A stretch of 64,000 bases of DNA from contig CP136061.1 of assembly GCA_032622095.1 (NCBI GenBank), forward strand, positions 14,399,287 through 14,463,286, written 5' to 3'. Positions 1-64,000 of the stretch are shown in pieces (positions within the stretch are counted from its first letter, which is position 1; each line of letters begins with the position of its first letter). The translations under genes and the position numbers were made by a program. The notes below the pieces were generated by a model. It had not been told where the DNA came from. It was given only the letters and a program-made list of their open reading frames with translations, and made no database searches. The DNA is from Siphonodentalium dalli (taxonomy: Eukaryota; Mollusca; Scaphopoda; Gadilida; Siphonodentaliidae).

Positions 1-351
1 TCTGCGCAGACAAGCCACATCTTCCAAATTCAGAATGTCGTCTAAAATATCAATAGTTGCATGTTCTATGCTCGTATATTTGCTAGGCAAGAGGCGATGT
101 CTGGCCTCACATAAACATTCACATTCTAATAAGTAGTGCAGTTCGTCTCCAATATGTCTTTTAGTGCACAGCGGACATAGTCTATGGAATATGTTGGTGT
201 CATTCCATCGACCTTTCTCTATTAGCAAGCGATAATTATAAGTACGGAATTGACAAAGAGTTATCACGTTCCTAGTATTCAAATGGTCCAAGTATTTTTT
301 CATAATTGAATATTTTATAAGTACTGCCTCGACTAGATGCCACGGAATTGA
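1..351 (-). CDS. LINE reverse-transcriptase ORF, C-terminal zinc-knuckle end (partial)
   Basis: An open frame of about 117 codons runs on the minus strand from a stop at 352-354 to the window edge and continues beyond it. The translation contains LCQFRTYNYRLLIEKGRW, then CPLC, then IGDELHYLLEC. This CxxC...H...C arrangement after an 'R-LxIExGRW' stretch is typical of the C-terminal tail of invertebrate non-LTR retrotransposon polyproteins, downstream of the reverse-transcriptase domain. The RT catalytic core is not present upstream, so the copy is probably 5'-truncated near 351. No premature stop lies in the visible part. The first ATG is at 303, but a LINE fragment need not start there. The clade (Jockey, CR1 or related) cannot be fixed from this tail alone. 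Confidence 0.75.
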
Positions 352-762
352 CTATTCAGACTACATTTAAAATAAAGTGCCATTTGTTCTGAGCCTGTAA
401 TATATCCCACATATATTTACACACTAAGTGTTGTCATCACTAAATCCAGCATTCTGATTGGTCGGCGCCCACGTGGCTAGTTGCAGTTATTTCTCGGTGA
501 ATGCGCAACGCCTAATAACACCAAGCTAATAACACCATCGATACGTCATTAGGTTTGGAAAGACGAACGCGTAATGCTTTGGGCGCATTTTGACTCGCGC
601 AGGATTGACTTAATACATCATCGGGTTTCAACATGAAGAGAAATTGTTCCTATTAACTTTTGCCAAGGGTGCTATTGGGTATTTTGGGCTGATCTTGTCA
701 CGATACACTTTTCGATTTAAATATATTTACAAAAGTGGCTTTTTCGCTAAATGTATATAAAT
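352..762. other. no gene seen
   Basis: AT-rich sequence without a recognisable coding region or tandem repeat. It includes a local GC-richer stretch around 450-600. Confidence 0.5.
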
Positions 763-923
763 ATAAGGATTAACTGTCATGTGGAGTATTTTTATGGAGA
801 TGTAACGGTGAGGTAAGTGGTCATAACTTGTATGTAAAACCCTTCGGGTTTTACACAAGTTATGTCCACTTACCTCACCGTTACATCTCCATAAAAACAG
901 TCCACATGACAGTTAATCCTTAT
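763..923. repeat. near-perfect 160-bp hairpin (foldback MITE-like)
   Basis: The arms, about 765-842 and 846-922, are reverse complements with only a few mismatches and small indels. The tip is AAAACCC-TTC-GGGTTTT. No coding capacity. The outer sequence AAGGATTAAC/GTTAATCCTT marks the arm ends. Such a snap-back structure fits a foldback/MITE insertion or a recent inverted duplication. Confidence 0.85.
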
Positions 924-1124
924 TTAACAAATGAATCTGCCCAGATTTTGTTAGAATATCTTTCACTTTCTCTATCCATTTGAACTTTACGGGCACAGCT
1001 TCACCAACCTTAAGGGCCAATTGATACAAAATCTTACAAAAACGACCTTGCTTCATATTCATAACTTTCATCCAGTATTTCATAATACGCAGGTTGACTG
1101 TGTACTCTATTGGCAATCTGCCGC

Positions 1125-1350
1125 TCTCACCATATAATTCGGGTTCCCCCTGCCAATTTTCACCAGAGTTATGCCCAGTTTAGTCGGAATTGCACTTAAT
1201 GTTCGTTTCCGGATGATAACTTTAGTAAGTCTGAACTGAATGAAATGAAATTTTGTATGCGAGCTTACTAGCCAAAAATACAGGTCAAGTTCTAATAAGT
1301 GTTCTACCCGCCAATTTAAAAACAAAAATTTTCAACAGAATTATGACTCT
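1125..1350 (-). repeat. dispersed repeat R, copy 1
   Basis: Read on the minus strand this segment contains GGCATAACTCTGGTGAAAAT, TTGACCTGTATTTTTGG, ACAAAATTTCATTTCATTCA and AAAGTTATCATCCGGAAACG. The same series occurs on the plus strand at 3845-4085. I associate similar repeats with mollusc genomes. It is non-coding; open frames here run over the repeat. Confidence 0.7.
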
Positions 1351-1548
1351 TTGCTGGAATTACCACGGGCGTATTTTTCCACGCCCTATAGCGATGCTCT
1401 TGAATTGAAATTATATTTGATTTAGTTAAAAGCACGTGCATTTAAAGGAAGCCTTTTAAAGACAATGATGACTCATGCGACATGTATTGCAATTGGTACT
1501 GGCACGTATTTTCACTCATATCTTAACCTTTTACATATACTTTACGAA

Positions 1549-2345
1549 GCGAAAACAATGCACATATGTGACCAGCCCTATCAAACCCAGTCGTAAGTCG
1601 GGATTTTTTTACCCTGTGCCAATGCATTCTCTTATATATGCGAGTCGACCATAGGTCGCCTCGAATTTATAAGAGAATGCATTGGCCTAACAATGTTTTA
1701 CAATTTTAATAATTTTTTCTTGTATTCTTTAACAATTTTATAATTTCACCCATACATAGCCCCAGACAAACATGAGCAGACGATACTCTTCTATATGCTT
1801 CTATATATGCGTGGGGCTCCCTGCACTGGCCTGCAGGTTAATGGCTGTTTTTTTTATTTTATGTCCTAAAAATTGTAAGAAACATTTATTTAAAAAAAAT
1901 GATAAAAAATTGGTAGGCCAATGCATTCTCTTATATATGCGAGGCGACCTATGGTCGACTGGCATATATAAGAGAATGCATTGGCACAGGGTATAAAAAT
2001 CCCGACTTATACGACTGGATTTGATATGGCGGGTCACATATAACTGTCGTCTCCCTGGTCCATGTGAGGCTCAACACGGGAGTGTCACCAGCGACAATGC
2101 TATATGGCCAGGGAGATTTAACCCTTTCTATACTAAATCGATTCTTTCATTCAGTTAAGCAATGCACGCCGGAGTGGTCTATTATTAATTTAGAGCGGTG
2201 TTATAATGTGATAAAAGCAGACGACATGTTAAAAGTGCAGAATGATCCCTAGTTATTGAAGTTACTGTTCAAATAATAAGTTCAACAAGCGTGTGTTGAA
2301 CTTATGAACTGAACATTCATATTGGATAACTACACACCAATAATG
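1549..2345 (+). mobile_element. dispersed element X, copy 1, interrupted by a P element
   Basis: The left flank GCGAAAACAATGCA (to 1562) and the right flank AACTGTCGTC... (from 2041) are contiguous in the second copy at 2612-2645, so they were one sequence before insertion of the element at 1567-2038. The right part continues with GTGTGAGGCTCA-like sequence, a GAGATTTAACC / CTATACTAAATCG module and a hairpin built on AATAAGTTCAACA (about 2270-2310). Related sequence occurs at 2600-3720, 23640-23740 and, inverted, 58150-58430. It has no coding capacity, and its outer limits are uncertain. Confidence 0.55.
1567..2038. mobile_element. palindrome element P, copy A (complete)
   Basis: Terminal inverted repeats begin TGTGACC and end GGTCACA, and continue inward with CAGTCG-TAAGTCGGGAT and CCCTGTGCC. 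Two 69-bp hairpins (1618-1686 and 1917-1985) lie just inside the termini in mirror orientation. The middle (about 230 bp) is AT-rich with a short GGGGCTC / AGCCCC module. TA dinucleotides flank the ends at 1565-1566 and 2039-2040, consistent with a TA target-site duplication. There is no transposase, so it would be non-autonomous. Confidence 0.8.
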
Positions 2346-2556
2346 ATTTAGAATAAAAAAGGTTAATATGCATTTATGTGACGACCACTTATAATTTACC
2401 TAAATAATGTTAATATTGGCTGATTGTTACACAATTATTATATAAGAATTTAAAACTTCTAGTTCCAAAATATGGACTAATGGAAATAAACATATTGATT
2501 AACCAAGTATGAGTGCATGCACATCAGCCAACTTACTCGATGCATCTCAGTGCAAA

Positions 2557-2569
2557 GGGGGGGGGGGGG
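2557..2569 (+). repeat. poly-G tract
   Basis: Thirteen consecutive G. Similar G runs occur at about 4838-4850, 21861-21867, 39196-39265, 29754-29762 and 63385-63394. Confidence 0.95.
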
Positions 2570-2599
2570 TCTCTCAGTGTCTCACGTGTACCCCTATGG

Positions 2600-3720
2600 A
2601 GCCCGAGACAGCGAAAACAATGCACTGATAACTGTCGTCTGCTTGGGTCCGTGTGAGGCTCAGCACGGGAGTGTTAAGCCCCTGTCACACTCAGGTCGGC
2701 GCTTGCATTGCGCTGCAAAAGTATCAAAGCGCACACATAAACGCACTAAGGTCTCCAAGAACCGATTGGTGACGCAGTGGACACTGGCTACGACGGGCGA
2801 GGGTCTCCATGGTCGCCCATAGGCACCAGAGCGCCGCGCTTGTTTTGTGCATGCACAAAACAAGCGCAGAGGCTCTGCGTTCTGACCAAGGCGTAGTAAG
2901 CTTACTGCAGTTGCAGATGAATTTTTGCTGTGACCACGAGTAGCGTGTATCAGTCCTTGCTACGTCAGCGGGGCGCTCATGTCGTTCGCGTTGCGCTGTC
3001 GTGGCGACGATACTGTGCCTGGTCAGAACGCCGAACATCTGCGCTTGTTTTGTGCATGCAAACGCGGCGCTCTGGCGCTCAGAGGCGATCACGGGGACCC
3101 TCTCCCATCCTAGCCAGTGTCAACTGCGACGTTACTGCGTCAGCAATCGGCTCTTAGATACCTTAGTGCGCTTTGCTCTGCGCTTTGATACGTTTACATC
3201 GCAATGCAAGCCCCGGCCTGATCGCAGCGGAGTGTGACAGTGATTTAATCGGACAGCTAATCTATTGCGGATTGTTGGGTATATTCCCCACATATATTCC
3301 TAAGAACTGACTATGACTGGAGAACGCAGGAGACGCTATTTATACTCACCGCGCCCGCACAGAGAGCGTTTTGCAAACGTATTGAGAACGTACTAGCAAT
3401 ACAATGACAGCGACTTGAACGCAATAAGAGCGTGAGACTTGACAAAGTAGGAACGCAAATAGGAGCATACTTTGTTTTAAAAGTTTGACAATTTGGGACA
3501 GTTTTCTGCGCTCCTCCTGCGTGTTACTCATATTTTGGTACTTTTGCAGCGCAGTGCAAGCGCCGCCTGAGTGTGACAGGGGTTTTACTAGCTACAATCT
3601 GTGATCAGTGAGATTTAACATTTTCTATACTAAATCGGTTATCCCCGTGAGGGAAATGTTTGTTGAACTTATTATCAACATTTACTATGGGATAGCTACA
3701 CAAACTGGCCGACTTGAGGC
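2600..3720 (+). mobile_element. dispersed element X, copy 2, interrupted by foldback element Y
   Basis: The left part (2600-2678) has GCGAAAACAATGCACTGATA and ACTGTCGTCTGCTTGGGTCC. The right part (3583-3720) has GAGATTTAACATTTTCTATA and TTGTTGAACTTATTATC, matching copy 1. The 904-bp Y element sits between them. The join corresponds to the uninterrupted stretch at 2085-2110 of copy 1. Confidence 0.5.
2679..3582. mobile_element. GC-rich foldback element Y
   Basis: The outer ends are inverted copies: CCCCTGTCACACTCAGG at 2679 and its complement ending GTGTGACAGGGG at 3582, both followed inward by CGGCGCTTGCA and GCGCTGCAAAAGTA. Inside, a second and longer inverted pair spans about 2685-2890 and 3010-3240, with shared blocks TATCAAAGCGCA and AAAACAAGCGCAGA and a second GAGTGTGACAG end at 3230-3240. 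The element is clearly richer in G+C than its surroundings. Open frames across it are not conserved between the arms. It has no transposase. Confidence 0.75.
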
Positions 3721-3844
3721 ATCTCAGTGCTGTCACTACTTTCATCTCTGTATCACACTCAATGAAGTCAGATCTCGTTCTAGGTTGGTTGTACCGGAAT
3801 CATGAGCATTGCTAGGGCTTGACAAACTACGTTCATGGTAACTT

Positions 3845-4085
3845 CAACAAAGGGTCATAACTCTAGAGAAAATTAAATCTTGAGCTGTATTTTGGGCTAA
3901 TGAACTCAGATACCAAATTTCATTCCATTCAGTTCAGACTTACTAAAGTTATCATTCGGAAACGACAATTGAGTGCAATTCCAACAAAAGAGCATTAATT
4001 ATGGTGAACATTGGCGGGCGGAACCAGAATTCTAACTTGACCTGTATTTTATGCTAGTAACCCGCATACCAAATTTTACATTATA
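3845..4085 (+). repeat. dispersed repeat R, copy 2 (two monomers)
   Basis: Two successive related monomers, each with CATAACTCT- or CATTAATTATGGTGA-like starts, TGTATTTT-GGCTA and ATACCAAATTT. Inverted counterpart of the repeat at 1125-1350. Confidence 0.7.
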
Positions 4086-4147
4086 GCACTACCCTCTAAG
4101 TCGACTAATGAATGCCCAAATATAATTGACGTGTTTCACAAATTAAC

Positions 4148-4632
4148 ACAATTATTATATTCACCATTATGCGGGTGGATGTATTATTATATTCACCATT
4201 ATGCGGGTGGATGTATTATTATATTCACCATTATGCGGGTGGATGTATTATTATATTCACCATTATGCGGGTGGATGTATTATTATATGCACCATTATGC
4301 GGGTGGATGTATTATTATATTCACCATTATGCGGGTGGATGTATTATTATATTCACCATTATGCGGGTGGATGTATTATTATATTCACCATTATGCGGGT
4401 GGATGTATTATTATATTCACCATTATGCGGGTGGATGTATTATTATATTCACCATTATGCGGGTGGATGTATTTTTATATTCACCATTATGCGGGTATAT
4501 GTATTTTTATATTCACCATTATGCGGGTGGATGTATTATTATATTCACCATTATGCGGGTGGATGTATTTTTATATTCACCATTATGCGGGTGGATGTAT
4601 TATTATATTCACCATTATGCGGGTGGATGTAT
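4148..4632 (+). repeat. 32-bp minisatellite, about 15 units
   Basis: The unit core TCACCATTATGCGGGTGGAT recurs every 32 bp from 4161 to 4609 with few substitutions (units near 4290 and 4460-4500 vary). All three forward frames stay open because the unit carries no stop in any phase, and 32 is not a multiple of 3. This yields three overlapping 167-173-residue repetitive frames. I treat these as artefacts and not as protein genes. Confidence 0.95.
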
Positions 4633-4639
4633 AACACCT

Positions 4640-5520
4640 GTGTTGTCGCATCGTATGTCCCGCGCATGGGACTGAACTCTGCACGGAGCTTGCGATTACC
4701 GTTGCTCTTCTGTTTGCCTTAGACGCCAGAATGTCAAAATGGAGTCATATTAATTTTGGTGTTCAGAGTTCGTAGTTTAGTTGTCTGTGAGTTTCAATTA
4801 TTCAAATAACGCCAGGTCTAACAATGGTGGCACAAAGGGGGGGGGGGGGGTAACTCATCCCCACAGGAGAGTGCAATGCATAATAACCGTACTCTAATTC
4901 ACTCACCATCTTCACTTCAAGGACGAATGTGTTTCTAGTTGGTGCAGATACATGTAGTGCCTTGGTCACTGGGAGTCAGATTTCTTAAATTAATTTACAT
5001 GATAAGTTTATGTTAGAGGTATGGAGTCACGGACTCAGTATACGCGTGCATTGCTTCAACGTGCTTTCATCAGTGAGCGTGAACAAATTCACATTTCTTA
5101 TCGAAATGGCCATGTATCGATCGGAATGACACATTGGGAAGTCCAGGTCAATTTGGAGCCGATCCAGAGGGGTAACTCACCCCCTGAAGAATGCAATGAA
5201 CCACAACTTATTTTCTGAACTCATATATTGTGTATGGATGGTCCTTGTGTGACTGGGTACCAAATTTATTTCCATATGCTGTTGTGTTTTCAGGTTCAGT
5301 CGTCGATGGCAGTCCAAGAAAACTGAGCAGGGTGAGTTCGTTATTACAAAACAACTTTCAGCTCGCGGTTGATATTCCCACGCTGGAACGAGGCTAGATG
5401 GTCTCTCTTGTATGGTGCTATTCAGCTCGATCGAGGTCGATGATTCTTGTATCTGGGAAATATAATTCGCAAACCGCACTTCTAACTGGAATACCTCAAG
5501 CATCCAACTGTTTGTATTTC
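4640..5520. other. no gene seen; two related segments
   Basis: Unique-looking sequence with two similar blocks: a G-run followed by GTAACTCATCCCC (4838-) and GGGGTAACTCACCCCC (5167-), each followed by GAATGCAATG-like sequence. No recognisable coding region. Confidence 0.5.
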
Positions 5521-5524
5521 CCAA

Positions 5525-6967
5525 ACGAGCTCTCCCTCCCTAACTAGCTCTCCCTCCCTAACTAGCTCTCCCTCCCTAACTAGCTCTCCGTCCATAACTA
5601 GCTCTCCCTCCCTAACTAGCTCTCCCTCCTAAACTAGATATCCCTCCCTAACTAGCTCTCCGTCCATAACTAGCTCTCCCTCCCTAACTAGCTCTCCCTC
5701 CCTAACCAGCTCTCCGTCCATAACTAGCTCTCCCTAACTAGCTCTCCCTCCCAAACTAGATATCCCTCCCTAACTAGCTCTCCGCCCATAACTAGCTCTC
5801 CCTCCCTAACTAGCTCTCCCTCCCTAACCAGCTCTCCGTCCATAACTAGCTCTCCCTCCCTAACTAGATCTCCCTCCCTAACTAGCTATCCGTCCATAAC
5901 TAGCTCTCCCTCCCTAACTAGCTCTCCCTCCCTAACCAGCTCTCCCTCTCTAACTAACTCTCCCCTCCCTAAATAGAATTCCCCGCTCTAACTAGCTCTC
6001 CCTCCCTAACTAGCTCCCCATCCATAACTAGCTCTCCCTCCCTAACTAGCTCTCCCTCCCAAACTAGATATCCCTCCCTAACTAGCTCTCCATCCATAAC
6101 TAGCTCTCCCTCCCTAACTAGCTCTCCGTCTATAACTAGCTCTCCCTCCCTAACTAGATGTCCCTCCCTAACTAGCTATCCGTCCATAACTAGCTATCCC
6201 TCCCTAACTAGCTCTCCCTCCCTAACCAGCTCTCCCTATCTAACTAACTCTCCCCTCCCTAAATAGAATTCCCCTCTCTAACTAGCTCTCCCTCCCTAAC
6301 TAGCTCTCCATCCATAACTAGCTCTCCCTCCCTAACTAGCTCTCCCTCCCAAACTAGATATCCCTCCCTAACTAGCTATCCATCCATAACTAGCTCTCCC
6401 TCCCTAACTAGCTCTCCCTCCCAAACTAGATATCCCTCCCTAACTAGCTATCCCCTCCCTAACTAGCTCTCCCTCCAAAACTAGCTCTCCCTCCCTAACT
6501 ATATCTCCCTCCCTAACTAGCTATCCCTCCCTAACTAGCTCTCCCTCCCTAACTAGCTTTTCCCTCCCTAACTCACTTTTCCCTCCCTAACTAGCTCTAC
6601 CCTCCCTAACTAGCCTTTCCCTCCCTAACTGTCTTTTCCCTCCCTAACTAGCTCTACCCTCCCAAACTATCGCTCCCCTCACAAACTAACCCTCCCATCC
6701 CAAACTAGCTATCTCCTCCCTAACTAGCTCTCCCTCCTTAACTAGCTCTCTCCTCCCTAACTAGATGTCCCATCCCTAACTAGCTCTCCCTCCCTAACTA
6801 GCTCTCCCTCCCTAACTAGCTCTCTCCTCCCTAACTAGCTCTCTCCTCCCTAACTAGCTCTCTCCTCCCTAACTAGCTCTCTCCCCCCAAACTAACTCTT
6901 CCTCCCTAACTATCTCTCCTCCCTAACTAGCTCTCCCCTCCCTAACTAGCCCTCCCATCCCTAACTA
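5525..6967 (+). repeat. 18-bp pyrimidine-rich minisatellite with 290-bp higher-order period
   Basis: About 80 units of the type CTCTCCCTCCCTAACTAG. The plus strand has almost no G except in TAG and CCGTCC variants, giving strong strand asymmetry. A distinctive block with CTAACCAGCTCT and CCCTAAATAGAATTCCCC occurs at about 5935-5985 and again at 6225-6275, 290 bp apart (16 units). The distal third (6550-6967) is more diverged, with CTTTTCC and CTCTCTCC variants. Confidence 0.95.
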
Positions 6968-7075
6968 GCGGTTGGGAATTTTCCTGACATATTTCCGTGA
7001 CGGTAGTCTTCAGACAAACACAGCGAGAAGGAACACTATTTGTTGTAGTTGCATACGTGATGGTGACATGGAAGG

Positions 7076-7080
<5 letters not shown>

Positions 7081-7154
<74 letters not shown>

Positions 7155-7927
7155 ATTATATATTTTGGAAGATCTGTCTGTGTGTGGTCTGTGTGTGGTC
7201 TGTGTGTGTGTTCGCTATGAACTCGAAAACGGCCGACCCGATTTCGATGAAACTTGGTATGTGGGGGTATTTTCGGCCGGGGGTGGCATAGGCATATTAA
7301 TTTTCAGATCCGAGGTCAACTTTTCACGTGCCAAGGTCAAATCTGTTTTTACGCTGTGTTACGGGACATTCATTTGAGTTCGGTGCTTACAAATCGATTC
7401 GAAACAGCGCGAATAATTAAATGCCAGTCATAATAATGACACTGTGATAATCTTTCGTCTTTCCTCTTTCCAACGAAATATAATGCGTATGTATCCATTT
7501 TAGTTATCTGCCTCAATTATCAAGAAGAAGTGGTAATATCTTCCATCAGGATAAAAACAATGCGTAACTTCTATGACGTCGTTAGAGTTCATAACGTTAG
7601 ATCACGTTAACGCTTAACCGGCCGATGCATTTGACTGTTTCAGACGTCTTGGCGATATCTCGGGCACCGATGGTAATTTATCTTTACGTTGAAACTTGAT
7701 AATTAATGAGCGTGTGTATATGAGGCGCGTTTATATACTTGAGTGGAAATCAAGTCGGGTTAAAAGGTCAAATCGGGTAAAACCGGATGGATTTCGACGG
7801 GTACTTTTGTCGGGTACTTTTGTTCGGGCAGTGTTTTGGACGGGTCAAATCGTGACCCCACTTGACCTTGGCCTTCAAAATAGACAATTCAAGGTCAAAC
7901 CCCGGACGAAGTCGGGTCACCTTCTAG

Positions 7928-7995
<68 letters not shown>
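7081..7995 (+). mobile_element. dispersed segment bounded by two (TA)n tracts
   Basis: A pure (AT)n tract fills 7081-7152 and a slightly broken one fills 7927-7995. Just inside the left tract is a TGTGTGTGGTC run (7167-7212), then GAAAACGGCCGACCCGATTT and GATGAAACTTGGTATGTGGG. Just inside the right tract is CGAAGTCGGGTCACCTTCTAG. The left-hand motif is of the kind that often flanks (TA)n in many invertebrate genomes, which suggests a non-autonomous mobile element with microsatellite ends. No reliable coding sequence; open frames run through the (TA)n as IYIYIY. Confidence 0.55.
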
Positions 7996-7998
<3 letters not shown>

Positions 7999-8353
7999 TA
8001 CACTCATACTGTATTCGCGCTGTGAAACGTGGACAGAAGACGTTTGTTGGTTTAAATCGCAGACCCCACCTTAATCTGATATTGTATGGACTCAACTCAA
8101 CTTGCAACTTAATAAGAGTGAAACTATAAGAAAGTTGTGTTGATTCTGTTGCGTTGTATGGATTCTGTCATGTTACGTGTGCAATGGCCGCGGTCCACAC
8201 ACACTGTCAGACTAACTTGGAGCCATACTCCATGGAACCCAACAAAATCAACACCAATTTCTTAAATAAATGATTGTTTCTTGAATCGGTGAACCTGCCT
8301 GTTCTCTGCTTCGTCTGATTCAGTCAAAATGAAATCAGGCAGGTGGTTCACTG

Positions 8354-8429
8354 GAGATGAATTTAGTGACGCTGTCACGCTCAGTGGGCTACCATCACTA
8401 AATTCACTCTCTGTGGACCTCATTCGGCT
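8354..8429 (+). repeat. dispersed foldback repeat S, copy 1
   Basis: GATGAATTTAGTGACGCT, a GTGGGCTACC centre, then ATCACTAAATTCACTC and GACCTCATTCGGCT. The two halves are inverted (GAATTTAGTGA with TCACTAAATTC). Same family as 8640-8730, 43293-43376 and the arrays at 28048-29322 and 55081-55440. Confidence 0.65.
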
Positions 8430-8639
8430 TATGTCTAATCTTCTGGGAAGAATCTTTTGTCTCGAATTAAAATTGTTTTAGTTATCCAGTTGAAGTGGGT
8501 GATGTTAACCTATTGTGCATGTTATAAAATTCTGAAAATTAGGCAACATAGAAACTGAACAGGCGGGTAAATTAAACTAAAATCAATGTTAAATTGAGAC
8601 TTTATAGATACTTTGCAGAAAATGTGGCCTGATCAGAAC

Positions 8640-8730
8640 GAGGTACCCAGATGGCGCAGTTGGTGACGCTATAATAACACGATGTGGGGGATAGCATAAC
8701 TAAATTCACCCTCTGGGGACCTCATTATGC
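8640..8730 (+). repeat. dispersed foldback repeat S, copy 2
   Basis: GAGGTACCCAGATGG, GGTGACGCT, then GGGGGATAGCATAACTAAAT and TCACCCTCTGGGGACCTCAT. Both family ends (GAGGT...CCCAG and CTGGGGACCTC) are visible. Confidence 0.65.
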
Positions 8731-9403
8731 ATATGATAGACACTTTATTCCATCAGTGACTGGCCATCGAATATGGATAACGCGGCTATATACATATGAT
8801 CAATTATGAACTGAAATCACGTGATCTACTGGGTGACAGGAGACGAAGTTTAGATTAACTATGTACGTCACGCGATATCACGACGTCACGCGATATCACG
8901 ATCTGGAATTTAAATTAAATCTAATGTCTGTCGAGGTCGCTTACATGATTATATTTGACATTATTGCCGATAATATATGCTCAATCTATGTCGCATTAAA
9001 GTGATGTGAAACACTCCAGGATGGTGATCACATAGAAATGGAGAATCTTGCTCAAAGTAGTTATGTTTACGAATATTATATCCAAATTGACACACACAAC
9101 GTCATTTTTATATATTAATTAAAGGCAGTGACTCTCGGTGTTGAAACAAGTTTCGTTAGTTTATCGCCGATACAAGTAGTTGCTTCCAGAATCAAGAAGT
9201 ACATATTTACAATTGACCGTAGTTCAGACGATGTTTTCTGTGGTTGTTGCGGTCGATTTGTTTGAGATTTTCGGCGATGGTGAGAGGAATGCTACATTCC
9301 TCCAGATGGCATAGCACCCGAATTATAACTTATCGGATTCACGCACACAAACAAGTCCATATGTCGTTAAAGTGATATATGTAAATCAACACATCATACT
9401 CAC

Positions 9404-9540
9404 ATGTATACGTGTAACCGATCCTGTATACGTGTAAAGATCGTGTATACGTGTAACCGATCATGTATACGTGTAACCGATCCTGTATACGTGTAACATA
9501 TCGTGTAACCGATCATGCATGTATACGTGTAACCGATCTT
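9404..9540 (+). repeat. 20-22-bp minisatellite, about 7 units
   Basis: TGTATACGTGTAACCGATC repeated with C/T and small length variants. Ends in non-repetitive sequence at 9540. Confidence 0.9.
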
Positions 9541-10198
9541 GTCGAGTAACGCGATGTCACTTGCTGTGCCTTGTTCTGCTGATCTCTTCATTTCGAACAT
9601 CGATATATTTAGGAATCAGGGAGCTAAATGTGTTCTGGAGTCGGGGAGCGAGTACACCGTGGAATGCTAAAGGTGAAGGTAACTGAAGAATGACCTTCAC
9701 CTGATACATGCGACACGTTATTAAAGGATGACATCGCGTTTATTTGATTTTTACATAATATCTAAATAATTTAAACTGGTGAATGAATGGGGGAACGGAT
9801 TTGTGTGAGCGGGAAATGTATTTAACTAGCTGTTGTAGATCTGGGTTTTTCCAGATCAAATTTGGCTGTGAGATAGCCCTGTCGTACACTTGGGGATTTA
9901 TTTTAAAAAGTAAACACATGACCTATGATTTTTCTTGCATTTTCGTGATCAACTGGTGTCAATCTAGCTTGGTAAACATCACTGGTATGACCTGCAGGCT
10001 TCAATTCAGCGAATTTGGCCGAAAAGTTAACACTGTCGCCTATGGGAAATCATTTAGTTCCGTGATTCCTTTAGACAAAGGACGACTGGTGGTGATTTCC
10101 GGAAGTTTGCGACGACTATCGTTGATTTCCGCTTGTCTCCGACGCAAATGGCGTATGACCCTAATCTGATTCTTATCGCGGCGAAGATACCAGATCTT
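9541..10198. other. no recognised gene; one 128-residue open frame
   Basis: Unique sequence immediately left of the 56-bp satellite. A plus-strand frame at 9783-10169 (128 codons) shows no motif, signal peptide or domain I can recognise and is likely to be chance. Confidence 0.4.
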
Positions 10199-10218
10199 AT
10201 CACCAGGACTGAAATATA

Positions 10219-13200
10219 AATCACCTTATGTGAGTCCTCATGTCCTGGAGCAAAAACGGTCATAGTTAACTATCAAATCACCTTATAGAGCCGGCATGTA
10301 CTGGGACAAAAACGGTCATAGTTAACTATCAAATAACCTTATAGAGTCGGCATGTACTGGGGCAAAAACGGTCATAGTTAACTATCAAATCACCTTATAG
10401 AGTCGGCATGTACTGGGACAAAAACGGTCATAGTTAACTATCAAATCACCTTATAGAGTCGGCATGTACTGGGACAAAAACGGTCATAGTTAACTATCAA
10501 ATCACCTTATAGAGTCGGCATGTACTGGGACAAAAACGGTCATAGTTAACTATCAAATCACCTTATAGAGTCGGCATGTACTGGGACAAAAACGGTCATA
10601 GTTAACTATCAAATCACCTTATAGAGTCGGCATGTACTGGGACAAAAACGGTCATAGTTAACTATCAAATCACCTTATAGAGTCGGCATGTACTGGGACA
10701 AAAACGGTCATAGTTAACTATCAAATCACCTTATAGAGTCGGCATGTACTGGGACAAAAACGGTCATAGTTAACTATCAAATCACCTTATAGAGTCGGCA
10801 TGTACTGGGACAAAAACGGTCATAGTTAACTATCAAATCACCTTATAGAGTCGGCATGTACTGGGACAAAAACGGTCATAGTTAACTATCAAATCACCTT
10901 ATAGAGTCAGCATGTACTGGGACCAAAACGGTCATAGTTAACTATCAAATCACCTTATAGAGTCGGCATGTACTGGGACAAAAACGGTCATAGTTAACTA
11001 TCAAATCACCTTATAGAGTCGGCATGTACTGGGACAAAAACGGTCATAGTTAACTATCAAATCACCTTATAGAGTCGGCATGTACTGGGACAAAAACGGT
11101 CATAGTTAACTATCAAATCACCTTATAGAGTCGGCATGTACTGGGACAAAAACGGTCATAGTTAACTATCAAATCACCTTATAGAGTCGGCATGTACTGG
11201 GACAAAAACGGTCATAGTTAACTATCAAATCACCTTATAGAGTCGGCATGTACTGGGACAAAAACGGTCATAGTTAACTATCAAATCACCTTATAGAGTC
11301 GGCATGTACTGGGACAAAAACGGTCATAGTTAACTATCAAATCACCTTATAGAGTCGGCATGTACTGGGGCAAAAACGGTCATAGTTAACTATCAAATCA
11401 CCTTATAGAGTCGGCATGTACTGGTGCAAAAACGGTCATAGTTAACTATCAAATCACCTTATAGAGTCGGCATGTACTGGGACAAAAACGGTCATAGTTA
11501 ACTATCAAATCACCTTATAGAGTCAGCATGTACTGGGGCAAAAACGGTCATAGTTAACTATCAAATCACCTTATAGAGTCGGCATGTACTGGGGCAAAAA
11601 CGGTCATAGTTAACTATCAAATCACCTTATAGAGTCGGCATGTACTGGGACAAAAACGGTCATAGTTAACTATCAAATCACCTTATAGAGTCGGCATGTA
11701 CTGGGACAAAAACGGTCATAGTTAACTATCAAATCACCTTATAGAGCCGGCATGTACTGGGGCAAACACGGTCATAGTTAACTATCAAATCACCTTATAG
11801 AGTCAGCATGTACTGGGGCAAAAACGGTCATAGTTAACTATCAAATCACCTTATAGAGTCGGCATGTACTGGGGCAAAAACGGTCATAGTTAACTATCAA
11901 ATCACCTTATAGAGTCGGCATGTACTGGGACAAAAACGGTCATAGTTAACTATCAAATCACCTTATAGAGTCGGCATGTACTGGGACAAAAACGGTCATA
12001 GTTAACTATCAAATCACCTTATAGAGTCGGCATGTACTGGGACAAAAACGGTCATAGTTAACTATCAAATCACCTTATAGAGTCAGCATGTACTGGGGCA
12101 AAAACGGTCATAGTTAACTATCAAATCACCTTATAGAGTCGGCATGTACTGGGACAAAAACGGTCATAGTTAACTATCAAATCACCTTATAGAGTCAGCA
12201 TGTACTGGGACAAAAACGGTCATAGTTAACTATCAAATCACCTTATAGAGCCGGCATGTACTGGGACAAAAACGGTCATAGTTAACTATCAAATCACCTT
12301 ATAGAGTCAGCATGTACTGGGACAAAAACGGTCATAGTTAACTATCAAATCACCTTATAGAGTCAGCATGTACTGGGGCAAAAACGGTCATAGTTAACTA
12401 TCAAATCACCTTATAGAGTCGGCATGTACTGGGACAAAAACGGTCATAGTTAACTATCAAATCACCTTATAGAGCCGGCATGTACTGGGACAAAAACGGT
12501 CATAGTTAACTATCAAATCACCTTATAGAGTCGGCATGTACTGGGGCAAAAACGGTCATAGTTAACTATCAAATCACCTTATAGAGTCGGCATGTACTGG
12601 GACAAAAACGGTCATAGTTAACTATCAAATCACCTTATAGAGTCAGCATGTACTGGGGCAAAAACGGTCATAGTTAACTATCAAATCACCTTATAGAGTC
12701 AGCATGTACTGGGACAAACACGGTCATAGTTAACTATCAAATCACCTTATAGAGTCAGCATGTACTGGGACAAAAACGGTCATAGTTAACTATCAAATCA
12801 CCTTATAGAGTCAGCATGTACTGGGACAAAAACGGTCATAGTTAACTATCAAATCACCTTATAGAGTCAGCATGTACTGGGGCAAAAACGGTCATAGTTA
12901 ACTATCAAATCACCTTATAGAGTCGGCATGTACTGGGGCAAAAACGATCATAGTTAACTATCAAATCACCTTATAGAGTCAGCATGTACTGGGACAAAAA
13001 CGGTCATAGTTAACTATCAAATCACCTTATAGAGTCAGCATGTACTGGGACAAAAACGGTCATAGTTAACTATCAAATCACCTTATAGAGTCAGCATGTA
13101 CTGGGACAAACACGGTCATAGTTAACTATCAAATCACCTTATAGAGTCAGCATGTACTGGGACAAACACGGTCATAGTTAACTATCAAATCACCTTATAG

Positions 13201-16200
13201 AGTCGGCATGTACTGGGACAAAAACGGTCATAGTTAACTATCAAATCACCTTATAGAGTCAGCATGTACTGGGGCAAAAACGGTCATAGTTAACTATCAA
13301 ATCACCTTATAGAGTCGGCATGTACTGGGGCAAAAACGGTCATAGTTAACTATCAAATCACCTTATAGAGTCAGCATGTACTGGGGCAAAAACGGTCATA
13401 GTTAACTATCAAATCACCTTATAGAGTCGGCATGTACTGGGGCAAAAACGTTCATAGTTAACTATCAAATCACCTTATAGAGTCGGCATGTACTGGGACA
13501 AAAACGGTCATAGTTAACTATCAAATCACCTTATAGAGTCGGCATGTACTGGGACAAAAACGGTCATAGTTAACTATCAAATCACCTTATAGAGTCAGCA
13601 TGTACTGGGGCAAAAACGGTCATAGTTAACTATCAAATCACCTTATAGAGTCAGCATGTACTGGGGCAAAAACGGTCATAGTTAACTATCAAATCACCTT
13701 ATAGAGTCAGCATGTACTGGGGCAAAAACGGTCATAGTTAACTATCAAATCACCTTATAGAGTCAGCATGTACTGGGGCAAAAACGGTCATAGTTAACTA
13801 TCAAATCACCTTATAGAGTCGGCATGTACTGGGACAAACACGGTCATAGTTAACTATCAAATCACCTTATAGAGCCGGCATGTACTGGGACAAACACGGT
13901 CATAGTTAACTATCAAATCACCTTATAGAGTCAGCATGTACTGTGACAAAAACGGTCATAGTTAACTATCAAATCACCTTATAGAGTCGGCATGTACTGG
14001 GACAAACAAGGTCATAGTTAACTATCAAATCACCTTATAGAGTCAGCATGTACTGGGGCAAAAACGGTCATAGTTAACTATCAAATCACCTTATAGAGTC
14101 GGCATGTACTGGGACAAACACGGTCATAGTTAACTATCAAATCACCTTATAGAGTCGGCATGTACTGGGACAAAAACGGTCATAGTTAACTATCAAATCA
14201 CCTTATAGAGTCAGCATGTACTGGGGCAAAAACGGTCATAGTTAACTATCAAATCACCTTATAGAGTCGGCATGTACTGGGACAAACACGGTCATAGTTA
14301 ACTATCAAATCACCTTATAGAGTCAGCATGTACTGGGGCAAAAACGGTCATAGTTAACTATCAAATCACCTTATAGAGTCAGCATGTACTGGGGCAAAAA
14401 CGGTCATAGTTAACTATCAAATCACCTTATAGAGTCAGCATGTACTGGGGCAAAAACGGTCATAGTTAACTATCAAATCACCTTATAGAGACAGCATGTA
14501 CTGGGGCAAAAACGGTCATAGTTAACTATCAAATCACCTTATAGAGTCGGCATGTACTGGGACAAAAACGGTCATAGTTAACTATCAAATCACCTTATAG
14601 AGTCGGCATGTACTGGGACAAACACGGTCATAGTTAACTATCAAATCACCTTATAGAGTCGGCATGTACTGGGACAAAAACGGTCATAGTTAACTATCAA
14701 ATCACCTTATAGAGTCGGCATGTACTGGGACAAAAACGGTCATAGTTAACTATCAAATCACCTTATAGAGTCGGAATGTACTGGGGCAAAAACGGTCATA
14801 GTTAACTATCAAATCACCTTATAGAGTCAGCATGTACTGGGACAAAAACGGTCATAGTTAACTATCAAATCACCTTATAGAGCCGGCATGTACTGGGGCA
14901 AACACGGTCATAGTTAACTATCAAATCACCTTATAGAGTCGGAATGTACTGGGGCAAACACGGTCATAGTTAACTATCAAATCACCTTATAGAGTCAGCA
15001 TGTACTGGGACAAAAACGGTCATAGTTAACTATCAAATCACCTTATAGAGTCAGCATGTACTGGGACAAAAACGGTCATAGTTAACTATCAAATCACCTT
15101 ATAGAGTCGGCATGTACTGGGGCAAAAACGGTCATAGTTAACTATCAAATCACCTTATAGAGTCGGCATGTACTGGGGCAAAAACGGTCATAGTTAACTA
15201 TCAAATCACCTTATAGAGTCGGAATGTACTGGGGCAAACACGGTCATAGTTAACTATCAAATCACCTTATAGAGTCAGCATGTACTGGGGCAAACACGGT
15301 CATAGTTAACTATCAAATCATCTTATAGAGTCAGCATGTACTGGGACAAACAAGGTCATAGTTAACTATCAAATCACCTTATAGAGCCGGCATGTACTGG
15401 GACAAACAAGGTCATAGTTAACTATCAAATCACCTTATAGAGTCAGCATGTACTGGGACAAAAACGTTCATAGTTAACTATCAAATCACCTTATAGAGTC
15501 GGCATGTACTGGGGCAAAAACGGTCATAGTTAACTATCAAATCACCTTATAGAGCCGGCATGTACTGGGGCAAAAACGGTCATAGTTAACTATCAAATCA
15601 CCTTATAGAGTCAGCATGTACTGGGGCAAAAACGGTCATAGTTAACTATCAAATCACCTTATAGAGTCGGCATGTACTGGGGCAAAAACGGTCATAGTTA
15701 ACTATAAATCACCTTATAGAGTCGGCATGTACTGGGGCAAAAACGTTCATAGTTAACTATCAAATCACCTTATAGAGTCAGCATGTACTGGGACAAAAAC
15801 GGTCATAGTTAACTATCAAATCACCTTATAGAGTCAGCATGTACTGGGGCAAAAACGGTCATAGTTAACTATCAAATCACCTTATAGAGTCAGCATGTAC
15901 TGGGGCAAAAACGGTCATAGTTAACTATCAAATCACCTTATAGAGTCAGCATGTACTGGGACAAAAACGGTCATAGTTAACTATCAAATCACCTTATAGA
16001 GTCAGCATGTACTGGGACAAAAACGGTCATAGTTAACTATCAAATCACCTTATAGAGTCAGCATGTACTGGGGCAAAAACGGTCATAGTTAACTATCAAA
16101 TCACCTTATAGAGTCAGCATGTACTGGGACAAAAACGGTCATAGTTAACTATCAAATCACCTTATAGAGTCGGCATGTACTGGGACAAAAACGGTCATAG

Positions 16201-19200
16201 TTAACTATCAAATCACCTTATAGAGTCAGCATGTACTGGGACAAAAACGGTCATAGTTAACTATCAAATCACCTTATAGAGTCGGCATGTACTGGGACAA
16301 ACACGGTCATAGTTAACTATCAAATCACCTTATAGAGTCAGCATGTACTGGGACAAAAACGGTCATAGTTAACTATCAAATCACCTTATAGAGCCGGCAT
16401 GTACTGGGACAAAAACGGTCATAGTTAACTATCAAATCACCTTATAGAGTCGGCATGTACTGGGGCAAAAACGGTCATAGTTAACTATCAAATCACCTTA
16501 TAGAGTCAGCATGTACTGGGACAAAATCAGTCATAGTTAACTATCAAATCACCTTATAGAGTCAGCATGTACTGGGGCAAAAACGGTCATAGTTAACTAT
16601 CAAATCACCTGATAGAGTCGGCATGTACTGGGACAAAAACGGTCATAGTTAACTATCAAATCACCTTATAGAGTCGGCATGTACTGGGGCAAAAACGGTC
16701 ATAGTTAACTATCAAATCACCTTATAGAGTCAGCATGTACTGGTCCAAAAACGGTCATAGTTAACTATCAAATCACCTTATAGAGTCGGCATGTACTGGG
16801 GCAAAAACGGTCATAGTTAACTATCAAATCACCTTATAGAGTCAGCATGTACTGGGACAAAAACAGTCATAGTTAACTATCAAATCACCTTATAGAGTCA
16901 GCATGTACTGGGGCAAAAACGGTCATAGTTAACTATCAAATCACCTTATAGAGTCAGCATGTACTGGGACAAAAACGGTCATAGTTAACTATCAAATCAC
17001 CTTATAGAGTCGGCATGTACTGGGACAAAAACGTTCATAGTTAACTATCAAATCACCTTATAGAGTCAGCATGTACTGGGGCAAAAACGGTCATAGTTAA
17101 CTATCAAATCACCTTATAGAGTCAGCATGTACTGGGACAAACAAGGTCATAGTTAACTATCAAATCACCTTATAGAGTCGGCATGTACTGGGACAAAAAC
17201 GTTCATAGTTAACTATCAAATCACCTTATAGAGTCAGCATGTACTGGGGCAAAAACGGTCATAGTTAACTATCAAATCACCTTATAGAGTCAGCATGTAC
17301 TGGGACAAAAACAGTCATAGTTAACTATCAAATCACCTTATAGAGTCAGCATGTACTGGGACAAAAACAGTCATAGTTAACTATCAAATCACCTTATAGA
17401 GTCAGCATGTACTGGGACAAAAACGGTCATAGTTAACTATCAAATCACCTTATAGAGTCGGCATGTACTGGGGCAAAAACGGTCATAGTTAACTATCAAA
17501 TCACCTTATAGAGTCAGCATGTACTGGGACAAAAACAGTCATAGTTAACTATCAAATCACCTTATAGAGTCAGCATGTACTGGGGCAAAAACAGTCATAG
17601 TTAACTATCAAATCACCTTATAGAGTCGGCATGTACTGGGGCAAAAACGGTCATAGTTAACTATCAAATCACCTTATAGAGTCGGCATGTACTGGGGCAA
17701 AAACAGTCATAGTTAACTATCAAATCACCTTATAGAGTCAGCATGTACTGGGGCAAAAACGGTCATAGTTAACTATCAAATCACCTTATAGAGTCAGCAT
17801 GTACTGGGACAAAAACGGTCATAGTTAACTATCAAATCACCTTATAGAGTCAGCATGTACTGGGACAAAAACGGTCATAGTTAACTATCAAATCACCTTA
17901 TAGAGTCAGCATGTACTGGGACAAAAACGGTCATAGTTAACTATCAAATCACCTTATAGAGTCGGCATGTACTGGGGCAAAAACGGTCATAGTTAACTAT
18001 CAAATCACCTTATAGAGTCAGCATGTACTGGGACAAAAACAGTCATAGTTAACTATCAAATCACCTTATAGAGTCAGCATGTACTGGGGCAAAAACGGTC
18101 ATAGTTAACTATCAAATCACCTTATAGAGTCAGCATGTACTGGGACAAAAACGGTCATAGTTAACTATCAAATCACCTTATAGAGTCGGCATGTACTGGG
18201 ACAAAAACGGTCATAGTTAACTATCAAATCACCTTATAGAGTCGGCATGTACTGGGACAAACAAGGTCATAGTTAACTATCAAATCACCTTATAGAGTCA
18301 GCATGTACTGGGGCAAAAACGGTCATATTTAACTATCAAATCACCTTATAGAGTCGGCATGTACTGGGACAAACACGGTCATAGTTAACTATCAAATCAC
18401 CTTATAGAGTCAGCATGTACTGGGACAAAAACGGTCATAGTTAACTATCAAATCACCTTATAGAGCCGGCATGTACTGGGACAAAAACGGTCATAGTTAA
18501 CTATCAAATCACCTTATAGAGTCGGCATGTACTGGGGCAAAAACGGTCATAGTTAACTATCAAATCACCTTATAGAGTCAGCATGTACTGGGACAAAAAC
18601 AGTCATAGTTAACTATCAAATCACCTTATAGAGTCAGCATGTACTGGGGCAAAAACGGTCATAGTTAACTATCAAATCACCTTATAGAGCCGGCATGTAC
18701 TGGGGCAAAAACAGTCATAGTTAACTATCAAATCACCTTATAGAGTCAGCATGTACTGGGGCAAAAACGGTCATAGTTAACTATCAAATCACCTTATAGA
18801 GTCAGCATGTACTGGGGCAAAAACGGTCATAGTTAACTATCAGATCACCTTATAGAGTCAGCATGTACTGGGGCAAAAACGGTCATAGTTAACTATCAAA
18901 TCACCTTATAGAGTCGGCATGTACTGGGACAAAAACAGTCATAGTTAACTATCAAATCACCTTATAGAGCCGGCATGTACTGGGGCAAAAACGGTCATAG
19001 TTAACTATCAGATCACCTTATAGAGTCAGCATGTACTGGGGCAAAAACGGTCATAGTTAACTATCAAATCACCTTATAGAGTCAGCATGTACTGGGGCAA
19101 AAACGGTCATAGTTAACTATCAGATCACCTTATAGAGTCAGCATGTACTGGGGCAAAAACGGTCATAGTTAACTATCAAATCACCTTATAGAGTCAGCAT

Positions 19201-20971
19201 GTACTGGGGCAAAAACGGTCATAGTTAACTATCAAATCACCTTATAGAGCCGGCATGTACTGGGACAAAAACGGTCATAGTTAACTATCAAATCACCTTA
19301 TAGAGTCAGCATGTACTGGGACAAACAAGGTCATAGTTAACTATCAAATCACCTTATAGAGTCAGCATGTACTGGGGCAAACAAGGTCATAGTTAACTAT
19401 CAAATCACCTTATAGAGTCAGCATGTACTGGGGCAAACAAGGTCATAGTTAACTATCAAATCACCTTATAGAGTCAGCATGTACTGGGGCAAACAAGGTC
19501 ATAGTTAACTATCAAATCACCTTATAGAGTCAGCATGTACTGGGGCAAACAAGGTCATAGTTAACTATCAAATCACCTTATAGAGTCAGCATGTACTGGG
19601 GCAAACAAGGTCATAGTTAACTATCAAATCACCTTATAGAGTCAGCATGTACTGGGGCAAACAAGGTCATAGTTAACTATCAAATCACCTTATAGAGTCA
19701 GCATGTACTGGGGCAAAAACGGTCATAGTTAACTATCAGATCACCTTATAGAGTCGGCATGTACTGGGACAAAAATGGTCATAGTTAACTATCAAATCAC
19801 CTTATAGAGTCAGCATGTACTGGGGCAAACAAGGTCATAGTTAACTATCAAATCACCTTATAGAGTCAGCATGTACTGGGACAAAAACGGTCATAGTTAA
19901 CTATCAAATCACCTTATAGAGTCGGCATGTACTGGGGCAAAAACGGTCATAGTTAACTATCACATCACCTTATAGAGTCAGCATGTACTGGGGCAAAAAC
20001 GGTCATAGTTAACTATCAAATCACCTTATAGAGTCGGCATGTACTGGGACAAAAACAGTCATAGTTAACTATCAAATCACCTTATAGAGCCGGCATGTAC
20101 TGGGGCAAAAACGGTCATAGTTAACTATCAGATCACCTTATAGAGTCAGCATGTACTGGGGCAAAAACGGTCATAGTTAACTATCAAATCACCTTATAGA
20201 GTCAGCATGTACTGGGGCAAAAACGGTCATAGTTAACTATCAGATCACCTTATAGAGTCAGCATGTACTGGGGCAAAAACGGTCATAGTTAACTATCAAA
20301 TCACCTTATAGAGTCGGCATGTACTGGGACAAAAACAGTCATAGTTAACTATCAAATCACCTTATAGAGCCGGCATGTACTGGGGCAAAAACAGTCATAG
20401 TTAACTATCAAATCACCTTATAGAGTCAGCATGTACTGGGGCAAAAACGGTCATAGTTAACTATCAAATCACCTTATAGAGCCGGCATGTACTGGGACAA
20501 AAACGGTCATAGTTAACTATCAAATCACCTTATAGAGTCAGCATGTACTGGGACAAAAACGGTCATAGTTAACTATCAAATCACCTTATAGAGTCGGCAT
20601 GTACTGGGACAAAAACGGTCATAGTTAACTATCAAATCACCTTATAGAGTCGGCATGTACTGGGACAAAAACGGTCATAGTTAACTATCAACTCACCTTA
20701 TAGAGTCAGCATGTACTGGGGCAAAAACGGTCATAGTTAACTATCAAATCACCTTATAGAGTCGGCATGTACTGGGACAAAAACGGTCATAGTTAACTAT
20801 CAAATCACCTTATAGAGTCAGCATGTACTGGGGCAAAAACGGTCATAGTTAACTATCAAATCACCTTATAGAGTCAGCATGTACTGGGACAAAAACGGTC
20901 ATAGTTAACTATCAAATCACCTTATAGAGTCGGCATGTACTGGGGCAAAAACGGTCATAGTTAACTATCAC
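10219..20971 (+). repeat. 56-bp satellite array, about 192 units (10.7 kb)
   Basis: Unit of 56 bp: ATCACCTTATAGAGTCGGCA, then TGTACTGGGACAAAAACGGT, then CATAGTTAACTATCAA. The first unit (about 10219-10275) is diverged (TATGTGAGTCCTCATGTCCT) and marks the left edge. The right edge is abrupt, at TATCACATTTCATT near 20971. Variation concentrates at a few sites: TCGGC/TCAGC/CCGGC, GGGACA/GGGGCA, AAAACGG/AAACACGG/AAACAAGG, and ACGG/ACAG/ACGT. The left 1 kb is nearly pure TCGGC...GGGACA, and mixed types follow. One unit near 15700 lacks one base. The palindrome TAGTTAACTA lies in each unit. All frames contain stops, so it is not coding. Three units make 168 bp, close to a nucleosome repeat. Confidence 0.98.
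18841..20340 (+). repeat. 20-unit (1,120-bp) higher-order repeat inside the satellite
   Basis: The series of diagnostic variants from about 18850 to 19150 (CAGATCACC, TCGGC+ACAGTC, CCGGC, CAGATCACC, CAGATCACC) reappears in the same order at about 19970-20270, offset 1,120 bp = 20 x 56. The first position carries CACATC instead of CAGATC. Confidence 0.85.
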
Positions 20972-21330
20972 ATTTCATTTTGGTTTTGAACCTCAAACCA
21001 CACATGTAAATTCTCGACTGTGTCATGTTCAGGAATCGAAATGAGTTAATAACATGTCATGTGAATGAAATGCTTTTTTATAAACAATTTAACCCTTCAA
21101 TGACTGGAGCTTCCTGTATGTACTTTTCCGAACCCCCTCTGCCAATGCATTATGCATACTTATGGACCCTCTCATATATAATATGATACATTGGCCTAAC
21201 AATATTTACCGTGACATTGTAAGCCAGAGCATTATCTTAAGCATGCGAGTTTCCATGTGGGAGACTCACGTACACAAGTTATTATACTGTCACAAGATAT
21301 GTAACCCTGTACCCAACAGAACGGCCCTGT
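20972..21330. other. no gene seen; decayed hairpin
   Basis: Unique sequence after the satellite. A degenerate relative of the P-element hairpin (GCCAATGCATTATGCATACT ... ATACATTGGCCTAACAA) lies at 21142-21200. Confidence 0.5.
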
Positions 21331-21546
21331 GCCAATGCATTCTCTTATATATGCGAATCGACCATAGGTCGCCTCGCATATATAAGAGAATGCATTGGCT
21401 TAACACATTAAAATTTATAAAATTGTTAAAGAATGTAAGAAAAATGGTAAAAAGTGTTAAAAAAAGATTTTTGTTATGCCAATGCATTCTCTTATATATG
21501 CGAGGCGACCTATGGTCGACTCGCATATATAAGAGAATGCATTGTC
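21331..21546. mobile_element. palindrome element P, copy B (short)
   Basis: Two 69-bp hairpins, 21331-21399 and 21478-21546, in mirror orientation: the first centre reads GAATCGACCATAGGTCGCC, the second GGCGACCTATGGTCGACTC. CCCTGT precedes and CACAGGG follows. The middle is only about 78 bp of A/T-rich sequence, so the internal GGGGCTC module is absent. The outer TGTGACC termini are not seen. Confidence 0.75.
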
Positions 21547-21559
21547 ACAGGGCATAACT

Positions 21560-22030
21560 GTAACTATCACAATGTGGTCAAGGAGCCGGTTCCAATGATA
21601 TCCATATTTGTATGGTTCTATTGAGACAGACCGAAGATATTTTAGGCTGTTGAAGCTTTATTTGGCCGGTTTTGGCCGGTTTGTTGGGTAAAGGGTTAAT
21701 CGCGCTCAAATGTTCAGAGACACATTGCGATAGTATTTACTAGTTCCCTGTTGGCCCCTTTTCTGTAGTCGTTTCACGGTGTCATAGTTAGACGTGTGAA
21801 TGTTATTGACGTTTCCTTTGTCAGACTGACCATTCATGTCGGCGTTCATACGGCATTCGGGGGGGGGTGGCATATCGTGTGATATAGTGATACGTGTGTA
21901 TGGTGTCAGTGTTATACCACTGTCAGTCAGTAACATCATATCATGTTTTAAAGTCATGTTTTAAGTCATGTTTCAAAGCCTACTGTCAACTATAGTCACA
22001 GAGGAACATCTAACACACACATGTATAATA
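21560..22030. other. no gene seen
   Basis: AT-rich; includes TTTGGCCGGTTTTGGCCGGTT at 21661-21681 and a GGGGGGG run at 21861. Nothing coding is recognised. Confidence 0.5.
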
Positions 22031-22036
22031 AAAAAC

Positions 22037-22268
22037 ATCCATTACCCTGCAGGGAGCCCCACACATATATAGAAGCATATAGAAGAGTGTCGTCTGCTTA
22101 TTTTTGTCTGGGGCTCTGCATGGGTGAAATTATAAAACTGTTAAAGAATACAAGAACAAATTATTAAAATTGTAAAAAATTGTTAGGCCAATGCATTCTC
22201 TTATATATGCGAGGCGACCTATGGTCGACTCGCATTATTATTATATAAGAGAATGCATTGGCACAGGG
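22037..22268. mobile_element. palindrome element P, copy C (right half only)
   Basis: Starts at the internal module CCCTGCAGGGAGCCCCACAC and includes GTCTGGGGCTCTG, the A/T-rich spacer TTATTAAAATTGTAAAAA and one hairpin (about 22190-22262). That hairpin's second arm carries an inserted TTATTA. The left hairpin and both termini are missing. Confidence 0.7.
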
Positions 22269-23190
22269 TAAACAATATGTAGACGGTGGCAATCTTCACA
22301 TTTTCAGGTCACGGCATATCGTGATATATAAATGTATGCGACTGGTGGTGGCATTGCCACTGTATGGGGATTATGCAAGTCATATCAATATATGTACATG
22401 TATATGACGTGGTAACGGCGTTGCCATCGTCAGTCAGGTCACAGAAGCGGTTGATATGTATGTTGATGGCATTGGTGTCCATGCACTGGCAGCCATGTCA
22501 CAGAGACGAGGTCACAGTGACTGCCGGCAGTCCGATTATATCCAGTCTAATCCGATTGTGATCGAGCTCTCTAAAGCCTGGGTCGATGACGAGGGGAGTG
22601 TGTATTCAATCAAATGTGTTGCGATGGGTTGTCTGGCGATGATTGCATAAGTCCCTCTCATTTATGATATTCAGGTTAGGAGTTTAATTGTACTAAGCTC
22701 TGTGTTTTCATGCTGCGGGATAAAAACAGGACCCAGTCAAGTGTACACGGTGTTAATATTCTTATTGTATCTTAGTCTTATTCTTATCATATATCGCATA
22801 ATTACGATCACTTTTTATCAGATCTGGATATTCCTAAATATATATATATATACAATAGCCATATGTAGCTATTGTAGCTACATCTGGCTATTGATGATGG
22901 ATGAATCTGGTTGAAGAGAGATAACCCAATCCAACAAATAATCAAGAACATGATTTGATAATACTCTTAGTAAATTATTGTTTGCTATGTTCATGCATAA
23001 TTAACAAAATATTCCAATATTGTTACTTTTTCATGACAAATGTACCTAAATAGAAGAATAAGATTAGATTATATATGGACGGATCTGAGTCCCATATCAC
23101 ATAACATAACCAATAATTAAACAGATGCATGTGTTTAGCTATGCTTCTCTGATATTCCGCAAGCTGGTGCAACCGAAATGTCATCGGCAG
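22269..23190. other. no gene seen
   Basis: Mostly AT-rich unique sequence. A small inverted repeat around GTAGCTACAATAGCTAC-like words occurs at 22850-22895 and again at 23497-23535. Confidence 0.5.
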
Positions 23191-23191
23191 T

Positions 23192-23420
23192 GATTTCATA
23201 AGTTGTAACAACATAACACCCCTTATCATTAGTTGTAACAACATAACACCCCTCATACTTAGTAACAACATAACACCCCTCATACTTAGTAACAACATAA
23301 CACCCCTCATACTTAGTAACAACATAATACCCCTCATACTTAGTAACAACATAATACCCCTCATACTTAGTAACAACATAATACCCCTCATACTTAGTAA
23401 CAACATAATACCCCTCACTC
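23192..23420 (+). repeat. 27-bp minisatellite, about 8 units
   Basis: Unit CCCCTCATACTTAGTAACAA-CATAA[C/T]A. The proximal units carry AACACC and the distal units AATACC, so the variant changes once along the array. Because 27 is a multiple of 3, minus-strand frames show 9-residue repeats (MRGIMLLLS; KYEGYYVVT); I see no reason to call them genes. Confidence 0.9.
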
Positions 23421-24100
23421 ACCCTTAGTTGCAACAGCTCGCGGTAATGCATGCATGCAATGCAGATTGGTAAAATAATGTTTTACGATAGTCAAATGTA
23501 GCTACAATAGATACACATAGCTATTGTAGCTATAGTTGGTATTGTCAGACCTGTTTCTGGTGAAGTCCGAATATTTCCCTAAAATTTATTCAGTCGTTAT
23601 CCCCGTACTGCATATTAACCCCTTGGTTACCCTTTATTTACCCTTTGTGGAGCCGCATACGGAGAACAATGCACTGGTAAATGTCGTCTGATTGGGTCAA
23701 TGTTAGGCACCATATGGGAGTGTTATGTAACCCTTTCATGGCGGGAGCAGCGGTGGTGCATACTTAAATATACATAGCTGTCTGACTGCTGTCGTCTGCT
23801 TGTTTCCTGCTGAATAATATGTCTAACTATTAAGCAACCATTGTGGAATGTTGCACGAACGTCGTTTGGAAATATACATAGCTGTCTGACTGCTGTCGTC
23901 TGCTTGTTTCCTGCAGGAGAATATGTTCTGCCCTTGACGCATATACTAATAGTTGGCTATACTTAGTGGGAGCAGTTATTTGTATTCTTGTGGTGAACCA
24001 TACATTATGATGTCACATTGGATGTCCGTTAGTCCAAGATGGGAGGTCTAACACCAGTCCTAACTTGCAGCGAACTGCTGCCAAATCTTAATTGTGATGA
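23421..24100. other. no gene seen; local duplication
   Basis: The block AAATATACATAGCTGTCTGA-CTGCTGTCGTCTGCTTG occurs at about 23766 and again near 23871. An X-like fragment (GAACAATGCACTGGTAAATG and GTCGTCTGATTGGGTC) lies at 23660-23700. Confidence 0.5.
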
Positions 24101-24106
24101 CATATA

Positions 24107-24265
24107 CTGACTGTGGCCTCCAATCAAACTGTGAATATCCACGTACCTTATATTCTGACTTTGGCCTCCAATCAAACTGTGAATATCCACGTACCTTATA
24201 TACTGACTTTGGCCTTCAATCAACCTGTGAATATCCACGTACCTTATATACTGACTGTGTCCTTT
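24107..24265 (+). repeat. 48-bp tandem repeat, 3-4 units
   Basis: CTGACTTTGGCCTCCAATCA recurs at 24107, 24155, 24203 and 24251 (period 48), each followed by GTGAATATCCACGTACC except in the last, partial unit. Confidence 0.9.
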
Positions 24266-24269
24266 AATC

Positions 24270-26225
24270 AACATGTGAAGCTATGTTCTGTCGGTATTTT
24301 AGATAAGATCACGGGCGATGCCAGGATTCTAGCTGGCTTAGTACAACGTCTTGCAGGTAACGAGTCGAAACGTAATGTGACATGCGCTTAACATGGCATA
24401 TAGTCAGCAAACTGCAACTGATGATGGTCTTATCAAAACATTTTGGCGTCTTTTTAACTCATTGGGTGTATTTTTCAAAAATTTATAAATTCTACTTTTG
24501 GCATTACATGAATCTTGTTTTTGTGGGGTACGTTCTAAAACTATTTTCAAAATTCCAATAAACCGCTCCGGGATCCAGCTTCCACCTCATGTCATCATAA
24601 CGAGGAGCAATTTGTCTGCGAGAAATTGGGACCTTGGTCATCATCACATTTAGCCTCGAATCTTCTTTAATATGCCTATAGCAGACAACCTCCCCTTTCT
24701 TTTGACATCCATACATTTGTGCACCACCTTCATTATGTGGGGAAATTATGTGACGGATAGGTTGTGAGCCATTGTTTCTTTCACTATATTTATTTTGACG
24801 GATAGAAAGGCTTTGTGGTCCTTTCTGACAATACTTATGAATTAACTCATGAAATAACACGGGGACGTTTGCGGATTTTACAGCGAAAAGTTCCTGGTTC
24901 GACACCATATATACATACTCGGTGACATAACAAACGGCACGGCATCGGAAAGATATCGTGGGAATTCGGCCATTTTCGGATAAGTTCGTTACTTCCCATT
25001 GATGACGGACATGCTACATTTATACAACGGGAACGCGGCCAATTTGAATTTTCGGACACCTCCCAATTTTGACGGACATACCACAACTATGATTATTCGG
25101 TCCGAGAGATCATTATTGATTGAATATGCTATATAGTCCGGGGAATTGTGATATGCATATAATACTAAAATATCAGCCACGGATAATTCAACGTAGCTGT
25201 TATGACAACGCGGGAATCTGTAACATATAGTAATTCGTGCGCCCTCTGCGATCTCAGAGGAATCCGATACCTCTCGCTGACAACAACGGCACCTCCGATG
25301 ATTATATAAACAATATAGCCTGGCCACGACTGCGTGTGGTATTTAAAGTTGCACATGCTGTGTTCTGTATGTGTACACCATGGTGTAAGCAATTCATGAG
25401 AATCAGGGTTCTCTACAATTTTATTTATACTATTTTTATTTTTGACTGACTAAAACTGCTCTGACGGCAGACTGTCTGTTCATCATTAGCAGAATATAAG
25501 CTTCCGGTGAGCAAGGCATGGTACCTTGTGTGTGGGCCCAGGACACTGTGACATCACCCATTGCTCATTCTGAATATGAGCACCATAAAACAAATATTCG
25601 AACACGTATACACAGTGTTGTACACTATTTATATAATGACGATGTTAGTTGCAAACTCCAGGCAGAGTTTTTTCCCATCGCTCCGCTGAGATACCACTGT
25701 CATAAGGACATTTGGTAAGGAGTTTTTACGTGATCTTAGTTCTTATGTTTTCGGATTAAAATTGTCTGACTCAGTTCGCATTGTTCTTATCAATACCGAA
25801 AGAGTCACCATTATTGCAAACTTTGGTGGCCAAAATAAGATAATAGATGACTAAATATAGTTCCGACGATATCTAAAAATAGATGTATCGTCCCGCAAAG
25901 TACCATCCTTGTGGCAGTGCTATATCACAGCGATAGCGGAGAGGGCGCTACATGGAGTTTGTTTTGGTTGTAGCAAACCGCCATAATTAAAATTGCTAAT
26001 CTTGTCGTTTTGTGCAAACATGATTAAAACATTGTAAAATATATCTCTTCACGAATGGTTCAAGCAAATAATTGCGGTACATTAACAGCAGTATAACAAT
26101 TCATTCAGAAGGACCCGCCAACGCGATGGCAAATTAGCAGGTCCACTTAATCACTTAACCAAAATACAGATAATAAATAGGATAGGGAACGGACCATCTC
26201 TTGTTGTGTGAGATATTTGCCTCGT
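24270..26225. other. no recognised gene
   Basis: Unique sequence. Open frames of 60-134 codons on both strands overlap one another and carry no family signature I recognise. The longest (minus, 24504-24908) is listed separately. Confidence 0.45.
24504..24908 (-). other. unassigned 134-codon open frame with an HELIH motif
   Basis: The frame begins at an ATG at 24908 and ends at 24504. Near residue 21 it reads VLFHELIHKYCQ, which fits the HExxH zinc-metallopeptidase pattern. No downstream third ligand, Met-turn or other peptidase feature is evident. The rest is basic and polar without a recognisable domain. A five-residue pattern can arise by chance. I do not recognise the protein, and it is most likely spurious. 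Confidence 0.12.
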
Positions 26226-26668
26226 GACATGCCTACACCTTGTAACCTCGCGTTGGCGGTCGCGTTGTTTGCGTTTAATTACACTCTGTTTACGTCGCGG
26301 TGATATTCGATGCTGTCAAGGAATCAATTTCAACAATCGAGTAACGAAAACCACAGTCATCCAACAATCGATTGTAGTAGAAGGAATTGTGGTCGAAACC
26401 AATATTGTTAATTCGTTTCATTGATCTCCCATGATGCCTTTCGTACAATCTTAGGTCCATTCTCACTTCACTGTATACTCAATTGCCTTGACAGACAGTT
26501 CTGTTTTGGTGAAGCAAGGACGATGTTACATGGGTGGCGGTCGACTAGAGTAAACGATAGTCAATATACTAGTACCTTGTACATTCAACTTTTATTTATA
26601 TTGTGCTGTACCATTCTCACTTCAATGTATACTCAATTGCCTTGACATACAATGGTGTTTTCTGTTAA

Positions 26669-27002
26669 AGGGGTACTGTACACTAAATCTGGCCATTTGT
26701 GGGACCTCCGCCTTTTACACTCAACAGAATATATGCAACAAATGAATGAATTTGAGCCATGGATTAGTGCAAAATACAGTCATGTTCTCTATGAATGATG
26801 CAAATAACATGGTAATTATAATGAAAATGAATAAATGGCTGGAGTCATAAATTAATTTTCATTATAATTACCATGTTGTTTGCATCATTCATAGAGCATA
26901 TGAGTGTATTTTCCATTAATTTCATTCATTTCTTGCATATATTATGTTGAGTATAAAAGGAGATGGTCCCATAAATTGCCGGATTTAGTGTACAGTACCC
27001 CT
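26669..27002. mobile_element. TTAA-flanked palindromic MITE, copy 1 (334 bp)
   Basis: The ends are AGGGGTACTGTACACTAAAT and its complement ATTTAGTGTACAGTACCCCT, with TTAA directly outside on both sides (26665-26668, 27003-27006). The arms remain largely complementary to the centre: ATGATGCAAATAACATGGTA pairs with TACCATGTTGTTTGCATCAT. TTAA target duplication is characteristic of piggyBac-type transposition. No transposase is encoded. It interrupts the repeat module seen uninterrupted near 26500-26530. Confidence 0.85.
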
Positions 27003-27084
27003 TTAAGCAAGGACGATGCCACAGGGGTGGTGGTCGACTAGAGTAAACGATAGTCAATATACAAGTACCTTGTACATTCAACTT

Positions 27085-27250
27085 TTGGCCTCTAAGGCGA
27101 AAAGTTGGTGCACGGAAATCGGCCGCCGGGGGAATACAAATTTCAAATGTTGCCCTCTAACGCGAAAAGTTGGTGCACGGAAATCGCCCGCCGGGGGGAG
27201 TACAAATTTCAAATGTTGCCCTCTAAGGCGAAAAGTTGGGCGAAAATGAC
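27085..27250 (+). repeat. 65-66-bp tandem repeat, 2.5 units
   Basis: CTCTAAGGCGAAAAGTTGG recurs at about 27090, 27155 and 27221. Between the copies lie GCACGGAAATCG, CCGCCGGGGG and TACAAATTTCAAATGTTGCC. Confidence 0.9.
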
Positions 27251-27609
27251 CACCCTCGAAAATATAGTGAGGTGTTAGATTGAAAATAACCAACCGGTCG
27301 GATATTCAGTACTTATCCAGATTGTATAAGAAGTGGAATGTTTTACGGTGCTAGTGAGATTGATTCTGGATTAATTACATGTACTGATTGAGTTGGAACC
27401 TCCCATAGTTTGTGAATGTACATATATATGCTTAACGTGCACATATATTGTACTGTGCCATTTTCACTTCATTGTATACTCAATTGCCACGAAGTTCTCC
27501 ACAGACAGTGGTGTTGTTTTTGGCAAAGCAATGACGATGTGACAGGTCGACTAGAGTAAACGATAGTCAATTATATATTAGTACATTGTACATTCGACTG
27601 ACCACCCTC

Positions 27610-28045
27610 TAAACCAACAGAATATCCACTGTTGGACACAACTCAAACTTGCACACTATATATCACACTTCTGGGGTTGTGTGTGGTGTTATATTCAGGA
27701 TATTCGAGATCATGTCGCTGATGCAGCTGGGTGGATTCGCTGAGTGATTCTCTGGTTCCAGATGCGGCTGACATCGTGGCCGGAAGTCATGCAGTAAATA
27801 TATGGATATATTTCATGATATCATCATACATATGATCTACATTGAGAATAAACACCTCCTCTGGCAGTAAATGCATTTGTCAATCTCATAATATAAGTAT
27901 AAATATGGTCTATATTGAGGATAATCATTTGAATTTGCGTTGGAGTGTATCACACATAACTTTCCTTTAAACAATAATTGCAAGGGTTGGAAATCTCATG
28001 TAGGAACATTCAGTATAATAAGGTTCCTAGATGGTAAATTTGGTT
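27610..28045. other. no gene seen
   Basis: Unique sequence leading into the 58-bp array. Its last 30 bp (CCTAGATGGTAAATTTGGTT) resemble the left half of repeat S. Confidence 0.5.
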
Positions 28046-28047
28046 AC

Positions 28048-29322
28048 GCTAGACGGCCGGGTGGGATAGCGTCTCCAAACCACCCCCTCCGGGGACCTCA
28101 CTCTGCTAGACGGCCGGGCGGGATAGCACCACCAAACCACCCCCCTCCGGGGACCTCACTCTGCTAGACGGCCGGGCGGGATAGCATCACCAAACCACCC
28201 CCGTCCGGGGACCTCACTCTGCTAGACGGCCGGGCGGGATAGCATCACCAAATTACCCCCTTCCGGGGACCTCACTCTGCTAGACGGCCGGGCGGGATAG
28301 CATCACCAAATCACCCCCTTCCGGGGACCTCACTCTGCTAGACGGCCGGGCGGGATATCACCACCAAACCACCCCTCCGGGGACCTCACTCTGCTAGACG
28401 GTCGGGCGGGATAGCACCACCAAACCACCACCTCCGGGGACCTCACTCTGCTAGACGGCCGGGCGGGATAGCATCACCAAACCACCCCCCTCCGGGGACC
28501 TCACTCTGCTAGACGGCCGGGCGGGATAACATCACCAAATCACCCCCTTCCGGGGACCTCACTCTGCTAGACGGCCGGGCGGGATAGCATCACCAAATCA
28601 CCCCCTTCCGGGACCTCACTCTGCTAGACGACCGGGCGGGATAGCATCACCAAATCACCCCCCTTCCGGGGACCTCACTCTGCTAGACGGCCGGGCGGGA
28701 TAGCATCACCAAATCACCCCCTTCCGGGGACCTCATTCTGCTAGACGGCCGGGCGGGATAGCATCACCAAATCACCCCCTTCCGGGGACCTCACTCTGCT
28801 AGACGGCCGGGCGGGATAGCATCACCAAATCACCCCCTTCTGGGGACCTCATTCTGCTAGACGGCCGGGCGGGATAGCATCACCAAATCACCCCCTTCCG
28901 GTGACCTCACTCTGCTAGACGGCCGGGCGGGATAGCATCACCAAATCACCCCCTTCCGGGGACCTCACTCTGCTAGACGGCCGGGCGGGATAGCATCACC
29001 AAATCACCCCCTTCCGGGGACCTCACTCTGCTAGACGGCCGGGCGGGATAGCATCACCAAATCACCCCCTTCCGGGGACCTCACTCTGCTAGACGACCGG
29101 GCGGGATAGCATCACCAAATCACCCCCTTCCGGGGACCTCATTCTGCTAGACGGCCGGGCGGGATAGCATCACCAAATCACCCCCTTCCGGGGACCTCAC
29201 TCTGCTAGACGGCCGGGCGGGATAGCATCACCAAATCACCCCCTTCCGGGGACCTCACTCTGCTAGACGGCCGGGCGGGATAGCATCACCAAACCACCCC
29301 CCTACGGGGACCTCACTCTGCT
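28048..29322 (+). repeat. 58-bp GC-rich minisatellite, about 22 units, derived from repeat S
   Basis: Unit GCTAGACGGCCGGGCGGGAT, AGCATCACCAAATCACCCCC, TTCCGGGGACCTCACTCT. Later units are nearly identical. The first five to eight and the last carry ACCACC and C-length variants, so the middle is most homogenised. The unit matches the right half of dispersed repeat S (GGGATAGCATCACTAAATTC, CACCCTCTGGGGACCTCATT), and an S left half directly precedes the array at 28025-28047. Confidence 0.95.
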
Positions 29323-30400
29323 TAAATATACTTCAGTTGAAAATTCCCAACACAGTGAGGTGTTAGATTGAAAATGTCCAAACCGGTCGGATATTCAATA
29401 CTTGTCCAGATTGTATAAGAAGCTGAACGTTTTACTGTGCTAATGCGATTGATTCAGAATTATTTACATGTACTGATTTAGGTACTCACATTGTGTGTGA
29501 ATGTATTTATGCTTATTGTGCACATATGGTGTACTGCACCGTGTGTTTGTGTATTTATATGGACATACTTGTCTGAAATAAAGCATTAATAATAATAAAT
29601 TATTTAATTTGTACACAGTTGAACTGTATATTTGCAGACATTGAGTCAATATTAGTCTGAAATTACCTCTGTGTGTCAACTCTACGAAGATGTTTGGTTA
29701 GAACCTTTCCAATTTTAAACAGAAAACGACAGCCACTCCGCAATCGACTGTAATAGGGGGGGGATGTTATCGAAACCATTAATGTTAATTCGGTCGTATT
29801 GATCTCCTTTGATGCCTTTAATACAATCATAGTCCCCTCTCACTTCACTACATACTCAATTTCCACGAAATGCTAAATCAGACCGGTGTTTATGGCATAG
29901 CAATGACCAAACTCCATGCAGGGTTTACCTCCCTTGATGACTCGGTAAGACCGCTGATACCGGCGAAATCTTACCCACATGTGGTGGACTTCCGCGATAT
30001 AAATATATATATTAAGCGAACAAAGCAACATGTTAGCCTTACTAAGCACAAACATATCGAAGAACATTTGTGTAATTCCGTACCTTAACCTATGGAAATC
30101 CATCTAGAAACAACGACCTATATTGCGAAACTGTGTGATTTGGTTCTCCGATCATATTATCAAACCCAAAGTCAAAACGCACATGAACAACAACAATCAT
30201 GGCAAGTCAAACACAAGAGTTCTAATTTGTTGCCATTTTGCTAAGGAATGTGCAATCATTGTCAAAAAAACTACCGCTCTAATTCTCCATTCTGTCATTA
30301 AGTTTCTAGTGCGGGAATTGTTCTCAAAGCACATAGGAAATCTTACTTTTGTCAATCGCGGTTTCGCCATTTTGTCTGGAAAAACCCGCGCTAAATATAG
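29323..30400. other. no gene seen
   Basis: Contains copies of the recurring modules of this domain (29355-29475 and 29690-29900) and otherwise unique AT-rich sequence. Confidence 0.5.
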
Positions 30401-30525
30401 AAAATCACAGACAAGTACCAGCCGGAAAATCACAGACAAGTACCAGCCGGAAAATCACAGACAAGTACCAGCCGGAAAATCACAGACAAGTACCAGCCGG
30501 AAAATCACAGACAAGTACCAGCCGG
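30401..30525 (+). repeat. 25-bp tandem repeat, 5 units
   Basis: AAAATCACAGACAAGTACCA-GCCGG repeated at 25-bp spacing (30406, 30431, 30456, 30481, 30506), nearly identical. A 152-codon plus-strand frame passes through it without a recognisable domain. Confidence 0.95.
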
Positions 30526-31092
30526 TGACAGAGTCAGAAATTAAGCATGACTGGTGCGCTCTGGTAGATAATAAGCAATGACGTGGTGACAGGATGGAGG
30601 TCACGTGTTGTGTCTGATCCCAACTATACGTTCATATTCCATCATTGTCAATGGTTGCATCTGTTGAATTTTCAAACCGAAAATGAACTGAGGTGGTTCT
30701 GATAGAGGTTGAATATTTTGCTTCGTTCAGCCTGAAACTATCATCCGTTTGGCAATTCCCAACCATAGTGAGGTGTTAGGCTGAATCCGTACAACTATTG
30801 GATAGTCGTGAGTTATATGCAACTTTTAGAAACAGGGTTTAACTTACAAACTATTGTGTTAATTACCAGCTGTATGGTAATGCTGTCATATCTCCCATTT
30901 TAATCAGACCAGAGTAGTCATGCCATCATCGAACGTAGGCGGGGGTTGTTATCGAAACCACTATTGCTATTTCGTATTGATCTCATTTGATGCTTTCCGT
31001 ATACGCTTAGTCTCCATCTCGCTTCATTATATACTAAAATGCCACGAAATGCTATGACCGACACTGTTGTTTATGTCATTTCAATGACGATG
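30526..31092. other. no gene seen
   Basis: Unique sequence plus one copy of the domain module (30850-31080). Confidence 0.5.
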
Positions 31093-32768
31093 CGTCAGGG
31101 TGGATGTTGTGACAGGCTGGAAGTTGTGACAAGGTTGATCTTCTGGTATGATGAAGGCTGTGACAGGGTTGTTCTTCTGGTACTATGGAGGCTGTGACAG
31201 GGTTGATCGTCTGGTACTATGGAGGCTGTGACAGGGTTGTTCTTCTGGTACTATGGAGGCTGTGACAGGGTTGATCTTCTGGTATGATGAAGGCTGTGAC
31301 AGGTTGATCGTCTGGTACTATGGAGGCTGTGACAGGGTTGATCGTCTGGTACTATGGAGGCTGTGACAGGGTTGATCGTCTGGTACTATGAAGGCTGTGA
31401 CAGGGTTGTTCTTCTGGTACTATGGAGGCTGTGACAGGGTTGATCGTCTGGTACTATGTAGGCTGTGACAGGGTTGTTCTTCTGGTACTATGAAGGCTGT
31501 GACAGGGTTGATCGTCTGGTACTATGGAGGCTGTGACAGGGTTGATCGTCTGGTACTATGGAGGCTGTGACAGGGTTGATCGTCTGGTACTATGGAGGCT
31601 ATGACAGGGTTGATCGTCTGGTACTATGGAGGCTATGACAGGGTTGATCGTCTGGTACTATGGAGGCTATGACAGGGTTGATCGTCTGGTACTATGGAGG
31701 CTGTGACAGGGTTGATCGTCTGGTACTATGTAGGCTGTGACACGGTTGTTCTTCTGGTACTATGGAGGCTGTGACAGGGTTGATGTTCTGGTACTATGGA
31801 GGCTGTGACAGGGTTGATCTTCTGGTATGATGAAGGCTGTGACAGGGTTGATCTGCTGGTACTATGGAGGCTGTGACAGGGTTGATCGTCTGGTACTATG
31901 GAGGCTGTGACAGGGTTGTTCTTCTGGTGCTATGGAGGCTGTGACAGGGTTGATCTTCTGGTACTATGGAGGCTGTGACAGGGTTGATCGTCTGGTACTA
32001 TGGAGGCTGTGACAGGGTTGTTCCTCTGGTACTATGGAGGCTATGACAGGGTTGATCGTCTGGTACTATGGATGCTGTGAGAGGGTTGATCGTCTGGTAC
32101 TATGGAGGCTATGCCAGGGTTGATCGTCTGGTACTATGGAGGCTATGACAGGGTTGATCGTCTGGTACTATGGAGGCTGTGACAGGGTTGATCGTCTGGT
32201 ACTATGGAGGCTGTGACAGGGTTGATCGTCTGGTACTATGTAGGCTGTGACAGGGTTGATCTTCTGGTACTATGGAGGCTGTGACAGGGTTGTTCTTCTG
32301 GTACTATGGAGGCTGTGACAGGGTTGATCTTCTGGTACTATGGAGGCTATGACAGGGTTGATCGTCTGGTACTATGGAGGCTGTGACAGGGTTGATCGTC
32401 TGGTACTATGGAGGCTATGACAGGGTTGATCGTCTGGTACTATGGAGGCTGTGACAGGGTTGATCGTCTTGTACTATGGAGGCTATGACATGGTTGATCG
32501 TCTGGTACTATGGAGGCTGTGACATGGTTGATCTTCTGGTACTATGGAGGCTGTGACAGGGTTGATCTGCTGGTACTATGGAGGCTATGACATGGTTGAT
32601 CGTCTGGTACTATGGAGGCTGTGACAGGGTTGATCGTCTGGTACTATGGAGGCTATGACAGGGTTGATCGTCTGGTACTATGGAGGCTATGACAGGGTTG
32701 ATCGTCTGGTACTATGGAGGCTGTGACAGGGTTGATCTTCTGCTACTATGGAGGCTATGACATGGTTG
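31093..32768 (+). repeat. 34-bp minisatellite, about 48 units
   Basis: Unit GTGACAGGGTTGATCGTCTG-GTACTATGGAGGCT. Variants GATCTTC, GTTCTTC, GGCTATGAC and GTAGGCT are interspersed, including a patch of GGCTATGAC near 31590-31680. The array begins with 17-bp half units (GTCAGGGTGGATGTTGT), suggesting that the 34-bp unit is a diverged dimer of the 17-bp unit seen at 33110-34195. Confidence 0.95.
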
Positions 32769-33109
32769 TCACCGATAAAACTGGTTGTACTCTCTGGTCT
32801 GATCGTAAATGTTTTTCAGCCGATGTGTCCAGTAAACGTCCGACCAGAAATGTTGAACAGTACGTTTCTGTTCTGATACTTTTGATATTATCAACTGATC
32901 GATTCGGGATATATGCCAAAATGAACTATAGTCCTTCAGGAACAAAACGTGTGTTTAGTTTGAATACAATTTGGTTTAATGTTAGCTACAGATTGACAAC
33001 GCCAGGTGGTGGGAATTTGGGCCATCTGATGTAGTTACCTTGTCTTATATATATTGCTTTAGGGTGGTGGGGTCTATTGTTCCAAATACCTGTGGGTCGA
33101 TGATGTGGC
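32769..33109. other. unique spacer, no gene recognised
   Basis: Non-repetitive sequence between two related arrays. The plus-strand frame that crosses the left boundary (32714-33034) is partly repeat-derived. Confidence 0.45.
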
Positions 33110-34195
33110 AGGGATGGAATTTGTAACGGAGATGAATTTTGTGACCGGGTAGATGTGATATGACGGAGGCTGTGACAAGGTGGAGGTTGAGTCATGATGG
33201 AGGCTGTGACAGTGTGGATGTTGTGACATGATATGTATGCTGTGACAGAGAGGATGTTGTGACAGGGTGGATGTTGTGACAGGGTGTTTAATGTGACAGA
33301 GTGGATGATGTGGCACGGTGGATCATCTTTCATGGTGGATGATGTGACAGGGTGGATGTTGTTATATGGTGGATGATGTGACAGGGCGGATGTTGTTACA
33401 CGGTGGATGGTGTTGCAGACTGGATGATGTGACATGGTGGATGTTAATACAGGACGGATGATATGACAGGTCATAGTTTTTTTACGGGGTGGATAATGTG
33501 CCGGAAAGTGGGTTGTGATAGAATGGAGATTGTGGCATGGTGGGTGAAGTGACAAGACATGTCTGGCAGGGTTGATGATGTGACCGAGTGGATGTTGTGA
33601 TAGTGTGGAGGGTGTTACGGGTGGAGGTTGTTGCATATTGGATGTTGTGACATGACATATGTTGTGACCATGTGGATGTTGTGACAGGGGAAATGTTGTG
33701 ACCGTGTAGATGTTGTGACACGGTAGATGTTGTGATATGATTGATGATGTGACCGGAATCTGTTGTGACATGGTAGATGTTGTGATATGATGGATGCTGT
33801 GGCATGCTGGATGTTGTGACATGATGGGTGATGTGACAGGGTAGATGTTGTGACAGGATGCAGGCTGTGACAGGGTTGATGCTGTGAAAGGGATTTATTC
33901 TATGAAGGGGGGTGGATGTTGTGACAGTGATGCATGTTGTGACGTGGATGGATGTTGTGACAGGGATGGATGGTGTGACATGATTCAGGCTTTGACATGG
34001 TGTAGGTTATGACATGATAGAGCTTGTGACAATGCGGATGTTGTGACAGGATGGAAGTTGTGAAAGGATGGAGGTGTGACATGTGTGAAGGCTGTGACAG
34101 GGATGATGTTGTGACAGGTTGGAGTTTGATGACAGGTTGTATGTTGTGACAGACTTGCGGACATGGTGGAGATTATCACAGGTTGGAGGCTGTGT
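33110..34195 (+). repeat. degenerate 17-bp minisatellite
   Basis: GTGACAGGGTGGATGTT-type units of about 15-18 bp with many substitutions across 1.1 kb. On the minus strand all frames tend to be open, giving long His/Cys/Thr/Ser-rich frames (for example 278 codons at 32986-33822 with CHNIHPVTTST-like repeats). The period is not a multiple of 3 and neighbouring frames are equally open, so I regard these as repeat artefacts. Confidence 0.85.
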
Positions 34196-34199
34196 TGAA

Positions 34200-35428
34200 T
34201 ACATGAAACGTCTCATTTATTTATGTAAAGAACTATCACATTTTCACTCCCCGCGTGTAGCCGCTCGTAATAAAAATCGATATGTCTTTCCAGACACTGC
34301 ATGTATTCTTATGTTGACTGTATGTATTCATAATGTGTTTTTCATTCTTTGAGTCAAAATTTTAAATTGAAAGTATCGCTAGTTTGTTAGTTGCCAACTC
34401 TATACGCATGGTTAGATTGTTCCAAATTGTAATCGGAACAATTATTCCGCTATCGATTGTAGTAGGACGGATTGTTATCGCAACCAACCTATATTATTAG
34501 TTCATTTCCATTGATCCTCTCTGATACATCTCGTAGAATTTTATGACTTTTTCTGAAAAGACCAGTGGCTTGTTGATTGCCAACTATATGGAGATGCTGT
34601 GTTGGATATTTCCCCATTTAATCTGCGAACGTGGTCACCCCTCCATCGATTGATTGGGGAGCGATTGTTATCGAAACCAATATTGTTGATTAGTTCGCAT
34701 TTATATCCGCTGAGGCCGTTCTTACAATCATAGGTCCCTTTGCAGTCCATTACATATTCAATTGCCATGTCGTGTTGTGAGATACGTTCGCGTTTATGGA
34801 CTTGATTTGAGGAGCATTAAATAAACTGAAATGGGTGAGGTGGGCGTTGATTGGTCAATTTCCCTGCATCACTGCTGGCTTCTATTGTGCGATGTTCAGA
34901 GATTTATGACATTGTGACCCTTCGCAGCAGGTTGTTTGCATTTGTTACCAAACTGAGGGACAAATATCCATTGTTGTGACGAGAAGGTCTTCATTTAGGT
35001 GAGGATGCCCTTGGAATTCCCTTACTGCACCCCTTGAACCAGACCAACATTTCTAAGTCAGGCAATTTCCAGTTGCATCCCGCCTTTGTAGCAGTTTTCT
35101 AACTTGTGCCTCAAGCCGTCCGTCTGCTACACATTTCCAACTAATATCCCCATGGTTGGAAAAGTCCAAATGATGTCCATTTCGGTCTAAAATATTGACA
35201 GAAAGAAGGAAAATATTCGTTGCGCGAATACTTTACATGAAATTTCCATCTGCTGAAACATTGATGGATGTTAGGAGAGTGAAGACATTCAACCTCCTAT
35301 CAGAATCTCTCTTGTCTGAAACGAGGACATGATACACAATATTAGCCATGATGTGTGGTTCGCGGGGTTGATACGTATATAATCCCGTGAGGCTACATCG
35401 CGACATTCTGAAAATTGAGAAACTCACA
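34200..35428. other. no gene seen
   Basis: Two copies of the domain module (34378-34545 and 34568-34790), both starting TTGCCAACT, then unique sequence. Confidence 0.5.
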
Positions 35429-36440
35429 ATATAGTAAAACGTCCCTAAACCGAACACCATTCGGACCGGCCCTTCTGTTCGGCTTAGAGAGGTGTTCGGT
35501 TTACATAAAATCGCAAAACCATCGGAATATATTGCCGCCGGCAGTAAGATTTATCGAGACACGAACACCTCATTACTGATTTCTTAATCTTTATTCAATA
35601 AACTACAAAATAATTGCAATACATTGCAATAGATAATTTAAACATGCTATAATAAGAAACAAATATATGTATAGAGACCAGGAAACACGGAAACGATACA
35701 ATTTACGGTGGTTCGCGGTTTTTGAAAATGATGCTGATGGTAGATTTAAGCTCTGAGATATCGTTTTCCCGACGGCTCATACTAATTTCCATATAATTCA
35801 GGAATTATTCGCGGAATCATGTCTTATACGAGCGAACTGATCATATAATGAAGATAATCGGAACTAAAACTAGCGAATGCATGCAAAGTAAAATTATTTC
35901 CATCCCTTGTATTCCAATGTTGCAGCATGTTCCACAAGTTTTCTAATTGATGGAAATGTCATCCTTACAATACCAAGATTCCAACTGACGATCTTTCCCA
36001 TCCGCAATTCATCTAAAAGAGGAAAATATTATAAACTTGATCCAATGTTTTGCGCGAATAATTTTCATGATATTTGCAGCTGATGAAATTGATAAACATT
36101 GAACATATTTGGTGCGTGTTGAGACTGTTGGCAGGTCATGGCTAGAACCCAGATGTTTGACTTACAAACGGAGGGGCTGTGACCGAGAGGTCGACAAAAT
36201 GGACTACGTGATTATAAGACCTGGTTTCAGACGAGGTTACAACGACTTATTGATGTCTAACATACATGGGTGTTCGCATGGTTGAACCGTATATAATCTT
36301 GTAAGACTACACCGCGTCATGGTGAAGACCTGATATATAATCATAATACACTAATTTCCATAGAATTCACGACAAATTCGTTGAATTATGGCTTATACGA
36401 GTGCGAATGTAGCATATGGATTCATATAATGAAGGAACTG
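35200..36440 (+). repeat. old imperfect local duplications
   Basis: GATACGTATATAATCCCGTG-AGGCTACATCGCG (35371) resembles GAACCGTATATAATCTTGTA-AGACTACACCGCG (36283). ACTAATTTCCATATAATTCA (35780) resembles ACTAATTTCCATAGAATTCA (36350), and both are followed by CTTATACGAG and CATATAATGAAG. The spacing differs, so at least two events or later rearrangement are implied. Confidence 0.6.
35429..35505 (+). mobile_element. pogo/Tigger-like transposon terminus
   Basis: TAGTAAAACGTCCCTAAACC, GAACACCATTCGGACCGG, then GTTCGGCTTAGAGAGGTGTT and CGGTTTAC form the CAGTAAAACCTCxxTAACCGAACACC-like inverted motif I know from pogo/Tigger termini. No matching far end or transposase is seen nearby, so it is probably a solo end or a decayed MITE. 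Confidence 0.5.
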
Positions 36441-38053
36441 TCATCCAATTACTGAGACTCAGACGGAAATTCACAAATGGCATGCTCCCACCCGCTCCAA
36501 GACGATATGCGAACAATAATGAACTGTGATATTATAGCCGTAAGGCTTTGCATACGAAATCAGGCACACGAGTTACCATCTGACAAACAACAGAATGTCG
36601 GTTTGGATCGATGACACGATGTCATCGGTGCCGATTCGATAACCATATCCGAGGCATGCCGGCTCCAGAGATAACCATATCCACGGCATGCCGGCTCCAG
36701 CGACACATCGAATTAAAGCAGAGGTTGCGTCGATATAGACACGGTACCGATGCCCGATACATTTAAGTAAATCCGAGGGTTCTTCAGATTAACTCCGGAC
36801 AGGTGCTGGACTTATGTTTGTCCTGTTGAGTAATGTCCAAAAAGAGAATTATATGGACGCATTTATTGGCTCAAAACCGAGGATATTCCCTGGATTGTCT
36901 TCTATCTCTGGCGGATATTGCGGTAGGTTTTACAATTTATTTTATATTGGAGAGAGGCGTTTCTAACTTTCTAAGTTTTTATTTAAAAACTTGGGCTTCG
37001 TTCCCTTTAGCATATTAATGTTTAAACAGTTAGTTTCCGATTGAAGGTTTGAACTTTCGTTGAAGTGGTCGCTCTAAATATGAAAAGTAACAAAACAAAT
37101 CACAAAAACAAGCACACTTGTTATTGATAATCATGCTTTACGAATGTGGTATAAGTGACTGTCTCAAACCTAATAATGAAACGTACTGTATGTGAAGTTC
37201 GTTAATATACCAGAGAAGCTCGCCTGATGACTTCAATTGCTGGCTATTTATTTCTGATTTCCAACATTTTAAATACCTATTTTCGCGCTTGGTCTTAGTA
37301 AACATTTTCCAAAGTATATAATTTACGCCTCCTAATGTTATCAAGCTATGCTGACAATCAAACATAAAAAATATTTTTGTGTAGACTTTACTGTAGCAGT
37401 ATAATGTTTGCAAACTATACTAAAAAACACTTATAAAGAGCGTTCCATTTGCATGCATATGCATTTTATATACACTTATCTCTATACAATTCATATTATA
37501 TTTGGGTCACCTTTTCAGTTTAATCCCTTCATACACTGCTAATGAACTTCGGGGTCCAGCCCTTTATATGTAACAGTCCTCAATTTATAATGTTGTTACC
37601 CCTTATTAATTGTAAGTGCATTACAATTCGTGCAATTATGTACGATATGAACATAGCTGTGTTACAGCACAAAATTTATCATCTGGCAGTACAGCCAATG
37701 CATAAGCATACACTTTTGTTTACAATTAAGAATTTTTTCCCGATAGTACAATCAGGAAGGTCTATGTGTACGTTTTACAATAATTCGTGTATAGTATCAT
37801 TTTTGTGGATATTGCTTGGTGTGTGGCCCTCGTGATATTACTATCCCTATGATTTAAACTAGCTGAACGGTTTGACTGGTACGCTGCCGTTCTATACTTA
37901 TTCTATATTTATTTTGACATTCAAAATTGTCCGTGTGGCGCTTCGGAATGTGTACCTAGGTTTATTACGCACCTTTGTCCATGTTACCGAAGACAGGTTT
38001 ACCCCTGTACTCTACGGTGTTCCCAGCCCCCCTGGATCTCTATATTGTTACAA
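35506..38053. other. no recognised gene
   Basis: Unique, AT-rich sequence. A 33-bp direct duplication (ATAACCATATCC[G/A]... ATGCCGGCTCCAG) lies at about 36640-36710. A 61-codon plus-strand frame at 36833-37018 has hydrophobic stretches but no recognisable family. Confidence 0.45.
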
Positions 38054-39030
38054 CAAAGTGACTTCCCCAAACCCGTGGCTATTCCCCGGGTTATAAAGCC
38101 CCACCATGTGGACGAACTGACTCTCAAACCCGCGGCTATTCTCCGGGTTATAAAGCCCCATCATGTGGTCAAAGTGACTGCCCCAAACCCGTGGCTATTA
38201 TCTGGGTTATAAAGCCCCACCATGTGGACGAACTGACTGTCCCAAACCCGCGGCTATTATATGGGTTATAAAGCCCCATCATGTGGTCAAAGTGACTGTC
38301 TCAAACCCGCGGCTATTCTCCGGGTTATAGAGCCCCACCATGTGGTCAAAGTGACTGCCACAAACCCGCGGCTATTCTCCGGGTTATAAAGCCCCATCAT
38401 GTGGTCAAAGTGACTGTCTCAAACCCGTGGCTATTCTCCGGGTTATAGAGCCCCACCATGTGGTCAAAGTGACTGCCCCAAACCCGCGGCTATTCTGCGG
38501 GTTATAAAGCCCCACCATGTGGTTAAAGTGACTTCCCCAAACCCGTGGTTATTCCCCGGGTTATAAAGCCCCACCATGTGGACGAACTGACTCTCAAACC
38601 CACGGCTATTCTCCGGGTTATAGAGCCCCACCATGTGGTCAAAGTGACTGCCCCAAACCCGCGGCTATTCTCCGGGTTATAATGCCCCACCATGTGGTTA
38701 AAGTGACTTCCCCAAACCCGTGGTTATTCCCCGGGTTATAAAGCCCCACCATGTGGACGAACTGACTCTCAAACCCGCGGCTATTTTTCGGGTTATAAAG
38801 CCCCATCATGTGGTCAAAGTGACTGCCCCAAACCCGCGGCTATTCTCCGGGTTATAAAGCGCCATCATGTGGTCAAAGTGACTGTCTCAAATCCGCGGCT
38901 ATTCTCTTGGTTATAAAGCGCCATCATGTGGTCAAAGTGACTGCCCAACCCGTGGCTATTATCTGGGTTGTCTAGCCCAATCGCGTGGAAGAAGTGACGT
39001 CCCAAACCCACATATATTCTCTGTGTTATC
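38054..39030 (+). repeat. 58-59-bp minisatellite, about 17 units
   Basis: Unit CAAACCCGCGGCTATTCTCC, GGGTTATAAAGCCCCACCAT, GTGGTCAAAGTGACTGCC. Two alternating subtypes occur: GTGGTCAAAGTGACTG and GTGGACGAACTGACT. A block of successive units (TTCCCC..GTGGTTATTCCCC, then GACGAACTGACTCTC) recurs near 38525 and 38700, hinting at a three-unit higher-order period. Both edges decay gradually. Confidence 0.93.
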
Positions 39031-39164
39031 TAAACCTTTTGGAGCAGATTTAAATTATAAACATAATTTACCTTTTCTTTTGTATATGGTTGTGATCGTA
39101 ATTGTTCAACTAGTTGCACACACTTAAAGATCTACTTCGTATAGCATGAGATTTCGGGGGTATA

Positions 39165-39300
39165 CACCCACGGGGGAGTAACATAACTTAACTTACCAAA
39201 CTCTCGCCGGGGGGGGGGGGGGAGTAACATAACTTAACTTACCAAACTCTCGCCGGGGGGGGGGGGTAACATAACTTAACTTACCAAACTCTCGCAAGGC
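39165..39300 (+). repeat. about 50-bp repeat with poly-G, 3 units
   Basis: AGTAACATAACTTAACTTAC-CAAACTCTCGC appears three times, with G runs of 11-13 between them. Confidence 0.9.
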
Positions 39301-40010
39301 TTCAACTCCCAATGAATGGTGATGTTTTGATGATAGATTCAGATGGACTAAATTTTCTCTCTCGCTTACTTTGGTTGAAAATTCCGGTGTGTTTCTCGAG
39401 TGTTCTAACTATTAGCATTCTTAATTCTAACTGCTTTGGATTACCATACATTGTGTAATTACTCTGTTTACAGTTGGAAAATACATTTGCCAATGAACAG
39501 TGTACACCGTTGTATTGCAACATGCAGTATAGGACAATACATGTATAGGCACTTCCTTGCAATATCATTATATCGCAACATAATTAGAAATCGTTACTTC
39601 AATACATACATATTCATCTTCATGTTACAAAGATATTTACAAATGGATGGATAAGTGGGAAACGTTCCGAATATTAAAAGTTTTATATGGAAAGTCATTC
39701 TGATAGAAGAACAAATTGAAACATATGCATATTTGATTGTATATGACCTGTTTGTTATATACAAATGAATACACAGTTGTCGTCCTTTGTTAAAAATAGG
39801 GATCGGTACACATGATCAAAAGGTGTCGTCTGCTAATAATTGAATGTTCTTGTCTCCACCTTCTCGTTTGTAGTTCTTTGAATGTATTAACTGAGTATTC
39901 GTTAATTATGCATTTCATGACAAGAGCTGCGCTGGTACAGCATTACATGTCACATAGAGAGCCTTGTATATTAAGAAAATGCACTGGCTTGCAATGTCAA
40001 GGCCCATATT
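39301..40010. other. no gene seen
   Basis: AT-rich unique sequence; frames of 60-88 codons only. Confidence 0.5.
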
Positions 40011-40150
40011 GTTAGGCCCATGTAGTATATATATGTTAGGCCCATGTAGTATATATATGTTAGGCCCATGTAGTTTATATATGTTAGGCCCATGTATTAT
40101 ATATATGTTAGGCCCATGTAGTATATATATGTTAGGCCCTTGTAGTATAT
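40011..40150 (+). repeat. 24-bp minisatellite, 6 units
   Basis: GTTAGGCCCATGTAGTATAT-ATAT with a period of 24 bp. Frames on both strands show 8-residue repeats because 24 is a multiple of 3. The array abuts the left end of P copy D. Confidence 0.95.
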
Positions 40151-40151
40151 A

Positions 40152-40801
40152 TGTGACCCGCCATATCAAATCCAGTCGGAAGTCGGGATTTGTTAACCCT
40201 GTGCCAATGCATTCTCTTATATATGCGAGTCGACCATAGGTCGCCTCGCATATATAAGAGAATGCATTGGCCTAACAATTTTTTATCATTTTTTTTAAAT
40301 AAATGTTTCTTACAATTTTTAGGACATAAAATAAAAAACATCAATTACCCTGCAGGGAGCCCCACACATATATAGAAGCATATATAAGAGTGTCGTCTGC
40401 TCATGTTTGTCTGGGGCTCTGTATGGGTGAAATTATAAAATTGTTAAAGAATACAAGAAACAATTATTAAAATTGTAAAAACTTGTTAGGCCAATGCATT
40501 CTTTTATATATGCGAGGCGACCTATTTTATAATTTCAACCATACAGAGCCCCAAACAAACATGAGCAGACGACACTCTTCTATGTGTTTCTATATATGTG
40601 TGGGGCTCCCTGCAGGGTAATGGATGTTTTTTTTATTTTATGTCCTAAACATTTGTAAGAAACATTTATTTAAAAAACATGATCAAAAATTGTTAGGCCA
40701 ATGCATTCTCTTATATATGCGAGGCGACCAATGGTCGACTCGCATATAAGAAAATGCATTGGCACAGGGTAAAACAATTCCGAATTCCGACTGGATTCAC
40801 A
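40152..40801. mobile_element. palindrome element P, copy D (enlarged foldback)
   Basis: The left terminus TGTGACCCGCCATATCAAAT is intact (TA at 40150-40151). The left hairpin is at 40204-40272. The internal module runs forward (ACATAAAATAAAA, CCCTGCAGGGAGCCCC, GTCTGGGGCTCTG), reaches half a hairpin (to about 40525), then repeats in inverted order (CAGAGCCCC, GGGGCTCCCTGCAGGG, TTTTATTTTATGTCC) to a second hairpin near 40696-40763. The right terminus has lost the GATATGGCGGG part. The result is a larger inverted repeat than in copies A and F. Confidence 0.8.
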
Positions 40802-40967
40802 TATATGAGTCTCCCGGTGGGAAATTCGCATATATAATATAATGCATTTGGTATAGGTTTTCGCAAAATTGCAGAAAGCTCCAATGATGGAAGGCCTAAT
40901 AGAGGTTTATGTGTTCTACATAATGGCATGCACCTTCATATGACACACAGTCTGCATGGCTGCATTG

Positions 40968-41075
40968 GTGACCAGAAGCTCACATAGATCATAGATAATC
41001 TCCGATTGATGACCAGAAGCGCACATAGATCATAGATAATCTCCGATTGATGACCAGAAGCTCACATAGATCGTA
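40968..41075 (+). repeat. 41-bp tandem repeat, about 3 units
   Basis: TGACCAGAAGCTCACATAGA-TCATAGATAATCTCCGAT, starting near 40969, 41010 and 41051. Confidence 0.9.
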
Positions 41076-41079
41076 GGTG

Positions 41080-41960
41080 ATCTCCATTATTATTGATGGT
41101 CGATGTCTCCAGACATATTCATTTCCTGTGAATCGTCGATTTATTGCAGCTAGTATGTACGTTTCTCCATCTCGGTGTTGGAATCACCATTATAGTACAA
41201 AATAATTATTCGTCGTCTCGCATCAAGTTCACGTTAAACATCAAATTGATGACCGAATAATCACCGATGGGTTCTTAACATTGATTCACATACATTCACG
41301 CGTAGGGACGTTGAACAGAACACTAATTATTGAATGTGTTATCACTCTCAAATAAAGCAATTGATTTAGGTACCCAATAGAACCAAAAGCCGCGATAGTA
41401 CCAGACAGTTTGTTACTATAAGCCTTTAGTGCCTCTTTAGCGTTATAGAACCAGATGAGTTGGTACTCCACAGAGGGCCAATCGTTGGCTCCATGCTGAT
41501 TGGGTGAGACCGTGGGTGTGTCAATGTCGAGTGCCGTGTGCAAACGATCAAATTAAAGTGAAAAAATGGCCGCCCGTCGACTCGCGGTCATAGATCTGTC
41601 TGATTATTTCATTTAGCACTATGCAATGGAGTCTTTGTGGTTTTATACTTAATTCGATGTTTAAACGCGGCAGCATCATTTGGAATCTAACATGTCACAT
41701 TGCTAAATTTGCCGGTATCAGGGATGTTTTGTTCTCTGGAGTATCAAATTGCTGGAGCTACGCGTAGCACCTAAATACTTCAGAATAACTGTCTTAATAT
41801 AAGAATAACTGTCTTGATATTTTGGTACTTCAGATAATATATAGAGGCGTATCATGAAAGCATCTATTTCTTGGCACTTCATATCGCGAGCGTCATGGCT
41901 TCGGTGACATAAATGCGGGGTGGGTATTATATGCACAATGCCCGTGTAGAACTTAAATAA
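41080..41960. other. no recognised gene
   Basis: Unique sequence. An 85-codon minus-strand frame (41286-41543) has no recognisable domain. Confidence 0.45.
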
Positions 41961-41966
41961 TTAGTA

Positions 41967-42145
41967 GGTAATCCAGAGTACCAACAATTTGGTACTCTAG
42001 AGTACCAAGAAGTTGGTACTCTAGAGTACCAAACATTTTGGTACTCTAGAGTACCTAAACTTTTGGTACTCCCGAGTACCAAAAAGTTGGTACTCCCCCT
42101 GGGACAAAGCTTAGTACCTACGTAGGTACTCTGAAGTACCTAATG
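41967..42145. repeat. array of 16-bp palindromes
   Basis: GGTACTCTAGAGTACC, a perfect palindrome, appears repeatedly with 12-16-bp A/T-rich spacers. Flanking variants are GGTACTCCCGAGTACC and TAGTACCTACGTAGGTACT. About six palindromic sites lie within 180 bp, flanked by AATAATTAGTAGGTAATCC on the left. Confidence 0.9.
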
Positions 42146-42270
42146 ATTTAAGAGTGTACCCGAAACTCCATCGAAATGTTTCATTATGGAGTTTCGGAGC
42201 TTGGCGTATGCTTGTGGTATCTGAAGACCCACGATGAGAGAGGGTGTGAACGAGATGAGAAAGAGAGAGG

Positions 42271-43185
42271 GAGAAATGCTTTATTCTCGGATCCATGCTA
42301 CATAATAGAATATTGAGACAGATATAGGTATATACAAAGAGAGGAAACATATGTTTACAATTTAAATCTCCGATGTACATGACCTAATCAGATAACTACG
42401 CTTACATACATGTACCATCTATATAATACATAATTATGTAGTCACCAATGTCACTACAGCAACACAGATAAAACTGAATACTATATACATATACCATGGG
42501 TGTTGCATGTCATTAGAGCGCATTGCACGAGCCCATGGCGATAACCGATTTGGAAAGTTACAAAGTTCATTATCAATTTACTATAGGTGTAAATGATGAA
42601 CGGTTTGAACCATATAGGCTTCAAATCATGGTGCATACTTCAACCATGTATTTATTCTTCGAATGCATCGCATTCATGCCGGGAATTCGTGCGTCTGATA
42701 TTTGCAGCGTGAGGTCACCAGAGGGTGAATTTAGTGAAATGCTTTATTCTCGCATCCATGTTACATAATAGGATATTGAGACAGTGTTAGGTATATACAA
42801 AGAGAGAAAACATGTTTAAATTCCGATTGTACATGGCCTAGTCAGATACCTACGCTTACATACATGTACCATATATATAATACATATGTAGTCACTAATG
42901 GCAATACTGATCATACTGAATAATATACTATAGGAATATACCATGGGTGTTGCATGTCATTAGAGCGCATTGCACGAGCCCATGGCGATAACCTATTTGG
43001 AAAGTTACAAAGTTCATTATCAATTTGCTAGGTATAAATGATGAACGGTTTGAACCCTATATGCTTCAAATAATGGTGCGTACTTTAACCCTATATTTAT
43101 TCTTCGATTGCTTCGCATTCATGCCAGTATTTAGTGTGTCTGATATTTGCAGCATGAGGTCCCCAGAGGGTGAAATTAGTGACAT
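42271..43185 (+). repeat. tandem duplication of about 450 bp
   Basis: Copy 1, about 42271-42735, and copy 2, about 42736-43183, share GAAATGCTTTATTCTCG, GTATATACAAAGAGAG, ACGCTTACATACATGTACCA, GTGTTGCATGTCATTAGAGC, GGTTTGAACC and TCTGATATTTGCAGC. The offset is 447-463 bp. Each copy ends in an S-like segment (GAGGTC[A/C]CCAGAGGGTGAA). Frames of 81 and 63 codons exist in parallel in the two copies, without a recognisable domain. Confidence 0.88.
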
Positions 43186-43199
43186 TGCAAATTATGGTA

Positions 43200-44300
43200 T
43201 ACATAAACTCAAATGAATGGGAAAATTAACTAAAACAATGTTAATATTAAACTCTACATACTTCCCAGAAGATGAGGCTTAATGTGCATGAATGTCCCCA
43301 TAGTGTGAATTGCATGATGCTAGCCCACTGTGCGGGATGACATCACTAAACTCACCCTCTGGGGATCTCATTATACAAATATCAGACATACTAAATCCAG
43401 GTTTGATTGCCTCGCGTTGTCTACATTTATAATCATATAGCGCGGCAAATGTTTAAATCACAGTTCAGAATGAGGCTACGATGGTTGTTTGGGTGCGTTC
43501 GATTTGTTCTGTATTGAACAGGGCGGTGGATCTCCTCGATGAGCATGAGTTTATTGTATTTGCGTGACTGTAATTGCTCATAGCGTCATGTACTAAGGAT
43601 TGACAAGTTTATTGGTAAACACATCATAATTAAATGCTGTATATATGCATATATATGTTATACATTCAAATCAGATAGCAGCAATATTATGCGTGTGATA
43701 TGCATCTAAATGTATGTACAGTAGGGAGACTGATTGGAAGTTTAAAAGTATACTGAGCTAATTGTTATAAAATTACATCAAATACATCTAGTTTCCTTCT
43801 GAGTCTGTGGGCTCAATTGATTACTGGAAACCCAAGTAAAATCGACTATTGTGAAGATTTAATTATTCGAATAGATTTTTCCTTTGTTCAAAGTATATTT
43901 ACAATACCGTATGGTATGAAACGTTCATCATGTTGTTTTACATTTATGGCATATCCTATCTTATCTATCTGGTTTTGTATCGTTCAGTTTCAATCGGCAC
44001 GTTATGGTCACTTACTATCATTGCATATAATTTATATGGTGAGTGATTTTGGAATATTATCTTAATATATTTCTGACATTCAAATTTACAATACATCTTG
44101 TCATATAATTGTAATGTTCTTTAACTCGCTTTGGGACAATATGTTTCTATTGTATTTTTAATTCGTCCATATAAGATTCATTCAATGAAACTTCCAAGTT
44201 GTTCAGATCTAATTTTTTTAATCTGTATTCAATTGTTCACAACCATATCGCCAAATGGCTGCCTCCGACCCATTTACCCTCTGCCATGTTCGCCGTCTCA
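43200..44300. other. no gene seen, apart from one S repeat
   Basis: AT-rich unique sequence; includes the S copy at 43293-43376. Confidence 0.5.
43293..43376 (+). repeat. dispersed foldback repeat S, copy 3
   Basis: GTCCCCATAGTGTGAATTGC, ATGATGCTAGCCCACTGTGC, GGGATGACATCACTAAACTC, then ACCCTCTGGGGATCTCATTA. The inverted halves flank the GCCCACTGTGCGGG centre. Confidence 0.65.
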
Positions 44301-44908
44301 TAACGGCTTGCATCGTGATCAGCATGCATGCGTATGGAACACAGTGCCTCGTTAAACAGCGCGACCACCAATGTCAGTGATGTGCGTGCGCTTTGTCGCG
44401 CAACAATAACACCGTTAGTGAACCAAGATAGTCTCCATTATCTCGCTGTACATTAGGACCATCTCATATTGACATCGATGCACCACATTCCTGTGTATCA
44501 TGGCCATGTAACATGACGAGAGAGCATCAATAACGTGTAGCTGTTCAGCACATTAACATGAAGGTCATTGGTTTGCTATCAATTTGCCACAAGATGATAA
44601 GTTTGTTAGAGACAAAGGCGAGACTCAAGTATACAATGTACGTCACTGGTACAACAGGCGCATCTTAATCCTGTCCGTATGGCTCTCCAATCACATTGCC
44701 TAATATAACCAAACGTTTAAACCAAATACAGGTGCATTTGTAACTGTTAACAGCGCCGCGATACAGGTGTTGGTGGTGTGTCCGGTTTTCTTCATAAAGG
44801 TAACTCCGCGTGTGAACCATGCTAGGCTATATCACATCACACATATTAGTCCGAGGAGCCCTGACGTATTATAATATGCTCGACCAGATTATCTGTCAGC
44901 AGCTAACA

Positions 44909-45032
44909 ACATCGATACACTGTATACCATACACTGGTCTAATATAACAATATCGATACACTGTATACCATACACTGGTCTAATATAACAACATCGATAC
45001 ATTGTATACCATACACTGGTCTAATATAACAA
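44909..45032 (+). repeat. 42-bp tandem repeat, 3 units
   Basis: ATCGATACACTGTATACCAT-ACACTGGTCTAATATAACAA, three nearly identical copies. Confidence 0.93.
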
Positions 45033-45647
45033 ACGTTTGAACCAAGATGTAGGTATAGGCAGCTTTTCACAGCAATGCCACAATCGTTGGTTGGGTGCGT
45101 TTGATGTGTTTCGCGATGGTATCTCCGTCCGCACTGAACACAAGTACTTCAGAACTGCACTAGAAACTTCTCACATTTCACCTATGCATCCGACATATGT
45201 GAGGCCCCCACCCTCACCCCCTGGAATACGGAATACCACTTAACACAGATGGTGGAATACGGAATACCAGTTAACAGCCATATGGAATTTTGCGGATACA
45301 TTTTCCATTGCCGTACGAACGCCGGTCATCCCGCAGTGTCCACGTCTAAAATGATATAAAATGAAGATGATCGACAACCTGTATGTCAAACCGTTAATTT
45401 ATTGTGACAAAAATCGCATTTATATTATTATTATGATCATTTTTTGGAAGGTGTCGAAGTGTTTTGGAATACCGAATACCTCCTAACAGAGGGGCCGAAT
45501 ACGGCGTACCTCATAACATGGCATGGAATACGACGTACGAAAGGGGGGTGGGGGCTTCATATATGAAACATGGCCATATAACATATAGATATCGGAGCCT
45601 CCAAGAACAATGGTGTGCCTCGGTCAGTGAACGTTACTAAACATCTC

Positions 45648-45865
45648 AAATGGACACCCATGCATCAGATGTCTAACCTGGTGACAGTATAAATGGACAC
45701 CCATGCATCAGATGTCTAACCCGGTGACAGTATAAATGGACACCCATGCATCGGATGTCTAACCCGGTGACAGTATAAATGGACACCCATGCACCAGATG
45801 TCTAACCTGGTGACAGTATAAATGGACACCCATGCATCAGCTGTCTAACCTGCATGGTGACAGTA
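45648..45865 (+). repeat. 43-bp tandem repeat, 5 units
   Basis: AAATGGACACCCATGCATCA-GATGTCTAACC[T/C]GGTGACAGTAT at 43-bp spacing. The last unit has a TGCA insertion. Confidence 0.93.
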
Positions 45866-46789
45866 TTTGTGTATATAACTTACATGAATCTGGTTAGGTG
45901 CGTTCGATTTTCTCCACGGAGGTAACGTTGTTAGTGAACAAAGCCATTTTCGATTACGTCGTTACTGCACTAGAAACATCTTACAGTAACGCCCATCTAT
46001 TAGCTCTCTGTATACCGTGGTCATGTAACATGTCGCGACAACATGTGTATATATACATTACATGCAACCGTTCAGAATGCCATTTCCTAACCGATAATAT
46101 GAGTTCGATTTGTTATATGAAAATAACCCCTGCTTTAGCGGACATGTTTAGTTTCCATTTGTCGTTATATTAGTGCACTAGAAACAACCTGCATTAACAC
46201 ACATGTATCAGATCCCTGTACCATGTTGCGAGATTATAAATTATATGCAGCTTTTAAGATTACCATGCACCACCAAAGTCGATTTGATAAGGGAATGTAC
46301 CTCCGTTACGGAACCACGCTTGACTCCATTACCTCGCGTATGCACAAGAACAATCTCAAATTGACATTCATGTATATACATGTATCAGCTCCCTATGTGA
46401 CATGGCTATGCAATAATGTGACACAATGTGTTCGTGTGGATTACTTGTAGCTGTTCAAAGTTACACTGTCAAAGCGATGAAATGCGTTAGACTTCTAACC
46501 CAGTTAGTGAATCAGGGGAGACCCAATTACCTTGTTGGTATACCCTGCACTTCTTACTGAGTGGAGCCTTATCGTCAGTTACTATGACCGACCTCGTTAT
46601 CAATCATCGACATTTTAAAAGGACATCCCTCATTGCCATATAGAAACATGTTTATCCAAAACGCGTTTGGCTGGTCACAGCGCCGCTACAATGGTTCTTG
46701 TGTGCGATCGATTTCCACGAAGGTATACATGTAACTGAGTGAAGCTAACTAGAGTCCCTTCCATCGTTAATGCATCAACACATCCGATA

Positions 46790-47125
46790 TTAACACCAAC
46801 TCACACGTAAATGGTTGTGTACCATGGTGACTGAGTTTGCACAATTAACACCCACTCACACGTAAATGGCTGTTTATCATGGCGACTGAGTTTGTACAAT
46901 TAACACCCACTCACACGTAAATGGTTGTGTATCATGGTGACTGAGGTTGCACAATTAACACCCACTCACACGTAAATGGCTGTGTATCATGGTGACTGAG
47001 TTTGTACAATTAACACCCACTCACACGTAAATGGCTGTTTATCATGGCGACTGAGTTTGTACAATTAGCACCCACTCACACGTAAATGGCTGTGTATGAT
47101 GGTGACTGAGTTTGTACATTTAACT
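46790..47125 (+). repeat. 55-bp tandem repeat, 6 units
   Basis: AACACCCACTCACACGTAAA-TGGCTGTGTATCATGGTGAC-TGAGTTTGTACAATT with period 55. The alternating variants (GTTTATCATGGCGA and GTGTATCATGGTGA) repeat in pairs. Confidence 0.93.
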
Positions 47126-47159
47126 CTTCCATGACTGTAATCTTCAACAATTCTGCGAA

Positions 47160-47600
47160 AACCCTGTGCCAATATTATCTTATATATGCGAGTCTCTAAT
47201 GTATAGGAAGATTCTCATATATAAGATAGTACGTTAGCCTAACAAATGATTACCTTGACCTTGTAAGCCAATGCATTATCTTATAAACGTAAGGTTCCAT
47301 ATGGGAGAAGACTCGCATATATATGGAAAAACACTGGATCTATGCAGAGTAATACCCTGTGCCAATGCATTCTCTTATATATGCGAGTCGACCACAGGTC
47401 GACTCGCATATATAAGAGAATGCATTGGCATAACAACTTTTCATCATGTGTTATTATTTTTTACAATTTTTTAATAATTGTTTCTTATATTCTTTAACAA
47501 TTTTAATTACACCCATTCAGAGCCCCAGGAAAACATGAGCAGACATAACTCAATACACATGCTTCTTTATATGTGTGGGGCTCCCTGCAGGGTTATATGT
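47160..47600. mobile_element. palindrome element P, copy E (left half; perfect hairpin)
   Basis: The hairpin at 47361-47429 has two 33-bp arms that are exact reverse complements around the 3-base centre ACA; other copies differ at one or more arm positions. It is preceded by CCCTGT and followed by TAACAA and the internal module in the orientation of copy A (AGAGCCCC, ATGAGCAGAC, GGGGCTCCCTGCAGGG). The second hairpin and right terminus are missing. A more decayed hairpin lies at 47167-47242. Confidence 0.75.
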
Positions 47601-48494
47601 ATGTTCCACCAGCGCAGCCCCCACCACAAGCCCCGTCGTGAAAGGGTTAAATTACATGCTTGAAGCTTCCGCGGCGACACACCAAGGTCAATGATTACTT
47701 TGGCATTAGTGAACCGGTCTATACTCCATTAGTAAACCGGGCTATACTCCATTACCTCGTTAGTATTCGTGGTGCGTCTTACTCCCCGGAGCCTTAACAT
47801 AAATTCGTATTCTCAACTTCATTATCAACCATCAATTAACCGCGGATCTCCAGTGTCAAATAGCAAACATACAATCCAAATGTTACTGTACCACCGCTAC
47901 AAATTCGATCGTGTGTGTTCGGTTTGCTCCACGAGATTGTAACTCTGTTAGTGAACCAAGCCAGTTCTCATTACGTTGTTACTGCACTGGAAACATCGTA
48001 CTGTAATGCCCTCATATTGGCTCCCTTTTACGTAACGGTGAACATGTAACACATCGAGAGACTTCTTGCAAGGCCGATGGTGCGTTAGAGTTTTACGTAA
48101 AAGTAACTCCGTTAGTGAACATAAGTCGACGTCATTACCTCAGATTGAAACCCGGGTATCAGCTCCTTTATAAAGTTGATGCGCAGCAAGGCGACATCAT
48201 GTGTCCATATAACTAGCATATAAATGTATATGAAATGCATTCGATTCCTAACTGGGTTAGTGGACCACGCTATGCCCCATTACCTCGTTAGTACATCGGA
48301 ACGTCTTACTACAAGGCGGAGCCTTAACACAAATTAATATGCTCAACCTCATTATGAACCAGCAATTAACGCCGGATCTGCATTGATCACCGATACACAT
48401 TATCACCTTAGACTCGACTCACGGCCCAATCAATGAACATATACAATGGGGCTGGCATCCCACCACATAATGAATGCCACAATGGATCCGACAA

Positions 48495-49515
48495 TTTCTG
48501 AAGAGCCCCCGTAAAGGCGTGGCGGGCCATGTAGGGTGTGAGTGTGAGCAGTCCGTTTCCGCTTCGTTTTGTGTCGTTTTGTGTACAATTCTGGCATTTC
48601 TGGGATGTTTACGATTTGGTTACATAATGTGTCACAGGTTATGGGTGAGTAACCGTGCTTTTTTGCTCTTTTTGCATGCGAGTTATTATTTGGCGTACAG
48701 TTTGACACTTTTTTGTGTAAAAACATTGATGCCAAACCTTTGATCCCATTAATGATAGGTCAAAACTTGACTTTCAAAATGTGCAGTGTGTTCTTGGTTT
48801 ACCAAGCGATCAGTTTCCGCAAAGAGTGTGTATGCATTTGATACCAGATAGTGATGTCTATTGAAGAACATAATGTCTTCAGTATAATTATTCAGTATAA
48901 CGCTTGTGACGAATGTTTGGTTTCTTGAAAGAAGTTGATTGTAGATGTGGGCCCTGGTCAGTCTCCATGGTTTCTGCTGATTCATTTTAATCCCCACCAC
49001 GCGAGTTCACCGTGGACCACAGCGTATTTTAATGATACACGTGCACTGGGCTTAGTGGGGTTCCCTGGTATGAGCTTTTTGCATTTTGCACACTACTTGC
49101 ATGCTGTAATTTATAGACTTAACCATAAATGGCATATGACATATATGTTGGTGTCAATTCAGATTGAAGAACTTCGACAATAATTGGCAGCCTGATCCAA
49201 AGCACCATCCTTTGCTGACACATTTTAAGTTTTAATTGGAATCTCAGGCATACAATACTTAGGTTAGTGGTTTATTCAAATTGGTTTAGGGTATCGTGCA
49301 ATGAGAGTCGGTATGGATCCGAGAACTTCTGAAGAGTCCCATATAATGTATGCGTGGCGGACCATGTGGTATATAATGATGCCGCTTAGTGTGATCAGTT
49401 CGTTTCCGCTTAGTGTTGTTTCGTTTTCTAAAAATGCTGGCATTTCTGGGATGTTTGCGATTTGGTCGCAGAATGTGTCATAGATTATTGGTAAGTACAT
49501 GTGCTGAACATTGGT
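48495..49515. repeat. duplicated segment, two diverged copies about 840 bp apart
   Basis: Copy 1 (48495-48660) and copy 2 (49325-49500) share GGATCCGA, TTCTGAAGAG, GCGTGGCGG-CCATGT, TCCGTTTCCGCTT-like and CTGGCATTTCTGGGATGTTT, then ATTTGG and AATGTGTCA. In both, the similarity reaches a splice-donor-like site at the same place (TATGGGTGAGTA; TATTGGTAAGTA). Translated similarity exists on both strands (plus: LAFLGCLRFG..MCHRL; minus: CNQIVNIPEMP / CDQIANIPEMP). I do not recognise a protein family. Confidence 0.6.
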
Positions 49516-49706
49516 TCGTTGATGACTGTGTGGATGTAACTGCTGTTTCAACCTTGTGTTTTGTTATATTGTTTGCTGAATATTTCATACTTTGAATATT
49601 ATATGTTAGCGTTTTATGCCAAAACAAGACTGAAATGAGAGATACACACTCTCATAAATCCTAACAGTCCAATGGTAGTTTTAATTATGGTTACACATTT
49701 CTTTAA

Positions 49707-50123
49707 CAAGCTATTAGACTGCTAAATAATGCCAAATATAATTCTCACATGGAACCCTTATTTAAACAAAGTAAAATATTGAAAGTTAGTAACCTACATT
49801 CATTGAAATCATCCCTTATTGCATATGATTGGAAAAACGGACTCTCACCACATTCATTGAATAATCTTTTGGAAAATACCCCGCGGACTGGTAGGGCTTC
49901 CCGCCAAGTAAACAATCTTGCACATAAGACACCCAGGATAAATTATACTGAGCGATTGCCACTTCACCAAATCCCAAACGCCTGGAATTCGTTACCTCCA
50001 CCAATGAAAACCTCTATCCCAAGATCTACATTTAAACGACTTATAGTAGATAGTTATATTGGAAACTATAAAAGCAAAGTCACTTGCGAAAATCGATATT
50101 GCTCTGACTGTACGAACCAATAA
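49707..50123 (+). CDS. LINE reverse transcriptase, C-terminal fragment (5'-truncated)
   Basis: The translation starts AIRLLNNAKYNSHMEPLFKQ (about 49708), continues with LKVSNLHSLKSSLIAYDW and LNNLLENTP, and includes IPNAWNSLPPPMK followed by STFKRL. The pattern 'Q-AIR--..A-Y-SHTEPLFK...L-I..L..L', a loop and 'WNSLP....S...FK..L' is the standard C-terminal region of CR1/Jockey-group non-LTR polyproteins after the RT domain. The frame is intact for about 139 codons to the TAA at 50121-50123. The RT core is absent: a stop lies just upstream of 49707. The apparent first ATG (49749) is internal. The fragment cannot encode an active enzyme. Confidence 0.75.
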   Translation, partial: QAIRLLNNAKYNSHMEPLFKQSKILKVSNLHSLKSSLIAYDWKNGLSPHSLNNLLENTPRTGRASRQVNNLAHKTPRINYTERLPLHQIPNAWNSLPPPMKTSIPRSTFKRLIVDSYIGNYKSKVTCENRYCSDCTNQ

Positions 50124-51095
50124 GTAACAAAGTATTATATATAAACCCTTCTTACATGTATATCGCTTTTGTCACATTCTATGTATATTTTTATGTACAT
50201 TACTATTACATTATTACAAAGTATTACATTATCTTAATGTATAATGTCGAGAAATGAAGTATACAATAACAGTATACAAGTAGATGCACGACCCCTCTTT
50301 TATGCTAACATATATGTATCGATGAGAGCTGCTGAACAAAGATAAAACATGCCGTTAAAGGGGTACTGTACGCCATTTTCATTAAATTTCCGGTGACAAC
50401 AACGATCTAATATCGATAATATATAGAAACATAAGTAATTTGAGTCGAAGATTTATTCTGTAAACGCTCAGGTTAATAGGCTATCTTAACATTTAATAAT
50501 TTAAAAGTTAATAATTTGATATAAATTGAATTTATGACTGGAGCCATAAAATGGCGTCAATTAAATTACGAATTTGCGTAATCAAATAAAGTAAATGAGG
50601 GATACTGGCTTGTTAAACCGATCGCACACACGATCGCTTAAAATATTATGATGATACGGGGAGAACACTCAAGCCACTCACTGACTAGCGACGATACAAT
50701 AACTTAAATGATTATATGGGACTAGTATGCCTATAATATAACTTTTATTTGATTCATTTGGTTGAAAACTGTACAAAAATTACTCGACAACGACAATTTG
50801 TATTTTTGCATTCCGGTAAATTTGTCATCCGTAACACTACTTCGTACTCAACAGACTTTCAAATAATGAAAAAAGTGTTACCTTATTCTCAGACTCGGAG
50901 ACTATAGAAACCAACAACAACATTTGGCGTACAGTACCCCTTTAATTGTTTTTGCCTGGGCGATGTTGGGAAGACGGCCATTAGGTCACACCACCGCCCG
51001 GATTATGTATGTGCATTGTATTTTCTACTAATAGTTTTATAAATCCTATTGTATATGTACATGCTTTATCCAGTAAATTATTTATCTATCTATCA
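50124..51095 (+). mobile_element. probable LINE 3' UTR containing a MITE
   Basis: After the stop codon the sequence is AT-rich, is interrupted by a TTAA-flanked element (50359-50941), then continues with TTTGCCTGGGCGATGTTGGG, CACCACCGCCCGGATTATG and ends with TTTATCTATCTATC near 51095. A simple-repeat tail of this sort is usual at LINE 3' ends. Assignment of the part right of the MITE to the same LINE is inferred. Confidence 0.5.
50359..50941. mobile_element. TTAA-flanked MITE, copy 2 (583 bp)
   Basis: Ends AGGGGTACTGTACGCCA and TGGCGTACAGTACCCCT, with TTAA at 50355-50358 and 50942-50945. The first 13 bases equal those of the MITE at 26669. The interior differs; the centre ATAAAATGGCGTCAATTAAA has some self-complementarity. 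No transposase. Confidence 0.82.
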
Positions 51096-51512
51096 TTTTT
51101 AACAAAGATTTTTCGTTCGTTTGATTAAAGATATCCATTTATATTAACGAACGTACTTGACTCAGTATTGTTCTATATTCATTGTTAGATTAATTGGGGT
51201 ATTATCGTGATGCGTATGAACTATGAATGATTAAACGTAAGGTTTCAAACCAGCAGATTCGAGTCGCATGGCTATTGATTATCTAATACAAGTACACCCT
51301 AATGCATGGGCGATGGACTCTCTTGTTGTATACGCACCACTCCCATGGTACCCCAACCCAGATCCTGCATTCCTATTTTGCCAACTATATGTTCTATGTA
51401 TATTCATTAGACTCCACACATATGGTATGCCTATGATAAATCGTGAAATTGAGCTACCCACCCGTCCATTTCCATAGTCACACCATCTCGGTTTGAAAGT
51501 GAAATCATCTCA

Positions 51513-51680
51513 GCCGGGGCACCCTCCAGCGTAACGTGGGTCGCGGTGTCCATAAAGGGCATCATTCAGCGTAACGTGGGTCGCGGTGTCCATAAAGGGC
51601 ATCATTCAGGGTAAAGTGGGTCGCGATGCCCATAACGGGCATCCTCCATGGTACACTGGGCAGCGATGTCCATAATAGGC
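51513..51680 (+). repeat. 40-bp minisatellite, left part, about 4 units
   Basis: CAGCGTAACGTGGGTCGCGG-TGTCCATAAAGGGCATCATT with period 40. The last units drift to GGTACACTGGGCAGCGATG and TCCATAATAGGCCACC. The same family resumes at 53278. Confidence 0.9.
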
Positions 51681-51689
51681 CACCAATAT

Positions 51690-53277
51690 ATGCACAAAAT
51701 GTACCATATTGGCATCCAGGGTAAACTTCTGAGATGGTTTGAAAATTATCTTTCTAATCGCAAACAGTGTACAGTCCTGAATGGACGGGAGTCTTGTATA
51801 AAAAGGGTTTCAGCTGGAGTTCCACAAGGAGATTCATTGGGCCTCGGCTATTTAACAATTTTATAAATGATATTGTAGAGAATATTGAATCGAATATTAG
51901 ACTCTATGCAGATGACACATCGTTATTTATAACTGTTGAAGATGACCTAATGGCGGCCAAAATGTTAAACCGAGATTTACAGCGAAATAAATGGCAGGTA
52001 AAATGTTATCCATCTAAAACAGAATCATTAACAGTAGGTAATAAAGACCTGGTCATAAATTACCCTCAATATCTATATAACAAGGAAATTAAAGAAGTTG
52101 ATAATCATACGCACTTGGGTTTGATGTTTCATTATTCTGGTTGTTGGGATTTTCATGTATACAATATTTTTGATAAAATATGCCCAATGATTAATTGTCT
52201 TCGATGCTTAAAATACAAACTAACCAGACATGCACTGGATACCTTGTATATGTCCTTTATTCTGCCAATTTTTGACTATGGTGATCTGATGTTGGATAAT
52301 TGTTCTCAAGGCCTAATTACTAATCTTGAATCATTGCAGCTGGATGCCCTGGGAACCATCAGTGGCATCATTAGAGGGACAAGTCATAATCTTATATACA
52401 CGGAAAATGGTTATATCCCTTTAAAAGATAGGCATAATAGCAGAAAAACTATTGTATTTCACAAGGCTGGTATCAAAAATGAGTTGATATTCCATGCGCA
52501 GTGGAGATAATATATCTAGATATGCGCATGTGACTAATCCCTTAAATTCCTACTTAAAATCATTCTTCCCATCTGGTATAGAATTATTGAATAGGTTAGA
52601 TCCATCGGCGCGCTCTTGTCTTTCGATATCCAAATTGAAAAATGAACTCAGCAAAATGGACAATAGACCTCCGATATACATTACTGTAGGTGACAGATGA
52701 AACCAAATCATTCATTCGAAAATTAGAAATGCCTGAATTAGATTCTCAAAAACTATCGAGGTTTCTTACTGATGATCCTAGTTGTAGATGTGGAAATATG
52801 TATGAAGATGTTGAGCATTACTTTTTTTTACTGTCCTTTATATAGTCAACAAAGAGAAGCTTGATGTAAAAGATTACATGAATTGTTTGTGAACATAACC
52901 ATTGAAATTCTCCTGCACTGGGTCAAAATATGAACTGTGACATTTGTAAGATAGTCCATGAATATTTCAAATCCACCAATAGATCCAATACCAAACAATG
53001 AGTTCATACTCAATATGTTTCCATATGAATTAATGTCCACCTTACTGCTCAAATCCCCCCACATCATCTGAAACATCCCTTATTCAGATGACCCATACAG
53101 GCAGGCCTCTGTACCCCCTGATTGTCGGTGTTTGCACATTTGCACTTTTGTGTTGGTCACGTTATGTAATGTTTTGTTATTGTCTGTTGATGGGTCCGGG
53201 CCTATATAGGTTTGCCTGTTGCCTTGACCTGGTACTATGTCATACATTTTGCACAATAAACCATTTTTTATCAATAA
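51690..53277 (+). pseudogene. LINE reverse-transcriptase fragment, frameshifted, inserted in a 40-bp minisatellite
   Basis: The frame from about 51690 reads GIQGKLLRWFENYLSNRKQ and VSAGVPQGDSLG (RT motifs before the catalytic site). A frameshift near 51840 leads to GPRLFNNFINDIV and LYADDTSLF, the YxDD catalytic motif, then NHTHLGLMF and FDYGD in the frame ending 52510. A second shift leads to NISRYAHVTNPLNSYLKSFF (52501-52700). A third leads to PSCRCGNMYEDVEHYFF with a downstream CPLY, the CxC...H...C tail. AATAAA at 53257 lies close to the 3' end. The endonuclease and the first RT motifs are missing. At least three frameshifts make it non-functional. Known family role: target-primed reverse transcription. 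Confidence 0.85.
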
Positions 53278-53555
53278 GAGGCCACCCAAAAGCGTAAAGT
53301 GTGGCGTGGTGTCACGAAGAGGCCATTCTCCAGCGTGCAGTGGGGAGTGGTGTCCATAACAGACCATAATCCAGTGTACAGTGGGGCGTGGTGTCCATAA
53401 AAGACCATCCACCAGCGTAGAGTGGGGCTCAGTATCCAGAACTGGCTTTCCCCAGCGTATAGTGGGGCGTTGTGTCCATAAGAGGCCACACAGCAGCGTG
53501 ATATGGGACATAATGTCCATAAGAGGCCATCCAACAGCGTAAAGTGGGGCGCGGT
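53278..53555 (+). repeat. 40-bp minisatellite, right part, about 7 units
   Basis: CCAGCGTA-AGTGGGGCGTGG-TGTCCATAAGAGGCCAT-type units, period about 40, more diverged than the left part. Same phase and orientation as 51513-51680. Minus-strand frames with DGLLWTPRPT-like repeats are derived from it. Confidence 0.88.
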
Positions 53556-54270
53556 TTTAATTGAGTAATGACTTTACCAAGAAAATCCAATAAGCAATAT
53601 CCAGCTAATCAAGAAAAGTATCAACAAATACGTTTTTCTTCAATTACCAGGGGAATGTGGAGTCCTGCGATCCCTGGAGGAATTTATGCCAATAACAATC
53701 AGTCTGATCTGAAATCAAACAAAGGTCGCCCTCTGCCGCCGACCCTAGTATGTTCGCTCTATGAGTCAGTTCAATGGCGAGGATTGTGGCATGTACCGTT
53801 TTGCCGATAATGCACAAGTCGTGTATCGTGTCTCACGTATTCATGAACGGCCGACATGTGTCATACAAAGTCAATCGATGGATAAAATCAACGTATATGT
53901 CAACGTAGACAGGTGTAATGAGGTCGATCACAGCACGAACACTCGTGCAAGGTGTTCTCATAATCACATGTCTTCATATTCACCTTACACTGTTAAAAAA
54001 ATGGCCGGTCTGACAACACGAAGGACCACTATGGTTGGTTCTCGGTTATTTTCAGTTGATTGCATACGCGCGTTATGATAATATGTTGTATTGACCTTTG
54101 CAGTTGTATTTGTATTTAAGTGAAATAAATTACAAAATAGTATGACATAACATACAATGAGAAGAACACGTGGGACTGGAGCACAAGTGGGACTGGAGAA
54201 CAAGTGGGACTGGAGAACAAGTCAAATATATCAACTTACAAAATGAATCACGATCCTGTCCCTTGAAAGT
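53556..54270. other. no recognised gene
   Basis: Two overlapping plus-strand frames (53568-53810, 80 codons; 53761-54078, 105 codons) show no family I can name. GTGGGACTGGAGAACAAGTG-type 18-bp units occur three times at 54171-54222. Confidence 0.4.
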
Positions 54271-54274
54271 GTTT

Positions 54275-54725
54275 CATCAAGGCCTCGTGCATTTGTTATA
54301 CATAACGAAAACGCGACACATGTGTTATACATGACGATATCGCGACATCAAGGCCTCGTGCATGTGTTATACATGACGATAACGCGACATCAAGGCCTCG
54401 TGCATGATGTGTTATACATGACGATATCGCGACATCAAGGCCTCGTGCATGTGTTATACATGACGATAACGCGACATCAAGGCCTCGTGCATGTGTTATA
54501 CATGACGATAACGCGACATCAAGGCTTCGTGCATGTGTTATACATGACGATAACGCGACATCAAGGCCTCGTGCATGTGTTATACATGACGATAACGCGA
54601 CATCAAGGCCTCGTGCATGTGTTATACATGACGATAACGCGACATCAAGGCCTCGTGCATGTGTTATACATGACGATAACGCGACAATGCCTCGTGCATG
54701 CGTTATACGTGACGATAACGCGACA
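54275..54725 (+). repeat. 42-bp minisatellite, about 10 units
   Basis: CATCAAGGCCTCGTGCATGT-GTTATACATGACGATAACGC-GA. Alternation of GATATCGCG and GATAACGCG occurs in the first units only. As 42 is a multiple of 3, one frame gives a 14-residue repeat (VLYMTITRHQGLVH) in a 171-codon open frame. I judge it non-coding because repeat copies are identical at the DNA level and no non-repeat domain is attached. Confidence 0.93.
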
Positions 54726-54829
54726 CAAAATTGACACGCCTCTGATGAGTCAGTGTTTTAATCAGAACTGGTTGACGATATACACACACCTGGCATTATG
54801 GTGCCGGACATTTGCAGAGTGGGGCTATA

Positions 54830-54930
54830 TAGCGTAACTAAATTCGTCCTATCTGGAGCTCATTCTGCATGGCCTCTTCTACTGTGGAATACCTAAACTC
54901 ATATGTAAGTTCCCAGATGGTGAATATTGT
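54830..54930 (+). repeat. dispersed repeat S, decayed fragments
   Basis: GGGGCTATATAGCGTAACTA and AATTCGTCCTATCTGGAGCT-CATTCTGCA (54821-54871), then GTTCCCAGATGGTGAAT (54909-54925): both halves of the S pattern, out of order. Confidence 0.5.
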
Positions 54931-55080
54931 GATGTGTGTACCAATTTGGCACCTCGATTATGCAATGTGTCGTCTGCCAACTTGTGGATTTAGAGAAACT
55001 AAGAAGAAAGAAACTAAGAAGAACTAATACATTTGTTAATTTCCCAATAAAGATACTGCCCAGAGAAGATGGGGCCCAAA

Positions 55081-55440
55081 CCCAGAAATGATGGTGAATT
55101 TAGTAATGCATGCTAGCGCGATGTGCTCTGACGACCTCGTTCTGAAATGATGGTGGATTTAGTAATGCATGCTAGCGCGATGATGGTGGATTTAGTAATG
55201 CATGCTAGCGCGATGATGGTGGATTTAGTAATGCATGCTAGCGCGATGGTGGTGGATTTAGTAATGCATGCTAGCGGGATGATGGTGGATTTAGTAATGC
55301 ATGCTAGCGCGATGATGGTGGATTTAGTAATGGATGCTAGCGCGATTATGGTGGATTTAGTAATGCATGCTAGCGCGATGTGCTCTGATTGGTGGATTTA
55401 GTAATGCATGCTAGCGCGATGTGCTCTGACGACCTCATTC
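55081..55440 (+). repeat. 33-bp minisatellite, about 8 units, derived from repeat S
   Basis: ATGATGGTGGATTTAGTAAT-GCATGCTAGCGCG with period 33. The outer two units extend to GATGTGCTCTGACGACCTC[G/A]TTCTG, the S-type end. This array therefore uses the left half of S, whereas 28048-29322 uses the right half. The plus-strand frame with MMVDLVMHASA repeats is repeat-derived. Confidence 0.9.
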
Positions 55441-55485
55441 TGTAAATGTAGGGCACCATATTGTCAGGCCTGTGTATATAGACAA

Positions 55486-56042
55486 ATGCGACCCGCCATA
55501 TCACCCACAGGGAGCCTCACACAGATGGAAGCATGCACTACATAGTGTCGTCTGCTCCAGGCTGTATGGGGCTCTCTATGGGTTAATATACCCGCCATAT
55601 CAAATCCAGTCGTAAGTCGAGATTGTTTTTACCCTTTGCCAATGCATCTCTTATATATGCGAGTCGACCATAGGTCGCCTCGCATATATAAGAGAATGCA
55701 TTGGCCTAACAATTGTTATCCTTTTTATTAAATAAATGTTTCTTACAATTTTTAGGACATAAAATAAAAAAAACATTCATTACCCTGCAGGGCGCCCCAC
55801 ACATATATAGAAGCATAAAGAAGAGTGTCGCCTACTCATGTTTGTCTGGGGCTCTATATGGGTGAAATTATAAAATTGTTAAAGAATACAAGCAAAAATT
55901 ATTAAAATTGTAAAAAATTGTTAGGCCAATGCATTCTCTTATATATGAGGCGACCTATGGTAGACTCGCATATATAAGAGAATGCATTGGCACAGGGTAA
56001 AACAATCCCGACTTACGACTGGATTTGATGTGGCGGGTCACA
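55486..56042. mobile_element. palindrome element P, copy F (complete, with a short P remnant)
   Basis: A shortened P (55488-55600) holds GACCCGCCATATCACCC, GTGTCGTCTGCTC and GGGGCTCT without hairpins. It is followed by the full element from 55601 (CCCGCCATATCAAATCCAGT) with hairpins at about 55638-55705 and 55926-55990, the internal module in the orientation of copy D's left part, and the right terminus GGCGGGTCACA followed by TA (56043-56044). The left terminus lacks TGTGA. Confidence 0.8.
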
Positions 56043-56044
56043 TA

Positions 56045-58149
56045 TGGCCAGAACAATAGAAAGGACCACCAGTTAGTTCATGGCTAAGTTTCATTGATTG
56101 CACAGGTGTGTGATCAATGATGTACTCATGTATTATGAGGTCGGTCAAGGGCACAGGGTGTTTTGTTGGCACGTTCCAATCTATTGTACTAGGAGAGGGG
56201 CGTCATACATTGTAAAACATGTGCCCAACCCCATTTGTATATTATACATATACAACATGTTTCAAGTCAAGTCTTGGTTAATATCATTTGATCGCGTATA
56301 CGCCCTATCACTAACTAAATGCTAGAGTGTCCTAAATATGTTCAGTAATTTGTGCAGTTGTTGGAAGTGTTATCGGATGAGGTAGAGCATTCTAATTAAA
56401 CATAAACTAAATCCGCCATTGTCTGAGGTTACACACTGCCTCGTATTTAACATTGGCCGCATGGATAACAAAAACAAATAAAAAAGACCAGAATGTTGCC
56501 TGCGAAATGTGTGATTGCATTCCGCTGGGGTTTTCACATGCGCACGGTGGATAATATTTCTAGACGTATTTGCCTTATCACATTGTATGTGCAGCAACAA
56601 ATAAGGCAAGTATGTAAATTGCATGAAGTATAACATCATCCGCGGACTCACATCCGTATGTTTATGGTGAATATTAATTCGGCCAGAAATAACGACAAGC
56701 TATGTACGACAGATTTAAAGGCCCAATTAATTTTCGACTCCCAGATCACATATGTAAAATGTATGTTTATTATATAGCACTTGACATAGGAAGCTGAGAA
56801 ACATTGTATTTTCAACTTTTATCCGGTGTAAAAAACTGTGAACGTTGTTTTTGTTGAGGTACCGACTTGTTTTTTGTGCTTAAGTTTCATCTGGATTGTA
56901 GCTCAGCGTGAATTATTTTCAATTATTCTTGTTTCGATTGGCATCGTGCGGTATACGTCTCACATTGGTATCTATAAATCAATTGTGTGAGGAAAACAGT
57001 TAGCGATAAGTTAATTGGCATGAATTTAGTCATATAAATGTATTTTCTACTTAGAAGCCATAGTGTATTCGTTATAAAGTTCAAATCCATTGGTGACGAG
57101 CCGAGAATCGTTGTCATTTGTTGGGGACAGAGATCAATGCTGTTACTTTTACCCCATAAAGAGCATCTTAATGGAAGTATCACCTAACGGTACTCATCAC
57201 ATGCGCGGCTCAGCAGCTTCAGTCAATAACCTTTTGTGAGTGCGCATAGTTGTGGCTAGTGGGCGTATGCCAATACTATCTCACCATCACCCACAATGAA
57301 GGAACTACTTTTTACAGACTTGACACACTTATCCATTTTTAATGAACATTGTACGTATAGTATGGCACTTCTATAGAGAACCGTATGTAGAGGCGAAATG
57401 TCTGAAGACATTATGTGTACAATAGAAATGGGGTCCCGATCGATGGCACACTGTATTTAACAGCGGGCACACATACCTGTTTCATTCTTCTAACATTTAA
57501 CAAACTCGACAACAGAAACGATGGCCACCTTAAGACAAACCAATATACCCCCCTTATCAGAGAATAGCCTGTTTTATATACACGTGCGACGCTTAACGTG
57601 TGTGCATGTAGGCTGCTGCAAAAATCACTTTACGTGGATATTCGTTAATTTAGTGGTATGGTGAAACCACGAAATCTAGAGCCATCAAGTTTTGTCTACG
57701 TTGGTTGATTGTTATGCTCGGACCACTATACCGTATATTGCGACATGTCGGAAAATTGGTGTTTTTAAAAACACGTACGGCGAGACTAAACGAGACTAAA
57801 CGAGACTAAACGCAATCAATTTACATAAAATCGGCTACCCGAGCTTTCTGTGTTGAGTGCTTCACAGTGAATCGATCTCCAAAACCAATCGCCACGGTAT
57901 TGAGTGTATTGCTTATCGCACGCATTCTACGTACTGCGCCTTGACATCCACTTTATCAACAATGACTACCCACTGAAAGTGGCCTTAGCACTCGGTATTG
58001 TCAAACATGATGAGCGAGAAAATTCACGTTCCCAATTTTTGTGTGAGAAATAACGAAATTTGGTGCCGACTAATTGAAGTAAGCCATTCACGGAATATGT
58101 ATAAGAATTGTGGTAACATCTTATATGGCAGCGGGTGTATCCCAAATAC
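56045..58149. other. no recognised gene
   Basis: Unique sequence. A 12-bp repeat ACGAGACTAAAC occurs three times at 57780-57812. Open frames do not exceed 93 codons and have no recognisable domain. Confidence 0.5.
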
Positions 58150-58430
58150 ATTATGCTAACCGTTCTTTACTAAATGCATTCTCCCATTCACTATACAAGT
58201 ATACATTGTAATGGTCTATTATTAATTTGGAGATGTGTTCAGGATTCACAAGTAGACGCCATTCAGAAAACTGATAGTACAACAGCAAAATGATATATGT
58301 TCGTTCGTGGGAAATGTTCAGATAATAAGTCAAACTGCATGTGGTAGTTTGTTGAACTTATTATCTGAACAATTCCCAAAGGAACTACTCGCCAATGAAT
58401 ATTTAGTATAGAAAGGTTAAATTCCATATA
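58150..58430 (-). mobile_element. dispersed element X, copy 3 (inverted)
   Basis: Read on the minus strand: AATTTAACCTTTCTATACTA, GTTCAGATAATAAGTTCAAC and its inverted partner (58308-58330, 58350-58370), then words shared with copy 1. TGGTCTATTATTAATTTGGA (58212, plus strand) also matches TGGTCTATTATTAATTTAGA at 2177 in copy 1. The hairpin AATGTTCAGATAATAAG / CTTATTATCTGAACAATT is 40 bp apart. Confidence 0.55.
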
Positions 58431-60230
58431 TGCATGTATTTACGTGCCTGTGATATGAATAACTTTCAGGTTGCGTTATTGATGGATTTCTTCAGCTTTC
58501 ATAGTCATGCCATTTTATTTAAAGGTCACGTGACTACAACTGGTATCAATCTGGAACAAAGTTTGTGTCCATCTAAAAGTAACAATTTGACACAAGTTGA
58601 CCCATCTGTAAAAGATACAGAAACAACATTGTAAATGGCAATTGCATAACAAAAAAATTACCTTGAAAATTCCTAGTTTCCTGATTCACTGTAAACACGT
58701 GCTCGGACTAAATTTTCAAATAATTATGAAATCTGCTTTCTTCCACTAAAAGTATCACTGACTCAGCGAATAAAAGTGAATCCAACAAATTAATATTGCT
58801 TTTAAAAGAAATACATATTTTTGCAGCAAATAATTTCAAGTTGACTATTCTCATGGTAAACATGTGGATATGGTCATGTCAAGCGAGGTATCTTGATCTT
58901 TGAAAGCAAATCTACCATAACCATAAATATATCTTCAAATTATTGGATTCATTGAGCAGTTCGAATAGGTAATAGACTAACACCAGCTTCTAATGAAGAA
59001 GCTTCCGTCGTCGGTAATGGTGATATAGCAGCCGGCGAGTAACGCCCCTAAGGAGCCTGTAATTCATCCCATCAATTAGCCACACACGTAGCAATTCCGT
59101 CCTCCCCATCCGCGGCCTAATCATTCCCGTGGTATGATCTCCTACCCCCAATAACCTGTTAATGTTGTAGATTAGCACTTCACGTTGTGGTGTGGTTGAA
59201 GGACAAAACCCCCGAGTAGTTTCTATATGTTTAATCGTCGCAGCTCCATGTTATAATGATCAGCGACATGGCTCCCAGGGGCGTCTAGTGGTGATATCAG
59301 TAGTGTAACAATTATACTTTGTACAACAACTGTATTTTGAATCAGTGATGTCTTTTTAAACTGTGGGTATATCCTTGGTAGGGTCGGTCCATCAGTTGTA
59401 GTAAATTGAAAAGGTAACAGTTTCCCCAAAAACAAAAGTAATTGTGCCAACGATATATAAAATGACGAATAAATGAGATGAGATTTTAAAGCGGGAACTT
59501 AACCCCGGATGAGAATAACGTTCTCAAGCTTTTACGTACGGACCCGAATAACACAGAATGAATGCCGGAATACATATTAAATATCAGAAGAGTAAGATTC
59601 AGTTATACTGTATGGAGTCATTGCCGTGTATAATATGATCGCCGATAAATATACTATTGAATTTTGACAGCATGACTTTGAATCACGAAAATATTTAATT
59701 TAGACAATTTTCATGGGCACATAAAATAATGGTGTGGGACCGTCAAACTGATGAAACGGTATGGGACCGTCGATTGTGCCGTCCGAAACCGTCGAACCGA
59801 CATTATTGTCATACAGTGTATGTCGTTAAGGTGCGGGTCGTTGGTTATGTAAAGTATATGGTCATGATGTTATTAACATATTTGTGATCTGCATTTATGA
59901 TTAAGATAATAATTGTTAGCAATTGTTATCCATTCGCAGATTTTACCTGCGGTTATTAATTAGTGATATTAGTGGAACAACAACAATTCCTTCAGTGTTC
60001 TCGTGTGTGTTTCATCACAGGAACTTAGATATGTTTGGAACTGTTAACTTTGGTCTTGTGTGTTCAAAGTATCTCACGAGTAAGAAACCTGGTGGGTCCG
60101 TTGGGAACAGTGCACCAGACATGTTGGTCAGCGATGTCACGCATCGATAGTACATTATATGAGGCGTAACATTTCGTTATATCTCGCCGACTCTTCTCGT
60201 TAACGAGACTGTCACGCCTAATATGTACGT
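58431..60230. other. no recognised gene
   Basis: AT-rich unique sequence; short open frames only. GGGACCGTC repeats irregularly near 59736-59800. Confidence 0.5.
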
Positions 60231-60234
60231 GGGG

Positions 60235-61311
60235 GTAATGTACACAGTCTACCGGGTCAGTTCGGCCAATTACCTGGCGCATTTCAGTATCACATGTATG
60301 CAGACGATACCCAAATGTACATATCAGTTGAGCCATCGATCTTAGACGAAGCAATTTCTCAAGTTCAGACATGCGTTTCAGAAGTTAAAACATGGATGGA
60401 GATCAACAAACTCAAACTTAACGAAAGCAAAACTGAAATTATGCTTTGTGGAACTAACGCTCGGTTGAAGGGGGTCAGTCTTAATGCCACGCTCATCGGC
60501 GACAGTGTAATTGAATTTTCTGATGTTATTAAAAACCTCGGTGTGACCATCGACAAAAACTTCTCAATGTCATCTCACATCAGCAACCTATGCAGGTCCT
60601 TATATATGGAGCTCCGGCGCATTTCGCATGTACGTCCATATATCTCCGAACAATCCACACAAATATTGATGTCCTCATTTGTGTTATCCAAAATCGATTA
60701 CTGTAATTCTATTTTAGCAGGACTCCCAGATTATTAACTTCACAAACTTCAAAAAATTGTTAATATTGCTGCAAAAATTGTGTGCCGTGCAGGCAAATTT
60801 GATCATGTTACCCCACTGTTGTATAAATTACATTGGCTTCCCATATTTGAACGAATTGTGTACAAACATGCTACTTTGTGTTATAGAAAGTCGGATATTG
60901 ATAATGCTTTGCCACCATATATTGATACATTGTTGGTCAAATATGTACCTGCTCGACCACTTCGATCACAGGATGCGAATGCGATGGTTGTACCTAAACG
61001 AGATCTGATGTACTTTGGTCGCCGTTCTTTCGAGGTCTACGGGCCGACCATTTGGAACAACCTTCCCAAAGAGGTGAAACAGTCTGACTGTTTGGAAACA
61101 TTCAAATCGGCCCTAAAAACTCACCTATTCATCTCCCATTTCGGACAAATAACATCAGAAAACGTTGAGGAGACTTAATTATTGAAATACATGCATATTA
61201 TTTATTGCGTATATGTTATAGTGTGAATGTGTGTGACTGCGTTTGTGTGAATTGTTCAGCGCCATGAGCCATACGGGATATGGCGCTATACAAATACTCT
61301 ATATTATTATT
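60235..61311 (+). pseudogene. CR1/L2-like LINE, 3' half, one internal stop
   Basis: From 60285 the frame reads QYHMYADDTQMYISVEP (YADD catalytic motif), LKLNESKTEIMLCG, DVIKNLGVTIDKNFSM, SFVLSKIDYCNSILAGLPDY, then a TAA at 60735-60737, then in the same frame LHKLQKIVNIAAKIVCRAGK, FDHVTPLLYKLHWLPI, RPLRSQDAN, WNNLPKEVK and FKSALKTHLFISHF, ending with TAA at 61176-61178. This order matches the RT palm/thumb and C-terminal region of CR1/L2-group elements. Just upstream the similarity seems to shift frame (VMYT-like, 60235-60284). The 3' UTR ends in a small stem (AGCGCCAT ... ATATGGCGCT, 61258-61287), CTATACAAATACTCT and ATTATTATT, a typical tail for the group. Only one nonsense change interrupts about 295 codons, so the copy is fairly young. 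Confidence 0.88.
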
Positions 61312-61394
61312 GCCACTATGCCCCGACCATAAGACCTTCCAGTCCTACATGGACGTAACCAAGCGGTACATGCATGTACATGTACACCATGTAG

Positions 61395-61512
61395 AAGACG
61401 ACGACGATGATGCTAATGGCGATGACTAAGACGAAAACGACGATAGTGACGATGACGACGGCGATAATAATGATGATGATAACAAGGACGATGGTGATAA
61501 CCATCATCATTT
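61395..61512 (+). repeat. degenerate (GAY)n trinucleotide tract
   Basis: GACGACGACGATGATG..., then GATGATGATAACAAGGACG. The minus-strand frame is Val/Ile-rich (VIIIIIAVVIVTIVV) purely because of this composition and should not be read as a membrane protein. Confidence 0.85.
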
Positions 61513-61519
61513 ACTTAAG

Positions 61520-62110
61520 TGTTACTTTCACTTGATGGGATCAATGGACCAACTTCGGTGCTGTTATGCACCAGCTTAACTGGCGTTGTGGTACATTTGT
61601 GTACAGCTTCCTTTGTATATATGATCCATGCATATATGATGTACTACTATTTAGTACTATGTTGTGCCATTAAGTTAAACAATCTGACTCAGTTCATACC
61701 CTTCGTAACATGATGATCCGAGTGAGCACATATAGATACTACCTACAGTTTTTGTCTGAATACCGAAATAGCTCATGAGTGTCTGGACAGAAATATCGAA
61801 TTTTCACGAGCGACTGCATGCAGTGACACATCGATATTTCTTTTCAGACACGAATGAGAATTTTCAAGTATTCAAACAAAACGTTTATGTATTATTGTCA
61901 TCATATGCGTCTTATTAACTCTCACTTAATTATATTATTAACTCTGCTTAATTAAAGAGCGCATGCATGTCAGTGTTTACAGATGAGCATCGCCCGCCAT
62001 ACACTGGGTGTATTAATTCGCACTCGCATAATCCGTCGGCATGCTGCAATGAAATAGCGAAACTTGTAATAATACATATATAGTAATAACACGATTCTGC
62101 CGGGCATCCT
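61520..62110. other. no gene seen
   Basis: Unique sequence with no coding or repeat signal I recognise. Confidence 0.5.
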
Positions 62111-62115
62111 TGCGC

Positions 62116-62199
62116 ATTAACGACCATCCTGGAACGACTGCCTCTCGGGCCGCTAACAGGCCTTCGCGGGCTGTTAGTCATTCCTGGTTGGTCGTTAAT
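62116..62199. repeat. 84-bp imperfect hairpin (MITE-like)
   Basis: ATTAACGACCATCCTGGAAC pairs with GTTCCTGG-like sequence from the right arm (ATTCCTGGTTGGTCGTTAAT). The centre GGGCCGCTAACAGGCCTTCG-CGGGCTGTTAG also folds. Probably a small non-autonomous element or its remnant. Confidence 0.6.
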
Positions 62200-64000
62200 A
62201 AACAATAACGCCCTCCAAAAACATGTTCCTGTTATTGTACACAACATCCCAAAATATAACATCGTTAACTGTGTCCAGACGGAACGACAGTAATGTCATT
62301 GGAAGAGTAGACGGATTTTGTCCTCGACTTCATATAGAGCTGCTGATTAATTTATAACTAAGAGCCGGTGTTATTTTGAGAATTGTGTTGATTGATTCAC
62401 CTGATATGATTGTCTCCCTCTGGGAGTTGGCGGATGTTTCTGAATGAATGAGTATAATTATCAAGATTAGACCGAGACGTTTGACAAAGGATGCTGCCAC
62501 GTGTCACTGTGAATATCAGTTGGACTAATAGTTTGTATTGATGGTCATCGAGATAATGTGGCCGCCCACCAGAATCGTGACTTCCGAGACACGTTAACGT
62601 ATTGCAAATATATCACATCGGGCGACTCGTAACATCCCAGAAATATACATAGCTATACATCGATGGTCATTTCTGATCGACAATAGGTTGAATTGTTGTT
62701 TGTTATGACTTTTTTTTGTAATAACCATGGAACATATGATATGTACGAATAGAGGAGAAAATCTGAACAGTATATTGATAAATATACACACTCCGTTTGC
62801 ACTCTCTGCAGACATACCAGCATTGATACATGACTTGCATAGAACCAAAATAACTAGATCGGGAAAGTCCAGACTGAGGCTACGGTTAGACAAATGTTCG
62901 GGAATTGACTTAAGAGGGAGGTAAAGTGGCATCATTTGAATGGGGAATTCAGTGTTAATTTTGTAGAACAGATTGATCAAACCTGACAAAGCGCATGTGA
63001 CCATATCATACTTTTTTGGAAAGTTTGAAGACTTATCTGGTGACAACGCGAAGCGGGATTTTGATTTTCATCCCAGGTTGGATACTATTGGACATTATTA
63101 AACAGTAGGTCACTATTGTTTATCACTGTTTACAATATTTCAATCAAATGTCATATGCTCAAACATTCCAACAAGACATGAAGTATTATGCTAAGGTTTG
63201 TAAATATTGAGTAATCTTGTCTTGGAAATTAACACTCAATTTCCCATTTAAATGTTGCCACTTTACCTACCTCTTAAAGGTCAACGACGTGCTAAATATG
63301 GATCATAAACTGTCGGTATTATTTACAGTCACCACCATCATTCTGCATGCTATAGTGTATATTGAAAATTGGTTTAAAGATACGGGGGGGGGGCGTTGAC
63401 GGTGGTTATGCTGTTAAAATATTCACCTCCGTAAAACGCCGCCATAAACAGAAATAATAGTAAAATATAGACATACCTTGTTCTTATACCAATCAGAAAT
63501 ATGGCATAAACAGTATGTTATTGTCAATATTTTCCCTTTGTTATGTAAACAAAAGCAAAACACGTTACGTTGCCTGGATTTTGTTTAGATAATAAAGAGC
63601 GTGTATATCATCTGTGTGTGATTAACCAATAGAATTGCGCTGTGTTATGTAAACAGAAGCAAAACTCCTGTAACACTAGCAGGTTCTTGTTTAAGTACAC
63701 CATCGTACGACTTGGCGACAATATACTATTTACGCGCTGATTGTGTTTGGCATATGAACAAAGCTATATATATATTTTAATATTCCTTCCGTTGATGGCG
63801 ATTTGAACAAATATTAATATTTCTACAACGAACGGCGCCTGTGCCTTTTACATGCTCTGGTGGCCGCAAACATTAACGTATATCACAAATATATGCTTAA
63901 CCACACCGGGAGACGTGTACGATCCAGATACGTGGTACAGACAGGGGGCACTCATGTAATTTATATAGACACGGGTACGCGTGATGGTAAGCCCTAAACA
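62200..64000. other. no recognised gene; small duplication
   Basis: Mostly unique. TTATGTAAACA[A/G]AAGCAAAAC occurs at 63541 and 63644, about 104 bp apart, and a run of ten G lies at 63385-63394. The longest open frame is listed separately. Confidence 0.5.
62594..63046 (-). other. unassigned 150-codon open frame
   Basis: The longest non-repetitive, non-LINE frame in the window, starting at an ATG at 63046. It has two moderately hydrophobic stretches (LDFPDLVILVLCKSC and VCIFINILFRFSPLFVHIIC) but no signal peptide or recognisable domain. A 65-codon frame on the opposite strand (62727-62924) overlaps it. There is no evidence of splicing, promoter or conservation. It is listed only because of its length and may be chance. 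Confidence 0.12.

Follow-up and report, generated by a model that had tools for sequence, protein, structure and literature searches.

The closest precedent that we found, among published descriptions, for the transposon family described here (P) is the coral CMITE, and P may already have been named elsewhere. CMITEs are small and non-coding, and their families have more of the internal region in common than of the terminal inverted repeats (TIRs); internal regions are usually the parts that differ most between MITE families (PMC2872659). The same account names the Stowaway-like/Tc1-mariner class of MITEs, and gives the terminal motif CC[C/T]T as a hallmark of piggyBac/TTAA MITEs (PMC2872659). 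Our analysis of a 64,000-nucleotide stretch of the Siphonodentalium dalli genome (contig CP136061.1; hereafter the window) indicates that P is a non-autonomous DNA transposon of MITE-like type, short and non-coding (472 nt in copy A), with a TIR that aligns at both ends.

Membership and ends of the P family

A profile search of the window found a 69-nt hairpin at six loci, in ten full copies with a mean pairwise identity of 97.1% over 45 pairs (range 94.0-100). A 21-nt hairpin-arm pattern, searched with up to three mismatches, matched 19 times where 100 shuffles led us to expect 0.00, one of the 19 belonging to an older relative, O, and not to P. These results bear out the hairpin family that the first-pass annotation had reported at six loci. 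The single complete plan that it had attributed to all six copies was overstated, because TGTGACC-type outer arms occur at three loci only (1567-2038, 40152-40801 and 55590-56042, that is A, D40 and F55) and are absent from the other three. The GGGGCTC module is likewise missing from B21 and, though present in all the other copies, is not part of the plan but a separate repeat, G (Table 1).

The P TIR measures about 120 nt and consists of the outer arm from TGTGACC, then CCCTGT, a 69-nt near-perfect palindrome and, last, GGCCTAACAA. In A, D40 and F55 the two ends can be aligned over arm, CCCTGT and hairpin, the right arm of D40 carrying an internal deletion. The middle is A/T-rich and holds the G repeat of about 80 nt except in B21. 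The two hairpins are inverted relative to each other in all four two-hairpin copies (A, D40, F55, B21), as had been claimed, and they appear as mirror images because both belong to one long terminal inverted repeat. The base difference that was to fix the orientation of each hairpin is present in nine of ten; the stem of E47 is perfect. Two limits had to be redrawn: a start at 55486 merged an arm fragment (profile E 0.062, missing the inclusion threshold) and the free-standing G repeat at 55503-55586 with a complete copy starting at 55590, and the double hairpin at 47162-47337, counted within a P copy, is part of O, as are those at 21135-21295 and in the D40 flanks.

TA flanks A and D40 on both sides and F55 at its right end, but there is no TA duplication at the left end of F55, nor at the cores B21 and D40. 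When the flanks of copy A are joined minus one TA, their alignment to each of two uninterrupted G repeats runs through the insertion point ungapped, and we therefore conclude that A inserted with a two-base duplication. Such paralogous empty sites were found for copy A only, and they agree with it in length; where TA is inferred, however, they have GA or GG, so the duplication rests on length and not on a matching target. The two empty sites are the most direct support for the earlier description of P as a transposon-like, non-coding family that has defined ends flanked by TA. No transposase domain was matched in the 36 frames scanned out of 89 stop-free ones of at least 75 aa lying outside the main tandem repeats of the window, in agreement with the absence reported before, and no autonomous relative of P was seen within the window; Pfam matches to Colicin_im, DUF4234 and DUF1177 fell under the curated cut-offs and were set aside.

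P is in all likelihood a cut-and-paste element with palindrome-bearing TIRs. It would insert at TA, duplicating these two bases, by means of a transposase presumably supplied in trans, whose superfamily is likewise presumptive.

Table 1. Coordinates of P, G and O features in the window
Feature	Position	Strand	Remarks
P copy A	1567..2038	+	Complete, TGTGACC...GGTCACA; TA on both sides; in a G repeat
Copy A outer arms	left 1567..1611, right 1992-2038	+ (left)	Arm profile matches
Hairpin A_L	1618..1686	+	69 nt
Hairpin A_R	1917..1985	-	69 nt, inverted relative to A_L
P core B21	21325..21552	-	CCCTGT...ACAGGG, two hairpins; without outer arms or G module; inside O21
P fragment C22	22025..22276	-	G module, AT tract, one complete hairpin, ACAGGG
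P copy D40	40152..40801	+	Inverted dimer; TA on both sides; sits in arm of an O-element hairpin
Half hairpin at D40 dimer junction	40490..40522	+	Break at hairpin loop (40522/40524)
P core fragment E47	47355..47600 (right limit approximate)	+	CCCTGT, perfect hairpin, AT tract, G module; inside O47
P outer-arm fragment	55487..55503	+	Exact CGCCATATCA; free-standing G repeat between fragment and F55
P copy F55	55590..56042	-	Complete but for first four bases of left end; TA at right end
G repeat, right half beside copy A	2039..2083	+	A inserted in this G repeat
Free-standing G repeat	2589..2673	+	Paralogous empty site for copy A
Free-standing G repeat	23640..23722	+	Second paralogous empty site for copy A
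Free-standing G repeat	55503..55586	+	About 80 nt, GGGGCTC module
O21	21089..21699 (right end uncertain)	+	TTAA at both ends; interrupted by B21
O40	39902..40899 (limits by eye)	-	Broken by 24-nt array and D40; one end TTAA, other end CTAA
O47	47120..47650	+	TTAA-CTCTTCCATGAC...GTCGTGAAAGGG-TTAA; interrupted by E47

Nesting in an older relative and the question of a mobile core

The G repeat, about 80 nt long, is older than the P copies that carry it, and a profile search, with the loci at 23640 and 2035 left out of profile building, found three full loci and one half locus of it that lie outside P. The free-standing G at 55503 folds better than its shuffles (z -4.5), and one G folded within P (40347-40432) is not clearly structured, 21 of 200 shuffles folding as well. 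O is an older double-hairpin relative with a layout like that of P, TTAA-type ends and TTAACCCTTTCATGAC-like termini. The whole-window profile search returned three copies, each holding a P copy; both this TTAA-type host and the separate nature of the G module had been overlooked in the earlier reading. Compared with the piggyBac hallmark, TTAA stands at both ends of O47 and O21 (the right end of the latter being uncertain) and at one end of O40, while the left end of O47 reads CTCT; the terminal pattern occurs four times in the window against 1.33 expected, a count reached by 4 of 100 shuffles.

Three of the six P copies lie in O, with a binomial P of 8e-5 by length, 2e-4 by TA count and 4e-4 when the long satellite is left out of the TA count, values that come from a post hoc test in one window with footprints drawn by the author. 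We propose that O and G are preferred insertion sites of P, or the places where it survives best, and that P belongs to a local clan of nested palindromic elements. A common left end for E47 and C22 was considered and dropped, their breakpoints being close but different.

Three P ends stop exactly at CCCTGT (both ends of B21 and the left end of E47), which simple truncation does not predict, and the core may therefore be mobile or exchangeable. A possible reading, though clearly the less probable one, is that the core CCCTGT...ACAGGG is itself a mobile MITE, and that a full P arose from its insertion at TA near the centre of a palindromic TGTGACC element of about 90 nt, the composite then moving by its outer ends. 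This is what has been proposed for coral CMITE-IN, a published precedent (PMC2872659). Besides the exact ends, B21 and E47 are opposite in orientation and lie at different places in O21 and O47 (the right-arm alignments being weak), O40 is uninterrupted there, TA stands on both sides of the core in A and F55, and in O a core that is similar in layout, though diverged, stands behind arms of another kind, with TTAA. Against it, B21 shows no duplication (GG/CA), the D40 core has AA/TA, and the profile search of the window revealed no arm-only palindrome lacking a core; since the arms are common to the three full copies, the composite, if there is one, is what moved.

We consider it rather improbable, if more far-reaching, that the whole CCCTGT-hairpin-hairpin-ACAGGG core is an exchangeable cassette, shared by transposons with different ends and targets (TTAA for O, TA for P) and able to move naked as well. 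Its palindromes would diverge between O and P yet be kept self-complementary by selection, because hairpins, once extruded, would contribute to mobility or help the element to home into related ones.

Folding and conservation of the hairpins

Four P hairpins folded as DNA gave z-scores of -11.2 to -15.7, their stems being very stable and as long as 33 bp, and the two of O47 fold only moderately (z -3.4 and -2.7). The z-scores of the P hairpins, together with the 19 pattern matches against 0.00, lead us to reject a chance origin. Relative to D40, differences number 8 of 549 sites in hairpins and 70 of 816 in the middle (Fisher P 3e-9, with sites taken as independent, substitutions only and D40 as the one reference). 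This conservation carries an ascertainment bias because it was the hairpins that first drew attention to the copies; in copy A alone the difference is not significant (P 0.26), and small indels occur in 4 of the 10 P hairpins. That the hairpin is nearly unchanged while the rest drifts nevertheless suggests that movement would depend on it, perhaps because a transposase binds at this subterminal site or the ends pair there.

Strong folding would also suit a foldback-like element whose spread is due mainly to errors of replication, in which hairpins are extruded, their tips cleaved and templates switched, and not to a transposase. D40, an inverted dimer broken at a hairpin loop, fits such an origin, as does the 24-nt array beside it, which resembles an O hairpin arm by eye (profile E 0.05 to 0.7, missing the inclusion threshold). 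We regard this as unlikely, given that a single dimer was seen and that copy A, with its defined ends and two-base duplication, looks like the product of a transposase-type insertion.

Within P, six of the eight stem substitutions break a pair, one leaves a G-T wobble and one makes a pair, so that upkeep of pairing within the family is rejected. Nor is there any sign of homogenisation between the two hairpins of one element (95.7-98.5% in four same-element pairs against 94.0-100 over the 45). A hairpin RNA or regulatory gene family of the host, spread by duplication, is most improbable: although the stems are very stable and 7 of 33 pairs are changed on both sides when P and O are taken together (13 cells against 4.5 in shuffles), the broken pairs within P show that pairing is not maintained after insertion, the copies have defined ends and differ in their flanks, and the window has no Rfam match at gathering thresholds. 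The latter result also excludes a known RNA family, and a tRNA-derived SINE is excluded by the lack of any tRNA gene according to ARAGORN. Searches for a bacterial, phage or plasmid origin, with exact patterns against viral and genome contigs and by blastn of 1500-2200 against phages and plasmids, returned no match; these collections are not animal genomes and say little on novelty.

Comparison with known elements

None of six sequence strings of the element had an exact match in the literature searched. Stowaway-like/Tc1-mariner MITEs duplicate TA, and P resembles them in this as in its small size, its TIRs and its absence of coding sequence. The TA duplication in P has to be read with GA or GG in the paralogues of A and a damaged left end in F55, and no transposase ties P to the class. 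To our knowledge, TGTGACC is not a known Tc1/mariner terminus.

P also differs from the piggyBac/TTAA MITEs, having TGTGACC ends with TA and not TTAA; it is O that has TTAA, together with the CC[C/T]T motif given for these elements (PMC2872659) at some of its ends. The foldback-type Tm1 of root-knot nematodes shares long composite TIRs with P, but its duplications are of 9 bp and its TIRs vary in length (PMC3169594), in contrast to the 2-bp duplication and single palindrome per TIR of P. Long TIRs with internal repeats are a foldback trait, and that of P (about 120 nt) contains an internal palindrome; subrepeats were looked at in the tandem-repeat list alone. KolobokP, described from seven animal phyla, is similar in its composite-like architecture with terminal units apparently able to excise, and differs in its direct long terminal repeats of about 450 or 660 bp and in encoding a transposase and a nuclease (PMC9587614).

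P is otherwise an ordinary small genomic parasite of a well-known kind. What sets it apart is that its internal palindrome is the best-conserved part and that a like hairpin layout stands behind two kinds of ends, making P and O a testable case of how short elements switch transposase dependence and why they nest in each other. CMITE and CMITE-IN of Acropora (PMC2872659) are comparable to P and O: they are small and non-coding, have a better-conserved internal region, and have given rise to a new composite mobile element by nested insertion. CMITE ends (TTAA and CCCTTT) resemble those of O, whereas CMITEs, unlike P with its TA flanks and one palindrome per TIR, measure about 100 bp, duplicate TTAA and have another internal region, 39 nt of whose printed consensus gave no match in the window with up to three mismatches (PMC2872659).

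Hairpins and ends of the P copies

The 69-nt hairpin reported in the first-pass annotation is present at all six loci of P, a short non-coding transposon-like family, with ten complete P-type hairpins in total, and the four that were folded as DNA did so far better than shuffled sequences (z -11.2 to -15.7). The asymmetric base said to fix each hairpin's orientation has the same sense in nine of the ten hairpins, not in all, while the rule that paired hairpins are always mutually inverted holds in the four two-hairpin copies. One complete plan common to all six copies, as had been proposed, is not supported: the outer arm, a TGTGACC-type sequence, is carried by three of the six, one copy has no GGGGCTC module and two are one-sided. 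When aligned, the P ends form a single long inverted repeat made of the outer arm, CCCTGT, the hairpin and GGCCTAACAA; because both hairpins belong to this one repeat, their inversion needs no special explanation.

Positions and anatomy of P copies and G repeats
Feature	Positions	Description	Profile build	E value
P copy A	1567-2038	complete
P copy B21	21325-21552	bare core, no G module
P copy C22	22025-22276	one-sided
P copy D40	40152-40801	two inverted part-elements, junction at hairpin loop 40522/40524
P copy E47	47355-about 47600	one-sided
P copy F55	55590-56042	orientation opposite to A; complete minus four bases
Half G	2035-2083		absent	4e-5
Free-standing G	2589-2673
Free-standing G	23640-23722		absent	6e-7
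Free-standing G	55503-55586

Three P ends, both of B21 and the left end of E47, halt exactly at CCCTGT, the boundary of the core (CCCTGT, hairpin, middle, hairpin, ACAGGG). These ends raise two explanations: either the core may move by itself, which would make P a composite, or arms may have been exchanged between families. The target-site evidence around the cores in this one window is mixed, the flanks being TA/TA in A and F55, AA/TA in D40 and GG/CA in B21.

Insertion sites and nesting

The GGGGCTC module of P is part of G, a repeat of about 80 nt. Since G also stands alone outside P, P carries one G and copy A sits in a second. The flanks of copy A match G, of which intact copies lie at 2589-2673 and 23640-23722. 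Once A and a single TA are deleted, the flanks align to both paralogues gap-free at the insertion point, although on the left side the clear match spans just about 16 nt; in place of A's TA these paralogues read GA and GG. Copy A thus appears to have inserted with a two-base duplication, as judged from paralogous, not allelic, sites and from this copy only. TA had been said to flank the complete ends, and it does lie on either side of A and of D40; the paralogous evidence for duplication concerns A.

With at most one mismatch allowed, the motif TGTCGTCTGCT has 12 occurrences where 0.58 would be expected: four in the G modules of P copies, three in free-standing G repeats and five elsewhere (2216, 23790, 23894, 39824, 54968), the latter suggesting more diverged G-like repeats. 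The G repeat at 2589-2673 is followed directly on its right by a distinct element some 900 bp long (2679-3582) with terminal inverted repeats (TIRs) CCCCTGTCACACTCAGG...CCTGAGTGTGACAGGGG; by eye, the right flank of copy A resembles the empty site of this element and may show a TTA duplication.

Ten hairpins of P and four of O, an older double-hairpin relative, were used to build a profile. The diverged hairpins beyond P that passed its inclusion threshold are confined to 21135-21295, 47162-47337 and both D40 flanks; the first two were part of the build, and the flank matches (39951-39990, 40791-40848) are independent. The layout of O is P-like: an arm of about 40 nt, CCCTGTGCCAAT or a near form, a hairpin, a short spacer and an inverted hairpin. 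The left ends of O21 and O47 are TTAACCCTTCAATGAC and TTAACTCTTCCATGAC. O47 has TTAA at each end, as does O21, whose right end is uncertain, and O40 has it at one end. The TTAA that starts O47 closes a 55-nt minisatellite (46789-47124) whose units contain TTAA.

D40 is inserted in an arm of an O40 hairpin. B21 splits the right arm of O21, and E47 that of O47; these two inserts face opposite ways and, on weak alignments, occupy different places. Three of the six P copies therefore lie inside O, and all three O copies hold one. The binomial P is 8e-5 when the expectation is set by length, 2e-4 when it is set by TA count and 4e-4 when the long satellite is also left out of the TA count. With O and G taken together, the figure is four of six (P 3e-6 to 2e-5). 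The test is post hoc and covers a single window, with footprints drawn by the analyst. A 24-nt tandem array of about six copies (40006-40152) adjoins D40, and its unit resembles by eye the O hairpin arm, as if the array had grown from it.

The window of 64,000 bases resembles, in the analyst's judgement, an animal-type eukaryotic genome. It has a G+C content of 40.7% and abundant minisatellites, and it contains a 10.7-kb satellite of 192 copies of a 56-nt unit (10218-20970). No tRNA genes and, at gathering thresholds, no matches to Rfam families were found in it. Pieces at 51758-52510 and 60222-61178 resemble non-LTR retrotransposon reverse transcriptase by eye, except for the ORF at 60222-60737, the sole piece near the Pfam cut-off and just under threshold.

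Conservation of the hairpin

Counting substitutions only, against the left hairpin and first middle of D40 (its right hairpin left out), the five other copies show 8 differences over 549 hairpin positions and 70 over 816 positions of the middle (P 3e-9; per copy, B21 3e-6, F55 0.007, E47 0.025, C22 0.036, A 0.26). Identity is also below that of the hairpins in the G module (89.0%, 15 pairs), the AT tract (87.9%, 15 pairs) and the outer arm (84.1%, 15 pairs; once the damaged right arm of D40 is excluded, 90.3% for the remaining 10 pairs). The P copies were first recognised by their hairpins, which biases towards hairpin conservation; profile searches for arms and G revealed no P copies with diverged hairpins in the window.

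Of eight stem substitutions within P, six break a pair, one leaves a wobble and one makes a pair, so copies do not preserve pairing once inserted. With P and O combined, 7 of 33 pairs show both-side changes, where shuffles give 3.8 and 3 of 500 reach the observed number; 13 cells show them against 4.5, and 0 of 500 shuffles reach 13. With the partner slid, 2 to 4 pairs result, a control inflated by kinship among the aligned rows. The simplest reading is that the hairpin was required for source copies to move, the middle being free to drift.

Comparison with known systems

P works like a MITE, a short non-coding element bounded by TIRs, with TA duplicated on insertion (the duplication from copy A only). 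The TA fits Tc1/mariner, and we know of no terminus that matches TGTGACC. P lacks the TTAA ends of piggyBac-type MITEs, and O, with TTAA at several of its ends, matches that type equivocally. Tm1 (PMC3169594) and KolobokP (PMC9587614) were further systems considered beside P. The closest published phenomenon found is the coral CMITE group, in which conservation is higher in an internal region than in the TIRs and the nesting of one CMITE gave rise to a new mobile composite, CMITE-IN (PMC2872659).
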